NCBI GenBank assembly: GCA_030645235.1
Contig: JAUSMV010000012.1
Span: forward strand, 496,001 to 560,000
DNA from: Parvibaculum sp.
GTDB lineage: Bacteria > Pseudomonadota > Alphaproteobacteria > Parvibaculales > Parvibaculaceae
Direction of reading: 5' to 3'
Length of the DNA: 64,000 nucleotides
The position numbers and the translations under genes are program-made. The notes under the pieces are model-generated. The model had not been told where the DNA came from, searched no databases, and saw nothing but the letters and a program-made list of their open reading frames with translations. Of the stretch, positions 1 to 64,000 are shown piece by piece. How positions within the stretch are numbered: position 1 is the stretch's first letter; the number at the start of each line of letters is the position of its first letter.

Positions 1-287
<287 letters not shown>

Positions 288-341
288 ACATGAAAATCTT
301 GACCTTCGAAATTGGGGGCAATGAAACGGGAGGGGTGCGGC

Positions 342-1223
342 GTGGCTGAATTGTCAAATCTGGGTTACGTGGTTTTCGGGGTCAGTGACCTTGTCGCCTG
401 GGAAGATTTTGCCGTCAACATTGCGGGATTACAGGTAGGTCGCAAAACTGACAACGCATTGGCGCTGCGGATGGACGAATACGAGCAACGTATCGTACTT
501 GAAAAGAACGCGGCGGATGACATTCTGGCTGCGGGCTGGGAACTCGGTAGCGAAGATGAGCTTGCTGAATATGTCGGACGCCTGCGTGCCTCAGGCATCA
601 CGGTCATGGATGGCGGGGAGGAGCTTGCCGCGCGACGTTTGGTTGAGAAGATTTATGTCTGCGATGATCCTATTGGTTTCAAACATGAGTTCTTCTACGG
701 GCCGCGCATCGCTTCGATCTCAAATCCGTTCCGTTCAAACATGTTGCGCGGTACCGGCTTTGAAACCGGCTCTCTCGGTATGGGGCACATCCTGCCCGGA
801 ACGAGCGACTACGCGGGCTCGGTTGGTTTCTATAAAAATGCCCTTGGGCTGAAAGTGACGGATTATATCCGCGAGGAAGTCGCGCCCGGTTTTGTGGTTG
901 ATGCCACTTTCTTTCACGCTGCTACGGGGCGACATCATTCAATTGCGACCGCAATGATCCCCGGTCCGAAACACCTCAATCATTTCATGATTCAAGTGAA
1001 GGACTTTGACGACGTGGGCCTTGCCTATGATCGTGTCCTGAAAGCGGGATTGCCCATCGTACTGACACTCGGCCACCATCCCAATGACAGGATGTTTTCA
1101 TTCTACGTCATGACGCCGTCGGGCTTCGCGATGGAGTTTGGCTATGGCGGCATCGTGGTCGATGAAGACTGGAAAATTGTTTCCTATTCCCAGCTCAGCG
1201 ATTGGGGACACAAGCGCGCCTGA
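342..1223 (+). CDS. bphC: 2,3-dihydroxybiphenyl 1,2-dioxygenase-like extradiol dioxygenase
   Basis: Two-domain type I (vicinal oxygen chelate) extradiol dioxygenase that opens a catechol ring next to the hydroxyls, using Fe(II). From the GTG at 342 (a strong GGGAGGGG lies 6 bp upstream; TTG at 312 and ATG at 321 are poorer) the protein has 293 residues, the usual length. Metal ligands are visible as His149 (GMGHI), His214 (HLNHF) and Glu265 (MEFGYGG). The second-sphere residues His199, His246 and Tyr255 occupy the positions of BphC His195, His241 and Tyr250. The C-terminal half is the active barrel. It lies between bphB and bphD in one operon. Its substrate is probably 2,3-dihydroxybiphenyl or a 3-alkylcatechol; the sequence alone does not separate these. 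Confidence 0.93.
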   Translation: MAELSNLGYVVFGVSDLVAWEDFAVNIAGLQVGRKTDNALALRMDEYEQRIVLEKNAADDILAAGWELGSEDELAEYVGRLRASGITVMDGGEELAARRLVEKIYVCDDPIGFKHEFFYGPRIASISNPFRSNMLRGTGFETGSLGMGHILPGTSDYAGSVGFYKNALGLKVTDYIREEVAPGFVVDATFFHAATGRHHSIATAMIPGPKHLNHFMIQVKDFDDVGLAYDRVLKAGLPIVLTLGHHPNDRMFSFYVMTPSGFAMEFGYGGIVVDEDWKIVSYSQLSDWGHKRA

Positions 1224-1280
1224 GCAACAAACAGATTCCAATAATAATTTTCAATTTGAAATTCATAGAGGGAGAAATCA

Positions 1281-2132
1281 ATGCCTGACACACACGTTTT
1301 GACAGAAGCCGCAACGAGCAAGTTCGTTGACGCTAATGGTGTTCGGATTCACTACAATGAAGCCGGATCCGGCGCGCCTGTGATCCTCATTCATGGTGGT
1401 GGTCCCGGCGCCGGTGGCTGGTCGAACTACAATCGAAATATGGAACCGCTGTCCAAGCAATTTCGCGTCATTTGTCCCGACCTGCCGGGCTTTGGCAAAT
1501 CGGATATGAAGCCGCTCGGCAGCGCTATGCCCGGTTGGTATGCCGAGAAGATGGCAGATTTCATGCGCGCCATCGGATTGAAGAAAGCTCACTTCATCGG
1601 CAATTCTCTGGGTGGCATGGTGACGCTTAAGCTCGCGCTTGAACATCCCGAGATGGTGGACAAGATGGTGCTGATGGGAACGGGCGGTAGCCTGCCTGTG
1701 TTCAGCACTTTCCCGACTGAAGGCATCAAAACGTTGCTCTTCTTTTACGATGGTCCCGGCCCGTCGTTGCAGCGCCTCAAAGGCTTTATCAATCAGTTTG
1801 TTTATGACCCGTCGCAGATCACTGATGAATTGCTTGAACAGCGGATGAAGGTTGCGCTTGATCCGCGCATTGTCGCCAATCCGCCTATGCGTCCCAATCC
1901 CAATGTGCCACTGGATGAGCTTTGGCGCGATGCGCGCCTGACCAAACTGCCGCATGAAACGCTGATGATCTGGGGGCGCGAAGATCGCGTCATGCCGATC
2001 GACATGGCGTTCCCGTTGCTTAAGCAAATCCCCCGTGCGCGTCTTTTCGTCATTCCGCAATGCGGTCACTGGGCACAGTGGGAGCATGCTGATGAGTTCA
2101 ATCGGACTGTCTCCGGCTTTTTCAGCGCCTGA
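1281..2132 (+). CDS. bphD: meta-cleavage product hydrolase (HOPDA hydrolase)
   Basis: Alpha/beta-hydrolase of 283 residues that cleaves the carbon-carbon bond of the ring-fission product (2-hydroxy-6-oxo-6-phenylhexa-2,4-dienoate or an alkyl analogue), giving an acid plus 2-hydroxypenta-2,4-dienoate. The oxyanion segment HGGGPGAGGWSNY (residues 38-50), nucleophile elbow GNSLGG with Ser109, Asp235 in GREDRV and His263 in CGHWAQWEHADEFNR are all present. The last motif is almost diagnostic for the BphD/MhpC group. The start has a GGGAG ribosome site. The gene follows bphC by 57 bp and precedes the hydratase, so it connects upper and lower pathways. Confidence 0.93.
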   Translation: MPDTHVLTEAATSKFVDANGVRIHYNEAGSGAPVILIHGGGPGAGGWSNYNRNMEPLSKQFRVICPDLPGFGKSDMKPLGSAMPGWYAEKMADFMRAIGLKKAHFIGNSLGGMVTLKLALEHPEMVDKMVLMGTGGSLPVFSTFPTEGIKTLLFFYDGPGPSLQRLKGFINQFVYDPSQITDELLEQRMKVALDPRIVANPPMRPNPNVPLDELWRDARLTKLPHETLMIWGREDRVMPIDMAFPLLKQIPRARLFVIPQCGHWAQWEHADEFNRTVSGFFSA

Positions 2133-2156
2133 TCGTCCGACAAAAAAGGTCCTGAT

Positions 2157-2948
2157 ATGTCATCTAAATCAATAGAGTCGGCGCAAGTTGCTGAGGTCAT
2201 TTACAACGCGCGGCGGAACGGTACTCCCGTTCCGCCGGTGAGCCAGACCTACGGTGTGACGGACGCGGGCATCGCCTATGGCATTCAGGACATCAACACG
2301 AAGCGTTGGGTCAGTGAAGGCCGTCGCATTGTCGGTCGTAAGATCGGCCTGACGTCGAAAGCTGTTCAGGCACAGCTCGGTGTGAGCGAGCCTGACTACG
2401 GTATGTTATGGGGCGATCTCGCTTATGGCGATGGTGACATTGTTCCCATGTCAAAATTTATGCAGCCTCGCGTCGAGGCCGAAATAGCCTTTGTGATGGA
2501 CCGTGCTGTTATGTCTCCGGATGTCACTTTGACGGAATTGATTTCGGCGGTGGGCTATGCGCTGCCTTCCGTTGAAATCGTCGATAGTGCTATCGCAGAC
2601 TGGAAGATCACGCTGGCGGATACGATTGCCGACAACGCGTCTGCTGGTGGCTTTGCTTTAGGTACCAGTCCGCGCAAAGTTACCGACGTTGACCTCAAAC
2701 TTGCTGGTATGCTGCTTACAAAAAATGGAGCGCATGTCTCCCTCGGTGTCGGCGCGGCCTGTCTTGGTCATCCGCTTATCGCAACACTTTGGCTTGCTCG
2801 GATAATGGCCAAGGTTGGTCGCCCCCTTGAGGCAGGTGATATTGTTTTGTCCGGTGCTCTCGGCCCCATGGTGTCGGCCGTAGCGGGCGACCGCTTCTCC
2901 GTTGAGATTCAGGGTTTCTCGCCTTTCAGCATTGAATTTGGTGCATAG
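2157..2948 (+). CDS. bphH: 2-hydroxypenta-2,4-dienoate hydratase
   Basis: 263-residue member of the MhpD/BphH/TesE 2-keto-4-pentenoate hydratase group, within the FAH superfamily. It adds water to 2-hydroxypentadienoate, giving 4-hydroxy-2-oxovalerate. Family segments visible are [17 protein letters not shown] (residues 61-77), PRVEAEIAF with the metal-binding acidic pair, and [15 protein letters not shown]. The length is normal. It follows bphD and is followed within 10 bp by the acetaldehyde dehydrogenase, reproducing the H-J-I order of biphenyl lower pathways. A second hydratase of this family lies at 5968-6759, so the two probably serve different dienoates. Confidence 0.9.
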
Positions 2949-2955
2949 GCAAGAC

Positions 2956-3900
2956 ATGACCGCAAAAATCAAAGTCGCAATAATTGGTTCGGGCAATATC
3001 GGCACCGACCTGATGATCAAGGTGATGCGCCTCTCAAAAGTTCTGGAGATGGGGGCCTTCGTCGGTATTGATTCTGAATCAGATGGATTGAGGCGCGCTG
3101 AGCGCATGGGTGTTCCGGTAACGGCGGGCGGTATTGACGGCTTGGTTGCCATGCCGGAGTTCAAAGACATTTCAATTGTCTTTGATGCCACGTCAGCGGG
3201 CGCGCACAAGCATCACGACGCTGTTCTGCGTGCGCATGGCAAGCAGGTGATTGATCTCACACCCGCTGCCATCGGTCCATACACCGTGCCTTCGATTAAT
3301 CTTGACGCCCATCTCAGTGAACCCAACGTCAATATGGTGACATGTGGGGGGCAGGCGACGATTCCGATTGTCGCCGCGATCAACCGCGTCTCGCCTGTTC
3401 ACTATGGCGAGATCGTTGCTTCCATTGCCTCAAAATCAGCGGGCCCCGGCACGCGGGCTAATATCGATGAGTTCACTGAAACAACATCCAAAGCGATTGA
3501 AATCGTCGGCGGCGCAAAGCGTGGTAAGGCCATCATCGTGCTGAATCCGGCTGAACCGCCTCTGATGATGCGCGATACGGTCTATTGCCTATGTGATGAC
3601 GCTGATGAAAGTGCGATTGAAGCTTCCGTCGAGGCGATGGTGCGCGATGTTCAGTCCTATGTGCCGGGCTATCATTTGAAGCAGAAGGTTCAGTTTGAGC
3701 GCGTTGGTCACAACAGTCGTCTTTATATTCCTGAAATGGGCCAGGCCTATGCCGGTCTCAAAGTGACTGTCTTCATCGAAGTTGAAGGAGCCGCCCATTA
3801 TCTGCCGGCCTATGCAGGCAATCTTGATATCATGACGTCAGCCGCACTCAAGACAGCTGAGCGCATGGTCGAATTGCGTGCCCGGAGTGCGGCTGAATGA
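2956..3900 (+). CDS. bphJ: acetaldehyde dehydrogenase (CoA-acylating)
   Basis: 314-residue enzyme that converts the aldolase-derived acetaldehyde to acetyl-CoA with NAD and CoA. The N-terminus [15 protein letters not shown] is the dinucleotide-binding loop, and Cys130 in [12 protein letters not shown] is the acylated catalytic cysteine. The ATG at 2956 is preferred because it begins [11 protein letters not shown], the family N-terminus; an upstream in-frame start would overlap bphH. It overlaps the aldolase gene by an ATGA junction. In this family dehydrogenase and aldolase form a complex that channels acetaldehyde, and translational coupling fits this. Confidence 0.95.
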
Positions 3901-4937
3901 ACAATTTTAAGCCAGCTTCCAAATTGTACATTCAAGACGTGACTCTGCGTGATGGTATGCACGCGATCCGGCATCAGTACAGTCTTGATCATGTGCGTGT
4001 GATTGCCAAAGCGCTTGATGTCGCCAAAGTTGATGCAATCGAAGTGTCTCACGGCGATGGTCTTGCAGGATCGAGTTTCAACTACGGGTTTGGCGCGGCA
4101 ACCGATTGGGACTGGATCGGCGCCGTTGCCGAAGTGCTGACACATGCGAAACTGACAACGCTTCTTCTGCCGGGTATCGGTACAATTCATGACCTGAAAC
4201 ATGCCTTCGAGATGGGTGTGCGTTCAGTGCGTGTCGCAACGCATTGCACTGAAGCTGATATTTCCAAGCAGCATATCGAAGCGGCACGCGCGCTTGGCAT
4301 GGATGTTTCCGGATTTTTGATGATGAGCCACATGTCTGCGCCAGATGCTTTGGCGCAGCAGGCAAAACTCATGGAAAGCTACGGCGCGCACTGCGTCTAT
4401 GTCACGGACTCGGGTGGCGCGCTGACGATGGACGGCGTGGCCGAACGTTTTCAGGCTTATGACCGCGTGCTGAAGCCTGAAACCGAACGCGGTATTCATG
4501 CGCATCACAACCTGAGTCTCGGCGTGGCCAATTCAATTGCGGCAGTACAGAGCGGTGCGATACGTGTTGATGCTTCGCTCGCCGGCATGGGCGCCGGCGC
4601 AGGCAACGCGCCGCTCGAAGTATTCATTGCCGCTGCTGATGTTTACGGCTGGGATCATGGCACAGACTTGTTCCGGCTGATGGATGCGGCCGAAGATCTC
4701 GTGCGTCCTCTACAAGATCGCCCTGTGCGCGTTGATCGTGAAACACTGAGCCTTGGCTATGCGGGTGTTTACTCGAGCTTCTTGCGTCATGCGGAAAAAG
4801 CTGCCGCGGACCACGATCTTGACGTGCGCTCAATCCTTATGGAACTCGGGCGTCGCCGTATGGTCGGTGGTCAGGAAGATATGATTGTTGACGTCGCGCT
4901 TGATCTTAAGGGAAAAGCATTGGCGTTGAAGAGCTGA
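3897..4937 (+). CDS. bphI: 4-hydroxy-2-oxovalerate aldolase
   Basis: 346-residue DRE-TIM metallolyase family aldolase (BphI/MhpE/DmpG) that cleaves 4-hydroxy-2-oxovalerate to pyruvate and acetaldehyde. The signature TLRDGMHA supplies Arg18, Asp19 and His22. His201 and His203 in [10 protein letters not shown] complete the divalent-metal site, and the glycine-rich segment [13 protein letters not shown] follows. The start codon overlaps the bphJ stop. The gene closes the bph-type transcription unit; downstream lies a 250-bp stretch with a decayed aldo/keto reductase. Confidence 0.95.
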
Positions 4938-5124
4938 TTGGTCTGATCGGGCGGAGCGGCTCGACAAGGTAAGATCCGTCGCTTGTATTCGTCGGGTGGC
5001 AAAACTGGGCGTCAATTTCACAGATACAGCTTCGGTTTACGGCGAAAGGCGGAGCGAAGAGTTCTTCGGCGAGCCATTACCGAGACGCCAAAAAGACTTG
5101 ACCTTAAGCAGTGATATCCATTAA
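4936..5124 (+). pseudogene. aldo/keto reductase remnant
   Basis: In one frame this gap reads about 60 residues ending at a TAA (5122-5124). They include IRRVAKLGVNFTDTASVYGE followed by RRSEEFFGEPLPRRQKDLTLS. This is recognisably the strand-2/helix-2 block of aldo/keto reductases (family pattern LGVNFFDTADVYG..RSEELLGRAL, with Asp and Tyr of the tetrad). No upstream barrel start and no downstream catalytic Lys or His segments are present, so this is a truncated fragment rather than a functional gene. It follows directly on the bphI stop, which suggests a deletion during pathway assembly. No start codon is proposed. The recognition rests on one motif block. Confidence 0.6.
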
Positions 5125-5186
5125 CTGATCTAAATCATTTTTGACTATAATCAATAATAAGCCTTAACGGCAAGGGGCGGCGGGCG

Positions 5187-5975
5187 ATGGTGAATGAAAA
5201 GACGTCATTAAAGTTACGCTGGAAAGCGGGCGAGGTGACACTCGGCGCGTGGTGCATGATGCCCGGGGCTTTAAGTGCCGAGGCCTTGGCACGGCTTGGG
5301 TTTGATTGGGTTCTGATCGACATGCAGCATGGCGGCATGGATTATCAGACCGCTGTTGAAATGATCCGCGCGATTGATTTGTCAGATGCGATTCCGATTG
5401 TACGTGTGCCCTGGAACGATCCGGGCATCATCGGTCGTGTGCTTGACGCCGGTGCGCTTGGCGTTGTCATTCCGATGATCCAGACGGTCGATGATGCGCG
5501 CCGCGCGGTTGATGCGTGCCTCTATCCGCCCGCAGGCCGTCGCAGCTTCGGGCCGGTGCGCGTTGGGCTTCGTGATGGCAACGGCTATTTCGGCACTGCC
5601 AATGGGCGTGTCTGCGTGATCCCGATGATCGAAACATCAGACGCACTCGCGTCGGTGGAAGAGATTGCGGCTGTGTCTGGTGTTGATGCTGTGTTTGTTG
5701 GTCCGTTTGATCTCTCTGTCGCACTCGGATTGCCGCCGGGGGACAATGACGGGAAGCCGGCCTTTGATGCGGCGATCAAGAAAGTCGCTGAAGCCGCGAA
5801 GAAAGCCGGCGTGGCGACGGCTGTGTTGTCAAACGCGAGAGTTGCGCCTTTGCGTATTGAACAAGGATTCCAAATGATTTCAGTGACCACAGATATTTCG
5901 GCCATGTCTATGGCGGCGGCGGGCGATCTCAAAATTGTGCGTGACACGCAATTGAAGGGTGTTTCCCATGCTTGA
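5187..5975 (+). CDS. HpaI-type class II 4-hydroxy-2-oxo acid aldolase
   Basis: 262-residue HpcH/HpaI family aldolase, which splits 4-hydroxy-2-oxo-acids such as 4-hydroxy-2-oxoheptanedioate into pyruvate and an aldehyde. Key residues line up with E. coli HpaI by simple counting: catalytic His48 (IDMQHGG), pyruvate-binding Arg73 (VRVPW), and metal ligands Glu149 (PMIETSDAL) and Asp175 (VGPFDLS). An AAGGGG ribosome site precedes the ATG at 5187. It overlaps the following hydratase by 8 bp, so the two form a second lower-pathway module beside bphHJI. The substrate may be a longer or carboxylated analogue; this is inferred from family only. Confidence 0.85.
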
Positions 5976-6759
5976 TGCAGTCACACGGACGAAGATTGTC
6001 GGTGATTTGGAAGAAGTCTATCGCAGTCGCAAGGCATTACCGCTTCTGACCAAAACCTATGCCGGTATTGAAGTGGAAGATTCCTATCGTATTCAGGAAG
6101 AATTTGTGACGCGGAAAGTAGCGGCCGGCGCGAAGGTCAAAGGCTACAAGGTAGGTCTTACCTCGAAAGCTATGCAGCAAATGTCGGGATCGACCGAACC
6201 CGACTTCAGCGCAATGACGGATGAGTTGTTTTTCCCTGAAGATACGCCCATCCCGCACGCGCATTTTTTCGATCCGATGATTGAGATCGAAATTGCTTTC
6301 GTGATGAAGCATGCGCTCAAGGGTCCGGGCATTTTGCCGGTTGATGTGATCCGCGCGACCGACTTTGTTTTGCCGGCAATTGAGATTGTTGATTTTCGTG
6401 TGGCGCGTGCGCCGGGCATGAACCTCATCGACACCGTGGCGGACCTTGCGGCTTGTGGCGCCGTCGTGCTCGGCGGCAATCCGCGCAGGCTTGATCAGAT
6501 CGATGTGCGCGCAGTCAAAGGCTCAATCATCCGCAATGATGTGGTGGAGCAGGAGGGTGTCGCTTCTGCGGTGCTGGGCAATCCGGTGACGTCTGTTGCG
6601 TGGCTTGCCAACAAGCTTGGCGAGTTTGGTGTGAGCTTCGAGCCGGGACATGTGATCCTCACCGGATCATTTGTGCGTGCGATTCCCGTGAAGCAGGGCG
6701 ATCAGATTGTCTGCCGCTTTGATCAGGGCTTCGGTGATGTGTCCGTCAGTTTCGATTAA
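5968..6759 (+). CDS. 2-oxo-hepta-3-ene-1,7-dioate hydratase-like (HpaH/MhpD family)
   Basis: 263-residue 2-keto-4-pentenoate hydratase family protein, closest in feel to HpaH/HpcG, which hydrates 2-oxo-hept-4-ene-1,7-dioate to the HpaI substrate. Segments visible are [27 protein letters not shown] and [16 protein letters not shown]. The ATG at 5968 is chosen over the GTG at 5959 because GAAGGG at 5954-5959 gives proper spacing. It overlaps the aldolase gene and its stop touches the stop of the convergent TetR gene. The sequence differs clearly from bphH (2157-2948), so this is not a recent duplication. Confidence 0.82.
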
Positions 6760-7520
6760 GAGGATGTGCTGCGTTTTTGCGGAGATTTAGGCTGCGTAAT
6801 TTGCAATGGCTTGATCTGCAGATTCAGGATTTCCGGAAGTAGCTTTTCAAACCTTGCATAATTTGTATAGCCGCCAAGCCATGCGTTGAGCTGCTGGATG
6901 TAAATTGAGAACAGGTTGCGGGCGAGCAAAACCGGATCGGCGTCCGAATTAAATTTGCCTTCGTTTTGAGCGACTTTGATCAGGTCTGCAAGTCTGCCGA
7001 AGATGCTGTGCATGAGACGCATGACTTCGAGGCGACGTTCGGGGTTGTCGAGAAAGAAAATTTCCTTCAGGAGCGCGCGAGACAGGGCTTCGTCACGTTT
7101 GTGATAGGTTACAAAACCCGCGAAGAGAAACATCACCTGATCAAGCAGAGGCTTCTTCGGCATCTTTGCATAAGTTTTATCCACGACTTCCATCATCTCG
7201 TCTTTGAAGACCATGACGAGAAGCTCTTCTTTGGATTTTGCATAAAGAAAGAGTGTACCAAAGCCAATGTCGGCGGCCTCGGCTATATCGTTGATGGTTG
7301 TGCCCTGAAATCCTTTTTCGCGAAACAGGATGCGCGCTGCATCAGTGATACGCGCAAGTTTCTCTAGCCGGTTGCGTTCGCGCCGTCCAAGCTTCGGTTC
7401 AGATTCCTTCAGAGCCAAGGATTTTGCAGCCGGTATTTTTGGCTTTGAAGATTTCGGCTTGATGACCGTGTCTTTATTTGGCTTTGGCACTTTTGCACTC
7501 AATCGTTCGGTCATGGTCAC
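6756..7520 (-). CDS. TetR-family transcriptional regulator with basic N-terminal extension
   Basis: 254 residues. The TetR helix-turn-helix domain runs from about residue 55 to 105 (RITDAARILFREKGFQG, TTINDIAEAADIGFGTLF, YAKSKEELL), followed by an all-helical ligand domain. It is preceded by about 45 residues rich in Lys, Pro and Ser that are not part of the normal fold. Start codons are GTG at 7520 or ATG at 7514. It lies between two catabolic modules, convergent with the HpaI/HpaH genes and divergent from the monooxygenase operon, so it likely controls the latter. The ligand is unknown. Paired palindromes lie directly upstream of its start. Confidence 0.9.
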   Translation of the reverse strand: MTMTERLSAKVPKPNKDTVIKPKSSKPKIPAAKSLALKESEPKLGRRERNRLEKLARITDAARILFREKGFQGTTINDIAEAADIGFGTLFLYAKSKEELLVMVFKDEMMEVVDKTYAKMPKKPLLDQVMFLFAGFVTYHKRDEALSRALLKEIFFLDNPERRLEVMRLMHSIFGRLADLIKVAQNEGKFNSDADPVLLARNLFSIYIQQLNAWLGGYTNYARFEKLLPEILNLQIKPLQITQPKSPQKRSTSS

Positions 7521-7529
7521 TCAAATATT

Positions 7530-7560
7530 TTGCGCTGCAATATATATGCAGGTTGCAACC
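7530..7560. promoter_or_regulatory. candidate TetR operator (nested palindromes)
   Basis: The start-proximal part of the divergent intergenic region holds TTGC-GCT-GCAA (7530-7540), the near-palindrome TGCAATATATATGCA (7536-7550) and the perfect palindrome GGTTGCAACC (7551-7560), one after the other. The repeated TGCA/TTGCAA half-site next to a TetR gene is typical of an autoregulatory operator. This is inferred from symmetry and position only. Confidence 0.4.
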
Positions 7561-7715
7561 GTCGCCACCGATGCGCAAGCGCGATGTGCCGATTGCTATC
7601 TGACATATGCACAGATTTTATCCGGCATCGTCACACGGGACTTGACTTCATCATCTGCGTTCATCAAAGTGATTGCAATCAGTTTTGATTAAGATCACCA
7701 AATAGGGAGGGTGGC

Positions 7716-9206
7716 ATGGCGGCTCGTACCGGAGAAGAGTTCCTTAAAGGGTTGAATGACGGTCGTGAAATTTGGGTCGGCAATGAGAAGGTCTCTGACG
7801 TTACGGATCATCCGGCCTTTGCTGGTGCCGCACGTGGTCTTGCCGGTAGCTACGATATTCAGCATCAATTTCCTGATGATTGTCTGATGCCGGACCCTGA
7901 GACGGGTGAACTGATCAATGTGAGTCATATGATTCCGCGCTCCAAGGAAGATCTGAAGCGTCGTCATAAGGGATTGGAGCGTTGCGCCGAATACACGGTG
8001 GGCTATATGGGCCGGACGCCGGATTACATGAATGTGACCTATGCGGGTTTTGCCGGTCGTCCGGACGAATGGGGTGCAAACGGCAATGAAGAGGGTGCCG
8101 AGAATCTCATTAAGTATCAGAAATTCCTGCGGCGCGACGACATCTCGCTGACGCATACGATTATTCAGCCGACCATCGACAAATCGGAAGGCGATGCGCC
8201 GAAGCCCGGCAATGATGTGGCGTTGCATAAAGTCGGCGAAACAGAGCATGGCATTATCGTACGTGGTGCGCGTATTCTCGCAACGCTCGCGCCCTTTGCC
8301 GATGAGATCGCGGTCTATCCCGGTGCGCCGTTGCTACCCGGCACGGATGACTATGCCCTTGCCTTTTGCATTCCGATGAACACGCCCGGCCTTAAATTTA
8401 TCTGCCGCGATAGCTGCGCGGGGTCGCGCAACACGTTCGATCATCCTTTGTCGAGCCGCTTTGACGAGCAGGACGCTTTCGTCATTTTCGATGATGTGGA
8501 GGTGCCGTGGGATCGTCTGCACATCAATTGCAACATGGACGTCTATAATCAGGTTATGCGCACAAGTTGGTTTCCCAACGTTATGCAACAGACAATGATC
8601 CGCGCGCAGACAAAGCTCGAATTTGCGTGGGGTCTTGCGGCCAAGATGGCGGAGTCCATCAATTCGGTGCAACCGACACAGGCACAAATGCTTGGTGAGA
8701 TATGGACCTTTGCCGAGTTTGCACGTTCCTGCGTCCAAACGGCCGAAGACAATGCCCATGATCATGGTAATGGCGCATGGTTTCCCCAAGGCGCCCCGCT
8801 GGTTGCTTTGAGGTCATCGCTTCCTTACTGGTTCCCGCGTGTCAATGAAATCATCCGTCTCATTGGCTCGCACAATCTGCTTGCCGCGCCGACCCATGCG
8901 CAGTTCTCCGATCCGGCGTTGCGCCCGTTGATTGATCATTTCATGCGTGGGGCCAAAGACGTTGACGCCCATTCGCGGGCCCGTGTTTTCCGTCTTGCAT
9001 GGGATTTTACAGGTAGCGCGCTTGCAAGCCGCGTCGAACAATACGAGCGGTTCTATCTGGCATCCGGTGCGCGCAACCAACAGCTTGCGCATATGCTCGG
9101 CGAGCGCACACGCGCTGACCGTTTGGTGAATCGTTTTCTGACAGAGCCGATTATTGAGATTGGGGCGGACAGGGCTTCGAATAAAAAAGTCGGAGCGGCA
9201 GCATGA
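7716..9206 (+). CDS. HpaB-family FADH2-dependent phenol hydroxylase, oxygenase component
   Basis: 496-residue member of the 4-hydroxyphenylacetate 3-monooxygenase (HpaB) family, which uses reduced FAD and oxygen to ortho-hydroxylate phenols to catechols. Arg100 and Tyr104 in GRTPDYMN and the His in SLTHTIIQP (His147) correspond to substrate-site residues of Thermus HpaB. The acyl-CoA-dehydrogenase-like fold and length are normal. A strong AGGGAGG site precedes the ATG. No flavin reductase (HpaC) gene is in this window, so reduced flavin must come from elsewhere. It heads a four-gene operon with an aldehyde dehydrogenase, an extradiol dioxygenase and an FAH-family protein. The phenolic substrate is not known. 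Confidence 0.88.
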   Translation: MAARTGEEFLKGLNDGREIWVGNEKVSDVTDHPAFAGAARGLAGSYDIQHQFPDDCLMPDPETGELINVSHMIPRSKEDLKRRHKGLERCAEYTVGYMGRTPDYMNVTYAGFAGRPDEWGANGNEEGAENLIKYQKFLRRDDISLTHTIIQPTIDKSEGDAPKPGNDVALHKVGETEHGIIVRGARILATLAPFADEIAVYPGAPLLPGTDDYALAFCIPMNTPGLKFICRDSCAGSRNTFDHPLSSRFDEQDAFVIFDDVEVPWDRLHINCNMDVYNQVMRTSWFPNVMQQTMIRAQTKLEFAWGLAAKMAESINSVQPTQAQMLGEIWTFAEFARSCVQTAEDNAHDHGNGAWFPQGAPLVALRSSLPYWFPRVNEIIRLIGSHNLLAAPTHAQFSDPALRPLIDHFMRGAKDVDAHSRARVFRLAWDFTGSALASRVEQYERFYLASGARNQQLAHMLGERTRADRLVNRFLTEPIIEIGADRASNKKVGAAA

Positions 9207-10663
9207 GCGTGAACAAAGCAACAGTCGCGGGCGTTGAAGTCTCGACCGATCATTGGATCAACGGCAAGCGCGTTAGTTCTGCCAAGCGGTTTACGAACAT
9301 ATCGCCGGTCGATGGCTCAGTGCTCTGCGAAGTGGCAGCCGGCGGCAAGGCCGAAGTTGATATGGCCGTTGAAGCGGCACGCAAGGCCTTTCCGGCTTGG
9401 GCGGCGCTCGGACCCAAAGGGCGTTTGCCGATTCTGAAAAAATTTGCCGAGGGCATCCGCGCGCGCGTCAATGAACTGGCGGCGGTGGAGACGATGGATA
9501 ATGGTTCGTTGCTTGTCGGCAATGTCATGCGCGTGGCCCCGCGCGCGGCGCAGAATATTGAATTCTTTGCTGAATGGGCGCTGACGCTTGAGGGCCATTC
9601 AATTGACTCACCCGAAGTCGTCAATCATGTGCACTATGATCCGGCGGGCGTTGCCGCGCTCATTACGCCGTGGAACGCACCTCTGATGCTCACCACATGG
9701 AAGGTCGGACCGGCGCTTGCTGCGGGGAATACCGTTGTCGTCAAACCGCCGGAATGGGCACCGCTGACATGCTCGCTGATGGCCGACATTGCGCATGCTG
9801 CCGGTGTGCCTGCCGGTGTGCTTAATGTGGTGCAGGGTATTGGCGAAGAGGCAGGCGATGCGCTCGTCAATCATCCTGATGTTGATCGCATCAGCTTCAC
9901 GGGTTCAACAGACACGGCCAAGATCATCGGGCAGGCGGCGGCGCGGTCGATCACGCCGATGAGCGCCGAGCTTGGCGGCAAGTCGCCTTTCATCGTTTGC
10001 GCTGATGCTGATCTCGACGCAGCCGCGCAGACGGTGGCTGCTCAATATATGAATGCAGGTCAGGTCTGCCTTGCAGGCACGCGCGTCATGGTGGAAAAAT
10101 CCATCGAAGCGCCGTTCCTTGAAAAAGTGCGAGGCGCTGCGGCTCACATGGTCGTCGGGGACCCGCGTGATAAGGATACACGCGTCGGGCCGCTCATTCA
10201 CAAAGAGCATTTCGAGCGCGTCGCGGGCTTTGTGGAGCGTGCCAAAGCGGACGGTGCTGTGCCGCTTTGGGGTGGCAATCGCGCGAATTTCGGTGAGCTC
10301 TATTTCGAGCCGACGCTTTTTGCCAATGTCGATCCGAAGCTCGAAATTGCCCAACGAGAAGTTTTCGGGCCTGTTTTGACATGGCAGAGTTTCAGTGACG
10401 ACGATGAAGTCATCGCACTCGCCAACGGCACCGATTACGGTCTCGCGGGTACGCTGTTCAGCAAGAACGAAAAGCGCGCCATGGCGATTGCCGATAAGGT
10501 GACAGCGGGCACGCTATGGGTAAATTGTTTCTTCATCCGCGATCTTGCTGCGCCGTTTGGTGGTGCGCGCAGTTCCGGTATTGGTCGTGAGGGCGGCACA
10601 TGGAGTTTCGATTTTTATTCTGACATAAAAAATATATCGGTCCGCAAAGGGTCGTTTGCCTGA
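9203..10663 (+). CDS. aldehyde dehydrogenase, HpaE-like (semialdehyde dehydrogenase)
   Basis: 486-residue NAD(P)-dependent aldehyde dehydrogenase. Visible catalytic residues are Asn159 (TPWNAP), Glu256 (SAELGGKSP) and Cys289 (NAGQVCLAGTR). The C-terminus (IRDLAAPFGGARSSGIGREGG then TWSFDFYSDIKNISV) resembles 5-carboxymethyl-2-hydroxymuconate semialdehyde dehydrogenase HpaE. Such enzymes oxidise the semialdehyde produced by proximal-type meta cleavage. It overlaps the monooxygenase gene by an ATGA junction. Its context with an extradiol dioxygenase and an FAH-family protein supports the dehydrogenase branch of a meta pathway, in contrast to the hydrolytic branch of bphD. Confidence 0.88.
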   Translation: MSVNKATVAGVEVSTDHWINGKRVSSAKRFTNISPVDGSVLCEVAAGGKAEVDMAVEAARKAFPAWAALGPKGRLPILKKFAEGIRARVNELAAVETMDNGSLLVGNVMRVAPRAAQNIEFFAEWALTLEGHSIDSPEVVNHVHYDPAGVAALITPWNAPLMLTTWKVGPALAAGNTVVVKPPEWAPLTCSLMADIAHAAGVPAGVLNVVQGIGEEAGDALVNHPDVDRISFTGSTDTAKIIGQAAARSITPMSAELGGKSPFIVCADADLDAAAQTVAAQYMNAGQVCLAGTRVMVEKSIEAPFLEKVRGAAAHMVVGDPRDKDTRVGPLIHKEHFERVAGFVERAKADGAVPLWGGNRANFGELYFEPTLFANVDPKLEIAQREVFGPVLTWQSFSDDDEVIALANGTDYGLAGTLFSKNEKRAMAIADKVTAGTLWVNCFFIRDLAAPFGGARSSGIGREGGTWSFDFYSDIKNISVRKGSFA

Positions 10664-10686
10664 AATAATCGGGGGAGGGAGCGGAT

Positions 10687-11589
10687 ATGGTTCAAATTAC
10701 TGAGCTTGGCTATATGGGCCTCGGCGTTAAAGATCTTGCTGCATGGAAAGATTATGCGGCGAAGATTTTGGGGCTTGAGGTATTCGATGAAGGCGAGGCG
10801 GGGCGGTGCTATTTCCGCATGGACAATTGGCATCATCGCTTCATCGTTGATGAAGACGGGCGCGACGATCTCAACTATCTCGGCTTTCGTGTTGCAGGCC
10901 TTGTCGAGTTTCGTCAGTTGCATAAGCATCTCACCGACAATGGCATCGCCGTGCACATTGGTTCTGACACGGAAGCTGCTGAGCGTCGCGTGCTTGAAGT
11001 CATGAAGCTGAAGGATTCAAGCGGCTTTCCGATCGAGATTTTTCACGGACCTCAGGTGCAGGCGGATAAGCCGTTTTATTCCGGTCGCCGAATGCACGGA
11101 AAATTCAAGACGGGCGATGGTGGTCTCGGCCATCTGATCCAGAAAGAAACTGTCGGATTTGACAAGACCCATGCCTTCTACAGCCTGCTCGGCATGCGTG
11201 GCGGTATCGAATATCGAATTCCTTTTCCCGGCGCGCCGAAGCCTTTTGATCTCATGTTTATGCATTGCAACGCGCGTGACCATACGGTGGCTTTCGGTCC
11301 GCCCGGCGACAAGCGTATCAACCATCTGATGCTCGAAGTCGAAAGCTTCGATGATGTCGGTCTTACTTATGAGATCGTACGGCAAGCAGGCATCCCCATC
11401 ACCATGATGCCGGGTCGCCATGCCAATGATCACATGTATTCGTTCTATTTTATGAATCCGTCGGGCTGGATGTGTGAAATCGGTTGGGGCGCGCGGGAGG
11501 CGACGTATCAGTCGGAATATTACCAGCGCGACACCTATGGTCATGAGCCTAACCAGGAGGTGATGAAGGGCGGCTTGATGGAGGTCTGA
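10687..11589 (+). CDS. second BphC-like extradiol catechol dioxygenase
   Basis: 300-residue two-domain type I extradiol dioxygenase. Fe(II) ligands are His149 (GLGHLI), His213 (INHLMLEV) and Glu264 (MCEIGWG), with His199, His245 and Tyr254 in the second sphere. It is only moderately similar to the bphC at 342-1223, for example in the metal-ligand loops and the C-terminal tail, so it is likely a paralog with a different substrate. A GGGAGGG ribosome site precedes the ATG. It should cleave the catechol made by the HpaB-type hydroxylase. Homoprotocatechuate pathways usually use HpaD enzymes here, so this assembly is a mosaic. Confidence 0.9.
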   Translation: MVQITELGYMGLGVKDLAAWKDYAAKILGLEVFDEGEAGRCYFRMDNWHHRFIVDEDGRDDLNYLGFRVAGLVEFRQLHKHLTDNGIAVHIGSDTEAAERRVLEVMKLKDSSGFPIEIFHGPQVQADKPFYSGRRMHGKFKTGDGGLGHLIQKETVGFDKTHAFYSLLGMRGGIEYRIPFPGAPKPFDLMFMHCNARDHTVAFGPPGDKRINHLMLEVESFDDVGLTYEIVRQAGIPITMMPGRHANDHMYSFYFMNPSGWMCEIGWGAREATYQSEYYQRDTYGHEPNQEVMKGGLMEV

Positions 11590-11641
11590 GTGACCTTGCA
11601 TGCCTTTGAACATCGTCTTCAAGAAGAGAACAGGGAAAGAA

Positions 11642-12472
11642 ATGTCTGTACTGAACGGTCCGCGCGAAGAACAGCGCCGCATCTTCTATCAGGGTACGCC
11701 GCATTGGGTAACAGTTGAAGGCGATGCATTGCGTCTGCCTGATGGTCGACGTCTTGCGGAGCGCGATGCTATCTATCTTGCCCCTTGCGAGCCGACCAAA
11801 ATCATTTGCATTCATCTGAACTATGATTCACGTCGCGTTGAGTTCAAAGCTCCCGCACTTGTGACGCCGACTTATTTCCAGAAGCCGCTCAGCACACTCA
11901 ACGTTCATCGTGGTTTTCTCAATCGTCCGGCTAACTGCAAATATCTGAACTATGAAGGTGAGATTGCCGCGATTGTCGGCAAGCCGATGCGCAATGTCGC
12001 GCGCAAGGATGTATGGGATCATCTGGCGGGTTTTGCACCGGCCAATGATGTGGGCGCACAGGATTTCCGCGATACAGATGCGGGCTCAATGTTGCGTGTT
12101 AAAGGACAAGACGGGTTTTGCCCTGTGGGTCCGGGTATTGTCCGCGGTGTCGATATCCGCGAGCAGTCGGTTCGTACTTATATCAACGGCAAGGTTGTGC
12201 AGGACGGCCCCGTCAGCGATATGACGTTCCCGATTGATTATATCTTTGCTGATCTGTCGCGCCACATCACATTCCTGCCCGGCGACATCGTTCTCACCGG
12301 TACGCCCGCGAATTCTCGGCCTATGAATCCGGGTGATGTTGTTGAAGTCGAGGTGACGAATATCGGCAAAGTGACCAATACGGTACAGGATGTGCCTGCG
12401 CCATCGCATAAGGTCGGGCATGAACCGACAGATACGGATGTTGTGCGCCGCGTTGCACTCGGTCAGTTCTAA
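11642..12472 (+). CDS. fumarylacetoacetate hydrolase-family protein, HpaG-like
   Basis: 276 residues from the ATG at 11642, which follows an AGGGAAAG site; an in-frame ATG at 11600 lacks one. The FAH fold is shown by KIICIHLNY, the metal triad Glu105 and Glu107 (YEGEIAAIVGK) and Asp136 (ANDVGAQD), and PGDIVLTGTPANS near the C-terminus. Members decarboxylate or isomerise 2-hydroxymuconate-type diacids (HpaG) or hydrolyse acylpyruvates. Being last in the monooxygenase-dehydrogenase-dioxygenase operon, decarboxylation or isomerisation of the oxidised ring-fission acid is the likeliest job. A strong terminator follows. Confidence 0.8.
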   Translation: MSVLNGPREEQRRIFYQGTPHWVTVEGDALRLPDGRRLAERDAIYLAPCEPTKIICIHLNYDSRRVEFKAPALVTPTYFQKPLSTLNVHRGFLNRPANCKYLNYEGEIAAIVGKPMRNVARKDVWDHLAGFAPANDVGAQDFRDTDAGSMLRVKGQDGFCPVGPGIVRGVDIREQSVRTYINGKVVQDGPVSDMTFPIDYIFADLSRHITFLPGDIVLTGTPANSRPMNPGDVVEVEVTNIGKVTNTVQDVPAPSHKVGHEPTDTDVVRRVALGQF

Positions 12473-12544
12473 AGGCAAAGCCACCGGTCGCATCACGGCG
12501 ATTGCGTTAAAGTTGTTCTGTTGATGGATTGATGACGATTGAGT

Positions 12545-12576
12545 AGCAACGGGACCGGTTGGTCCCGTTGCTTTGT
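12545..12576. terminator. bidirectional Rho-independent terminator
   Basis: A perfect 12-bp stem AGCAACGGGACC / GGTCCCGTTGCT with loop GGTT (12545-12572) is followed by TTTGTTGTTT on the plus strand. It sits between the plus-strand FAH gene and the convergent minus-strand SDR gene, so it can serve both. Confidence 0.85.
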
Positions 12577-12583
12577 TGTTTAC

Positions 12584-13369
12584 TCAGCGCGGCGGCATGC
12601 GGATCGCGCCGTCGAGCCGGATGGCCTGACCGTTGAAGTAGCTGTTACGGACGAGCTCCAAAACAAAGCTGCCGAATTCGTCCGGGCGGCCGAGGCGCTT
12701 GGGAAAGGGGACCGACGCTGCAAGGCTGTGCAGGACTTTTTCCGGTGCACCGAGCATGGGCGGCGTGGCGAAGATGCCGGGCATGATCGAATTGACGCGG
12801 ATGCCGAGGTCCATCAGGTCACGCGCCATCGGGAGCACGAGACCGTTGACACCTGCCTTGCCGGAGCCGTAGCCGATCTGGCCGACCTGTGCGTCTTGTG
12901 CGGCGGCGGACGACGTCAGCGTGATGACGCCGCGCTCGCCGTCTTCGAGGGGTTCAAGCGATGCCATGCCCAAGGCGCAGAGTGAGGCCATGCGGTAGGA
13001 GGCGACGAGAATGCCTTTGATTGAAAATTCGTAGAGATCGGTCGGATAGCGGATGAATCCACCATTCTCCTTATCGCGCCCGACCGTCTTCATGCGACCG
13101 CGCGAAATCTGGGCACAGTGAACGAGGATGCGCTCCTGACCTTGCGCCTTGCGTGCCTTGTCGAGGCCCGCGATCACGCTGTCTTCGTCAGTGATATCCA
13201 CTTTGCAGAAGAGTGCGCCGATTTCTTTGGCGGCCTCCGTGCCTTTTTCCTCGTTGATGTCAAAGATTGCGACCTTCACGCCTGCGCCCACAAGCGCTAA
13301 GGCGCTGGCTCGGCCGAGGCCTGAAGCGCCGCCTGTGACGACGGCAGATGTTGATTTGTCGATGAACAT
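12584..13369 (-). CDS. short-chain dehydrogenase, 3-hydroxyacyl-CoA dehydrogenase type II-like
   Basis: 261-residue classical SDR. Visible motifs are the cofactor loop TGGASGLGRA near residue 12, the acidic FDINEE after strand 2 that favours NAD(H), a catalytic Ser in TLTSSAAAQD and YGSGK 13 residues later. The usual NNAG segment reads VHCAQIS here, an unusual replacement. The overall pattern resembles HSD10-type 3-hydroxyacyl-CoA dehydrogenases, which could oxidise hydroxyacyl-CoA side-chain intermediates. It lies 41 bp downstream of another SDR in the same direction, and an acyl-CoA dehydrogenase is divergent. Function beyond SDR is inferred. Confidence 0.82.
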   Translation of the reverse strand: MFIDKSTSAVVTGGASGLGRASALALVGAGVKVAIFDINEEKGTEAAKEIGALFCKVDITDEDSVIAGLDKARKAQGQERILVHCAQISRGRMKTVGRDKENGGFIRYPTDLYEFSIKGILVASYRMASLCALGMASLEPLEDGERGVITLTSSAAAQDAQVGQIGYGSGKAGVNGLVLPMARDLMDLGIRVNSIMPGIFATPPMLGAPEKVLHSLAASVPFPKRLGRPDEFGSFVLELVRNSYFNGQAIRLDGAIRMPPR

Positions 13370-13410
13370 TTTTGTCTCCCTCTTCGTTTTTTAGTTTTGG
13401 TTTGGAAATG

Positions 13411-14247
13411 TCAGAGAATATAGCCGTCGCCTGTGGCGCGCACGGTGATGTCACCCAATGACACGCCCCAGGGTTGGTTGATGGCGGTAATGACAGCGTC
13501 TGCGATATATGCTGGATCGAGTGCCGCATATTGCGGGTTGTTCGGGTCGCGCAGCTCCGGTGCGTTGCTGCCTTCGGCGAGTGCAGCCATGGTGCTGCCA
13601 TAGCTTACCACGTTTTGCCCCAGAATGCCGACAATCGCATCTCGGTTGATGATGCCCGTGCCGAGACCTGTGCCTGGTACGCCCGTTGGTTTGATGATCG
13701 TGACTTTGATCTTGCCCTGCGTTTCGACGCGGAGTGACTCTGACAGGAAGTTCACCGCTGATTTTGTTGCGCCATAGACGCCTGCGCCGACAACCGGAAA
13801 GTTGCCGTAGATGGATGAGAGGTTCACGATATGGCCACGGCCTTGCCGCATCATCTGGTCATAGACGGATGTGATGCCGTTCAGCACGCCTTTGATGTTG
13901 ACGTCGATGCAGCGCGACCACGCGTCGTGCGCGGCTTCGTGGTCGGCGTAAAAAGCCAATGGCATAATGCCTGCATTATTGACCATTACGTCGATGGCAC
14001 CGTGGTTTTTGATGGCATGCGCCGCGACAGATTTCATTTGTTTGAGATCGGCGACGCTCGCGACAGTATAGGACGCGGAGCCGCCCTGCGTTGTGATGCT
14101 TTTCACCGTTTCGATGAGGGTCGTTTCGTCAATGTCGGCGCAGACAATCTTGCCGCCCAGCGCCGCTGCTTTTTGGGCGATCAAGCGACCGAAGCCGCCA
14201 CCTGCACCGGTGATCACGATCACTTTGTCTTTGATGAAGTTCGTCAT
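13411..14247 (-). CDS. short-chain dehydrogenase/reductase
   Basis: 278-residue classical SDR with TGAGGGFGRL (cofactor loop), CADIDE (NAD-favouring acidic residue), VNNAGIMP, catalytic Ser in NLSSIYG and YGATK 13 residues downstream. A C-terminal extension beyond about residue 230 is unlike the minimal fold. The start has a good AGAGGGA ribosome site. It is first in a two-gene minus-strand unit with the HSD10-like SDR and divergent from the acyl-CoA dehydrogenase across about 200 bp that should hold both promoters. The substrate cannot be predicted; a role in alcohol or hydroxyacyl oxidation of aromatic side-chain products is a guess from context. Confidence 0.82.
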   Translation of the reverse strand: MTNFIKDKVIVITGAGGGFGRLIAQKAAALGGKIVCADIDETTLIETVKSITTQGGSASYTVASVADLKQMKSVAAHAIKNHGAIDVMVNNAGIMPLAFYADHEAAHDAWSRCIDVNIKGVLNGITSVYDQMMRQGRGHIVNLSSIYGNFPVVGAGVYGATKSAVNFLSESLRVETQGKIKVTIIKPTGVPGTGLGTGIINRDAIVGILGQNVVSYGSTMAALAEGSNAPELRDPNNPQYAALDPAYIADAVITAINQPWGVSLGDITVRATGDGYIL

Positions 14248-14446
14248 TTCGCTTCCCTCTGCCGTTTTTGGAACTCTATCAAGTTCGGGACGGGGGGCCA
14301 GAGTGATGAAAGGGTTTCCCTTGGGTCAATTTCGGGTGAATCCGGCTTTCGGTGCCGATTACCTTACGTTCTTTGTGTTTCGTTTTTGCCGTTGAGGCGT
14401 TACCTTGCGGGCACCAGAACAAGAAGCAACAAAGATAGGGAACGTC

Positions 14447-15694
14447 ATGTCCGATTTGGATTCAGACCTGTTTAATCTCGCTATGTCAGAGAAAGCAAAG
14501 CCTCTGATGGCGGCAGTGCAAAAGCACATCAAAGAAAATGTCGAGCCGATCACCGAAGAATATTACCGGTTGAACGAGCAAAAGGCTGATCGCTGGAGCT
14601 GGCATCCGCGTCAGCTTGAGCTGATCGAAGGGGCAAAGAACAAAGCCAAAGAATCCGGCCTGTGGAATTTCTTTCTGCCGGATTCGGAAATCGGCTCGGG
14701 CCTCACCAATCTTGATTATGCCTATATCGCGGTTGAACTCGGCAAGTCGCCGCTCGCATCAGAGTCACTCAATTGCAGTGCGCCGGACACGGGCAATATG
14801 GAAGTGCTGGAGCGCGTCGGCACAGAAAAGCAGAAGAAACAGTGGCTTGAACCGCTGCTCAATGGTGACATCCGTTCGGCTTACGCCATGACGGAACCTG
14901 ATGTGCCAAGTTCGGACGCGAAGAACGTGCGCACGAGCGCCGTGCTGGACGGCAATGAATGGGTCATCAACGGCGAGAAGTTCTACATCTCCGGTGCGGG
15001 CGATCCGCGCTGCAAAATTATGATCGTCATGGTGCGCACAAGTCCTGACGCTGCACCGAGCAAGCAGCAGTCGCAGATCCTCGTGCCGACCGATACGCCC
15101 GGTGTTGAGATTCTCGAAGGCATGCAGGTGTTCGGCAAGGATCACGCGCCGCATGGTCATATGCATATCCGTTTCAACAATGTGCGTGTGCCCAAAGAGA
15201 ACATTCTGCTCGGAGAAGGCCGTGGCTTTGAAATCTCTCAGGTCCGCCTCGGACCTGGCCGTATTCATCATTGCATGCGTTCGATCGGCAAAGCCGAAGT
15301 GGCGCTTGAGCTGATGGTGAAACGCTCCGCGACACGCGAAGCCTTTGGCAAGCCCATCGCCAAGCTCGGTAAGAACATGGAAGTGATTTCGCGTGCGCGT
15401 ATCGAAATTAACGCGATGCGTCTTGCTGTGTTGCAGGCGGCGAAAGCTATGGACGTGCTCGGCAACAAAGAAGCCCGCGTCTATGTGAGTGCCGTCAAAG
15501 CTATGGTGCCGGAAAAGGTTTGCCTCATCATCGATCAGGCGATCCAGATGCATGGTGCGGCCGGTATTTCGCAGTGGACGCCGCTTGCGGGTATGTATAC
15601 CGACATGCGCCATCTGCGCTTTGCTGACGGTCCCGATGAAGTCCATCACATGGTCGTTGGTCGCGCCGAAATCCAGAAATATGACCTTTGGTAA
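14447..15694 (+). CDS. acyl-CoA dehydrogenase family protein
   Basis: 415-residue flavoprotein of the acyl-CoA dehydrogenase superfamily, resembling the ACAD10/11-like group. Visible are AYAMTEPDVPSSDAKN (flavin and substrate loop), the middle beta domain with NGEKFYISGAGDPR, the C-terminal helical domain with RSATREAFGKPIA, and RFADGPDEVHHMVVGRAEI at the end. The ATG at 14447 follows AGATAGGGA; an upstream in-frame start is less likely. It would introduce a double bond in an acyl-CoA and pass electrons to ETF. It is a single gene ended by a strong hairpin, divergent from two SDR genes that could act with it in beta-oxidation. Confidence 0.88.
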   Translation: MSDLDSDLFNLAMSEKAKPLMAAVQKHIKENVEPITEEYYRLNEQKADRWSWHPRQLELIEGAKNKAKESGLWNFFLPDSEIGSGLTNLDYAYIAVELGKSPLASESLNCSAPDTGNMEVLERVGTEKQKKQWLEPLLNGDIRSAYAMTEPDVPSSDAKNVRTSAVLDGNEWVINGEKFYISGAGDPRCKIMIVMVRTSPDAAPSKQQSQILVPTDTPGVEILEGMQVFGKDHAPHGHMHIRFNNVRVPKENILLGEGRGFEISQVRLGPGRIHHCMRSIGKAEVALELMVKRSATREAFGKPIAKLGKNMEVISRARIEINAMRLAVLQAAKAMDVLGNKEARVYVSAVKAMVPEKVCLIIDQAIQMHGAAGISQWTPLAGMYTDMRHLRFADGPDEVHHMVVGRAEIQKYDLW

Positions 15695-15717
15695 AACTGC
15701 GTTGATCTGAACACATG

Positions 15718-15758
15718 AAGCCGCCGCATGGGGAAACTCATGCGGCGGCTTTTCTTTC
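15718..15758 (+). terminator. Rho-independent terminator
   Basis: A perfect 13-bp stem AAGCCGCCGCATG / CATGCGGCGGCTT around the loop GGGAAACT is followed by TTCTTTC. It lies 23 bp after the acyl-CoA dehydrogenase stop. Confidence 0.85.
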
Positions 15759-15945
15759 GGTTAGTCCGGTATTTTCGGGGCTTGCACGGTGACAGCGGAG
15801 AGGTTTTGGCGGGTTGAGGGCGAGACGGGTTTTCGATGGGCGTCGCGAAACCTGATGATATGTGGTGTGTTTCTATAAGGTTTTACTTGAAGCGGCGCGG
15901 CTCAAATGGTCAATATCCTGTAGGTCAAAACAGGGGGTTGGTCTC

Positions 15946-16416
15946 ATGGCGACAATGTCAAAATTTTCAACTTTTTCGAAAGCGGTTCTTCTTGGTGCCG
16001 CCTTTGTGCTTGGTGCTGTTCAAGTGACGGAAGCGCGGAATGGCATGGATATCTTTCCGGTTGAACCGGTTTTGAAGATGACGGGCAAAGATGGTGAGCG
16101 ACTTGACGGAACAGTCGCCTTCTATTTTGGCAATACACCGCACCCACCGGTTTTGGAGCATTTGGGGAATTACACGACCAACAAAAAGACTAATTCAGTC
16201 AATAAGTCAGATGTTGAGGCCTGCAATTGGGTCTTGCTTTCTGCACTGCTCTCGCTTCAGCAGCGGGCAAAGAATGAGGGCGGGAACGCTGTCATCAATA
16301 TTAAGAGCTACTACAAGAAAGACGAGCAGTCCTACGACAATGAATTTGAATGTCATGCGGGGGCTTTTGTTGCAGGTGTTGCACTCAAAGGTGATGTCGT
16401 AAAGCTGAAGAAGTAA
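15946..16416 (+). CDS. secreted protein of unknown function (often mislabelled excinuclease subunit)
   Basis: 156 residues from the ATG at 15946 (AGGGGG eight bases upstream). The N-terminus (FSKAVLLGAAFVLGAVQVTEA) is a signal peptide ending near residue 30. The mature part has VAFYFGNTPHPPV, TNKKTNSVNKSDVEACNWV, a long helix ALLSLQQRAKNEGGNAVINI and ECHAGAFVAGVALKGDVVKL, with two cysteines that may form a disulfide. This pattern is shared by small periplasmic proteins of RcsF/YbjQ-like fold that databases often call excinuclease ATPase subunit, a name with no support in the sequence. It stands 64 bp before the aryl polyene operon, but a link is not shown. Confidence 0.72.
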   Translation: MATMSKFSTFSKAVLLGAAFVLGAVQVTEARNGMDIFPVEPVLKMTGKDGERLDGTVAFYFGNTPHPPVLEHLGNYTTNKKTNSVNKSDVEACNWVLLSALLSLQQRAKNEGGNAVINIKSYYKKDEQSYDNEFECHAGAFVAGVALKGDVVKLKK

Positions 16417-16480
16417 TGCTTCTTTTGAAGTGCCGCGAGGTCATGCGACCGGAGCCTGTCCGGTTGAGGGGAAGGAACCT

Positions 16481-17209
16481 GTGAACTCTGCCATCTATGT
16501 CGAGTCCTGGGCCGCTATGATTTTGCGTGGACCCGATGCGGAACCGCGTCGGTTGGGTCAATGTAAGGACGAAAGCGTGATCCCGGCGGGTCATCGCCGT
16601 CGCTTGGGTTCCTATGGCCGCATGGCTGTCACCTGCGGATTGAGTGTTGCCGGTGCTGACAGTTCCGATCTGGTTTTTTGTTCGCGCTATGGTGATGTTG
16701 ACCTCGCCTACGGACTTCTGAAATCGCTGGCGGTGGGTGAAATTTTGTCTCCGGCAGCGTTTTCTTTGTCTGTTCACAATTCTGTGCCCGGTGTCATGGA
16801 TCTCGTGCGTAAAAGTCGCGTCGGCCACACGGCGATTGCGGCAGGCGCACAGAGTCTGTCGGCAGGACTTGCGGAAGCTTGGGCAAAACTTGCGGCCAAG
16901 CCTGAACAGACCATCACGCTTGTTTTTGCCGAAGGAGAGTTGCCGCCTGACCTCAAGCCCTTTTCCGAGGTGCAGGGATATGGTCTCGCACTTGCTATGA
17001 CGCTTTCGGCGACGAATTCAAATCAGGCACTTGGCCAATTCAGCTTTGAGAGTATTGGCGATGGCAGAGCTGCATCGGCGGATATGACGTCAGAGGAGCT
17101 AGCCGGAAAGATTGCGTTCTTGCTGGATGCCTCTGAGCGCCGCATTGATCCGCTGCACTGGCGCTCACGCGGGCTTGAATGGTCATTTTCAGCCTGCACA
17201 GATGCGTAG
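16481..17209 (+). CDS. apeC: aryl polyene chain-length-factor-like ketosynthase subunit (ApeC)
   Basis: 242 residues from the GTG at 16481 (GGGGAAGGAA upstream). This is the short N-terminal-half ketoacyl-synthase-like family (Ketoacyl-synt_2) with FSLSVHNSVPGVMDL in place of the active-cysteine nucleophile elbow, so it cannot condense by itself. In characterised aryl polyene systems this subunit pairs with the ApeO ketosynthase as a KS/CLF heterodimer that sets chain length. It is first in a 17-gene operon whose order matches apeC-apeR, and it overlaps apeD by 8 bp. Identity follows from family plus gene order. Confidence 0.85.
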   Translation: MNSAIYVESWAAMILRGPDAEPRRLGQCKDESVIPAGHRRRLGSYGRMAVTCGLSVAGADSSDLVFCSRYGDVDLAYGLLKSLAVGEILSPAAFSLSVHNSVPGVMDLVRKSRVGHTAIAAGAQSLSAGLAEAWAKLAAKPEQTITLVFAEGELPPDLKPFSEVQGYGLALAMTLSATNSNQALGQFSFESIGDGRAASADMTSEELAGKIAFLLDASERRIDPLHWRSRGLEWSFSACTDA

Positions 17210-17996
17210 TCCCAAACAAGCATCAAGGCCTGAACAAGCTTGGCGTCTTGTCTGGACGGGGCTCGCCTTTGTGCTGTTCGGACTTGGCGGTCTTGCTCTG
17301 ACGCTGACGGCTTTTCCGCTCATTAATTTTCTTGTGCGTGATCCGGAGCGTCGCGCAGCGCTGGCGCAGGGGCTGGTGCATCGCGCCTTCCGTCTGCATG
17401 TGCGCTATATGACCTTGTTTGGTGTCATCAGCGTGACGATGATCGGAGCCGAAAAATTGGCGAGCGACAAAGGGGTGTTGTTTGTGTCGAACCACCCCTC
17501 GTTGCTCGATGTCGTCTTGCTCATGTCTGCGATGAAACGTGCACAATGCATCGTTAAGGCTGATATTTGGGATAATCCGTTTATGCGCGGACCCGTGACG
17601 GCGGCGGGTTATATCCGCAATGACGGTAATGCCGAGCAGCTCGTTGCTGATTGTAGCCGGGACCTCGCAGCAGGTAAGAATATCGTCATCTTCCCCGAAG
17701 GGTCACGGACTGTGCCCGGCGTGCCTATGAAATTTCAGCGGGGCGTCGCCAATATAGCCATTCGGTCAGGCGCCCCGATCCGCCTGATTACCATTGAGTG
17801 CGTGCCTCCTTCACTGATGAAGGGGCAGAAGTGGTACCAAATTCCACCTGTGAGGTCGCATTTTACGATTACGGTTCACGGGCTCATTGAAATGAACAGG
17901 TTTATGAGCGACCTTAGCCCATCTGTAGCAGCTCGCCACCTCAACGCGTATCTGGTCGAGCAATTTAAGGGGGCAATTGATGTTGAGCGGACTTGA
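17202..17996 (+). CDS. apeD: 1-acylglycerol-3-phosphate-type acyltransferase (ApeD)
   Basis: 264-residue membrane-associated PlsC-family acyltransferase. A hydrophobic segment near residues 15-35 (LAFVLFGLGGLALTLTAF) is followed by the acyltransferase motif SNHPSLLD (HX4D) and the phosphate-binding FPEGSRT. The ATG at 17202 overlaps the apeC stop; a longer reading from 17112 would lie inside apeC. In aryl polyene clusters this gene is thought to attach acyl groups to the lipid anchor. The next gene, an ACP, overlaps its end. Confidence 0.87.
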   Translation: MRSPKQASRPEQAWRLVWTGLAFVLFGLGGLALTLTAFPLINFLVRDPERRAALAQGLVHRAFRLHVRYMTLFGVISVTMIGAEKLASDKGVLFVSNHPSLLDVVLLMSAMKRAQCIVKADIWDNPFMRGPVTAAGYIRNDGNAEQLVADCSRDLAAGKNIVIFPEGSRTVPGVPMKFQRGVANIAIRSGAPIRLITIECVPPSLMKGQKWYQIPPVRSHFTITVHGLIEMNRFMSDLSPSVAARHLNAYLVEQFKGAIDVERT

Positions 17997-18258
17997 GGAC
18001 CGTATTCGGCATCTCATCGTTGAAACACTCAATCTTGAAGGTATCAAGGCGGAGGATATTGGACTGGATGAGGCGCTGTTCGGGGACGGGCTGGGGTTGG
18101 ATTCCATCGACGCATTGGAAATAGGCGTCGAAATTCAAAAAGCATTTGGCGTCAAAATCGATACGCAGGATGAAAAGCTGTCGAGCTATTTCTCCAGCGT
18201 CCGGGCGCTTGCGCAATTTGTATCGCAGGGGCGGACGGCTCAGGAGCAGGCGATATGA
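17980..18258 (+). CDS. apeE: acyl carrier protein 1 (ApeE)
   Basis: 92-residue acidic acyl carrier protein. The phosphopantetheine attachment site is Ser42 in GLGLDSIDALEI. The ATG at 17980 follows AAGGGGG at ideal distance; the TTG at 17977 is inferior. In studied clusters ApeE is the ACP loaded with the aryl starter by the ApeH ligase. It is one of two ACPs in tandem, differing clearly in sequence, which suggests separate jobs. Overlap with both neighbours implies translational coupling. Confidence 0.92.
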   Translation: MLSGLEDRIRHLIVETLNLEGIKAEDIGLDEALFGDGLGLDSIDALEIGVEIQKAFGVKIDTQDEKLSSYFSSVRALAQFVSQGRTAQEQAI

Positions 18259-18506
18259 CACGGGACGATATTGAAGCCAAGCTGCGTGAGTTTTTGATTG
18301 AGCTTTTTGAAGTCTCGCCCAATGACATTTCGGAAAGCGCGCTGCTGTCGGAAGATCTTGATCTCGATAGTATCGATGCCGTTGATCTCATTTTGAAGTT
18401 GCAGGAATTTACCGGGCGTAAAGTGTCGTCGGAGCAATTTCGCACCGTTCGCACAGTCGGCGATGTCATAGATCAGGTTCATGCGCTCCTCAGCCAAGCG
18501 GCCTGA
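18255..18506 (+). CDS. apeF: acyl carrier protein 2 (ApeF)
   Basis: 83-residue ACP with Ser39 in LDLDSIDAVDL as the phosphopantetheine site and typical four-helix acidic composition. It starts within the apeE stop (ATGA) and its own end overlaps apeG by 26 bp. Paired ACPs at this position are a hallmark of aryl polyene loci. Confidence 0.92.
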   Translation: MTRDDIEAKLREFLIELFEVSPNDISESALLSEDLDLDSIDAVDLILKLQEFTGRKVSSEQFRTVRTVGDVIDQVHALLSQAA

Positions 18507-19062
18507 TCCCGGAGCGGCGCTCCTGGCGATCACCACAATCTTGTTCCCTGTCCTTGCGGCTGTCGGCATCCATTGGCTGGGGCCGTGGCCCATTGTCGTT
18601 GCGCTGATTGTTGTGTTGTCGCTTCGCATTGTTTTTCCGGCGTCGTCTGCTGTGCCCGCCGCGATGACGGGCGCTTTGATTGCGGTCGTGGTGTGTGAGA
18701 TTGCCGTGAGTTTCTATGATCCGGAACTTGCGGCGCGGCTCTATCCGGTGTTCATGAATCTTATGATGCTCGTATCCTTTGCCGTGACGCTATGGAAGCC
18801 GCCGAGCATGATCGAGCGTTTCGCGCGCATCACCGACCCCGACCTTGACGCGCATGGCGTAGGTTATACGCGCAAAGTCACCTGGGTTTGGATCGGCTTT
18901 TTCATGTTGAACGGCTCGATGGCGCTGTGGACGGCGCTCTATGGGACATTGCTGCAATGGAGTGCTTATAATGGCGCTGTCTCCTATGGGCTGGCAGGTG
19001 TGCTGATGGCAGGTGAATATGCGATCCGCCGCATTGTGCGACACAAGAAGGCACAGATATGA
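18481..19062 (+). CDS. apeG: aryl polyene cluster membrane protein, COG4648 (ApeG)
   Basis: 193-residue integral membrane protein with about five to six hydrophobic segments (for example ITTILFPVLAAVGIHWL, IVVALIVVLSLRIVF, MTGALIAVVVCEIAV and TWVWIGFFMLNGSMAL). It belongs to the uncharacterised COG4648 group found between the ACPs and the acyl-adenylate ligase in aryl polyene clusters. The start overlaps apeF by 26 bp, and no other suitable start is seen. Its job is unknown; a scaffold at the inner membrane is plausible. An ATGA junction links it to the ligase. Confidence 0.82.
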   Translation: MRSSAKRPDPGAALLAITTILFPVLAAVGIHWLGPWPIVVALIVVLSLRIVFPASSAVPAAMTGALIAVVVCEIAVSFYDPELAARLYPVFMNLMMLVSFAVTLWKPPSMIERFARITDPDLDAHGVGYTRKVTWVWIGFFMLNGSMALWTALYGTLLQWSAYNGAVSYGLAGVLMAGEYAIRRIVRHKKAQI

Positions 19063-20735
19063 CGATGTCTGATTGGTCATTTCTTGATGCTTATGCGGCA
19101 AGTGATCCGATGGTGCGACGCGGGCAGAAAATCCTGTCGGCCAATGATGTGCGACTTGAAGCAGTCAGGCTGAAAGCACTTCTGGTGCATGGGGACGATC
19201 CGGTTTTTCTCTATTGCGAAGACAGCGGGAATTTTTTAGCGGGACTCATTGCGGCGCTGAGCGCAGGGCGCGATGTGCTTTTGCCGGGTCATGCGGCGCC
19301 GGGTTTTCTTGTCGAGATCGGTGCGACGGGCCCCTTGTTGTTGACGGATCAGACGGGGCTTGATGCCGGCGCCACGATCATTTCTGTTGAACCGCAGCAT
19401 GGTGTCGTTGCTCCTTCATTGGAAATTGATACAGGCGCGACGATCGGGTTTTTTACATCCGGCTCGACCGGTGCACCGAAGACTTGCATCAAATCACAGG
19501 CGCAAATTCTTTCAGAAGCGGCGGCGCAACTGGTCTTGTGGGGTGCGCCGTGCGGGCCGGTGATTGGTACCGTGTCGCATCAGCATATTTACGGTCTGCT
19601 GTTCCGTGTGTTCTGGCCCTTGATGGCCCGCGCATCTGTTGAAGCCATGCGACAGGATATGTGGGAAGACGTTATTTTTCACGCGCGGGAGGGCTGTGTT
19701 TTCGTGTCCAGTCCGGCGCATCTGTCACGTATTCCCGATGGGTTGTCACTTGTGCATCGCCCTGCGCATATTTTCTCATCCGGCGGGCCGCTTGCGTTCG
19801 CCGCATCGCGCGATGCTTTTATCAAATTCGGTCAGGTTCCGATTGAAGTTCTGGGCAGCACGGAAACGGGCGGCGTCGCGTGGCGGCAACAGCATGGCGA
19901 AGGTGAGCACTGGACACCGTTGCCGCAGGTTGAGATTTCATCGGATGAAAACGGTGCGCTCGCGGTGCGGTCTCCCTTCGCCGGTGGTGACGACTTTGTG
20001 GTGATGGGTGATCAGGTAACGCGTCATGAGGACGGTCGCTTTTCGCTTCACGCGCGGCTTGACCGGATCGTGAAGATCGAAGGCAAGCGCGTATCGCTGC
20101 CGCGTGTCGAGGAAGCCCTGAAAGGACTCGCCGCGATAACCGATGCAGTGGCTATCGATTTGCCGGAGCGTAACGGGGCGCTTGGAGCGGTTGTCGTTGT
20201 GGCGCCCGAGGCGACGGCTGAATTAAGTGCGCTTGGGGCCTTTCGCTTTTCGCGGGTTCTGCGGCGTCATCTCAGCGCCCGATTGGAGCCGATGGAATTG
20301 CCGCGCTTATGGCGCTTTGTTGAACGTGTGCCTGAAAACGCTCAAGGCAAACGACTTGCAGCCGACATGCGTGCTCTTTTTTCTGACAGTTCAAACGATG
20401 TGCCGAGAATTTTGGAGCGCAACATCAGCGAAATGGTGGCCGAGTTTTCTCTGGAGCTTAATCCGGATTTGCGCTGGTTCGCGGGGCATTTTCCGGAGCA
20501 ACCGATTTTGCCGGGTGTTGCGCAGCTTCATATTGCATCGGTGCTTGCTGAAGAGGTTTGGGGATTTGTGGCAACGGGCTCTGATATGGCGCGTGTCAAA
20601 TTCCGTCATGTCATGCAGCCGGGTGCAAAAGTCTTGCTGACGCTGACGCGGAACGGAGATGAGCGGCTTGATTTTCGTTATCTGATGAATGGCGAAGTGG
20701 CCGCCAGCGGCGCAATTAAAGGCATTGAGGCATGA
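19059..20735 (+). CDS. aryl acyl-AMP ligase fused to hotdog dehydratase (ApeH-ApeI)
   Basis: 558 residues, two domains. Residues 1-440 are an ANL-type adenylating enzyme with the phosphate loop TSGSTGAPK (133-141) and STETGG as A5-like motif, expected to activate an aromatic acid and load an ACP. Residues about 450-558 are a FabZ-like hotdog dehydratase with WFAGHFPEQPILPGV, in which His477 is the catalytic His. In the reference cluster these are two genes, apeH and apeI; here they form one continuous reading frame. It overlaps both neighbours by ATGA. The fusion would keep starter loading and beta-hydroxyacyl dehydration in one polypeptide. Confidence 0.87.
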   Translation: MTMSDWSFLDAYAASDPMVRRGQKILSANDVRLEAVRLKALLVHGDDPVFLYCEDSGNFLAGLIAALSAGRDVLLPGHAAPGFLVEIGATGPLLLTDQTGLDAGATIISVEPQHGVVAPSLEIDTGATIGFFTSGSTGAPKTCIKSQAQILSEAAAQLVLWGAPCGPVIGTVSHQHIYGLLFRVFWPLMARASVEAMRQDMWEDVIFHAREGCVFVSSPAHLSRIPDGLSLVHRPAHIFSSGGPLAFAASRDAFIKFGQVPIEVLGSTETGGVAWRQQHGEGEHWTPLPQVEISSDENGALAVRSPFAGGDDFVVMGDQVTRHEDGRFSLHARLDRIVKIEGKRVSLPRVEEALKGLAAITDAVAIDLPERNGALGAVVVVAPEATAELSALGAFRFSRVLRRHLSARLEPMELPRLWRFVERVPENAQGKRLAADMRALFSDSSNDVPRILERNISEMVAEFSLELNPDLRWFAGHFPEQPILPGVAQLHIASVLAEEVWGFVATGSDMARVKFRHVMQPGAKVLLTLTRNGDERLDFRYLMNGEVAASGAIKGIEA

Positions 20736-22450
20736 GCTTCCGTGTCTGTGCGCTTTTGCCAACCTACAAACACATCACCGTGTTGGAGCATCTGGTCGTT
20801 CGGCTGCGTGGCATGGGGCTTGACGTGATCGTGGTGGATGATGGCAACGGATCTGACATTGCCAATGAGATTGCCGCCATTTGTTCGCGTCATGAAGGCG
20901 TTTTTTTGCATCGGCGCGATGTCAACGGAGGCAAAGGTGCTGCTGTGCTGGATGGATTGCGTCTTGCAGCCTCGCGTGGGTTCACGCATGCGCTGCAAAT
21001 GGATGCCGATGGTCAGCACGACATCACATGCGTGCCCAGTCTCGTTGAGTGTGCGAAGGAAACGCCCGACGCCTTGGTGACGGGCGTGCCGGTGTTTGAT
21101 GATAGCATTCCGCGCGGGCGGCTCATCGGGCGGTGGATCACGCATATCTGGGTGTCGATCAATACGTTGTCTCCGCGCATTATTGATACGATGTGTGGCT
21201 TCCGGGTTTATCCCTTGGCACCAACGCTTGCGGTGGCCGACAGTGCGTTGCTTTCGCTGCGGATGGGGTTCGATACTGAAATTGTCGTGCGGTTGATTTG
21301 GCGCGGCGTGGAGGTGAAGACTGTGCCGGTGAAGGTCATTTATCCCGAAGGCAATCACTCAAACTTCGCGCTGAAGGAAAATGTCGGCATGTCAGTAATG
21401 CATGCCCGTCTTCTTCTCGGTATGTTACTGCGTGCGCCACGAATGATGTGGCATCGGATGCGCGGCGAGAAAAATACGGAAACCCATTGGGCGAGGCTTG
21501 GTGAGCGGGGCAGTGCTCTGGGTTTGCTGCTTTTGGCGCAGGTGTTTCGGTTTTTTGGGCGCTATGTCTGCCTTGCGGCTATGTCGCCTGTCATTGTTTT
21601 TTTCTTTCTAACGGGTCGCGTGCAGCGTCGCGCCTCAATGGATTATCTCAATCGTTTGTGGCTGTCCGGTGGTTTGCCCAAGCAGCCGGGCTATCTCATG
21701 TCGCTCCGGCATTTCTTTTCGTTCGGCACGTCAGCTCTTGATAAGCTTGCGGCCTGGACCGGCAATATCCCGCTTAGCGATATTGATGGAGCAAATCCCA
21801 GCATTTTTGATGTGGTGCGCGAGAGCGGACGCGGGGCGTTTATGCTTACCGCACATTTGGGCAATCCTGAAGTTATCCGCGCCGTCGGCAGCTTGCGAAA
21901 ACGCTCCCGCGTTAACGTGCTGGTGCACACCGCCAATGCTGTCAAATTCAACGCTATGATAGAGGCGAATGCACAGGGCTCTACCTTGCGCATGATTGAA
22001 GTGACGACTGTTGGTCCGGATACAGCCATTCTCCTGCAAGAAGCGATCGCGAATGGGGAAATTGTTGTAATTGTTGGCGATCGTATCCCTGTGACGGGAA
22101 ACGCGCGTATTTCCTGGGCGAAGTTTTTAGGTGCGCCAGCACCCTTTGCGCAAGGTCCGCATATTCTGGCATCGATCCTCAAATGTCCGGTCTATCTTCT
22201 CTTTTGCGTGCGCACGGGTGCACGTCATAAGATTTACTACGAACTTTTCTCAGACCGGTTGGAGTTGCCGCGCAAGGAACGCGAAGCGGCGCTGCAGGCA
22301 TCGGTGCAACGTTATGCCGAGCGCCTTGAGCATTATGTGCGGCTTGCGCCACTGCAATGGTTCAACTTCTATGACTACTGGCGGCCCAACGGCTTAGAGG
22401 CGCGGCGTATTGAGATTTCCGGTGATAGAGAAGGCAAGGCGGCGAGATGA
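20732..22450 (+). CDS. apeJ: glycosyltransferase-acyltransferase fusion (ApeJ)
   Basis: 572 residues. The N-terminal 240 form a GT2 glycosyltransferase with LLPTYKHI, VVDDGNGSD, NGGKGAAV and the metal/nucleotide motif MDADGQHD. After a hydrophobic stretch (near YVCLAAMSPVIVFFFLTG) the C-terminal half is an LpxL/HtrB-type lysophospholipid acyltransferase with TAHLGNPEV as the active-site His region and VGDRIPVTG. This fused layout is typical of ApeJ, thought to build the lipid-linked sugar anchor of the pigment in the inner membrane. It overlaps both neighbours. Confidence 0.87.
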   Translation: MSFRVCALLPTYKHITVLEHLVVRLRGMGLDVIVVDDGNGSDIANEIAAICSRHEGVFLHRRDVNGGKGAAVLDGLRLAASRGFTHALQMDADGQHDITCVPSLVECAKETPDALVTGVPVFDDSIPRGRLIGRWITHIWVSINTLSPRIIDTMCGFRVYPLAPTLAVADSALLSLRMGFDTEIVVRLIWRGVEVKTVPVKVIYPEGNHSNFALKENVGMSVMHARLLLGMLLRAPRMMWHRMRGEKNTETHWARLGERGSALGLLLLAQVFRFFGRYVCLAAMSPVIVFFFLTGRVQRRASMDYLNRLWLSGGLPKQPGYLMSLRHFFSFGTSALDKLAAWTGNIPLSDIDGANPSIFDVVRESGRGAFMLTAHLGNPEVIRAVGSLRKRSRVNVLVHTANAVKFNAMIEANAQGSTLRMIEVTTVGPDTAILLQEAIANGEIVVIVGDRIPVTGNARISWAKFLGAPAPFAQGPHILASILKCPVYLLFCVRTGARHKIYYELFSDRLELPRKEREAALQASVQRYAERLEHYVRLAPLQWFNFYDYWRPNGLEARRIEISGDREGKAAR

Positions 22451-24003
22451 TGACCCGATCTGATTATGTTTTTGGCGATGCGCCGCTGACACTCGAAAAT
22501 GTGTCGGAGATCAGTCTTGGCCGTCTCCATGTTGCGATTAATCGCAGTGCTGATTTTCGCAAGCGCATTCAGGCGTCTGCCGATCATGTCGATCAGACGT
22601 TGGCACGCGATGGTGTCATCTATGGCGTGACAACCGGCTATGGCGATAGTTGCACAACGGATGTTGCCGATGAACTCGTGAAAGCATTGCCTTTGCATCT
22701 GACACGGTTTCATGGTGTGGGGCTTGGACGCATTTTGTCGGCAGAGGAGACGCGTGCCGTCATGACCGTGCGGTTGGCCTCTCTCGCGCATGGCTGGTCC
22801 GGTGTCAGCATTGAGCTTGTGGACCTCCTCACGGATATGTTGAGGCTTGATATTTTGCCGATGATACCCGCTGAGGGATCGGTCGGCGCAAGCGGTGATC
22901 TGACGCCGTTGAGCTATATCGCGGGTGCACTTGTCGGCGAACGCAGGGTGCGGTTTTGCGGCGAGGAAATGTTGTCGGCTGAGGCCTTCACCAAAGCAGG
23001 GCTCACTCCTCTCACGCTGCGCCCCAAAGAGGCGCTTGCCATTATGAATGGCACGGCCGTGATGACGGGGCTTGGAGCCATTGCTTATGTGCGCAGCGCG
23101 CGGCTGTCGGCGCTCGTAACGCGACTTTCTGCGATTGCCTGTCTTGTGCTCAAAGGCAATCCCGCACATTTCGATCAGCGCCTCTTCAGTGCGAAGCCTC
23201 ACCCGGGGCAGGCGCGGGTGGCGGCCCGGATGAGTCTTGATCTTTCGGCCTTTGCTGCACGGCACGAACCATCGCGCTTGCAGGATCGCTATTCGATCAG
23301 ATGTTCTCCGCATGTGATCGGAGTGCTCGAAGACATGCTGCCAGCGTTCCGTACTATTCTGGAAACAGAAGTGAACAGTGCTAATGACAATCCGTTGATT
23401 GACCCGGAGAGCGGCGACATTTTGCATGGCGGGCATTTTTATGGTGGCCATGTCGCTTTTGTGATGGACGGCATCAAGACGCTTGTCGCCAATCTTGCAG
23501 ATCTGATGGACCGGCAGATGGCTCTCATTGTTGATACGAAGTTCAGCAATGGCTTGCCCGCCAATCTTTCCGGGGCGCAAGGTGTTCGCGCCTCAATTAA
23601 TCATGGGTTGAAGGCGCTGCAGATTGCGATGTCGGCATGGACGGCGGAAGCGTTGAAACTCACCATGCCTGCAAGCGTTTTTTCGCGATCAACCGAGTGC
23701 CACAATCAGGACAAGGTTTCGATGGGGACGATTGCGGCGCGCGATGCCTTGCGTGTGTTGGAACTCACTGAGCAAGTGGCGGCGGCCCATTGTATAGCGT
23801 GTTTGCAGGCTTTGCGCTTGCGTCAGCGCAGTGGCGAAATCGTCGGGGGTGATCTGACGGCGGATCTTGCCAAATTTGCAGATGATCTCGGCGCCCTCAT
23901 TCCCTTTGTCGATGAAGACGCGCCGCTTGATGAAGTGTTGCGTGCTCTTTGCGCCGACATGGCGGCCCAGAATTGGAGTGTGATCTGGGAGGGAGATTTG
24001 TGA
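22447..24003 (+). CDS. aromatic amino acid ammonia-lyase (HAL/TAL/PAL family) in the aryl polyene operon
   Basis: 518-residue MIO-dependent lyase. Ala148-Ser149-Gly150 in GSVGASGDLTPLSY form the MIO prosthetic group; Tyr59 in YGVTTGYGDS is the catalytic base, and NSANDNPLID and FSNGLPANLSG are further active-site motifs. It deaminates an aromatic amino acid to the aryl-acrylate (4-coumarate from tyrosine, or another). The selectivity pair that reads Ser-His in histidine lyases and His-Leu in tyrosine lyases reads Thr86-Arg87 here by hand alignment, so the substrate is open. Its place between apeJ and apeK suggests it makes the polyene starter. No hut genes are near, which argues against histidine catabolism. 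Confidence 0.85.
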   Translation: MMTRSDYVFGDAPLTLENVSEISLGRLHVAINRSADFRKRIQASADHVDQTLARDGVIYGVTTGYGDSCTTDVADELVKALPLHLTRFHGVGLGRILSAEETRAVMTVRLASLAHGWSGVSIELVDLLTDMLRLDILPMIPAEGSVGASGDLTPLSYIAGALVGERRVRFCGEEMLSAEAFTKAGLTPLTLRPKEALAIMNGTAVMTGLGAIAYVRSARLSALVTRLSAIACLVLKGNPAHFDQRLFSAKPHPGQARVAARMSLDLSAFAARHEPSRLQDRYSIRCSPHVIGVLEDMLPAFRTILETEVNSANDNPLIDPESGDILHGGHFYGGHVAFVMDGIKTLVANLADLMDRQMALIVDTKFSNGLPANLSGAQGVRASINHGLKALQIAMSAWTAEALKLTMPASVFSRSTECHNQDKVSMGTIAARDALRVLELTEQVAAAHCIACLQALRLRQRSGEIVGGDLTADLAKFADDLGALIPFVDEDAPLDEVLRALCADMAAQNWSVIWEGDL

Positions 24004-24419
24004 AATCGCTTGTTTCCTCCGCGGCCCCCTTGCGCATCCAATTTTATGATCTCGACCCCATGAATATTGTCTGGCATGGCAATTATGCCAGATTTTTCGA
24101 GATTGGCCGCAGCGCGTTGCTTGATAAAATCGGTTATAATTACCGCGCGATGGAGGCGTCCGGTTTTGCGTGGCCGGTGATCGACATGCATGTGCGCTAT
24201 TATCGTTCGTTGGAGCTCGGACAGGATCTGGAGATCGAGACGGGGATTACGGAGTGGGAAAATCGCCTGAAATTTTCCTATGTGATCAAAAGCAAGGTTA
24301 CCGGAAAGAGAATGACCACAGGTCATACGGTTCATGTCGCACTCGATATGCAAAGCAAGGAAATGAAATGGGAAACGCCACCGGTATTGCGCGAAAAGCT
24401 GGCGCCCTATTTGCCCTGA
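24000..24419 (+). CDS. apeK: hotdog acyl-thioesterase, 4-hydroxybenzoyl-CoA type (ApeK)
   Basis: 139 residues from the GTG at 24000, which overlaps the lyase stop and follows GGAGGGA. The YbgC/FcbB-type hotdog motif YDLDPMNIVWHGNYARFFE (residues 15-33) contains the catalytic Asp. It would release or proofread acyl-ACP/CoA in polyene synthesis. Orientation and order match apeK. The downstream LolA-like gene begins 52 bp before its end. Confidence 0.87.
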   Translation: MKSLVSSAAPLRIQFYDLDPMNIVWHGNYARFFEIGRSALLDKIGYNYRAMEASGFAWPVIDMHVRYYRSLELGQDLEIETGITEWENRLKFSYVIKSKVTGKRMTTGHTVHVALDMQSKEMKWETPPVLREKLAPYLP

Positions 24420-24949
24420 TATCGGGATTGGGTATAGGCGTCGCGCAAGCTTCGTGTCCCGCGCCTGACAAGCTGAAGGCCACGAGTTTTGAACGACATT
24501 TCATTCAGGAAAAACATGTGTCGGGTCTGAACAAGCCTTTGCGTTCTGAAGGTCAGATGAGTGTGAGCGAGAAGGAAATTGTATGGCATATGTCCAAGCC
24601 GTTTGACGTGAAGACGACAATGAGTTCGACCGGCATCACACAATCCGTTGACGGCGGAGAGCCTGTATCGGTCGGGCCCGAATCCAGCGATATTGCAGGC
24701 GGGATTGCAAAATCTATGGCATCGATGATGCGCGGTGAATGGTCAACACTCGAAAAGATTTTTGTCGTTGACGCATCGCCTGTTCCCGCTGAAGGCGATT
24801 GGGTGGTTCGTCTGACTCCACATGATGAACGGCTCGGCGCGTTGATTGGCAAGATCACGATTCACGGTTGCACGGATGTCAATCAGGTAAACATTGAGCG
24901 GCCCGATGGTGACGGTGAGACGATCCGGTTTGATCCTGTGAAACTATGA
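24368..24949 (+). CDS. apeL: LolA-like outer-membrane lipoprotein carrier (ApeL)
   Basis: 193 residues from the ATG at 24368 (AAGGAA upstream), overlapping apeK in another frame. The N-terminus (ARKAGALFALISGLGIGVAQA) is a signal peptide with cleavage near residue 27. The mature region has the LolA pattern FERHFIQEKHVSGLNKPLRS, GQMSVSEKEIVWHMSKP and a long beta-rich tail, expected for a periplasmic lipid-binding half-barrel. In aryl polyene loci it is proposed to ferry the lipid-linked pigment across the periplasm, working with the MMPL protein encoded next, which starts by an ATGA overlap. Confidence 0.85.
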   Translation: MGNATGIARKAGALFALISGLGIGVAQASCPAPDKLKATSFERHFIQEKHVSGLNKPLRSEGQMSVSEKEIVWHMSKPFDVKTTMSSTGITQSVDGGEPVSVGPESSDIAGGIAKSMASMMRGEWSTLEKIFVVDASPVPAEGDWVVRLTPHDERLGALIGKITIHGCTDVNQVNIERPDGDGETIRFDPVKL

Positions 24950-27198
24950 TGTCCCCGCGTCTTCTTATTGCCCTGACGCTTCTGACATTTTTGGTCTCCG
25001 CCGGATTTGTGGCGACGCGCATCTCGCATGGCGTCGATACCAACATTCTTTCGCTTTTGCCGGGTGATGCAAAAGACCCTGTTACGGCGGCTGCGATGGA
25101 GAAGGCAAGCGCCGTTGCGTCCAACCGCGTTGCTTTTGCCATTGAAGGTGGCACGTCAACGACACGCAGCGTGGCGGCGGCAAAGCTCGAAGCGGCGCTC
25201 ATCGCGTCAGGTCAGTATCGTTCATCAAGCGAAGATGCCAAAGATCTGTGGAAATGGCTTTTTGCTCATCGCGCCGAATTTATCTGTGCCGGTGATCGCA
25301 TCAAGCTCGAAGCAGGCGAGGGCGCTGCCGTGGCGCAGCAAGCGTTGCTCGAATGGTATGCGCCCATGTCGTCAGCGCGTGGCGAGATGATTAAAACTGA
25401 TCCGCTGCTGCGCACCAATCGTTTGCTCGGATGTCTCCTGCCCAAAAGTCTTACCTCAATGCCGGAAGGCGAGGCGCAGATCGTGTCGGGCAGTATTGTG
25501 AGCCCCGTCTATAGTCTTGATGTGCAGGACAGTATTGCCGCGGTGATTGCGGTCTGGCATGCGGAAGCTGATGCACAGGGTCTGACGCTTAGCCGGGCTG
25601 GCGCCGTTTTTCACGCTGCCTATGGAGCCGAACACGCCAGGCGCGAAATATCGCTGATCAGCGGGATTACCACGGTGGCGGTGCTTCTCTTTTACTGGAT
25701 GATGTTTCGTTCGCTGCGTGCGCCTTTGATTGCGGTCGGCATGGTGATCTATTCTTTGACGGTCGGATTGGCTGCGTCGCTTGCCGTCTTTGGCAGCGTG
25801 CATGCGATGGCGCTCGTGTTTGGCGCAGCGCTCATCGGCATGGTGGTGGATTACACGACCTACTATCTGGTGACAGGTCTCGCGCATCCTGACCATTCGC
25901 CACAGATGCGTAAGGCGCAGATTTTCAGGCCACTCACTCTTGGTATGCTCACTTCGGTTGCAGCTTTTGCGGCCCTTTTCTTTTTTCCCGTCGATGCCTT
26001 CCGGCAGATCGCCCTTTTCGGTGGTGTGGGCCTTATGGCGGCATGGATGGGTACGCTTGTTTTGACGCCCGTTGCGGAGGGCCACCCGATGCGCGTGGGG
26101 CCGGGGGCTTTGTTCACTAAGAAATATGCCGGTCAATTTTTGGGCGGAACCTATTCGGGCAAGGTTTTGGCTTTCGTGATTTTGGCTGCGTTGTTGATCG
26201 TCGGTGCGGCCTTGCTGCGCGGCGAAACGCTTGATGATGTGCGCCGCTTTCAGGCGCCATCGCCGGTGCTTGTCAAGGAAGAAGTGCATTTGCGGGCGCT
26301 GATCGGCTTTATGCCATCCAATACATTCGTCCTGGTTCGTGGTGCCACGCGAGATGAGGCGACGATGCGTGAAGAAGCATTTTTGAAAAAACTCAACGCG
26401 CAAAGTGAGGGCGACGCCGTTGTTCTCGCTTCAAGCCGCTTTGACCCGTCGGAGACTTTACGCGCGCGCGATAGGGATTTGATCCGCACAATGCTGATTG
26501 AACCCCATCTGCCGCGTGTGCTGGAAACTCTGGGTGAGAGAAATGCCAAGGTCTATGACGAAGCCCCGCAGGATAAAGTGCCGCCGCTTTTCGTATCCGG
26601 ATTGCGCGGTGAGACGGACAATGTCTTTTGGTCCATCGTCCCGGTGAGCGACGGCGCGCTCAAAATGCCGGAGATGGAGGGCATCAGTTTGGTCAATCCG
26701 GCACAGCGTTATTCCGCGTTGCTTGGCAAGTACAGGTATCTCTCCACATATGGTCTTGCCGGTGCAGTGATTGCGACCGGCATTATGCTGCTCTTTATTT
26801 ATCGCAGCGCAGCGAGCCTGAAGATCCTGATGCCGACCATTCTCGCACTTATAGTGACGCCTGCTCTTTTGGCATTGCTTGGTGTGCCTTATTCGTTCTT
26901 TTCGACCATGGGTCTCTTCCTGGTCGTGGGGGCGGGGGTCGATTATGCGATTTTCCAGTGGGAAAATCCGGGTCAAGAAGGTGACTGGACCCGTGTGGGG
27001 ATCGTGCTGGCCGCCGCTATGACCTGCATTTCCGTGGGACTTTTGGGACTTAGCTCTGTTTTGCCGGTGAGAAGCTTCGGGCTCACCGTGGCGATTGGAA
27101 TTCTGATTTCTCTGCTATTCTCTCCGCTCTTGAGGAGTTCTTTGGCAAAGGCTGGTTTTGGGGGCAAAGCCGGATTTGGGGGCAAGTATGACGACTGA
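24946..27198 (+). CDS. apeM: MMPL/RND-type exporter (ApeM)
   Basis: 750-residue inner-membrane transporter with RND symmetry: one N-terminal helix (LLIALTLLTFLVSAGFVA), a periplasmic domain, a five-helix bundle with GMVVDYTTYYLVTG, a second periplasmic domain, and a second bundle with VVGAGVDYAIFQWE. The paired Asp residues in these helices are the likely proton-relay sites. It belongs to the COG4258 exporter group of aryl polyene clusters and would move the lipid-linked polyene from the membrane to the LolA-like carrier. The C-terminus carries a short tandem KAGFGG repeat. It overlaps the flavoprotein gene by 11 bp. Confidence 0.88.
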   Translation: MMSPRLLIALTLLTFLVSAGFVATRISHGVDTNILSLLPGDAKDPVTAAAMEKASAVASNRVAFAIEGGTSTTRSVAAAKLEAALIASGQYRSSSEDAKDLWKWLFAHRAEFICAGDRIKLEAGEGAAVAQQALLEWYAPMSSARGEMIKTDPLLRTNRLLGCLLPKSLTSMPEGEAQIVSGSIVSPVYSLDVQDSIAAVIAVWHAEADAQGLTLSRAGAVFHAAYGAEHARREISLISGITTVAVLLFYWMMFRSLRAPLIAVGMVIYSLTVGLAASLAVFGSVHAMALVFGAALIGMVVDYTTYYLVTGLAHPDHSPQMRKAQIFRPLTLGMLTSVAAFAALFFFPVDAFRQIALFGGVGLMAAWMGTLVLTPVAEGHPMRVGPGALFTKKYAGQFLGGTYSGKVLAFVILAALLIVGAALLRGETLDDVRRFQAPSPVLVKEEVHLRALIGFMPSNTFVLVRGATRDEATMREEAFLKKLNAQSEGDAVVLASSRFDPSETLRARDRDLIRTMLIEPHLPRVLETLGERNAKVYDEAPQDKVPPLFVSGLRGETDNVFWSIVPVSDGALKMPEMEGISLVNPAQRYSALLGKYRYLSTYGLAGAVIATGIMLLFIYRSAASLKILMPTILALIVTPALLALLGVPYSFFSTMGLFLVVGAGVDYAIFQWENPGQEGDWTRVGIVLAAAMTCISVGLLGLSSVLPVRSFGLTVAIGILISLLFSPLLRSSLAKAGFGGKAGFGGKYDD

Positions 27199-28408
27199 CG
27201 TTGTAATCATCGGTGCAGGACCGGCGGGTTCTGTTGCGGCAGCCATGCTGGTAGATGCGGGCCTGTCGGTTGAAGTTCTGGAGCGCACACATTTTCCGCG
27301 GTTTTCCATTGGCGAAAGCCTATTGCCACAAGCGATGGAATGGCTTGAAGAGGCTGGCCTGTTGCGCGATGTGGTGGAGGCAGGCTTTCAGCATAAGAAT
27401 GGCGCGACGTTCCGCTGGGGTGAGCGCGAAGAAAATTTTGATTTCCGCGACAAGACCAGTGGCGGCTGGGGCACGACCTATCAGGTTCAGCGCGAGAAGC
27501 TTGATCTGATTTTGGCGAAAGGTGCCGAGCGCAAAGGTGCGCGGGTGCAATTCGGACAGACGGTTGTGGCCATGCGTCCGCATCCGACACGCCCCGGCCT
27601 GACGGTGCGCGACGAGGCAGGCGCGGAGCGTGATATTGAGGCGCGTTTTGTGCTCGATGCCAGCGGCTTTGGTCGTGTGTTGGCACGTATGCTTGATCTG
27701 GAAGCGCCGACATCGGTGCCGTTGCGCATGTCGGTCTTTACCCATGTCAAAGATAATATTCCGCACGGGCTGCATGATCGTAACAAGATTATTGTTACGA
27801 TCAATGTGAAGAATCCTGAGATTTGGTATTGGTTTATTCCGTTGGCGGATGGTCTGACCTCCGTTGGCGTTGTCGGGCGACCCGAACATTTGACGCCTTA
27901 TGGTGAGACGCGCGAGGAGCAGCTTTTTAATCTCATTGCTGAGTCCGGCAAGATGGGAGAACTTCTCGTCAATGCCGTGCGTGTGCGCGATGTGGGTGAG
28001 ATTTCGGGATATGCCTGCAAGGTGAGCAGCCTGAGCGGTAACGGCTATGCGCTTCTTGGCAATGCGGGCGAGTTTCTTGATCCGGTATTCTCGTCGGGCG
28101 TGACGATTGCGCTCAAATCCGCGTCTCTGGCGTCGAAACTTGTGGTCAGGCAACTGAACGGCGATATGCCCGATTGGCAGCGTGAATTTGCCGAACCGCT
28201 CGGACGTGGCATTGAAACATTCCGGGCCTATGTAAACGGTTGGTACGACGGCAGTTTGCAACGTGTGATTTTCGGAACGCCGGCGGATCCCAACAAGGTC
28301 AAGCGGATGATCACCTCGGTTCTGGCCGGTTATGCATGGGACGAAGAAAATCCGTTTGTGCAACAGCCGTCAAAATATCTCAACATGCTGGCTGAGCTCA
28401 CCAAATGA
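27188..28408 (+). CDS. FAD-dependent halogenase-like oxidoreductase
   Basis: 406 residues from the ATG at 27188. FAD motif GAGPAG is at residues 9-14, followed by RFSIGESLLP. Halogenase signatures are present: Lys70 in QHKNGATFRWG at the place of the catalytic lysine, WYWFIP (residues 213-218) matching WxWxIP, and FLDPVFSSGV. Related plain reductases and hydroxylases of this superfamily generally lack WxWxIP. The location between apeM and apeN implies tailoring of the aryl head or polyene, most simply chlorination or bromination as in xanthomonadins. No partner flavin reductase is in the cluster. Hydroxylation or ring reduction remains possible. Confidence 0.8.
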   Translation: MTTDVVIIGAGPAGSVAAAMLVDAGLSVEVLERTHFPRFSIGESLLPQAMEWLEEAGLLRDVVEAGFQHKNGATFRWGEREENFDFRDKTSGGWGTTYQVQREKLDLILAKGAERKGARVQFGQTVVAMRPHPTRPGLTVRDEAGAERDIEARFVLDASGFGRVLARMLDLEAPTSVPLRMSVFTHVKDNIPHGLHDRNKIIVTINVKNPEIWYWFIPLADGLTSVGVVGRPEHLTPYGETREEQLFNLIAESGKMGELLVNAVRVRDVGEISGYACKVSSLSGNGYALLGNAGEFLDPVFSSGVTIALKSASLASKLVVRQLNGDMPDWQREFAEPLGRGIETFRAYVNGWYDGSLQRVIFGTPADPNKVKRMITSVLAGYAWDEENPFVQQPSKYLNMLAELTK

Positions 28409-28977
28409 GAGCTGTTGCGGTTGCCTGTTTGTTGATGATTGTCGGTGGATGCGTTTCAAGGATAAACGGAACCACTGATCTTCAGCCTCTGGCACCTGAC
28501 GTCACTCTTGCTTTGCCGGACGCACCGGTATTTGGCAGTGGCGTAGAGGCGGTACAACTTGTTCAGGCGCGCTATCAGGGGCATCAGCAAATGTTCCAGT
28601 CGGTGATCCGGTCGCGCGACAATTTCTTTACGGTTCTGATGACGGTGCCGTCCGGCCCGCGCATCATGCGGATCGACTGGACGCCGGTTTCGATTTCGTC
28701 AAAGAAAGAAGCGATTGCGCCGACCGGTCTCTCGCCGGAGCGGATGCTTGCGGATCTTATGCTGGTCTATGCGCCTAAGGACATGTTGCGCAAAGCGATT
28801 GGCGGCGCTGTGGTGGTTGAAGACAAGCCCACAGAGCGCAAAGTAATGAAAGACGGGCGGGTGCTTGTTCTTGTGACGCGGCCTGATGGGGATGTCTGGA
28901 ACGGGCGGGCAACGCTGACGAATTATGCCTTCGATTATGAACTGAAAATCCAGAGCCAGAGAGTGACGGATGAGTAG
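28405..28977 (+). CDS. apeN: DUF3261 outer-membrane lipoprotein (ApeN)
   Basis: 190-residue lipoprotein: the signal sequence ends with the lipobox IVGGC, so Cys16 would be lipidated. The mature protein is beta-rich (NFFTVLMTVPSGPRIMRIDW, KVMKDGRVLVLVTRPDGDVW), matching the DUF3261 family that accompanies aryl polyene loci and is thought to insert the product in the outer membrane in LolB-like manner. It overlaps the flavoprotein gene by ATGA and apeO by 8 bp. Confidence 0.85.
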   Translation: MRAVAVACLLMIVGGCVSRINGTTDLQPLAPDVTLALPDAPVFGSGVEAVQLVQARYQGHQQMFQSVIRSRDNFFTVLMTVPSGPRIMRIDWTPVSISSKKEAIAPTGLSPERMLADLMLVYAPKDMLRKAIGGAVVVEDKPTERKVMKDGRVLVLVTRPDGDVWNGRATLTNYAFDYELKIQSQRVTDE

Positions 28978-30154
28978 ATTCTCCGACAGTCCCGTCTTTT
29001 TGTCGGCCATGAGCGCTGCCAATGCACTTGGCGCGGGATGGGACGAGGTTGCGACCAATCTCTTTGCGGGCGACCGGCGGGGGCTTGGCTCGGCCGTCGT
29101 GATCGCGGATGGTCGAACCGTGCCTGTCGGTGCGCTGTCATTTGAGCTTGCGGCCCTGCCGGTTGCGCTTTCGCAATGGGAGAGCCGCAACAACAGGCTG
29201 ATCCTGCATTGTTTGCAGCCGCTAATGAGTGCGATTGAATCCGCGAAAGAGAAATTCGGAGCAAATCGCGTTGGCGCTGTGATCGGTACCAGCACGTCGG
29301 GCATTAGTTGCAGTGAAGCGGCGGTGGCGCAGTTTGCCACGCAAAAACAATGGCCGGACGGGTTTACGCTGTCGCGCCAGGAACTCGGTGATCCGGCGGC
29401 CTTTGTGGCTGAGATCACAGGCATTGCGGGCCCCTACTATGGCATATCGACAGCCTGCACATCCGGCGCGAAAGCGCTTGCGAGTGCGGCGCGTCTGTTG
29501 CGGGCAGGCATGTGCGACGCTGTGATTGCGGGCGGGGTGGATACGCTCTGCAATCTGACGCTTAACGGATTTTCGGTGCTGGACTCGATTGCACCGACGC
29601 GTTGCAACCCGTTCAGCACCAACCGCAACGGCATCAGCATCGGCGAAGGCGGTGCATTGTTTCTGGTGACGCGGGATGAAGCGCCGATCAGGCTTGCGGG
29701 CTATGGCGAAAGTGCGGACGCTCATCATCTGAGTGCGCCGGACCCTGAAGGGACGGGCGCGAAGGCAGCGATTGCGGAAGCCCTCGATCTCGCGCGGATT
29801 TCGGCGCGTGATATTTCCTATCTCAATCTCCACGGCACAGCGACGCGCCTCAATGATGCGATGGAGTCTGCGGTTACGCATAGTGTCTTTGGTGACGATT
29901 TATTGTGCAGTTCCACCAAGGGCATGACCGGTCACATGCTGGGAGCGGCGGGATCAAACGAGGCTGCCTTTGTGGCCATGGCTTTGCAGCGTGGTGAAGC
30001 GCCGCCGCATATCTGGGATGGTGAGCGTGATGTCGCTTTATCGCCCCTCAATTTTGCCGACCGGCTTGGTGAGAGGGTGGAAGGACGCTATATGATGAGT
30101 TGTTCCTATGCCTTCGGAGGCAACAACACAGCATTGATTTTGGCGCGTTCGTAA
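28970..30154 (+). CDS. apeO: beta-ketoacyl-ACP synthase (ApeO)
   Basis: 394-residue ketosynthase with complete triad: Cys163 (GISTACTSGAKAL), His288 (NLHGTATRLND) and His322 (KGMTGHMLGAAG). It is expected to partner the cysteine-less ApeC as the chain-elongating KS/CLF heterodimer, condensing malonyl units on the aryl starter. The start codon lies within the end of apeN, and its TAA overlaps the ATG of apeP (TAATG). Confidence 0.9.
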   Translation: MSRFSDSPVFLSAMSAANALGAGWDEVATNLFAGDRRGLGSAVVIADGRTVPVGALSFELAALPVALSQWESRNNRLILHCLQPLMSAIESAKEKFGANRVGAVIGTSTSGISCSEAAVAQFATQKQWPDGFTLSRQELGDPAAFVAEITGIAGPYYGISTACTSGAKALASAARLLRAGMCDAVIAGGVDTLCNLTLNGFSVLDSIAPTRCNPFSTNRNGISIGEGGALFLVTRDEAPIRLAGYGESADAHHLSAPDPEGTGAKAAIAEALDLARISARDISYLNLHGTATRLNDAMESAVTHSVFGDDLLCSSTKGMTGHMLGAAGSNEAAFVAMALQRGEAPPHIWDGERDVALSPLNFADRLGERVEGRYMMSCSYAFGGNNTALILARS

Positions 30155-30612
30155 TGTCTGAAATTCACCTGCCCATTGAGAGCCTTGTGCGCCACCGGGG
30201 GACGATGTTGCTCATCGACCGTCTGGTTGAAGCAAGCGATGTACATGTTATTGGTGAGGTTACTATTTCGGAGACGTCCACTTTTTTCCGGCAAGGGCGC
30301 GGTGTGCCTGCCTATGTCGGGCTCGAATATATGGCGCAAACGGTCTCGGGTTTTGACGGGGCAAAGCGCGTCGTGACAGGCGAGCCGCCCGCAATCGGCT
30401 TTTTGCTCGGCACGCGCCGCTACACGTCAAATGTGCGATATTTTTTGGCCAATACGCTGTTGTCGGTTCGGGCTGATATGATCTTTAGCGAAAATGGCAT
30501 GGCTGCTTTTGATTGCGTCATCAGCGCCTATGGCGAAGAGCTCGTGACGGCCTCGCTCAATGTTTACAGACCGGAAAGCGGGCAAATGGAAATACCAGAG
30601 GGCATGGCGTGA
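30154..30612 (+). CDS. apeP: 3-hydroxyacyl-ACP dehydratase (ApeP)
   Basis: 152-residue hotdog-fold dehydratase. IESLVRHRGTMLLIDRLVEAS at the N-terminus, GVPAYVGLEYMAQTVSGFDG and GFLLGTRRYTS fit the ApeP/FabA-FabZ-like family. With the dehydratase domain of the ligase fusion this is the second DH of the cluster, as in characterised systems where ApeI and ApeP both occur. The start at 30154 overlaps the apeO stop. Confidence 0.87.
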   Translation: MSEIHLPIESLVRHRGTMLLIDRLVEASDVHVIGEVTISETSTFFRQGRGVPAYVGLEYMAQTVSGFDGAKRVVTGEPPAIGFLLGTRRYTSNVRYFLANTLLSVRADMIFSENGMAAFDCVISAYGEELVTASLNVYRPESGQMEIPEGMA

Positions 30613-31349
30613 CAAAGCCTCAGTTGAAAAAATCTGTTCTCGTCACCGGTGCAAGCAAAGGCATCGGTAAAGCAATTGCTTTGCGCGTGGCGCGGGCGGG
30701 CTTTCCCGTCACGGTTCATTACGGGCAAGATCGCGGCGGCGCGGCGGCGACACTTAGCGAGATTGAAGCGCGAGGCGGCGAAGGCCGCATCATCGGTTTT
30801 GATGTGGCTGATCGCGCGGCGACGAAAGCGGCAATTGAGGCTGACCTTGCGGAGCATGGTGCTTATTGGGGCGTGGTGCTGAATGCAGGCATCGCGCGCG
30901 ACAATGCTTTTCCCGCCTTGGAAGGGGACGATTGGGATCAGGTGCTGACCACCAATCTCGATGGATTTTTCAATGTGATTCATCCCCTCACCATGCCGAT
31001 GATCCGGCGGCGCGATGGTGGTCGCATTGTGACGATATCGTCGGTGTCAGGGATTATCGGCAATCGCGGACAGGTGAATTACAGCGCGGCGAAAGCGGGC
31101 ATTATCGGTGCGACAAAGGCGCTGGCGGTTGAGCTTGCGACGCGCAACATCACGGTGAACTGCGTTGCGCCCGGCGTCATCGAAACGGCGATGATCGAGA
31201 AGGCACCGGTTGAAGAAATTTTGAAAATGATCCCGATGCAGCGTCTCGGCAAAGTTGAAGACGTGAGCGGCATCGTCGCTTTCTTGCTGTCGGATGAGGC
31301 AAGTTACATGACGCGACAGGTTATATCCGTCAATGGAGGGATATGCTGA
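30609..31349 (+). CDS. apeQ: 3-ketoacyl-ACP reductase (ApeQ)
   Basis: 246-residue FabG-type SDR. Motifs: VTGASKGIGKA (residues 12-22), LNAGIARDN, catalytic Ser145 (TISSVSGIIGN), Tyr158 and Lys162 (YSAAK), and the C-terminal VISVNGGI. It reduces the 3-keto group in each elongation cycle with NADPH. The GTG at 30609 overlaps the apeP stop and is preceded by AGAGGG; a longer frame would run inside apeP. Confidence 0.9.
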   Translation: MTKPQLKKSVLVTGASKGIGKAIALRVARAGFPVTVHYGQDRGGAAATLSEIEARGGEGRIIGFDVADRAATKAAIEADLAEHGAYWGVVLNAGIARDNAFPALEGDDWDQVLTTNLDGFFNVIHPLTMPMIRRRDGGRIVTISSVSGIIGNRGQVNYSAAKAGIIGATKALAVELATRNITVNCVAPGVIETAMIEKAPVEEILKMIPMQRLGKVEDVSGIVAFLLSDEASYMTRQVISVNGGIC

Positions 31350-32578
31350 TGCGTCGCGTGGTTGTCACCGGTATGTCTGGCATGACGCCACTTGGCGGCA
31401 ATTGGCCGGATATCCGTGCGGCCATGCAGGATGGGCGTAGCGGTGTCAGGTATATTGACGACTGGGATCATCTCACCGATCTCAACACACGCCTTGCCGC
31501 TCCCGTTGACTATTTCGAGCATGAAAAAATTTTTCCGCGCAAGCAGATGCGCTCAATGGGACGTTGCGCGGCTTTTGCCGTGAAGACAGCGGAAAATGCA
31601 CTGGCCCATGCAGGGCTGCTCAACGATCCGTTGCTTAAATCGGGGCGTGCCGGGTGTGCCTTCGGCTCGTCCTACGGATCGACCGAACCGACCAAAGGCT
31701 TTGTGAGCTTTATGGATACGGGCGTAGCGACTGGTCTCAGCGCTATGAGCTACATCAAAATGATGAGCCATACGGCTGTTGTAAACGTTGGCATATTCTT
31801 TGGATTACGCGGGCGCGTCATTACGACGTCGTCGGCCTGCACGTCCGGCTCGCAGGCTATCGGCTATTCTTATGAAGCGATCAAGCACGGCCATGCCGAA
31901 GTGATGATCGCAGGTGGGACAGAAGAGCTTTGTCCCACTATGGCGATTGTGTTCGACACGCTGTTTGCCACGAGCTGCAAAAACGATACGCCGCAAAAGA
32001 CACCGCAACCCTATGATCAGCATCGCGACGGACTTGTCATCGGCGAGGGCGGGGCAACGCTCATTCTGGAAGAGCGCGAGCACGCCTTGGCACGCGGCGC
32101 GATGATCTATGCAGAGCTTGTCGGCTTTGGTACGAATATGGACGGCTCGCACGTCACCGATCCGCAATCAGAAACAATGGGCGGTGCATTGAAGCTTGCG
32201 CTTGCCGATGCGATGTTGGCGCCATCCGCCATTGATTTTGTCAGCGGCCATGGGACAGCGACGGTGCAGGGCGATATTGCTGAGACGCTCGCGACGTCTG
32301 ATGTGCTGGGTGCCGATACGCCGATTCACTCGCTTAAAGGTTATTTCGGGCACACGCTTGGCGCTTGCGGAGCGATTGAGGCCTGGCTCGTGATTGAGAT
32401 GATGCGCGACAAAAGTTTTGCACCGAACCTTAATCTCAATCAGGTGGATGAGCGTTGCGGCAAGCTTGATTATATTACGGGTTCATTCCGCGATATCGAT
32501 GCCACGCATGTCATGACAAATAATTTTGCTTTCGGCGGCGTCAATACGTCTTTGATATTCAAACGCGCCGAGGCGTGA
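31343..32578 (+). CDS. apeR: beta-ketoacyl-ACP synthase (ApeR)
   Basis: 411-residue FabF-like ketosynthase with Cys166 (SSACTSGSQAIG), His303 (SGHGTATVQGD) and His337 (KGYFGHTLGAC). In known clusters ApeR acts as a homodimer in initiating condensation on the aryl starter. Two starts are possible (ATG 31343 or 31349) behind GGAGGG. It closes the overlapping gene string; the next gene begins 13 bp later. Confidence 0.9.
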   Translation: MLMRRVVVTGMSGMTPLGGNWPDIRAAMQDGRSGVRYIDDWDHLTDLNTRLAAPVDYFEHEKIFPRKQMRSMGRCAAFAVKTAENALAHAGLLNDPLLKSGRAGCAFGSSYGSTEPTKGFVSFMDTGVATGLSAMSYIKMMSHTAVVNVGIFFGLRGRVITTSSACTSGSQAIGYSYEAIKHGHAEVMIAGGTEELCPTMAIVFDTLFATSCKNDTPQKTPQPYDQHRDGLVIGEGGATLILEEREHALARGAMIYAELVGFGTNMDGSHVTDPQSETMGGALKLALADAMLAPSAIDFVSGHGTATVQGDIAETLATSDVLGADTPIHSLKGYFGHTLGACGAIEAWLVIEMMRDKSFAPNLNLNQVDERCGKLDYITGSFRDIDATHVMTNNFAFGGVNTSLIFKRAEA

Positions 32579-32591
32579 TCGTGATTATGAG

Positions 32592-33983
32592 ATGAGTGCT
32601 TCGGAAAAAACAGGCTGGGCCCAGTTGCTGAGTGAAGGTCGGCTCGCGCGCTTTGCGCTGATCTGTCTTGGAATCTGGCTCAACGCCGCCGACAGTCTGA
32701 TGACAGCGACGATCATGCCGAGTGTCGCTGCCGACATCGGTGGCTATGCTTATTTTGCATGGACTATTTCAGCCTTTATCCTCGGCGCGATTGTCGCCGG
32801 TGCCAGCGCTGGTCAGGTGTCGCTGCGCGTTGGTCTGCGTCTCAGCATGGTGATGTCAGCGCTCGTTTATGTTGTGGGTTGCGTTATCAGCGCCGCATCG
32901 GACGATATTTTGCTCTTTATCTTTGGTCGTTTACTGCAAGGTCTCGGTGGGGGTGCCGTGGTCGGCCTTTGTTATGTCGCTATCGGCACAGTGTTTCCTG
33001 AAAATCTTTGGCCGCGGATTCTCGCATCGGTGTCGGCCATTTGGGGTGGCGCAACATTGCTCAGTCCGCTTATTGGCGGTCTCTTTGCGGAGGCAGGGCT
33101 GTGGCGTTGGGCTTTCTGGTTTTTTGCGGCCCAGGGCATTGGCTTTGCCTTTGCGGCATGGGCTTTGCTCAGTGCCGTGAAGCCCGATGATGTGGCGGGG
33201 CGCTTGCCGGTGCGGCAACTCATCATGCTCACGGGCGGTATCATCGCCATAGCGGTTGCGGGACTCCTCACAAATGTGTGGACGGCCATCGCGCTTGGTA
33301 TGGCGGGCCTTGCGTTTCTCGTCGCCTTTATTCATGTGGACGGACGCTCGTCATCGCCATTCTTGCCGCGCTCCACGCGCCATTTTTCAACGGCGGCGGG
33401 TGCCGGCTATCTGATGATTTTCGCTATGTCGGTGACGGCGATCACATTGTCGGTCTATGGCGCAGCGATTTTGCAGGCAGTGTTCAATGCCAGCCCCATT
33501 TTTGCGGGTTACATTTTGGCGATCGAATCTGCGGCATGGACGGTGACGGCGCTGGCAGTTGCAGGTTTGAAGGTGCGCTGGGAAGGGATGTTTCTGAAAC
33601 TCGGTGCGTTGAGCGTGCTTGTCGCATCGGTTCTTTTGGCGCTGACGATGGGCACCGGTCCGCTGGGGGCGATTGCCCTTGCATCTGCTTTTTTGGGTGG
33701 CGGCTTTGGTCTTGCCTGGTCCTTTATCACGCGGCGCGTCATCACGTCCGTGCCCGATGATGAGCGTGCGCTTGCTTCGTCTGCTGTGCCCACCATGCAG
33801 ATGATCGGCTATGCGACGGGGTCTGCGGTTGCGGGCGTCATTGCAAACTTCTTAGGTTTTTCCGATGGCATTGATGCGGCGACGGCGCATGCCGTGTCGT
33901 TCTGGCTCTTCATCTGGTTTGTGCCGATAGCCGCGCTTGGCGTTGTCGCGGCATGGCGCTTGTCGTCGCGCGCTTTCGACTAA
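32592..33983 (+). CDS. MFS transporter
   Basis: 463-residue major facilitator superfamily protein, mostly hydrophobic with about 12-14 membrane segments. The N-terminus resembles the drug:H+ antiporter DHA2 pattern (WLNAADSLMTATIMPSVAADIGG, then GRLLQGLGGGAVVGLCYVAIG, the antiporter motif C-like GGATLLSPLIGG). It starts 13 bp after apeR and may be cotranscribed with the aryl polyene genes, for example for export of a soluble intermediate, but this family is not part of the usual cluster. Its end overlaps the end of the convergent permease gene by 4 bp. Confidence 0.85.
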   Translation: MSASEKTGWAQLLSEGRLARFALICLGIWLNAADSLMTATIMPSVAADIGGYAYFAWTISAFILGAIVAGASAGQVSLRVGLRLSMVMSALVYVVGCVISAASDDILLFIFGRLLQGLGGGAVVGLCYVAIGTVFPENLWPRILASVSAIWGGATLLSPLIGGLFAEAGLWRWAFWFFAAQGIGFAFAAWALLSAVKPDDVAGRLPVRQLIMLTGGIIAIAVAGLLTNVWTAIALGMAGLAFLVAFIHVDGRSSSPFLPRSTRHFSTAAGAGYLMIFAMSVTAITLSVYGAAILQAVFNASPIFAGYILAIESAAWTVTALAVAGLKVRWEGMFLKLGALSVLVASVLLALTMGTGPLGAIALASAFLGGGFGLAWSFITRRVITSVPDDERALASSAVPTMQMIGYATGSAVAGVIANFLGFSDGIDAATAHAVSFWLFIWFVPIAALGVVAAWRLSSRAFD

Positions 33984-35044
33984 AGCAGACCGCGCGCCGA
34001 TAGTTCATTTTTTATATAGGCGTAATAGATCGGTGCGGCGATGATGCCGGGTATCCCGAACCACGCTTCCATCACCAGCATGGCGACGAGCAATTCCCAT
34101 GCGCGTGAGCTGATCTGTGAGCCGATGATGCGGGCGTTGAAAAAATATTCGAGCTTGTGAATGACAACAAGGAAGATGAGTGAGCCGACTGCGGCATAGG
34201 CTGATATGCCGAGGCTCACAACGACGATCACCGTATTGGAAATGAGATTGCCGACCACGGGTAATAATCCGGCGATGAAGGTCACGGCTATCATTGTTTT
34301 CATGAAAGGCAAATGGATGCCGAGCGCGGGCAGGATGATTGCCAGATAAAAGCCGGTGAGAATCGTGTTGAGCGCGGAGATGCGAACTTGTGCGAAGACA
34401 ACGCGGCGAAAGGACGTGCCGATCATTTGCGCGCGGTTCAGCAGTGCATCGCGCAGCGGCGGTAGGCTTAATGGCAGCGCAGTCGGGGGGCTCATAGCGG
34501 CGAGGCCACCGATAATGGCGCCAACGATAATGTGAAAGAGGAAGCGTCCGAAGTTTTCACCAAGGCCCTGCAGCGCGCCGGCATTGCTGCGAAGCCATTG
34601 TGAGGCCTGCGTCTGCCAGTCATCGGCACTTGCAGGAATATATTCATGCGTCCATACGGGCAGATAGGTTTTTGCGGCCTGAACAATCTCCGCCATTTTG
34701 CGCAACAGGATAACAACGTTGTCTGAGCTGTCCGTCAGCATTGAGGTGAAGCCGAGGATGGTGACGGTGACGAGCAGGCTGAAGGCGACGCTTAAAAATA
34801 TGAGTGCCGCGATTTTGCCTGTGCGGTGTGAAAAGCCCCATTTGAACAGCATCGGAGCGACGATGTGGACAAGTTCATAAACAAGAACACCGGCCAGAAA
34901 GGCGGGTAGCAGGCCAAGTGCTAAAACGGCATAAAGGGCTATTGCCGCAAGTCCGAAGGAGACGAGATCAAGATAAGGTAAACCGGCAAGGGGAAAGGAT
35001 GGGCCTGCAGGCAGTTGCGGGGCAGGCGTCGGTTGGGCCGTCAT
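33980..35044 (-). CDS. AI-2E/PerM family permease
   Basis: 354-residue integral membrane protein of the AI-2E transporter (PerM) family, with the typical two N-terminal helices, a periplasmic helical part and a conserved C-terminal membrane block (TFIAGLLPVVGNLISNTVIV, IIGSQISSRAWELL, GIPGIIAAPIYYAYIKNEL). The ATG at 35044 follows AGGAGA; a longer form from 35071 has no ribosome site. Family members include quorum signal exporters and Na+/H+ antiporters, so the substrate is open. It is single and convergent to the MFS gene. Confidence 0.85.
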   Translation of the reverse strand: MTAQPTPAPQLPAGPSFPLAGLPYLDLVSFGLAAIALYAVLALGLLPAFLAGVLVYELVHIVAPMLFKWGFSHRTGKIAALIFLSVAFSLLVTVTILGFTSMLTDSSDNVVILLRKMAEIVQAAKTYLPVWTHEYIPASADDWQTQASQWLRSNAGALQGLGENFGRFLFHIIVGAIIGGLAAMSPPTALPLSLPPLRDALLNRAQMIGTSFRRVVFAQVRISALNTILTGFYLAIILPALGIHLPFMKTMIAVTFIAGLLPVVGNLISNTVIVVVSLGISAYAAVGSLIFLVVIHKLEYFFNARIIGSQISSRAWELLVAMLVMEAWFGIPGIIAAPIYYAYIKNELSARGLL

Positions 35045-35206
35045 CAAAGCGTCTCCTGGCAAGCGGGGCATTTCCGCCGGGGACTGTCATTGTAGCAGGC
35101 AGAACCCGCCCGTGCGAAGAGAACTGTGGCAAAGATTGCCGCTGGCGGCTTGATCCGCTAGAAGGGGCCCCAATTCATTCATCAAGACCACACGAGCGAG
35201 CGGCAC

Positions 35207-36862
35207 ATGGCTTCTTATCAATATGTCTATGTCATGGATCGGCTGTCCAAGACTTATCCCGGTGGCAAACAGGTGTTGAAAGACATCCGTTTGTCCTTTT
35301 TGCCCGGTGTGAAGATCGGTGTTGTCGGCCTTAACGGCGCGGGTAAATCGACTCTTTTGCGCATTATGGCTGGGGTGGACAAAGATTATACGGGTGAGGC
35401 CTGGGCGGCTGAAAGTGCCAAGGTGGGTTATCTCATGCAGGAGCCGGAGCTTGACCCGACATTGGATGTGCTCGGCAATGTGATGCTGGGGGCCGCTGAA
35501 AAGAAGGCGCTGGTTGATCGCTACAACGAAGTCGCCATGAATTATTCGGACGAGACCGCCGATGAAATGGCGAAGCTTCAGGACATTATCGACTCGCAAA
35601 ATCTTTGGGATCTCGACAGTCAGGTTGAGATGGCGATGGACGCGCTGCGTTGCCCGGACGGGGCAGCGGATGTGTCAAAACTTTCAGGCGGCGAGAAGCG
35701 CCGTGTCGCGCTTTGCCGTTTGTTGCTTGCCGCGCCCGATCTGTTGCTGCTTGACGAACCGACCAACCATTTGGACGCAGAGTCCGTGGCGTGGTTGCAG
35801 AACTATCTCAAGGAATATACCGGCACTGTCGTGCTCGTCACCCATGACCGCTATTTCCTCGATAATGTAACGGGCTGGATTCTGGAACTCGACCGTGGGT
35901 CGGGCATTCCTTACGAAGGCAATTACTCGTCATGGCTTGAACAGAAGTCGAAACGTCTCGAGCAGGAAGGCCGTCAGGACGAAGCCGTGCAGCGCACGCT
36001 GGCGCGCGAACTTGAATGGATACGTCAAAGCCCCAAGGCGCGTCAGTCCAAAAGCAAGGCGCGTATCAATGCCTATGACGAGTTGCTCAATGAAGCGGGC
36101 AAGCAGCAGGATGGTAAAGCACAGATCATCATTCCGGCCGGTCCGCGCCTTGGCGGTGTGGTGGTGGAAGCCGTCGGCCTTTCCAAAGCCTTTGGTGATC
36201 GGCTGCTCATCGAAGGCTTGTCATTCCAGCTTCCGCCGGGCGGCATTGTCGGCATTATCGGGCCGAACGGTGCGGGTAAGACAACGCTCTTCCGTATGCT
36301 GACGGGTCTTGACACGCCGGATGAAGGTACGTTGAAGGTCGGCGATACGGTCGTTATGGGTTATGTCGATCAGAGCCGCGATGATCTCGTTCCGACCAAG
36401 ACTGTGTGGGAAGAGATCTCGGGCGGCACGGATATTATTGAGCTTGGTAAGACGACCATGCCGAGCCGGGCTTATGTCGGCGCGTTCAATTTCAAAGGCA
36501 GCGATCAGCAAAAGAAAGTCGGGCAGCTTTCAGGTGGTGAGCGCAACCGCGTGCATCTGGCCAAGATGCTCAAATCAGGTGCCAATCTTCTGCTCCTCGA
36601 CGAACCGACTAACGATCTTGACGTTGATACGCTGCGCGCGCTTGAAGATGCGCTCGTTGCTTTTGCCGGTTGCGCCATTGTCATCAGCCATGATCGCTGG
36701 TTCCTCGATCGCATCGCCACGCATATTCTCGCCTTTGAAGGCGACAGCCATGTGGAATGGTTTGAAGGCAACTATCAGGAATATGAAGCGGATCGCAAAA
36801 AGCGTCTGGGTGCGGCGGCTGAAATACCTCACCGCATTAAATACAAGCGTTTCAGCCGCTGA
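35207..36862 (+). CDS. ettA: energy-dependent translational throttle protein EttA (ABC-F)
   Basis: 551-residue soluble ABC-F protein with two ATPase domains and no membrane domain. Domain 1: [17 protein letters not shown] and [12 protein letters not shown]; domain 2: [17 protein letters not shown] and [12 protein letters not shown]. The linker between them (about residues 240-320, charged helices) is the ribosomal P-site tRNA-interaction motif. The start [21 protein letters not shown] and size match EttA, which binds the ribosomal E site and gates the first elongation step according to ATP/ADP. It ends 20 bp before a strong terminator. Confidence 0.95.
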
Positions 36863-36882
36863 GGTTGCAACGAGACAAAGAA

Positions 36883-36915
36883 AAACGGCGCGGATCAAAT
36901 CCGCGCCGTTTCTGT
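36883..36915. terminator. bidirectional Rho-independent terminator
   Basis: A perfect 13-bp stem, AAACGGCGCGGAT / ATCCGCGCCGTTT with loop CAA (36883-36911), has A-rich and T-rich flanks on either side. It separates the convergent ettA and MlaC-type genes and can stop both. Confidence 0.88.
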
Positions 36916-36933
36916 TTCAAGGCCGCGCCCCGC

Positions 36934-37587
36934 TTATTGCGGAGCGGCATCCGCGTCGGCGACCTTCTTGGACAGGTCTTTCAGCAGCGCGTCGAAGTCG
37001 CCGCCGTTATTAGCAATGACCGATGTGAAGGATGAGCGCTGTTCTTGCGCGAGCCAGATGCCGACGACATTGACGTCGAAAATGCGGTAGGCGCCGCTTT
37101 TGTCTTTCACGAGCCACCAGGTCACTTTGACCGGTTCGCGGCCATTGGTGAAATTGATCTGGCTGTCGACGATGGCCTGATTGGCGCCTTTGGCCTGCGA
37201 GCCTGTGATCGGCAGCTTTTCATTGTGATAGTCGCTAAGGCGCGTCACATAAACTTTGATCACAAAGTTGCGGACGAGCTTAAGATATTCGGCCTTCTGT
37301 TCCGGTGTGGGCAGACGCACATATTGACCAAGCGCGAAGCCCGCAATCTTGGGCAGGTCAGCATGGGCGTCGAGCAATGTCCCGAAGGCCGTTTCCTTTT
37401 CAGTGCGGCTTGTCGCCTTGTCGCTGATGATGTCGATGGCTTTGGCCGAGATGTCCGTGACGAAGGCTTCAGCGGCCGGGTCAGCGGCGGCGGATGCAGG
37501 CAGCGTCGCGGTAACGCTCGTCGCGATGAGCGTAAGGGCGAAGGCGAGGGGTGTGAAAAAATTACGCGTCGAAAGTGCGGCGTTCAT
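36934..37587 (-). CDS. mlaC: MlaC/Ttg2D-type phospholipid-binding periplasmic protein
   Basis: 217 residues with a signal peptide (FFTPLAFALTLIATSVTATLPASAAA) and the MlaC/Tol-Tol-Ttg2 domain (FALGQYVRLPTPEQKAEYLKLVRNFVIKVY, then VTWWLVKDKSGAYRIFDVNVVGIWLAQEQRSSF). MlaC carries phospholipids between the outer-membrane MlaA complex and the inner-membrane MlaFEDB pump. mlaA lies immediately upstream in the same direction; the MlaFED genes are not in the window. Confidence 0.9.
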   Translation of the reverse strand: MNAALSTRNFFTPLAFALTLIATSVTATLPASAAADPAAEAFVTDISAKAIDIISDKATSRTEKETAFGTLLDAHADLPKIAGFALGQYVRLPTPEQKAEYLKLVRNFVIKVYVTRLSDYHNEKLPITGSQAKGANQAIVDSQINFTNGREPVKVTWWLVKDKSGAYRIFDVNVVGIWLAQEQRSSFTSVIANNGGDFDALLKDLSKKVADADAAPQ

Positions 37588-37688
37588 AGCATGATCTCCT
37601 GAGCCGGGTTCCCGCGGCTTGGCTCCTCATGGTCAATTTTCCCCACACAAAAAGTGTGGAAATGTGAACGGAAAATTTTGTATTCCGC

Positions 37689-38519
37689 TTACTGAGGAGA
37701 CACAGCCTGCGGCTCGTTTGTGTCGAAATTTAGGTCGTCAATGTCGGGCAGATTGTCGACATCGGACTTACCGTTGGCGATTTCATTGTTGCGACTCTGA
37801 CGATAGAGGCTGCGCACGGTTGAGTAGAAATCAACCGATGTGCGTTCGATCTGGTCGAGCGTGTCGAGATTGCGCGCCCGGATGTCGATGCCGTTGAGCA
37901 CCGTACGTGTGACCGGCACGGTATAGGGGCCATCCCAGAAAATATATGTCATCGGGTCAAAGAAGCTGTCACCGAAATAGCCGACGAGATCGCGCGGCGG
38001 GGACGGTCCGAGAACCGGCACGAAGAGATAGGGCCCTTCGGGGATGCCATAGGTGCCGAAAGTCTGGCCGAGGTCTTCACGGTGCTGGGGATAGCCCCAG
38101 CCCGTCGCCGGATCAAAAATACCAAGCACGCCGACAGTCGAGTTGATGCCGAAGCGTGTTGCGTCGGAACCGGCCTGCGACCACTGGCCCTGAAGACCGT
38201 CATTGGCCACGACGACAAAGCTGCGCAGATTGTCGAGGACATTGCGCACGCCTTGCTTGCCGGGATCGGGGACAATACCGTCATACCAGGTGGCAACGGG
38301 CTTGAGCAAAATGATGTCGAGAAAGCGGTTCAGCTCGAAGAAATAGCGGTTCAGCGGTTCGATCGGATCGTTTGCTTCTTCATAGGCTTGCACAGCCGCG
38401 GGGTTTGCCGGATCGGGCCTTGTCGCACAGGCTGCGAGCGAGAGCATGAGGGCGAGCCCTGCCATTTTGAAACTTTGGTTCAGAGTCCGTGCAACCGAAT
38501 TCATATTATGGTCCGTCAT
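37689..38519 (-). CDS. mlaA: MlaA/VacJ outer-membrane lipoprotein
   Basis: 276 residues from the ATG at 38519; an alternative start at 38504 is possible. A lipoprotein signal with lipobox SLAAC is followed by the VacJ/MlaA domain: NDPIEPLNRYFFELNRFLD, NLRSFVVVANDGLQG, REDLGQTFGTYGIPEGPYLFVPVLGPSPPRD and FFDPMTYIF. MlaA removes phospholipids from the outer leaflet and passes them to MlaC, whose gene follows at about 100 bp. The intergenic part holds a small hairpin, CCACAC-AAAAA-GTGTGG. Confidence 0.92.
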   Translation of the reverse strand: MTDHNMNSVARTLNQSFKMAGLALMLSLAACATRPDPANPAAVQAYEEANDPIEPLNRYFFELNRFLDIILLKPVATWYDGIVPDPGKQGVRNVLDNLRSFVVVANDGLQGQWSQAGSDATRFGINSTVGVLGIFDPATGWGYPQHREDLGQTFGTYGIPEGPYLFVPVLGPSPPRDLVGYFGDSFFDPMTYIFWDGPYTVPVTRTVLNGIDIRARNLDTLDQIERTSVDFYSTVRSLYRQSRNNEIANGKSDVDNLPDIDDLNFDTNEPQAVSPQ

Positions 38520-38768
38520 TTGGCCTCGGGGCGGCGGCGGGGGGAGCCAGCAGGTGCAATCCGGGGCCTTTGCGGTCTGGAAAAAACGCCACAAGACGAT
38601 ATTGAGAATCGTCCAGATTCGCGCGCCCCAAAGTTCGCAATCCCCCTTGTCTAGCTATCATACAGGGCAAGCATTAACCAGTCGGTCACACGACAAAGCG
38701 TCTCCCCGCTGCGTCACTGTGGTGAAAATGACACTAAAAACCCCGCACTTTTCCTCTTGAATTTACAC

Positions 38769-38784
38769 ATAAAGATATGTTTAT
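38769..38784. promoter_or_regulatory. candidate operator of the ArsR-methyltransferase regulator
   Basis: ATAAAGATATGTTTAT is a palindrome of the form ATAAAnATATnTTTAT, broken only at the two n positions. It lies 25 bp before the start of the ArsR-type gene heading the methionine operon, in an AT-rich promoter-like stretch. ArsR-family repressors commonly bind such sites and autoregulate. Binding is inferred. Confidence 0.5.
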
Positions 38785-38809
38785 ATTTCCCGCCTTAGGA
38801 GTGGCGAAT

Positions 38810-39814
38810 ATGGATGAGCTATTGGCAGGGTTGCGAGCGGCGGGAGAGCCTACCCGATTGCGGCTGCTTGCCATTTTAACCAAGAGTGAACTGACCGTCA
38901 CGGAACTCACGCAGATTCTGCGACAGAGTCAGCCGCGCGTCAGCCGCCATCTGAAATTGCTGTGCGAGGCGGGGCTGCTCGACCGATTCCGTGAAGGAAG
39001 CTGGGTATTTTACCGCCGGTCGCAAAATGGAGCGGGTATGAAACTCGCCGGATTGCTGACCAGTCTTATTCCGGCGGGCGATCAAACCATCGCACGCGAT
39101 CTGGAGCGGCTTGATGCCGTGCGCAGTGCGCGCTCTGAACGTGCGGCGGAATTCTTCCGCGATAATGTAGATGAGTGGAATCGTATCCGCTCGCTCCATG
39201 TCGCCGAGGCAAGTGTTGAGCAGGCGCTCGTGGAGTTTGCGACCAAGGGGCGCGATGTCGGCAGTTATGTGGATCTCGGCACAGGCACAGGCCGCATGAT
39301 TGAGCTGATCGGGCCGCAGGCCGGATCGAGCCTTGGCATCGACCTCTCGCCCGAAATGCTGGCCTTTGCGCGCGCCAAGCTCGATCAGCAGGCGATTGAA
39401 CATTGCTCGCTGCGTCAGGGCGATCTCTACGATCTGCCCTTGGCCGATGGGGTGGCCGATCTCGTGACGCTTCATCAGGTGTTGCATTATCTCGACGATC
39501 CGGCCGCTGCCGTCGTCGAGGCCGCACGCATCCTGAAACCCGGCGGGCGGTTGCTGATTGCTGACTTTGCACCGCATGAGCTTGATTTCTTGCGCGAGGA
39601 GCAGGCCCATCGTCGTCTCGGTTTTGCTGAAGATGAAGTGAAAAACTGGTTGATGTCGGCAGGGCTTGAAATGACCGGGATGCGTCGCTTGCAACCGGCG
39701 GAAGGCGATGAAGACGCGATATTGACCGTTGTGATTTATGCAGCTGACAAGGCAAAGGAACACAGACCGGCAAGGTCGCAGCGATCGGAAGAATTGGAAG
39801 GAACAAGCGCATGA
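38810..39814 (+). CDS. ArsR-type regulator fused to SAM-dependent methyltransferase domain
   Basis: 334 residues from the ATG at 38810 (AGGAG at 38797, 8 bases of spacing). Residues 1-85 are an ArsR winged helix (AGEPTRLRLLAIL, LRQSQPRVSRHLKLLCEAGL, EGSWVFYR) without an obvious metal-binding CxC. Residues about 130-310 are a class I methyltransferase fold with VDLGTGTGRMIEL as SAM motif I and LHQVLHYLDDP. Coupled by ATGA to metF and followed by metH, it is likely a sensor of S-adenosylmethionine or S-adenosylhomocysteine that controls this operon. Whether the domain still methylates anything is unknown. Confidence 0.88.
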   Translation: MDELLAGLRAAGEPTRLRLLAILTKSELTVTELTQILRQSQPRVSRHLKLLCEAGLLDRFREGSWVFYRRSQNGAGMKLAGLLTSLIPAGDQTIARDLERLDAVRSARSERAAEFFRDNVDEWNRIRSLHVAEASVEQALVEFATKGRDVGSYVDLGTGTGRMIELIGPQAGSSLGIDLSPEMLAFARAKLDQQAIEHCSLRQGDLYDLPLADGVADLVTLHQVLHYLDDPAAAVVEAARILKPGGRLLIADFAPHELDFLREEQAHRRLGFAEDEVKNWLMSAGLEMTGMRRLQPAEGDEDAILTVVIYAADKAKEHRPARSQRSEELEGTSA

Positions 39815-40725
39815 GCAAGACATCAGATAAAAGCGCGAGTGACGCGGGGCAGGCTGCCACGCAAGTGTCGTTTGAATTTTTCCCGCCCAAGACGCCGGAA
39901 ATGGAAGACACGCTTTGGCGCGCGATCCGTCGCCTTGAGCCGTTTCAGCCTGAGCTTGTGTCCGTCACCTATGGCGCGGGCGGTTCCACGCGCGAACGCA
40001 CGCATGGCACGGTGAAACGCATTGTGCAGGAAACAACTTTGAAGCCTGCAGCGCATCTCACCTGTGTCGGCGCGTCAAAAGGCGAGACCGATGATGTGAT
40101 CCGGGCCTATTGGGATGCGGGTATTCGCCACATCGTTGCGCTGCGCGGCGATATGCCGGAGCTTGGCGCGCCTTATGTGCCGCATCCGCAGGGTTATCAA
40201 TCGACGCCCGACCTCATCGAAGGTATCCGCAAGATCGGCAACTTTGAAGTGATCGTCAGTGCCTATCCTGAGAAGCATCCGGAATCTGTGTCGCTTGAAG
40301 CTGATATTGAGCTTTTAAAGCGCAAGGTTGATGCGGGTGCAACGCGTGCCATTTCGCAATTTGTGTTCGACACAGAAAAGCACACGCGCTTTCTTGATCG
40401 CGTGCGTCACGAAGGCATCAATGTGCCGCTGGTGCCGGGTATTATGCCGACGACGAATTTTAAAGGCACCAAGCGCATGGCAGAACGCTGTGGCGCGTCG
40501 ATCCCGAAATGGCTCGATGATTATTATGTCGGGCTCGATGACGAATTGGAAACACGCAAGCTGATTGCGGCCTATGTGGCGGCAGAGCAGGTCAACCGCC
40601 TGCGCGCCTATGGCTTTGATCGGTTCCACTTTTACACGCTCAATCAGGCTGATCTGACTTTTGCGATCTGCAATGTGTTGGGTATTCACAGGCATCCGGT
40701 GCGCAGCGCATCGCCTGTGGCATAA
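39811..40725 (+). CDS. metF: 5,10-methylenetetrahydrofolate reductase
   Basis: 304-residue FAD-containing MetF that makes 5-methyl-tetrahydrofolate for methionine synthesis. Motifs: [14 protein letters not shown] with the catalytic Glu, [33 protein letters not shown] and [12 protein letters not shown]. The N-terminus has about 15 extra polar residues. It starts within the regulator's stop codon and is followed after 11 bp by the first methionine synthase gene. Confidence 0.95.
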
Positions 40726-40736
40726 GGACCAAAAAG

Positions 40737-41798
40737 ATGAACAGAGACGAACGCATTGCTTATCTGAAGAACGACGTTAAAAATCGTGTGCTCGTGCTTG
40801 ACGGCGCGATGGGCACGATGATTCAGGGCTATAAGCTCACAGAAGCTGATTTCCGTGGTGAGCGTTTTAAAAATCACCCCGTCGATCTCAAAGGCGATAA
40901 TGAGCTTATTGGTTTGGTGCGTCCTGATATTCTGCGTGACATTCACCTTGAGTATTTCCGTGCCGGCGCCGACATTGCAGAGACGAATACGTTCGGTGCG
41001 ACAGTGATTGCGCAGGCCGATTACAAGCTCGAATCTGTTTCCTATGAAATGAATGTCCAGAGCGCGAAGATCGCACGCGAAGCTGCCGCCATTGCTGAAA
41101 GCGAAACGCCGGGCCGTGTCTGCTATGTCGCGGGCGTGCTTGGGCCCACCAATCGCACGGCATCGATTTCGCCCAAAGTGAGCGACCCGGGCTTCCGCAA
41201 TGTGACATTCGATGAATTGCGCGAGGCTTATAAGGACTCGACGCGGGGACTCATCGAAGGCGGCGCTGATCTTATTCTGGTTGAAACGATTTTCGACACG
41301 CTGAATGCCAAGGCGGCGCTCTTTGCTGTGTCTGAAGTCTTTGAGGAACTGGGCTTTGAATTGCCGGTGATGATTTCCGGCACGATCACCGACATGTCCG
41401 GTCGCCTTTTGTCTGGTCAGACACCCGAAGCTTTCTGGAATTCTGTCGCGCATGTGAAGCCTTTTTCCATCGGGCTTAACTGTGCACTCGGTGCCAAGGA
41501 GATGCGCCCCCATATTCACACGCTCTCGCGCATCGCGGGCGTCAATGTGAGTGCGCATCCCAATGCCGGTCTGCCGAATGAAATGGGCGAATATGATGAG
41601 ACGCCGGATCAGATGGCGGCCTTTGTCGGTGAGTTTGCCTCATCCGGCCTTGTCAATATCGTGGGTGGTTGCTGCGGCTCGACGCCGGGGCACATTCATG
41701 CCATTGCCGAGGCCGTGAAGAAAATCACGCCGCGCGATATGCCGGAAATTGAACCGCGCTTGCGGCTGTCGGGTCTTGAACCCTTTACCGGCGCTTGA
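40737..41798 (+). CDS. metH: methionine synthase, homocysteine-binding subunit (split MetH N-part)
   Basis: 353 residues covering only the Zn-dependent homocysteine methyltransferase barrel of cobalamin methionine synthase. [21 protein letters not shown] begins the module, and Zn ligands are Cys249 (GLNCALG), Cys312 and Cys313 (GGCCGSTP). The protein ends with a normal stop at about the first inter-domain linker. The remaining modules follow as a separate gene after 26 bp. A two-gene MetH is known in several alphaproteobacteria, so this is a real split and not a sequencing error: each part has its own start and a short intergenic region. Confidence 0.92.
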
Positions 41799-41824
41799 TC
41801 CGGACTGACAAAGAGTAAATTGAG

Positions 41825-44512
41825 ATGACACAATCGACAGCCAGCTTCATCAACATTGGCGAACGAACCAATGTGACCGGCTCTGCCAAGTTCAAGAAAC
41901 TCATCGTAGATGGTCGCTACGATGAGGCCTTGACCGTTGCACTTCAGCAGGTGGAGAGCGGCGCGCAGATCATCGATATCAATATGGATGAAGGCATGCT
42001 CGACAGTGAGGCGGCGATGGTGCGCTTCCTCAATCTGATTGCGGCTGAACCTGACATCGCGCGCGTGCCGATCATGATTGACAGCTCTAAATGGTCGATT
42101 ATCGAAGCCGGTTTGAAATGCGTGCAGGGCAAAGCGATTGTGAATTCAATCAGCTTGAAAGAGGGTGAAGAAGCCTTTCTTGATCACGCGCGCAAAGTGC
42201 TGCGCTATGGCGCGGCGGCTGTTGTCATGGCCTTTGACGAAGACGGACAGGCGGACACGGCCAACCGCAAGTTCGAAATCTGCGAACGATCCTATCGGTT
42301 GCTGGTTGATAAGATCGGTTTCCCGCCGGAAGATATTATTTTCGATCCGAATATCTTTGCGGTCGCCACAGGCATCGACGAGCACAACAATTACGGTGTT
42401 GAGTTCATTGAGGCGACACGGCGCATCAAGCAGAATCTGCCCCATGCGCATGTGTCGGGCGGTGTGTCCAACGTCTCGTTCTCGTTCCGTGGCAATGAGC
42501 CCGTGCGCGAGGCCATGCATTCGGTGTTTCTCTATCATGCCATTCAGGCGGGCATGGATATGGGCATCGTCAATGCCGGTCAGCTGGCGATTTATGATGA
42601 GATTGAGCCGGAGCTGCGGACACGCGTTGAAGACGTGATCCTCAACCGCCGTCCCGATGGTACGGAGCGTCTGCTGGAAATTGCCGAGCGCTACAAGGGC
42701 GATGCGGGCAAGAAGAAAGAAGAGGATCTCAGCTGGCGTGAGTTGCCGGTCAATGAGCGCCTCACTCATTCGCTCGTCAAAGGCATCAACGCCTTTATTG
42801 AAGAAGATACCGAAGCCGCGCGTCAGGTCGCTGTGAAGCCTCTCGATGTGATCGAAGGCCCGCTGATGGATGGTATGAATGTCGTCGGCGATTTGTTTGG
42901 TTCCGGCAAAATGTTTCTGCCGCAGGTGGTGAAGTCCGCCCGCGTGATGAAACAGGCCGTGGCCTATCTCATGCCCTTCATGGAAGAGGAAAAGCGCCGC
43001 ACGGGTGCCGAGCAGAACAAGGCTGCGGCGCGTATTCTGATGGCGACCGTCAAAGGCGACGTGCATGACATCGGCAAAAACATTGTCGGCGTTGTGCTCC
43101 AGTGCAACAATTTTGAAGTGATCGACATGGGCGTCATGGTGCCTGCTGCTGAAATTCTGAAGCGGGCGCGCGAGGAGAAAGTCGATGTGATCGGCCTGTC
43201 TGGTCTTATCACGCCGAGCCTTGACGAGATGTGCCATGTGGCTGCTGAAATGGAGCGCGAAGGTTTCAGCATTCCGTTGCTCATCGGCGGCGCGACGACG
43301 AGCCGTATTCACACGGCCGTCAAAGTGCATCCGAACTATAAGCGCGGGCAGGCGATCTATGTGACCGACGCCAGCCGCGCGGTCGGCGTTGTCTCGCAGC
43401 TCATTTCCGAGAATACGAAAGTGAGCTATATCGACGACGTGCGGGCCGAATATGTAAAAATGGCGGCAGCTCACGCCAATGCGCGCCAGACCAAAGAGCG
43501 TCAAACGCTTGAGGCCGCGCGCGAAAATCGCATGAAGATTGAATGGGAAGGCTATAAGCCGACAAAGCCCACATTCCTCGGCACGAAAGTGTTTGAGGAT
43601 TATCCCATTGAGAAACTCGTGCCCTATATTGACTGGACGCCTTTCTTTGCGACATGGGAACTTGCCGGTCACTATCCGCAAATCTTGCAGGACGACAAAA
43701 TCGGCGAGGCCGCACGTTCGCTTTTTGAAGACGCGCAGGAAATGCTGAAACAGATGGTCGATGAGAAGTGGCTGCGTGCCTCTGCCGTTATCGGCTTCTG
43801 GCCCGCCAACAGTGTCGGCACGGATGACATCGAGCTTTATGGAGATGACACACGCGCTGAAACGAAAGCCATGCTCCATTCGCTGCGTCAGCAGATGGCG
43901 CGTGGCAAATCGGATCGCGCGAATATGGCGCTTGCCGATTTTATCGCGCCGAAAGAGACGGGCATTGCCGATTATATCGGCGGCTTTGCAGTGACGACCG
44001 GTCACGGCGAAGACGAAATTGCAAAAGCTTTTGCCGACAAGCTCGACGATTATAAGTCGATCTTGTCCAAGGCGCTGGCTGATCGCCTGGCCGAGGCCTT
44101 TGCCGAGCATATGCATGAGCGCGTGCGCCGCGAGTTCTGGGCCTATGCGTCGGGTGAAACCCTTAGCAATGCCGATCTCATCGCCGAGAAATATCAGGGC
44201 ATCCGTCCGGCACCGGGCTATCCGGCCCAGCCTGACCACACCGAGAAGAAAACTTTGTTCGAGCTTCTCGATGCGGAAGACAAAGCAGGCATCAAACTCA
44301 CCGAGAGCTATGCGATGTGGCCGGGCGCGGCGGTCAGCGGCTTTTATTTCAGCCACCCGCAGTCGGAATATTTCGGAGTGGGTCGCATCGAGCGCGATCA
44401 GGTGGTGGATTACGCTGCGCGCAAAGGTATGACGCTTGCCGAATGCGAACGCTGGCTCGCTCCCATCCTCAATTACACGCCGGGTACTGAGACCGATAAC
44501 GCGGCGGCCTAA
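41825..44512 (+). CDS. metH: methionine synthase, folate/B12/reactivation subunit (split MetH C-part)
   Basis: 895 residues with the other three MetH modules: folate-binding barrel ([17 protein letters not shown] at residues 9-25), B12 cap and Rossmann cobalamin domain with [11 protein letters not shown] (His414 is the lower axial ligand), and the AdoMet-dependent reactivation domain ([15 protein letters not shown] then [17 protein letters not shown]). It completes methyl transfer from methyl-THF to homocysteine together with the preceding subunit. It ends the operon. A long open frame on the opposite strand is a codon-bias shadow. Confidence 0.94.
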
Positions 44513-44630
44513 AAAACTTATCCCCATGGCGAATGGTGCACCCATATTGTGAGTGTCGCCGTAGCTTGAAGGGACGCATCCGGAAATTCCCAATGCGGTG
44601 CGGCGATCGCGGGGCGAGATGTTTTTCGCC

Positions 44631-44709
44631 AACACGCGTTCACGTGTTACGCGTTACCACGCGTCACGCGGGTGAGATACATTGAGCCCCGCGTCCCTTT
44701 TTTAGGGAC
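44631..44709. repeat. ACGCGT repeat cluster and hairpins downstream of metH
   Basis: ACGCGT occurs at 44634, 44649 and 44659, with another ACGCG at 44666 and CACGTG at 44641. AACACG/CGTGTT (44631-44648) can form a stem. A separate hairpin GTCCCT-TTTTT-AGGGAC lies at 44693-44709. The stretch between metH and the HxlR gene (44513-44772) contains no credible gene. The hairpins may help end metH transcription, but neither is a classical terminator. Confidence 0.4.
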
Positions 44710-44772
44710 AAAGTGCTGAAAAGTTTTACCTGAGTGCCATAGCTTCGGACGTATCGCGTCGCGGGGCCGCTT

Positions 44773-45108
44773 TCATTTGAGCCCCTTCGCCCATTTCTCG
44801 GCCCAATGCGTCAGCGCCTCGAACTCCGTTCCGAGTTCGCGGCCCATGGGTGTGAGCGCATAGCCGTCTGCCGTGGTTTCGATGAGGGCGGCCTCGCGCA
44901 GCTCTGCGAGGCGGGCGTTGAGCACACTGGGCGAAAGTCCGCCGCAAGCCTCTTGCAACCCGCGAAAGGTGAGGGCGTCACCACGTAATTCCCAGAGAAT
45001 GCGCAATATCCAGCGCCGGCCCATCAGGTCGATCAGCGCCATGATTGGCTTGCCGCTTTTGGAGCCGCGAACAGGTTTGCCGGGTTTGGGAATCGTCATT
45101 TTGGCCAT
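44773..45108 (-). CDS. HxlR-family transcriptional regulator
   Basis: 111 residues from the ATG at 45108. HxlR winged helix: DLMGRRWILRILWELRGDALTFRGLQ, ACGGLSPSVLNARLAELREAALIE, GYALTPMGREL. The usual N-terminal regulatory cysteine of the HypR/YodB subgroup is not present, though a Cys lies in EACGGLSP. It is divergent from an AhpD-like gene across 77 bp that contains a perfect inverted repeat, so it most likely represses that gene and perhaps itself. Confidence 0.88.
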   Translation of the reverse strand: MAKMTIPKPGKPVRGSKSGKPIMALIDLMGRRWILRILWELRGDALTFRGLQEACGGLSPSVLNARLAELREAALIETTADGYALTPMGRELGTEFEALTHWAEKWAKGLK

Positions 45109-45152
45109 GTGCAAGATTATCTCTTGCGCTACGAAAAAAGAAGCATATCTTT

Positions 45153-45173
45153 TTGCTACTGAAAACGTAGCAA
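45153..45173. promoter_or_regulatory. probable HxlR operator
   Basis: A perfect inverted repeat TTGCTAC-N7-GTAGCAA occupies 45153-45173, directly before the ribosome site of the AhpD-like gene. The 21-bp size, 7-bp arms and position between divergent regulator and target are typical of an HxlR dimer site. A related half-site, GCGCTAC, appears at about 45126-45132. Confidence 0.7.
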
Positions 45174-45185
45174 CAGGAGATGGCC

Positions 45186-45755
45186 ATGAACGCCATAATC
45201 AAGACTGCCCGTATCGCCCCCGCCGTTCAGCCCTTTGCGCCGGACATGGAAGAAACGCTCGCCAATCTCATGCAGGGCAGGGAGCCGCTGCTTCTCTTCC
45301 GCACCCTCGCGCGCGACCCGCGCCTGTTTCGCCGTTTTATGGCGGGCGGGTTGCTCGACAAGGGCAATCTCACATTGCGCGAACGCGAAATCGTGATTGA
45401 TCGCACCTGCGCGCGGTGTGGCGGTGAATATGAGTGGGGCGTACACATGGCGCTCTTTGCGACAAGCGTCGGCTTTGGTCCTGAAGAGATCAGGGCGACC
45501 TGCGCGAAAGAGGTCGATCAATCTTGCTGGTCGGCGCGCGAGATACTGATTTTGCGATTGGCAGATCAGCTCCACGAGACGTCCATGATCGATGATGATT
45601 TGTGGAGCGCGCTGGCGTCAGAGTTCAGCGATGAGCAATTGCTCGAACTCATCATGCTCGCGGGCTTTTATCACATGGTGTCATTTGTGGTGAATGCGAC
45701 GCGCCTGCCGCCGGAGCCTTACGGCGCGCGCTTTCCGGCAGATATCGTCAGATAA
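45186..45755 (+). CDS. carboxymuconolactone decarboxylase/AhpD-family protein
   Basis: 189 residues from the ATG at 45186 (AGGAG at 45175 has proper spacing; the ATG at 45180 touches the ribosome site). The alpha-helical CMD/AhpD fold carries CARCGGEYEWGVHM, a Cys-x-x-Cys with downstream His as in AhpD-type thiol hydroperoxide reductases. It lacks residues specific to lactone decarboxylation that could be recognised here. Control by an HxlR regulator, a family that often senses reactive electrophiles, fits a detoxifying role. Overlaps a minus-strand small gene at its 3' end by 8 bp. Confidence 0.82.
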   Translation: MNAIIKTARIAPAVQPFAPDMEETLANLMQGREPLLLFRTLARDPRLFRRFMAGGLLDKGNLTLREREIVIDRTCARCGGEYEWGVHMALFATSVGFGPEEIRATCAKEVDQSCWSAREILILRLADQLHETSMIDDDLWSALASEFSDEQLLELIMLAGFYHMVSFVVNATRLPPEPYGARFPADIVR

Positions 45756-45831
45756 GGCCAACTGTAATGGCGCCGACAAAAACGAACGCCAGACATGTAA
45801 CGGCGTAACCGACTCGCATGGAAAAGGACAT
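45748..45831 (-). CDS. 27-residue hydrophobic small membrane protein (candidate)
   Basis: A short minus-strand frame starts at ATG (45831) behind an ideal GGGAGG with 5 bases of spacing. It encodes MSFSMRVGYAVTCLAFVFVG followed by AITVGLI and a TGA stop. The product is one hydrophobic helix with a single positive charge near the N-terminus, as in bacterial single-pass small proteins. The last 8 bp overlap the convergent AhpD-like gene. It is too short for normal gene finding. No function can be given; the evidence is ribosome site plus composition. Confidence 0.5.
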   Translation of the reverse strand: MSFSMRVGYAVTCLAFVFVGAITVGLI

Positions 45832-46054
45832 AGCGGCCTCCCGAAGTGGTTGTCCAAAGTGGCTATCGCAACAGGTGCAAAAGGCACATCACACTGGTCA
45901 CAGGGGAATGGTTAACGGGGTTCATTGCCCTTGCAAGCGCAAATTGAGCTGCGTTATTGCTGCAACAGAGTGGCGCGTTTGCACAGGTCGGAAAGGCCGG
46001 ATTTCGGCGCGAAACAGCGGGCTGTGGTCGGTTTGCCATTGTGGACAAAGTAAA

Positions 46055-46083
46055 ACGAGCCGGCCCTTTCGGGGCCGACTCGT
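46055..46083 (-). terminator. Rho-independent terminator of the chemoreceptor operon
   Basis: On the minus strand, ACGAGTCGGCCC pairs with GGGCCGGCTCGT (one G-T pair) around a short CGAAA loop, followed by TTTACTTTG. It lies 35 bp past the chemoreceptor stop. The remainder of 45832-46054 holds no recognised gene. Confidence 0.8.
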
Positions 46084-46117
46084 CTTTGTCTTACATTCCA
46101 CATGCTGCGGTTGGTTT

Positions 46118-47806
46118 TCAGGCCGCCTGTACGCTGGAAAGGAAAGTTTCGATACGGGATTTGAGGTCCGTTGACTGGCGACCGAGATCGTTCGACGCCG
46201 ACAGAACCTGGTTGGCGGCAGCGCCCGTTTCTTCGGCGGCTACCTGCACATTGGAAATGGCAGAAGACACTTCGGTCGTACCGGCAGAGGCCTGCTGAAT
46301 GTTGCCTGCAATTTCCTGCGTGGCTTCGTTCTGCTGGCCAATTGCTGTGGCGATAAGGTTGGCGGTCTGCTGCACTTCACTGACAATGGCACTGATCTCA
46401 CCGATGGATGTTACAGCGTCATTGGTTTCGGCCTGAATGGCCGCAATGTGTTGTGCGATTTCGGCGGTCGCTTTGGCGGTCTGATTGGCCAGCACTTTTA
46501 CTTCGTTCGCGACGACAGAGAAACCCTTGCCTGCTTCACCGGCGCGTGCCGCTTCAATCGTGGCATTGAGCGCAAGCAGGTTTGTCTGCGCGGCAATGTC
46601 CTGAATGAGACCGACCACTTCGCCGATCTGGTCGGCGGCGCGGGCGAGCTGCTGCACTTTGTCGTTGGCGCGGGCGGCCTTGTCGGCGGCATCGTCCGAG
46701 ATTGTGGCGGAGCGGCTGACCTGACGGCCGATTTCGCTGATCGAGGCTGAGAGTTCTTCGGCAGCACTTGCGACTGTTTGCACGTTGATACCGGCTTCTT
46801 CGGCGGCGCTCGCCACAGACGCTGCCTGCTCGCTCGTCTGATCTGACGTTGTGTTCATTGCGCGGGCTGTTTCCTCAAGGCTGCGAGAGCTTTCCGAGAA
46901 GCTGTCGAGAATGCCGGCGACTTCGCCTTCGAAGTTGGAGACGAGGTGTTGCAGGGATTCAGCACGCTTCATACGGGCGGCCTGCTCGGTCGCTTGCTCA
47001 GTGCTGAGTTTGTCAGCTTTGATCATGTTGTCGCGGAAAATCAGCACGGCCTGCGCCATGGCACCCACTTCGTCCTGACGGTCGGTCGCAGGAATATTAA
47101 TCGTTTTGTCGCCGCCTGCGAGTTTGGTCATGGCGTCGGTCATGCGGATGATCGGTGACGAAATCATGCGTGTGAGCCAGAAGCCCATGCCGACGGCGGC
47201 GATGAAGGCGACAATCGTGCCGCCGATCTGGGTTGTTGTGGTGAGAGTAAAGTCGGTTTCCAGATTTTTCTGCGCGCCTTCAACATCGCGGCGCATATTA
47301 TTCTGCACCGCTTCGGCGAGCTTCTGCATCTCATTCATTTCGGCCTGACCGGCACCCGCGACGAGCATGGCGCGGGCTTCCTCGACAGTATCGGGATGCT
47401 GCATCAGTTTAATCTGCTTGGCGACAGCTTCATTGTACCAGGTGTCCGACAGATCGTTGACCTTTTTCAGGGTGGCAACTTCCTCGGCTTCCATCGTGCC
47501 GCCTTTCAGCATTTCGCTGTAGGTTGAACGAAAATTTTCGCGGGCTTCTTCAAGCTCTTTCACGAAGGTCGGATCGTCTGCTGCCATGAAGCCGCGCAGC
47601 GCACTTTCCTGCGCGTTGAGCGCGCTGACCAACTGACCCGTGCGGATAGCTTCGCGTGATGAATTGAACACGACGGTTGAAGCGTTTTCGCTCAACGTGA
47701 TCATCGTGTAGGAGATCGCCCCGACGCTAAGCATCACGAACAGGATGGCGCCAAACGCAATGATGATCTTGCGCGAGATGGGGAGGTTCTGAAGTAAGCG
47801 TGTCAT
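46118..47806 (-). CDS. methyl-accepting chemotaxis protein
   Basis: 562 residues. TM1 is about residues 14-35 ([19 protein letters not shown]), followed by a periplasmic helical sensor of about 160 residues resembling a four-helix or CHASE3-like bundle. TM2 is near 190-210 ([17 protein letters not shown]), then HAMP ([18 protein letters not shown]). The cytoplasmic coiled coil has the invariant hairpin [20 protein letters not shown] for CheA/CheW contact. The ligand is unknown. It is cotranscribed (14-bp gap) behind a periplasmic Cache-like protein that could supply ligand recognition. No che genes lie in the window. Confidence 0.93.
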
Positions 47807-47820
47807 TTTATGGCCTGGGT

Positions 47821-48459
47821 TTAGCTTGAATGTGGGAGTCTGCCGCGACGGATAAGTTCATCGACATTGATCTCAACGGTTGCCGCACCGAGCAGTTCAT
47901 TGGTTTCAGGATCGATGATGGCGAAGCTCACCTGTTGACGCGTTGACTTGGTTTCGTCGTCATATTCAGGCTCATCGATCAGAATGGCGTCGCGACCTTT
48001 GGCGAAAGTTTCCTGATATTTCGGCTCATCGCCCTGCCAATAGTCAGATGTCGCGGATGACTGGCCGACATTGAGGCCTTTGGCGTCAAAGACGAAAATT
48101 TCTGTGAAGAGGCCATGCGATTCGGCCTTCCTACGGATGAGAAATGAGCTCAGCGGATTGCCCATGAGCTGCGCGATCAGCGGCTGCGTCGCGCTCTTGG
48201 TTTCGGCACGCCATTGACTGTCGAGTCTGTCGATTTCGTTCTGGTCAATGCCGGCATAGCGCTTGTTTTGCGCATTGAGCGAGATGGTCGTGACGCGCGA
48301 TGTGATGATTTTGCGCAGTTCCTCGGCAATGGCGGGTGTGAGCGATGTGATTTTTGCAGGTGCAACCGCTTCAACAGGCGTTGTCACTTCTGCTGCAAAA
48401 GCGTATGCGGATGAGAAGAAAATGGCGACGGTGAGTCCTGCCACAATATGTCGAAACAT
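47821..48459 (-). CDS. periplasmic PDC/Cache-like sensor-domain protein
   Basis: 212 residues with a signal peptide ([16 protein letters not shown]). The mature protein has the pattern of a free-standing PDC (Cache-type) sensor: a long N-terminal helix ([20 protein letters not shown]), [32 protein letters not shown] (the Cache strand-loop with DYWQGDE), and [21 protein letters not shown]. Such domains normally sit inside chemoreceptors or kinases. Here the protein has no membrane anchor or signalling domain and is the first gene of a two-gene unit with a chemoreceptor, suggesting it acts as that receptor's partner. Confidence 0.78.
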
Positions 48460-48571
48460 TGCCTCGGTCCTGTATCTGACCGGCGGAATCCTTCTGCCGG
48501 TTTGATTTCTGTTGAATCAGAACCTAGGCGGTTTGGGCTAATGCTTTGTTCGGGATAGGCAGAGCGTGCGT

Positions 48572-51500
48572 TCAGATTTTGTTAATGCCGGAGCTTGAGC
48601 CATAGCCGCCGCCGCCCGGGGTCTCAATGATGATGGCATCACCCGCTTCCAAATCACGCTGATCGGAACCTGAAAGCTCAATAATCTGACCGTTTTTTAG
48701 CCGTAATGAATTTCTGCCGCATTGCGCGGCATCTCCACCCTTAAGTCCGAATGGCGCGACGATGCGATGTGTTGAAAGAATCGATGCGGTCATATTTTCG
48801 CGGAAGCGGATCACGCGGCGCACGCCATCGCCGCCGTGATACTGGCCATTACCGCCTGTGCCGCGTCTGATTGAGAAGCTTTCAAGCATAACCGGAAAAC
48901 GCCATTCGAGAATTTCGGGGTCCGTGAGGCGTGAGTTGGTCATGTGGGTGTGAACGGCATCCGCGCCGTCAAATGTCGCGCCCGCACCTGCGCCGCCGCA
49001 AATGGTTTCGTAATACTGGTGGCGTTCATTGCCGAAGGTAAAATTATTCATCGTGCCCTGCGCCGATGCCATAACGCCGAAGGCCCCGAACAGCGCGTCG
49101 GTGACAGCCTGGCTCGTCTCAACATTGCCGCCGACAACAGCCGCCGGATAGGCGGGCGAGAGCATGGAGCCTGCGGGGATCACAATCTCAAGCGGTTTCA
49201 GGCAGCCTTCATTGAGCGGTATGTCGTCATCCACCATGCAGCGAAAGACATAGAGCACGGCGGCGCGCGCGACCGCTGACGGCGCATTGAGATTGCTCTT
49301 GAGCACAGCGCTTGTGCCGGTGAAGTCGATTTTGGCGCTGCGTGTGGCGGCGTCCACTGTCACCTTCACGCAGATTTTAGAGCCGTCATCCATCGGTTGC
49401 ACAAATTCGGCGTCCTTCAATCTGCCGATCACGCGGCGCACGCTTTCCTCGGCATTGTCCTGCACGTGGCGCATATAGGCTTCGACCACATCGAGGCCAA
49501 AATCGCTGACCATCTTGCGCAGTTCCTGTGCGCCTTTTTCGCAGGCGGCGATTTCGGCGCGCAGATCAGCAAGGTTCTGATCCGGGTTGCGCGCTGGCCA
49601 GCGGCCCGAGGTGAGGAGTGCGCGCATCTCGGCTTCGCGGAAATGGCCCTTGTCCACGAGCTTAAAATTATCAATGAGGATGCCTTCTTCCTCGACGCTT
49701 TTGGAATGGGCGGGCATGGATCCCGGCGAGATGCCGCCAATATCCGCCTGATGGCCACGCGCAGCGACATAGAAGAGCCGCGTGGTGCTGTCACTATCAT
49801 AGACCGGAGCCACAACCGTCACGTCGGGCAGATGCGTGCCGCCATTGTAAGGCGCGTTGAGCACGAAGACGTCACCGGCCCCCATGTCGGGGTTCTGGTC
49901 GATCACAGCGCGCACGCTCGCGCCCATTGATCCTAGATGGACCGGCATATGCGGCGCATTGGCGACGAGACCGCCGCTGCGGTCAAAGATTGCGCATGAG
50001 AAATCGAGCCGCTCTTTGATATTGACGGAGAAAGCTGTCTTTTCGAGCGTGAAGCCCATTTGTTCGGCAATTGACATAAAGAGATTGTTGAAAATCTCCA
50101 GCATGACGGGATCGACATCCGTGCCGATGGCGTTGCCGCGCACCTTCGCTTTGAGGCGCGTCAGCATGATGTGATTGAGCGGTGTCACCTCCGCTTGCCA
50201 TTCCGGTTCGATCACAATGGTCTGGTGCGGTTCAATGATAATGGCGGGACCGGTGATCTTGTGTCCGGTGCTAAGGGCGTCGCGCAGATAGAGCGGCGCG
50301 TCGTGCCATTGTCCTTCGGTGAAAAGGCGCACAGTGCGTTCCGGTACTGGCGCGCCGGTGCTGGCGGAAGCGGAAGGTTTTTCCCCGCTCACATCAGCGT
50401 CGCGGCCGATCGCTTCAACCGACAGAGCTTCAATGATGATGGGCTTCTGCTCGGCAATAAAGCCAAAGCGTTTGCGGTGCGCGGCTTCAAAAGCGGCGCG
50501 CACGGCGTCCGCCGTGCCGTGGTCGATCAGCAAAGCCGTGTCCGTGCCTGCATAGCGCAGGTGAAGGCGCGGCTGTGTTGTGATGCGGGCCTTAGCAATG
50601 CCTTGCGTGGCAACTTGCGCGACTGTCTCGGCGCTGAGTTCGGCAATGGCCTTGGCGACAAGCGCCATGCCGTCATTGTCGAGCGGGGCTTCAATTGCGC
50701 GTTGGCGACCGGCGCGAATATCAGCGAGCCCCATGCCATAGGCCGACAGCACACCTGAAAGCGGATGAAAGAAAATGCGGCTCATGCCGAGTGCGTCGGC
50801 GACAAGGCAGGCATGTTGCCCGCCTGCACCGCCAAAACAGGTGAGCGCATAGGCCGACACATTATGTCCGCGCTGGACGGATATTCTCTTGATCGCCTGC
50901 GCCATGTTCTCAACCGCAATGCGGATATAGCCGTCGGCCATCTCTTCCGCAGAGCGGTTGAGCTGTCCGGCGAGCGCGCTGAACTGCTTGTGTACCGTGT
51001 CGGCATCAAGCGGCGTCTTGCCATCGGGTCCGAAGACCGACGGAAAGAAATCAGGTTGTAATTTTCCCGTCATCACATTGGCATCGGTGACGGTCAGCGG
51101 TCCGCCGCGCCGGTAGGCCGCGGGGCCGGGCAGAGCGCCAGCCGAATCCGGTCCCACGCGCAAGCGGTCATGGTCATAATGGAGGATCGAGCCGCCGCCC
51201 GCCGCGACGGTGTGAATTTGCATCATCGGCGCGCGCATGCGGATGCCTGCAACTTCGGTTTCAAAGCTGCGCTCTAATTCGCCGTCATAGTGGCAGACAT
51301 CCGTTGATGTGCCGCCCATATCAAAGCCGATAAGCCTTTCGATGCCTGCAAGCCGCGCCGTCTCCACCGCGCCGACAACGCCGCCTGCCGGACCGGACAA
51401 GATCGCGTCCTTGCCTTCAAAGTGCTTGGCCTCTGTCAGTCCGCCTGACGATTGCATGAAGTAGAGCCGCGTCGTCTCACCCAGAGCATCGGCGACGCGG

Positions 51501-52189
51501 TTCACATAGCGTTTGAGAATGGGTGAGAGATAGGCGTCGACCACGGTTGTGTCGCCGCGCGAGACAAATTTCATCAGGGGGCTGACGCCATGGCTTGTTG
51601 AGATTTGCGTGTAGCCGATCTCGCGGGCGATTTCGGCGGCGCGGGCTTCGTGGGCGGGATAGCGATAGCCATGCATAAAGCAGATGGCCAGTGCGCGGAT
51701 GCCCTGCGCGTAAGCCCTGGTGAGCACGTTGCGCGTTTCGGCTTCGTCAAGCGGTGTCAGCACCTCGCCTTCAGCCGTCAGGCGCTCGCTGACTTCGGCG
51801 CTTTGCTCAAACAGCATGTCGGGCTTGACGATGTGCAGGCGGAACAGATGCGGGCGGTTCTGATAGCCGATCCTGAGCGCGTCGCCGAAGCCGCGCGTGG
51901 TGAGAAAGAGCACACGCTCGCCTTTGCGTTCGAGCAGAGCATTGGTCGCGACCGTTGTGCCCATTTTCACAGCACCGATTTTGTCGGCGGGGAGGTTTGC
52001 ACCTTTTGCGACACCCAAAGACAGACGGATGCCCTGCAGCGCCGCGTCTTCATAGTGTTCGGGGTTTTCGGACAGGAGTTTCAAAGCATCGAGTGTGCCG
52101 TCGGGCTTGCGCACAACAATGTCGGTAAAGGTGCCGCCGCGGTCGATCCAGAAATCGTAAAGTGCCGGAGTTTTGCTTTGCTCGCTCAT
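48572..52189 (-). CDS. 5-oxoprolinase (fused HyuA-HyuB type)
   Basis: 1205-residue protein with the HyuA-like ATPase part ([20 protein letters not shown] at the start, [45 protein letters not shown]) in the first 700 residues and the HyuB-like part ([68 protein letters not shown]) in the rest. The fused order and length equal eukaryotic and bacterial ATP-dependent 5-oxoprolinase, which opens 5-oxoproline to glutamate. N-methylhydantoinase activity is an alternative. Single gene; about 180 bp upstream are noncoding. Confidence 0.9.
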
Positions 52190-52371
52190 GTCTTGAAATT
52201 GCCATAAGCGGGGCAGGGGAGCGAGGCGAATTGCGTGTAGCTACGCTGCTCTCGCGCATGTGGCGGAAAGTCACGGGGGCGTGGCAGAAACCGAGGCAAG
52301 TTGCGGATGGTTGGTCATGCTTTGCGGAATTGGCGGGTGCGGGCACGGGCAAAAGCCCTTAAGCTTTCACC

Positions 52372-53076
52372 ATGTCCATTTGGGGAAAAATCGCAGGTGC
52401 CGGAGTGGGGCTCGCCGTTGGCGGGCCGCTGGGCGCGCTTGTCGGTGCGGTGGCGGGCCACCTCGTCATTGATCGTGCGCTTGCGGACAATGAAGTCGTC
52501 TTCACGGTTGCTCTGATTGCGCTGTCGGCCAAAATGGCGAAGGCTGACGGCGAAGTGTCAGAAGCTGAAATCCGCGCCTTTGAAGAAGTGCTGAAAGTGC
52601 CGGATGCCGAGCGTGCCAATGTTGCCCGCGTCTATAGGATCGCACAGCAGGACGTGGCGGGTTTTCAGGCCTATGCCGAACAGGTGGCGCGGATCTATCG
52701 CGGCGCTCCGGCCATGCTCGAAGACGTGCTTGATGCGCTTTTTCACATTGCCAAGGCCGACAAACATGTCCATCCCGCCGAACTTGATTATCTGCGTGCG
52801 GTTGCTGACATTTTCGGCTTTTCCGAAATTGAGTTTGCCCGTATCCGTGCGAGCCATTTGGGTGCGGATAAAACTGATCCGTATCTTGTTTTGGGTATCA
52901 CGCCGGATATTTCGACCGACGATCTGCGCAAGGCCTATCACCGCCTCGTGCGCGAGAACCATCCCGACACGCTGATCGCGCGCGGTGTGCCCAAAGAGCT
53001 TGTCTCCATCGCCAATGAAAAGCTCTCTGCTATTAACGTGGCTTACGAGAAGATTATGGCGTCGCGAAAGAGCTAG
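52372..53076 (+). CDS. TerB-J-domain protein, DjlA-like co-chaperone
   Basis: 234 residues. A glycine-rich hydrophobic N-terminus (GKIAGAGVGLAVGGPLGALV) may anchor it to the membrane. A helical TerB domain follows (about residues 40-150, with acidic KMAKADGEVSEAEI and HIAKADKHVHPAEL repeats). Then comes a C-terminal J domain with DPYLVLGITPDIS and the HPD tripeptide in RENHPDTLI that stimulates DnaK. This is the DjlA layout with an unusual J domain spacing typical of alphaproteobacterial forms. Confidence 0.88.
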   Translation: MSIWGKIAGAGVGLAVGGPLGALVGAVAGHLVIDRALADNEVVFTVALIALSAKMAKADGEVSEAEIRAFEEVLKVPDAERANVARVYRIAQQDVAGFQAYAEQVARIYRGAPAMLEDVLDALFHIAKADKHVHPAELDYLRAVADIFGFSEIEFARIRASHLGADKTDPYLVLGITPDISTDDLRKAYHRLVRENHPDTLIARGVPKELVSIANEKLSAINVAYEKIMASRKS

Positions 53077-53139
53077 GCGAAATAGCCGCTTTGCTCTAAC
53101 AAGTGCCAACTCTCCCCCTCGGTCCGAGCCTTCAGTCGC

Positions 53140-54006
53140 ATGACCCGCCAGCACCTCGCCTTTATGATGTTCATCAACCTCGTCTGGGGGTTCGCGCTTA
53201 TTGCGTCGAAGGTGGGACTTGATCATTTTCCGCCCATGCTGTTCACGGCGTTCCGCTTCCTGCTCATCATTGCGGTGCTGTTTCCGTTTCTGCGCCTGCA
53301 TGAAGGGCGCATGAAGCAGGTTTTGATTATCGCGGTTTGCGCCGGACCTTTGGGCTTTGGCTTTTTCTTTGCGGGGTTGTCGCTTTCCAATCCGTCTGTC
53401 GTGGCGGTGGTGAGCCAGCTCGGTGTGCCGTTTGCCACCATCATGTCGGTGATCTTTCTCGGCGAGCAGGTGCGCTGGCGGCGCTGGCTCGGCATTGCTC
53501 TGTCCTTTTTCGGTGTCATGGTCATCAGCTTTGATCCCGTCGTCTTCCATTTCTGGACGGGCGTGGTCTGCGTTGTGATTTCGGCGCTGATCGGCTCGGT
53601 CGGTACAATCTTCCAGCGCCAGATTAAAAATGTCGGCGTTTTCGAGATGCAGGCCTGGATTGCGATGGTCGCCGGTCCTGTGATGCTCGGCATGTCACTG
53701 GCCTTTGAGAGCAACCATTGGGAGATTGTGCAGACAGCGTCATGGCTCAATTGGAGCGGCGTGCTTTACACGGCCTTTGCCTCAAGCCTGATCGGCCATG
53801 CGGGCATCTACTATCTGCTGCAACGTTATGAAGTCACGCAAACCGCGCCGCTGACCTTGCTTTCGCCGATTATCACCGTCATCTTTAGTGTTCTGTTGCT
53901 GGGGGACGTGGTGACAATCCGGATGCTTATCGGTGCGCTGATTGCGCTGACAGGCATTCTCATTGTGTCGCTGCGCCAGAAACAAATCGTCGATACGGGG
54001 CCGTGA
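53140..54006 (+). CDS. EamA/DMT-family transporter
   Basis: 288-residue drug/metabolite transporter with ten hydrophobic helices in two EamA repeats. FMMFINLVWGFALIASKVGL begins the first and GVVCVVISALIGSVGTIFQRQ the second. The C-terminus is basic and polar. The substrate is not predictable. It lies between the DjlA-like and the amidase genes, 63 bp and 26 bp away. Confidence 0.87.
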   Translation: MTRQHLAFMMFINLVWGFALIASKVGLDHFPPMLFTAFRFLLIIAVLFPFLRLHEGRMKQVLIIAVCAGPLGFGFFFAGLSLSNPSVVAVVSQLGVPFATIMSVIFLGEQVRWRRWLGIALSFFGVMVISFDPVVFHFWTGVVCVVISALIGSVGTIFQRQIKNVGVFEMQAWIAMVAGPVMLGMSLAFESNHWEIVQTASWLNWSGVLYTAFASSLIGHAGIYYLLQRYEVTQTAPLTLLSPIITVIFSVLLLGDVVTIRMLIGALIALTGILIVSLRQKQIVDTGP

Positions 54007-54032
54007 ACATTCGGCCCAATGCCTGAGGCCAA

Positions 54033-54761
54033 ATGATCCCCATCGAGCTTCGTCCCTCACCCAATTTCAATGACCGGCCGCAACCGCCGGTGATCGACAT
54101 TCTTGTTTTGCATTACACAGGCATGGGCAGCGCCGAGGCCGCGCTCCGCCAGCTTTGTTCACCGGAGGCCAAAGTCTCATCGCATTATGTGGTGAACGAG
54201 GACGGTCATGTGTTGCGCCTTGTCGATGAGGAAAAGCGCGCCTGGCATGCGGGCGTGTCGAGCTGGGCAGGGATTAATGATCTCAATGGCCGCTCTATCG
54301 GTATTGAGATTGTGAATAGCGGCCATGATGGCGGCTGTCCGCCTTATCCCGATCAGCAGATGCAGGCGGTTGAAAAACTCTGTCAGGAGATTATTTCGCG
54401 CCACCCGATTGTGCCGCGTTCAGTGGTCGCCCATTCCGACATTGCGCCGGGCCGTAAGGCAGATCCCGGCGAATGGTTCGATTGGGCGCGTCTTGCGCGG
54501 GCCGGTGTCGGTGTCTGGGTTGAGCCTCAGCCGATTGTGGACGGGCCGGTGCTAAAGCTTGGTGATCGTGGCGATCCGGTGTCGGAATTGCAGTTCCGGC
54601 TGGCGAATTACGGTTACGGGATTGAAGTGCTGGGTGTTTACGATGAGCGCACACGCGCCGTCGTCGAAGCGTTCCAGCGTCATTTCCGCCCCGCCAAAGT
54701 TGACGGCGTGGCCGATCTTTCGACCGTGGCCACGCTCCGTCTTCTTCTTGATGCGGTCTGA
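54033..54761 (+). CDS. N-acetylmuramoyl-L-alanine amidase (AmpD/AmiD type) with peptidoglycan-binding domain
   Basis: 242 residues: an amidase_2 domain (LVLHYTGMGSAEAALRQL, VSSHYVVNEDGHVLRLVDE, SIGIEIVNSGHD, VVAHSDIAPGRKADPG) with the Zn ligands His, His and Asp, followed by a peptidoglycan-binding-1 domain (LKLGDRGDPVSELQFRLANYG). It removes stem peptides from murein fragments. No convincing signal peptide is present, so it may act in the cytosol on recycled muropeptides, although the cell-wall-binding domain points to periplasmic work. It ends 7 bp from the convergent oxidoreductase gene. Confidence 0.9.
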   Translation: MIPIELRPSPNFNDRPQPPVIDILVLHYTGMGSAEAALRQLCSPEAKVSSHYVVNEDGHVLRLVDEEKRAWHAGVSSWAGINDLNGRSIGIEIVNSGHDGGCPPYPDQQMQAVEKLCQEIISRHPIVPRSVVAHSDIAPGRKADPGEWFDWARLARAGVGVWVEPQPIVDGPVLKLGDRGDPVSELQFRLANYGYGIEVLGVYDERTRAVVEAFQRHFRPAKVDGVADLSTVATLRLLLDAV

Positions 54762-54768
54762 GGAGCCC

Positions 54769-55731
54769 TTACGGGATCAGCAACACGCGACCGACCGCCT
54801 TGCGGCTTTCGATATATTCATGGGCCGCAGCGGCGTCTTTCAGCGCAAAGGTCTTGTCGATCACGACTTTCAGCTTGCCTGCCGCCGCGTCGTTGATGTG
54901 ACGCTGGATATTGTCATGCACACGGTCGGAGAAAATTTCCGCGCCGAGGAAAACACCAGACAGTGTCTGGTTGAGGCCCATCATGGCCGACACATCGACC
55001 TTGGCCGGATCGCGACCGGCTTGTCCCACGAGAGACACGTGACCGCGATAGCCGAGAGAGTCGAGTGACTTTTGCAGCGTTGTGCCGCCGACAGGATCAA
55101 CGACGAGATTGACGCCCTTATTGTCGGTCAGGCGTTTCACTTCGGCGACGAGATCCTGCGTCGCGTAATTGATGCCGTGATCCATACCGAATTCTTTGAG
55201 ACGGGCGAGACGATCATCGCTTGAGGCTGTGGCGATGACAGTTGCGCCCGCGCGTTTGGCGAGCTGGATGGCGGCAAGGCCGACGGCACCGGCACCGGCT
55301 TGCACGAGAACGGTCTGTCCCGATTGCAAATGACCGTATTCAAACAGGCAATCGTCCGCCGTGCCGAAGGGCACGGGGATGGCAGATGCGAGTTTGATAT
55401 CGAGATTGTCCGGCACATGCCAGGCGGTGCGCGCAAAGACCGAGCGCAACTCGGCGTGCGATCCGGCGAAATTGACGGTGGTGGCGCGGTCGCCGATCTT
55501 GAAATCGGTGACTTCGGAACCCACTTCGATGACAGTGCCCGCCGCCTGATAACCCACGATATGCGGGCGGGTGGCGAGTTCGCCACCGGCGCGGTTCAGT
55601 GTGTCGCCGCCTTCGATGCTGACGGCCTCAACTTTGATGATGATACCTTGCGTTTCGCATTTCGGGTCCGGCACATCTTCGTATTTCAAAACGCTGGGCG
55701 GGCCGTTTTCGTAATAGACAGCGGCTTTCAT
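54769..55731 (-). CDS. NADPH:quinone oxidoreductase-like MDR protein
   Basis: 320-residue medium-chain dehydrogenase/reductase of the zinc-free quinone reductase type. MKAAVYYENGPPSVLKYEDV begins the catalytic domain, VQAGAGAVGLAAIQLAKRAGA is the NADPH Rossmann loop, and LVVDPVGGTTLQKSLD and the C-terminal EYIESRKAVGRVLLI follow. No structural-zinc cysteine cluster is present. Probable role: reduction of quinones or enones. Substrate not known. Confidence 0.88.
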   Translation of the reverse strand: MKAAVYYENGPPSVLKYEDVPDPKCETQGIIIKVEAVSIEGGDTLNRAGGELATRPHIVGYQAAGTVIEVGSEVTDFKIGDRATTVNFAGSHAELRSVFARTAWHVPDNLDIKLASAIPVPFGTADDCLFEYGHLQSGQTVLVQAGAGAVGLAAIQLAKRAGATVIATASSDDRLARLKEFGMDHGINYATQDLVAEVKRLTDNKGVNLVVDPVGGTTLQKSLDSLGYRGHVSLVGQAGRDPAKVDVSAMMGLNQTLSGVFLGAEIFSDRVHDNIQRHINDAAAGKLKVVIDKTFALKDAAAAHEYIESRKAVGRVLLIP

Positions 55732-55852
55732 GGGTCACTCCGTGAATTTGGTGATTTTACTTAGGGGCAATGTCGGGGCGCAGGTCGCTGAGTGCAACCA
55801 CCTGACGCGGATAAACTTGACGTCAACCGCCTATGCCCCCTATGTCCATGTG

Positions 55853-56227
<375 letters not shown>

Positions 56228-56339
56228 ATTTTTCAATTTGCCTCATTTTCAGGCCATTTTGCCCCCAAAACCGTCATTTTGAGGGTGGATACAGAACCCG
56301 TCACAGGATGATCCGGTATCGAATACTTGCGGTTATTTT

Positions 56340-56354
56340 GTTCTTCTTTTGTTC
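56340..56354. promoter_or_regulatory. candidate LexA box (alphaproteobacterial type)
   Basis: GTTCTTCTTTTGTTC fits exactly GTTC-N7-GTTC, the SOS box of alphaproteobacteria. It lies about 210 bp before mraZ. Eight fixed bases occur by chance about twice in a window this size over both strands, so position, not the motif alone, makes it of interest. Confidence 0.4.
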
Positions 56355-56436
56355 TAAAGTATTCATACTTCCTATTGCCTGCTCAGCCCTGTGAAATCGG
56401 TCTCAAGCCCGCTGAATACCTAGTGTTTCCGTTGAC

Positions 56437-56471
56437 GCCCATGTAATCCCATGGTATCCCATGACAGCCCG
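56437..56471. promoter_or_regulatory. MraZ-binding box array
   Basis: GCCCA, TCCCA, TCCCA and GCCCG stand at 56437, 56447, 56457 and 56467, exactly 10 bp apart. On the minus strand they read TGGGN pentamers with 5-bp spacers, the reported recognition pattern of MraZ. They lie 90-125 bp before mraZ, where autoregulation of the dcw cluster is expected. Confidence 0.75.
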
Positions 56472-56561
56472 TATATTGTCGGCACCGGCCCAGCCGGTAC
56501 CGCGTTCACGGGCGGGTATGCGGATGGTCTCGCGCGGTGCGGGTGTCCCAACAGGAAATGA

Positions 56562-57047
56562 GTGCTTCCTATGGAGTCGTTCCGGGGGCGGTTCACGAAC
56601 AGGATTGATGCGAAGGGACGGGTCTCCGTGCCCGCTAAATTCCGCTCGATCGTGATCGCCCAGGGTCTCAGCGGCATCATTTGTTCTCCCTCGTTCAAAG
56701 GTCCCTATCTCGAAGCGGGCGGTCCGGCCTACGGCGCCATGCTCGATCAGATGATCAATCGCCTCGGCATGTTTTCCGACGCGCATGACAATCTCGCCGC
56801 CGCGCTCTATGGCGAAAGCCACGACATCTCCTTTGATGGTGACGGACGCATCGTGTTGCCCGAAGAAATGCGCGCGCATGCCAACATCACGGAAGAGGCT
56901 GTTTTTGTCGGTTTCGGTGCGCGCTTCCTCATTTGGGAACCGAAGGCCTACGAACAATTCCGTCTCAACGCTTTGAGCGATGCGAAGTCGCTCGGCGATT
57001 TGCTGCAACCGGCAAACCCCGTTCGCCCGAACGGCGGTAACACATGA
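56562..57047 (+). CDS. mraZ: MraZ, transcriptional regulator of the dcw cluster
   Basis: 161 residues from GTG at 56562 (AGGA 5 bases upstream); ATG at 56571 is an alternative. Two AbrB-like repeats with the DxxxR signatures: FTNRIDAKGRVSVPAKFR (first) and SFDGDGRIVLPEEMRAHANI (second). MraZ forms a ring that binds TGGGN direct repeats before its own gene; such repeats are present. It overlaps rsmH by ATGA. Confidence 0.95.
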   Translation: MLPMESFRGRFTNRIDAKGRVSVPAKFRSIVIAQGLSGIICSPSFKGPYLEAGGPAYGAMLDQMINRLGMFSDAHDNLAAALYGESHDISFDGDGRIVLPEEMRAHANITEEAVFVGFGARFLIWEPKAYEQFRLNALSDAKSLGDLLQPANPVRPNGGNT

Positions 57048-58045
57048 GCCGCCCCGCCCATATTCCTGTTCTGCTCGAAGAAGTGCTTGCAGCACTGCAA
57101 CCGAAAGACGGCGGCGTCTATGTCGACGGCACATTCGGCGCAGGCGGATATACAAGCGCCATTCTCGGTCAGGCTGATTGCGCTGTGCTCGCGATTGACC
57201 GCGATCCCAATGCAATTCTGCGCGGTCGTGCGCTGCAATCGCAGTTTGGCGATCGTCTCACACTCATCGAAGGTTGCTTTGGCGACATGGCTTCGCTCGT
57301 GCGTGCGCTGGGTCATGAGAATGTTGACGGCGTCGTGCTCGATCTCGGCGTCTCGTCGATGCAGCTTGACGAAGCCGAGCGTGGCTTCTCGTTTCAGAAA
57401 GACGGTCCGCTCGACATGCGCATGAGCGGGCAGGGGCTTTCTGCCGCTGACGTTGTAAACACATTTGATGAACTTGATCTTGCCCGCATCATCGCTGTCT
57501 ATGGCGAAGAAAAGCGCTCGCGCGCCGTCGCCAAAGCGATTGTTGCCGCGCGCAATGAAGTCGCGTTCGAGCGCACGCTGACACTTGCCGCCACGGTTGA
57601 GCGCGTCATCGGTCGTCGCCCGCAGGATCGTATTCATCCCGCCACGCGTACCTTTCAGGCGCTGCGCATGTTTGTGAACGATGAGCTTGGGCAATTGGCG
57701 CAGGGTCTCACCGCCGCCGAAGCTCTGCTGCGTCCCGAAGGCATCCTTGCTGCCGTCACGTTCCATTCGCTTGAAGATCGTTTGGTGAAGCGCTTCTTCA
57801 CCGCGCGCACGGGCCGCGCCGCACGGGCCAATCGTTTTGCGCCGGAGCGCGATGAGACGGCACCGTCTTTCCGCGAGCTGGCGCATAAGGCGCGCAAAGC
57901 GTCCGAAGAAGAATCCGAAATCAATCCGCGCTCGCGGTCTGCGAAGCTTCGCGCCGCCGCCCGCACACGTGCGCCGCTTGTGCCGCTTGACACATCGGCG
58001 CTTGGCATTGCGCGCATGCCTACCATGGCGGAGATGGGCGTATGA
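57044..58045 (+). CDS. rsmH: 16S rRNA m4C1402 methyltransferase
   Basis: 333-residue RsmH (MraW) that N4-methylates C1402 of 16S rRNA. HIPVLLEEVLAAL opens the protein, DGTFGAGGYTSAIL is the SAM motif, and VLDLGVSSMQLDEAERGFSF, PLDMRM and RTFQALRMFVNDEL follow. The C-terminal about 40 residues are Arg/Ala-rich. The stop overlaps ftsL by ATGA. Confidence 0.95.
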   Translation: MSRPAHIPVLLEEVLAALQPKDGGVYVDGTFGAGGYTSAILGQADCAVLAIDRDPNAILRGRALQSQFGDRLTLIEGCFGDMASLVRALGHENVDGVVLDLGVSSMQLDEAERGFSFQKDGPLDMRMSGQGLSAADVVNTFDELDLARIIAVYGEEKRSRAVAKAIVAARNEVAFERTLTLAATVERVIGRRPQDRIHPATRTFQALRMFVNDELGQLAQGLTAAEALLRPEGILAAVTFHSLEDRLVKRFFTARTGRAARANRFAPERDETAPSFRELAHKARKASEEESEINPRSRSAKLRAAARTRAPLVPLDTSALGIARMPTMAEMGV

Positions 58046-58419
58046 TCAGAGCCCTCAACATCGTCCTCGTGCTTGCGGTGATCGGTCTTTCTATTGGTCT
58101 CTACGACATCAAATATCGTGCTGAGGTTGCCGAAACCAAAGCGACGAAAATTGAACGCGAAATTGTGACCGAGCAGGAAAGCATCCGTGTGCTGCGCGCC
58201 GAGTGGAGCTATCTCAATCAGCCCCAGCGCATGCAGGAGCTTGCCAAGCGCTATATGAAGCTTGAGCCCTTGCAGCCTGCGCAGATCGGTACTTTTGACG
58301 ACGTGCCCATGCCGCGCAAGACCGATGAGTTTTATGCGCCTTCCGGCCCCAATGCTTTGGGTGGTTATGCCGGCGTGCACCCGTCTGATGTGGGTTCCGG
58401 CGAAAGGACGATCCAATGA
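58042..58419 (+). CDS. ftsL: FtsL-like cell-division protein
   Basis: 125-residue bitopic protein: N-terminal TM helix (LNIVLVLAVIGLSIGLYDI) and a periplasmic coiled coil (AEVAETKATKIEREIVTEQE, RVLRAEWSYLNQPQRMQELA) with the E-x-x-x-L-x-x-P-x-R-x-x-x-x-A pattern of FtsL. A proline-rich tail follows. FtsL joins FtsB and FtsQ and activates FtsWI at the septum. Identification rests on this pattern and on its place between rsmH and ftsI, with ATGA overlaps on both sides. Confidence 0.87.
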   Translation: MIRALNIVLVLAVIGLSIGLYDIKYRAEVAETKATKIEREIVTEQESIRVLRAEWSYLNQPQRMQELAKRYMKLEPLQPAQIGTFDDVPMPRKTDEFYAPSGPNALGGYAGVHPSDVGSGERTIQ

Positions 58420-60185
58420 TCGGCCTTCGCAATCAGCATGCGCCGGTGCGCAAACGCAAAACAGTTGTGACCGGACATGACGCCGTCATGCGTTCGGGTT
58501 TTCAGCATTCCGGTGGCGGCATTGACACGCGCACACCGTCGCAGCGCCGCATCTATCTGGCGCTGACACTCTTTGCCGGTTGCTTTGCTCTTGTCGGTGC
58601 GCGCCTTGTTGAGTTGGCGATTGTCGGCGGCGACAATGATGTGAGCGTCGCCTTGTCCACCGCTCACGATCCTGTGCATCGTCCCGACATCGTGGACCGC
58701 AACGGCGAAGTCATGGCGACTGACATTGTCACCGCTTCGCTTTATGCCGATGGTCGCGAGATTGTCGATCCGGTTGAGACCGCCCAGCAATTGGCAAGTG
58801 TGCTGCCGGAACTCAATGCCGATGATGTGGCTGCCAAACTCGAAACAGGCCGCGCCTTCATTTGGCTGAAGCGCGACATGACACCCAAGCAGCAATATGC
58901 CGTCCATTATCTCGGTCAACCGGGTCTCGGCTATCGCCGCGAGCAGAAGCGCGTTTATCCCAACGGCCACAACTCGTCGCATGTCCTCGGCATGGTCGAT
59001 CTCGACAATCGCGGCACGGCGGGCATGGAGCGCTATATCGACAAAGCGTTGCTCTTGGGCCAAGGCGATGATGGCGGTGAGCGTGCGCGTCCCGTGGCTT
59101 TGTCCATTGATACGCGCGTGCAGTTCGCGCTGCGCGATGAGCTTGTGAAGGCTCAGGAAGAATTTAAAGCCAAAGCCGCCGTCGGCATCATCATGGATGC
59201 CCATACCGGCGAGTTGATGGCGCTGAGTTCGTTGCCGGATTTTGATCCCAATGATCCGATGGCGTCGAATGATGACAGCCGTTTCAATCGTGCCACACTC
59301 GGCGTTTATGAACTTGGCTCCGTGTTCAAGGCCGTGACGCTTGCCTCCGCGCTTGACAGCGGCAAGGTGCGCCTCGACGAACGCTTTGATGCGACGCAGC
59401 CCATCAAGATTTCGCGCTTCACCATTCACGATTTCCACGCCGAAAACCGCTGGCTGACAGTGCCGGAAGTTTTCATCGTGTCGTCCAATATCGGCACGGC
59501 AAAAATCGCGCTGCAGATGGGGTCTGAAAATTTCCGTTCTTATCTCGCCAAATTTGGCTTGCTGACGCGTCCCCAGATCGAACTGCCTGAATCAAGCGAG
59601 CCTTTGCTGCCGCCGAATTGGGGTGAGTTGTCGACCATTACTGCATCGTTCGGTCAGGGTATTGCTGTGACGCCGTTGCAGGTCGTCTCGGCACTGGCAG
59701 CGATTGTGAATGGCGGAACGCAGGTCAAGCCGACCTTCCTGCGTCAGGACGCGCCGAAAGTCGGCCCGCGCCTCGTATCTGCCGAAGTGAGCCGCGAGAT
59801 GCGCGACATGCTGCGTCTCGTTGTGTCCGAAGGCACGGGCAAGAAAGCGGACGTGCCCGGTTATCCGGTCATGGGCAAAACAGGCACGGCGGAGAAACCT
59901 GCTAAAGGCGGTTACGCGCGCAACCGTCTGATCTCGTCATTTCTCAGCGCCTTTCCGGCCACCAATCCGCGCTACGTGATGCTCATTATGTTTGATGAAC
60001 CGCAAGGCTCTAAGGCGACATATGGCTATGCGACAGCCGGTTGGAACGCCGCGCCCGTAACAGCGCGCGTCGTCAAGCGTGTTGCGCCACTCTTGGGATT
60101 GCAGCCCGAGGGTGTCGTCATCGCCAATAGCGGCATGCTGCAAGAAGCGAAGCTGGTTTCCTTTGATGCCGGTTCTGATCATTAG
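58416..60185 (+). CDS. ftsI: peptidoglycan D,D-transpeptidase FtsI (PBP3)
   Basis: 589-residue class B penicillin-binding protein. A cytoplasmic N-terminus of about 45 residues is followed by one TM helix (IYLALTLFAGCFALVGARLV), a PBP dimerisation domain (RPDIVDRNGEVMATDI) and a transpeptidase domain with Ser302-x-x-Lys (GSVFKAV), SSN (IVSSNIGT) and KTGT (GKTGTAEK). It cross-links septal murein. It is 14 bp from murE. Confidence 0.95.
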   Translation: MIGLRNQHAPVRKRKTVVTGHDAVMRSGFQHSGGGIDTRTPSQRRIYLALTLFAGCFALVGARLVELAIVGGDNDVSVALSTAHDPVHRPDIVDRNGEVMATDIVTASLYADGREIVDPVETAQQLASVLPELNADDVAAKLETGRAFIWLKRDMTPKQQYAVHYLGQPGLGYRREQKRVYPNGHNSSHVLGMVDLDNRGTAGMERYIDKALLLGQGDDGGERARPVALSIDTRVQFALRDELVKAQEEFKAKAAVGIIMDAHTGELMALSSLPDFDPNDPMASNDDSRFNRATLGVYELGSVFKAVTLASALDSGKVRLDERFDATQPIKISRFTIHDFHAENRWLTVPEVFIVSSNIGTAKIALQMGSENFRSYLAKFGLLTRPQIELPESSEPLLPPNWGELSTITASFGQGIAVTPLQVVSALAAIVNGGTQVKPTFLRQDAPKVGPRLVSAEVSREMRDMLRLVVSEGTGKKADVPGYPVMGKTGTAEKPAKGGYARNRLISSFLSAFPATNPRYVMLIMFDEPQGSKATYGYATAGWNAAPVTARVVKRVAPLLGLQPEGVVIANSGMLQEAKLVSFDAGSDH

Positions 60186-60199
60186 TGATGTGAGGTGAC

Positions 60200-61669
60200 A
60201 TGCGGCTTTCTGCGCTGATCGGTTCTGACCTTCCCCCGCTCCCCCATGGGGATGCGACGGAGATCGTCGGCCTGACGGCAGATAGTCGTGCAGTGCGCCC
60301 TGGTTTTCTTTTTGCCGCTTTGTCCGGCACAAAACTCGACGGCACGAAGTTCATTGCGCAGGCGATTGAAAAAGGTGCATCGGCCATTCTTGTTGAAACA
60401 GGCGCGGATGTGTCCGCCACTGTTCCCGTCATTGCCGACCGCAATCCGCGCCGTCGTCTCGCGCTCATGGCTGCGCGTTACTATGGCAAGCAGCCGCGCA
60501 CGGTCGCTGCTGTCACCGGCACCAATGGCAAAACATCCATCGTCACGTTCTTGCGCCAGATCTGGGCAACGCTCGGTCATGATGCGGCAAGCCTCGGCAC
60601 GGTCGGCATTGTCAGCGCGCGCGGCGAACGCGAAATCGGCGCGACAACACCTGATCCCGTGACGTTGCAGGCGGCGCTCGCCGAACTGGCCGATGAAGGT
60701 GTCACACATCTTGCGATGGAAGCCTCAAGCCATGGCCTCGCGCAGCATCGTCTCGATGGCGTGAAGCTTACAGCCGCCGCTTTCACCAACATCACGCGCG
60801 ATCATCTCGATTATCACCGTGACTTTGAAGATTACGCTTACGCAAAACTGCGCCTCTTCGGCGAAGTCATGGGTCCGGGCGGCGTCGCGGTGTTGAATGC
60901 CGACGCTTCGCATTTTGCCGAGTTTGAAGCTGTCTCCTGGGCGCGCGGTCATCGCGTGATTTCAGTGGGCCGCAAGGGTCGCGGCATTTGTCTTGTTGCT
61001 GCGCGCGCCACTGCGCGGGGCCAGACGCTTGACCTCATTCATGAGGGCAAAAACCACCGTGTTGAATTGCCGCTGATCGGTGCCTTTCAGGCATCGAATG
61101 CTCTGGTTGCCGCCGGTCTCGCTATCGGTTGCGGCGCGCCTGCGGGCAAAGTCTTTACGGCGCTCGAAACATTGACAGGTGCCAAAGGCCGTCTCGAAGA
61201 AGTCGCGCATTTGCCCAATGGGGCTTCTGTTTATGTGGACTACGCGCATACGCCGGACGCGCTCGCCAATCTCCTTGAAGCCATGCGCCCGCATACCGCG
61301 CGTCAGCTCGTTGTCATCTTCGGCTGTGGTGGTGACCGCGATCCCGGCAAGCGTCCGCAGATGGGCGATGTGGCGTCCAAGCTCGCCGATATTGTTTATG
61401 TGACCGACGACAATCCGCGCAGCGAACAGGCAGGTGCTATCCGCGCCGCGATTTTGGCAGCGGCACCCAACGCGATTGAGATCGGTGATCGTGGTCATGC
61501 GATTGATCTCGCCATGCGCAGCCTGAGCGCAGGCGATGTGCTGGTCGTCGCAGGCAAGGGCCACGAGACCGGTCAGATAATCGCGGGCAAGACCATTCCT
61601 TTCTCCGACCATGAAGCGATTGCCGGTGCGGAAGCGCGCATCGCCAGCGAAGCGGGAGGCGGCGCATGA
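60200..61669 (+). CDS. murE: UDP-MurNAc-L-Ala-D-Glu:meso-DAP ligase
   Basis: 489-residue Mur ligase. ATP loop VTGTNGKTSI; substrate and carbamoyl-Lys region TTPDPVTLQ; C-terminal DNPR at residues 404-407 (TDDNPRSEQ), the motif that selects meso-diaminopimelate rather than lysine, so the cell wall is DAP-type. The stop overlaps murF by ATGA. Confidence 0.95.
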   Translation: MRLSALIGSDLPPLPHGDATEIVGLTADSRAVRPGFLFAALSGTKLDGTKFIAQAIEKGASAILVETGADVSATVPVIADRNPRRRLALMAARYYGKQPRTVAAVTGTNGKTSIVTFLRQIWATLGHDAASLGTVGIVSARGEREIGATTPDPVTLQAALAELADEGVTHLAMEASSHGLAQHRLDGVKLTAAAFTNITRDHLDYHRDFEDYAYAKLRLFGEVMGPGGVAVLNADASHFAEFEAVSWARGHRVISVGRKGRGICLVAARATARGQTLDLIHEGKNHRVELPLIGAFQASNALVAAGLAIGCGAPAGKVFTALETLTGAKGRLEEVAHLPNGASVYVDYAHTPDALANLLEAMRPHTARQLVVIFGCGGDRDPGKRPQMGDVASKLADIVYVTDDNPRSEQAGAIRAAILAAAPNAIEIGDRGHAIDLAMRSLSAGDVLVVAGKGHETGQIIAGKTIPFSDHEAIAGAEARIASEAGGGA

Positions 61670-63105
61670 GCAACCCGCTTTGGACCAAAGCTGATGTTGT
61701 TGCCGCCACGCATGGCGAGGCCACAGGCGCTGACTGGATCGCCAATGGCGTCTCCATCGACAGCCGCACTTTGCAAAAAGATGATTTATTTGTCGCCATC
61801 AAAGGCGAGAACACAGACGGCCATGCTTATGTCGCAACGGCTTTCGAGCGCGGTGCCGCCGCCGCCGTTGTGTCCGATGTGACGGATGCAATGCGTGCTG
61901 CCGGTCCGCTCGTGATTGTGCCGGATGCGCTTGAAGCTCTGAACGAACTTGGTCGCGCCGCGCGTCGTCGAACAGGCGCGAAGATTGTTGCCGTCACCGG
62001 CAGTGTCGGCAAGACAGGCACGAAGGAAGCTCTGCGCGTGTTGCTCTCCGAGCAGGGCGCAACGCACGCGTCGGCATTGTCTTACAACAATCTCTGGGGC
62101 GTGCCGCTCTCGCTTGCGCGCATGCCTGCCGCAACCGAGTACGGCATTCTCGAAATCGGCATGAACCACGCTGGCGAAATCACACCGCTGTCAAAGCTCG
62201 TCGAGCCTTTCGTGACGCTCATCACCACGGTTGAAGCTGTGCATATGGCGCATTTCAATTCGATTGAAGATATCGCTGACGCCAAGGCTGAAATCTTTGA
62301 CGGCATGCAGGCTGGCGGTATCGCCATTCTCAATCGTGACAATCCGCATTATGCGCGTCTTGCCAAACGGGCGAAAGCGGCCGGTGCCGGTCGTATTATT
62401 TCTTTTGGTGAACATGCAGATGCCGACGCGCGTTTAGAAAAAGTTGCGCTCAAGGACACCTGCTCCTGCGTCTCAGCCTCCATTTGCGGCACGCCCGTCA
62501 CCTACAAGCTCGGTGTGCCGGGCCGTCATATCGTGATGAACAGCCTTGCCATGCTCGCCTGTATCCATGCGCTTGATGCTGATCTCACTCAGGCCGCTCT
62601 CGCGCTGGCGCATCTCGAAGCACCGACAGGTCGCGGCGAACGCCATCACATCGAAGCGATGGGTCGTCCCTTCACGCTGATTGATGAAAGCTACAATGCG
62701 AACCCCGCGTCCATGCGCGTCTCGATTGAAACGCTTGGCCGTGTTGAGCCCGGTCCCAAGGGTCGCCGCATCGCTGTGCTCGGCGACATGCTGGAACTGG
62801 GCGCGACCTCCGTTGCGCTGCATCGCGAACTCGCCGTGCCGCTGATGCGCGCCGATATTGATCTTGTTTATGCCTGCGGTCCCGATATGCGCGCGCTCTT
62901 TGATGCGCTGCCTGCCGATCAGCAGGGTCTCTATGCCGAAAATTCAGACGGTCTCATCACGCCTTTGTCGGAAGCCATTCAAAGCGGCGATGTGGTGATG
63001 GTTAAAGGTTCCAATGGCTCGCGAATGAAGCCGGTCGTCGAGGCGCTGAAGGCGTTGGGCGAAGATGACAGTGCCAGTATTCGGCGAAACAGGGGAGAAG
63101 CCTGA
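61666..63105 (+). CDS. murF: UDP-MurNAc-tripeptide:D-Ala-D-Ala ligase
   Basis: 479 residues. Phosphate loop [12 protein letters not shown] (a MurF-type loop with Ser), [42 protein letters not shown] and GDMLELG. It adds D-Ala-D-Ala to complete the UDP-muramyl-pentapeptide. Its stop overlaps the mraY start (TGATG). Confidence 0.95.
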
Positions 63106-64000
63106 TGCTTTACGATCTCATTGCGGGCATGTCGAAAGATGTCAACGCGCTCAACGTGTTCCGCTATATCACGTTCCGCACCGGCGGTGCGACGATGACC
63201 GCGCTGCTGCTGACCTTCGTGTTCGGTCCGCGCGTCATTGCGATGCTCAAGGCGCGCCAGCGTTATGGCCAACCGATCCGCGAAGATGGTCCGCAATCGC
63301 ATATCATTATGAAGCAGGGCACGCCCACCATGGGCGGCTTTCTGATCCTGTTCGGTCTTGTACCTTCGGTGCTGCTTTGGGCCGATCTCACCAATCGCTA
63401 TGTCTGGATTGTGCTCTTCGTCACGCTCGGCTTTGGTGCCGTGGGGTTTGCCGACGATTATCTCAAAGTCTCGAAAATTTCGCCCAAAGGCGTGCCCGGT
63501 CGCGTCAAACTCTTCTTTGAATTTGTGATCGCGGTCATCGCCATGTGGGCATTGGTCTCAATTGCCAAAGAACCGCTTGCGACAGCACTCACCATTCCTT
63601 TCTTCAAAGGTGTGTTCCTTCAGTTGGGCGGTTTCTTTTTCCTCTTCGGCGCACTCGTTATTGTCGGCTCGTCCAATGCGGTCAATCTCACAGACGGGCT
63701 TGATGGTCTTGCCATCGTGCCGGTGATGATTGCGGCGGCGTCGCTCGGTCTCATCGTCTATCTCGTCGGCAACGTGGTCTTTGCCGAATATCTGCAAATT
63801 CATTTCGTGCCGGGCACGGGTGAGCTGGCTGTCTTTTGCGGGGCGCTGATCGGTGCCGGTCTCGGCTTCCTTTGGTACAACGCGCCGCCCGCGATGGTTT
63901 TCATGGGTGACACGGGCTCGCTCGCTCTCGGCGGGGCGCTTGGTGCGATTGCGGTGGCGGCCAAGCATGAGTTGGTGCTGGCGATTATCGGCGGCTTGTT
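63105..64000 (+). CDS. mraY: phospho-MurNAc-pentapeptide transferase (5' part)
   Basis: The frame starts at ATG 63105 and remains open to the window end, giving 298 complete codons. It encodes a polytopic membrane enzyme that moves phospho-MurNAc-pentapeptide to undecaprenyl phosphate (lipid I). Family motifs visible: [35 protein letters not shown] and [12 protein letters not shown], which hold the catalytic Asp residues. The C-terminal 60 or so residues are beyond the window. Confidence 0.95.

Follow-up and report, generated by a model that had tools for sequence, protein, structure and literature searches.

The window, a 64,000-nucleotide stretch of Parvibaculum sp. DNA, carries 17 same-strand genes at positions 16481 to 32578 (+) in the order C, D, E, F, G, HI, J, lyase, K, L, M, flavoprotein, and N to R (Table 1). 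A clear Pfam or NCBIfam family was found for 15 of the 17 proteins, the exceptions being G and M; for ApeM, no Pfam match was obtained, the match to TIGR03480 (hopanoid RND transporter) was weak, and all NCBIfam transporter matches were below cut-off. With the starts chosen here, all 16 junctions overlapped by 1 to 52 bases (1 or 7, 4, 8, 11, 17, 26, or 52). The 52-base overlap with apeK belongs to the apeL start at ATG 24368, from which a signal-peptide-like N-terminus is encoded. The start of apeC lies at 16481 (GTG behind a purine-rich site) or at 16430, and 32578 is the correct end coordinate of the string. Family profiles and comparison with E. coli confirmed the predicted order from C to R with the lyase between J and K and the flavoprotein between M and N, and the predicted overlap was present at every junction.

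Table 1. Genes of the aryl polyene string in the window, with the evidence for each assignment.
Gene	Position	Strand	Product and evidence
apeC	16481..17209	+	Half ketosynthase, chain-length-factor-like; PF13723 (ketoacyl-synt_2) E 2.4e-39; E. coli ApeC 32%
apeD	17202..17996	+	Lysophospholipid acyltransferase; PF01553; E. coli 47%
apeE	17980..18258	+	Acyl carrier protein, DSI serine; PF00550; NF006617 over cut-off
apeF	18255..18506	+	Acyl carrier protein, DSI serine; PF00550; NF003757 over cut-off
apeG	18481..19062	+	Membrane protein; no family match; E. coli ApeG 42% (tblastn) and position
apeHI	19059..20735	+	Acyl-ACP ligase fused with ApeI-type dehydratase; PF00501 (AMP-binding) and PF22818
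apeJ	20732..22450	+	GT2 glycosyltransferase and LpxL-like (lipid A) acyltransferase; PF00535, PF03279
lyase	22447..24003	+	MIO-type aromatic amino acid ammonia-lyase; PF00221 E 6.5e-154; ASG 148-150, F88-H89, Q421
apeK	24000..24419	+	4HBT thioesterase, GTG start; PF13279; TIGR00051 over cut-off
apeL	24368..24949	+	LolA-like chaperone; PF19574; NF053544 (flexirubin LolA2) 40.1 bits, below cut-off
apeM	24946..27198	+	RND/MMPL-type exporter; E. coli ApeM 28% and position
flavoprotein	27188..28408	+	Halogenase-like flavoprotein; PF04820 (Trp_halogenase)/PF01494 (FAD_binding_3); GxGxxG, K70, WxWxIP, FxxPxxSxG
apeN	28405..28977	+	DUF3261 LolB-like lipoprotein; PF11659 E 5.5e-26
apeO	28970..30154	+	Ketosynthase; NF006618 464.7 bits (cut-off 407)
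apeP	30154..30612	+	Dehydratase; PF22817 (ApeP-like) E 1.3e-17
apeQ	30609..31349	+	Ketoreductase FabG2, GTG start; TIGR01831 387.5 bits, over cut-off
apeR	31349..32578 (start 31343 or 31349)	+	Ketosynthase; NF006587 645.4 bits (cut-off 470)

The full set of core ape genes is present and correctly ordered, in agreement with the original prediction of a complete aryl polyene (APE) cluster. The ketosynthase ApeO is accompanied by its half-ketosynthase partner ApeC and by the second ketosynthase ApeR; ApeI- and ApeP-type dehydratases, a FabG2 reductase, two PF00550 acyl carrier proteins, and a PF00501 ligase were found, together with the ApeM/L/N transport genes and the ApeD/J acyltransfer genes in conserved order (M being assigned by similarity and position only). 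These results indicate that the string is very probably a regular operon for APE biosynthesis and transport, with the layout that includes lyase and flavoprotein. The APE family was reportedly named in a 2014 survey. The host here is Parvibaculum, and the window adds one more APE cluster of known type. Pigment in the window's species is not a given, since the type species, P. lavamentivorans, is described as non-pigmented in the accessible part of PMC3368416.

The lyase and the flavoprotein had been regarded as additions to the cluster. Their frequency was determined in the ape regions of 67 other Pseudomonadota genomes, picked solely by an ApeP-like gene, regardless of lyase or flavoprotein. 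The lyase was present in 40 and the flavoprotein in 45 of the 67 regions; both occurred together in 35 and at least one in 50, and the remaining 17, the group with the layout of E. coli CFT073, had neither. The notion of added genes was thus not borne out in this sample, in which the lyase-plus-flavoprotein layout is the commonest. Because 17 regions are without both, neither gene is needed for APE as such; because about half of the 67 have both, these results also suggest that the reference E. coli cluster is not typical. In a second sample of 80 loci fetched by lyase similarity (L037 to L116), the lyase was located between J and K in 77, and the flavoprotein was located between M and N or O in 61 of the 73 loci having M and R. 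Furthermore, the distances of lyase, flavoprotein, and ketosynthases rose together across loci (Spearman 0.53 to 0.70 for the five pairs with lyase or flavoprotein, values as high being reached in 0 of 200 permutations; 0.37 for the ketosynthase pair O-R).

A search of the window's genome with E. coli ApeB gave no homologue, an outcome of little weight in a search of this type run without a control; the predicted absence of a methyltransferase holds in the sense that no ApeB-like methyltransferase was found. With the same ApeB as tblastn query, homologues were detected in 13 of the 65 other ape regions that had at least 8 of the 12 core genes, and 52 gave no match; the regions were up to 20 kb long and E. 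coli ApeB was the sole query, so methyltransferases of other kinds may have escaped detection. The lack of an ApeB-like methyltransferase is therefore not distinctive.

The lyase is the sole PF00221 match in its genome, and its best NCBIfam model was the BagA/FevW tyrosine lyase (389.7 bits, below the model's cut-off). As expected for a tyrosine ammonia-lyase, it has the MIO triad ASG at 148-150 and, in motif 2, Gln and not Glu. Gln was found at position 421 in the window lyase and in each of the 129 APE-lyase loci examined (some genomes counted twice), and Glu was found at the equivalent position in all 18 other aromatic lyases retrieved. According to a supplement legend of PMC3992019, Gln in motif 2 marks TAL/PAL and Glu marks HAL; the residue evidence speaks against histidine as the substrate. 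The Watts selectivity pair (motif 1) is F88-H89, in which the TAL His of the first place is absent. This assignment is based on alignment with other aromatic lyases of the sampled genomes, nearly all gap-free there; a TAL-like pair, H84-L85, derived from conservation and a gapped alignment with plant PAL, was rejected. Phe in the first place occurs in PALs (legend of PMC3992019), and the flexirubin lyase FlxA, with a HAL-like motif 1 and a TAL-like motif 2, is yet a tyrosine lyase, 1010-fold over Phe, according to the same paper; F88-H89 therefore does not decide the substrate. The predicted structure (mean pLDDT 79.3, pTM 0.85) is uninformative about the active site, since residues 59-74, 77-83, 88-91, and 144-151 scored below 50. 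It is plausible that the aryl starter derives from an amino acid, as predicted, with histidine disfavored; the substrate is probably tyrosine, but may be phenylalanine. Among open-licence papers, none was found on an ammonia lyase in connection with aryl polyenes (arylpolyenes) or xanthomonadin, and the accessible parts of PMC9966250 and PMC13385065 contain no mention of "ammonia" or "halogenase"; since the literature covered was open-licence only, the lyase is not claimed as unreported in APE clusters.

In the proposed route, the lyase fairly probably removes ammonia from an aromatic amino acid, tyrosine being the likeliest, to give p-coumarate, which ApeHI, judging from its family, would load onto ApeE/ApeF. 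ApeO with its chain-length partner ApeC, together with ApeQ, ApeI, and ApeP, would build the polyene via malonyl extension; the E. coli and Xenorhabdus homologues have such roles, either demonstrated or proposed (PMC8253772, accessible part). By analogy with homologues, ApeD and ApeJ would join the chain to a lipid, and ApeM, ApeL, and ApeN would transport the product to the outer membrane. The pathway was worked out from the E. coli/Xenorhabdus model.

It is highly improbable that the string is a flexirubin- or xanthomonadin-type cluster proper and not of the common APE type. The models for FlxA, FlxB, and LolA2 do match, but every one below its cut-off (321.6 against 700, 268.8 against 340, and 40.1 against 125 bits, respectively), and order and content track the ape cluster gene by gene; moreover, the window has two acyl carrier proteins, whereas xanthomonadin clusters are without the second (PMC8253772, accessible part). 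Among lyase-less clusters, an assignment of L208 and L212 to the xanthomonadin type via a XanB2-type gene was not supported, with none of the 10 ORFs scanned (7 from L212 and 3 from L208) matching such a family. Within the APE type, a chorismate-derived 4-hydroxybenzoate (4-HBA) starter as in E. coli, with the lyase as a side enzyme or acting on another amino acid, appears unlikely. It would agree with Xenorhabdus, in which ApeH loads 4-HBA, with the similar start predicted for E. coli (both in the accessible part of PMC8253772), and with the 27 of 67 ape regions without the lyase. ApeH family matches likewise do not separate lyase-bearing from lyase-less clusters: against TIGR02372 (4-coumarate-CoA ligase, cut-off 334.7), the window's ApeH scored 108 bits, E. 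coli ApeH 75 bits, and the ApeH of a lyase-less cluster (L035) 114.5 bits; since it also matches E. coli and clusters without the lyase, this model was discarded as an indicator of a coumarate start. However, the lyase distances co-vary with the cluster, and the genome has no other PF00221 match. The UbiC family PF04345 was not found in the window's genome, which is weak evidence because only 1 of 14 control genomes (E. coli) matched; PF01947 was also not found there (3 of 14 controls matched), and PF21168 (XanB2-like) matched nowhere, controls included, and shows nothing either way. Beyond the p-coumarate start preferred for the window, we give an even chance to the existence of two starter routes, in which the larger group, the lyase bearers (40 of 67 and the window), would use a dedicated lyase on an amino acid to reach p-coumarate, and E. 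coli and Xenorhabdus would represent a form without the lyase, derived or separate, that starts from 4-hydroxybenzoate. If so, the p-coumarate start would bring one double bond already made.

The flavoprotein contains GxGxxG, WxWxIP, the catalytic Lys, and FxxPxxSxG, which we take to be the motifs of flavin-dependent halogenases. K70, WxWxIP, and FxxPxxSxG were invariant in all 11 aligned flavoproteins and present in all 64 named loci with a flavoprotein match above 200 bits. There is slightly better than an even chance that the flavoprotein halogenates the aryl ring; alternatively, it may oxidise the ring in another way. That it is no halogenase but a monooxygenase, such as a ring hydroxylase, working on the polyene head has somewhat less than an even chance. 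Such a role would fit the similarity to QhpG monooxygenase and LodB/GoxB maturases and the closest solved chain, 3nix (E 1.5e-106), which is named only "Flavoprotein/dehydrogenase"; behind 3nix, however, come ChlB4 and chains named halogenase, and the checked motifs are kept in all of the 64 named homologues. Stenotrophomonas maltophilia IAM 12423 (L060), presumably the type strain of the species, shares the window's layout and carries a single flavoprotein of this kind and a single ApeP. The title of a 1985 paper cited in PMC3949708 names halogenated aryl polyenes of the type strain of X. maltophilia, which argues for a halogenase, as does a Lysobacter cluster without the halogenase gene that gives a non-brominated pigment (PMC3691225, accessible part). 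On the other side, the flavoprotein occurs in 45 of 67 ape regions, and the literature found, as far as accessible, names halogenation only for xanthomonadin-type pigments. The suggestion that the pigment may be halogenated is plausible, although related non-halogenating flavoproteins match as well. The product is expected to be a polyene ester of the 4-hydroxyphenyl type that is not methylated by ApeB and may carry bromine or chlorine.

The cluster of E. coli CFT073 (apeA-R, c1186-c1204; order taken from CFT073 and the gene table of PMC8253772) shares with the window the order C to R, two acyl carrier proteins, two dehydratases, and ApeM/L/N transport. By contrast, it has ApeA and the methyltransferase ApeB, encodes H and I separately, and is without lyase and flavoprotein. 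Flexirubin clusters (FlxA, Chitinophaga pinensis) resemble the window in the MIO lyase feeding a polyene; however, flexirubins carry a dialkylresorcinol (both from the accessible part of PMC3992019), and the window proteins fall below the Flx model cut-offs. The Xanthomonas xanthomonadin and Azoarcus arcuflavin clusters likewise have a halogenase gene (PMC3691225 and PMC3949708, accessible parts), but their hydroxybenzoate starter comes from a XanB2-type enzyme and not from a lyase (PMC3949708, accessible part), and in the Xanthomonas clusters, the second acyl carrier protein is missing (PMC8253772, accessible part). Close counterparts are the APE clusters of Stenotrophomonas, Pseudoxanthomonas, Shewanella, Thalassospira, Parvibaculum, and others (L037 to L116). 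Many of these are without a tblastn match for N or L, and HI appears as a single piece in some and is split in others, but most share the window's order including lyase and flavoprotein, which are 54-73% and 47-76% identical, respectively, to those of the window.

The 17 plus-strand genes from apeC to apeR that the original prediction had assigned to an aryl polyene (APE) operon were of the families stated, and its claim that every junction overlaps was borne out at all 16 (see table). When read from the ATG at 24368, the N terminus of ApeL resembled a signal peptide as judged by eye. The MFS transporter gene begins 13 bases 3' of apeR. A counterpart also follows apeR in the nearest relative (L025, 76%), and no match was detected next to apeR in L027 or L036; the gene is perhaps a lineage-specific neighbor. 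Elsewhere in the window, which belongs to a 3.83-Mb genome, lie aromatic meta-cleavage genes and a gene group resembling a split operon for methionine synthase.

Genes of the APE operon and neighboring features (overlap: bases shared with the next gene)
Feature	Coordinates	Strand	Assignment	Basis	Overlap
Meta-cleavage genes	7716-12472	+	HpaB-type hydroxylase, aldehyde dehydrogenase, extradiol dioxygenase (glyoxalase fold), FAA hydrolase		
APE operon	16481-32578	+	17 genes, listed below		
C			half-ketosynthase	family searches	8
D			acyltransferase	family searches	17
E			acyl carrier protein	family searches	4
F			acyl carrier protein	family searches	26
G				42% similarity to E. coli G, position	4
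HI			ligase fused with ApeI-like dehydratase	family searches	4
J			glycosyltransferase/acyltransferase	family searches	4
Lyase			aromatic lyase	family searches	4
K			thioesterase	family searches	52
L			LolA-like	family searches	4
M				28% similarity to E. coli M, position	11
Flavoprotein			halogenase-like	family searches	4
N			DUF3261	Pfam	8
O			ketosynthase	family searches	1
P			ApeP-like dehydratase	Pfam	4
Q			FabG2 reductase	family searches	1 (or 7)
R			ketosynthase	family searches	
Transporter	32592-33983	+	MFS efflux type		
Methionine genes	38777-44512	+	ArsR-type regulator fused to methyltransferase, MTHFR, homocysteine S-methyltransferase, B12-dependent MetH part		

The ApeP-like family PF22817 was searched in 398 Pseudomonadota genomes and matched in 68, the window's own among them, and in 0 of 14 control genomes. 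Regions of up to 20 kb round the 67 other matches were then scored for the lyase (>200 bits) and the flavoprotein (>150 bits). Both genes were present in 35, the flavoprotein only in 10, the lyase only in 5, and neither in 17, a count that takes in a region truncated on its lyase side by the end of a contig (L199) and a rearranged one (L207). On these figures, the two genes are not additions. Eleven of the 17 regions with neither gene made up the whole of one family (f187, L147-L157), in E. coli order. Of the 65 regions with 8 or more of the 12 core genes, 13 contained a methyltransferase resembling ApeB. The window carries an APE operon that is complete and ordinary and has the layout seen most often in this sample; the genome is that of a Parvibaculum species. 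In L158-L162 and L164 (family f191) and in L109 and L114 (Vibrio, Enterovibrio), the flavoprotein gene is divergent and upstream of apeC; in L158-L162 and L164, an ApeB-like methyltransferase gene adjoins it. Three APE-like clusters (L208, L210, and L212) have the flavoprotein, with D, F, K, R, and the lyase unmatched, and phosphonate-transport genes adjoin L208 and L212.

Eighty named loci were fetched by lyase similarity (the best 80 of 579), so that the lyase is present in them by construction. It lies between J and K in 77 and between HI and K in 1, and 2 have no other ape match. Both M and R are held by 73 loci, the remaining 7 being short or without ape matches; among the 73, 61 have the flavoprotein between M and either N or O, 2 (Vibrio and Enterovibrio) have it upstream of C, and 10 give no match to it. 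Within the genus, the flavoprotein was detected in 11 of 26 other genomes, several of them incomplete (E 1e-40), and class-wide in 7 of 289, the window's included (E 1e-60). These counts and the region scoring indicate that the cluster is patchy between genomes, yet its layout is common among its holders. Spearman correlations of pairwise distances, inflated by genome relatedness and a few loci entered twice (e.g., L043 = L213), were 0.55 for lyase and R (112 loci), 0.65 for flavoprotein and R (105), 0.70 for lyase and flavoprotein (99), 0.57 for lyase and O (113), and 0.53 for flavoprotein and O (108), with none of 200 permutations as high for any of these five pairs; O and R gave 0.37 (135 loci). 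The correlations are compatible with shared inheritance.

In the flavoprotein, K70, W213-x-W215-x-I217-P218, and F296-x-x-P299-x-x-S302-x-G304, which we take to be halogenase motifs, were invariant among 11 aligned homologues. They also occurred in all 64 named loci matching at >200 bits, in one of which the N-terminal glycines fall outside the match. The nearest solved chain, 3nix, is named only Flavoprotein/dehydrogenase; after it came ChlB4 and chains named halogenase. S. maltophilia IAM 12423 (L060), presumably the type strain of X. maltophilia, has the window's layout, with one flavoprotein of this family (E 1e-20) and one ApeP. Halogenated aryl polyenes of the X. maltophilia type strain are the subject of a title in the reference list of PMC3949708 (Jenkins and Starr 1985), and a passage in PMC3691225 describes a non-brominated pigment from Lysobacter without the halogenase gene. 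From these motifs, chain matches, and strains, we lean towards halogenation as the likelier role. The 80 best of 579 lyase-similar loci included none from Xanthomonas, which left the halogenase of that genus without a link to this family.

The lyase, the sole PF00221 match in the genome, has the MIO triad. Its best NCBIfam model was tyrosine lyase BagA/FevW (389.7 bits), followed closely by histidine lyases (385.5 and 373.4) and then by FlxA (321.6); all were below cut-off, so the models are indecisive on substrate. Motif 1, Phe-His, is non-discriminating. Motif 2, interpreted according to a supplement legend of PMC3992019, is Gln in this lyase, as it is in every one of the 129 APE-lyase loci. 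The 18 other aromatic lyases retrieved from 20 sampled genomes have Glu there; 6 match rows of the search in these genomes had no locus, 2 of them within ape regions already counted and 2 fragments. By analogy with FlxA, tyrosine would be a rather more probable substrate than phenylalanine.

The E. coli CFT073 cluster was compared by means of the gene table in PMC8253772. Its N and P were unmatched by window proteins as tblastn queries (E 1e-3). The two clusters have a common gene order, whereas that of E. coli is without the lyase and the flavoprotein and has ApeA and the methyltransferase ApeB. It was this cluster that the original prediction had taken as the norm in calling both genes added.
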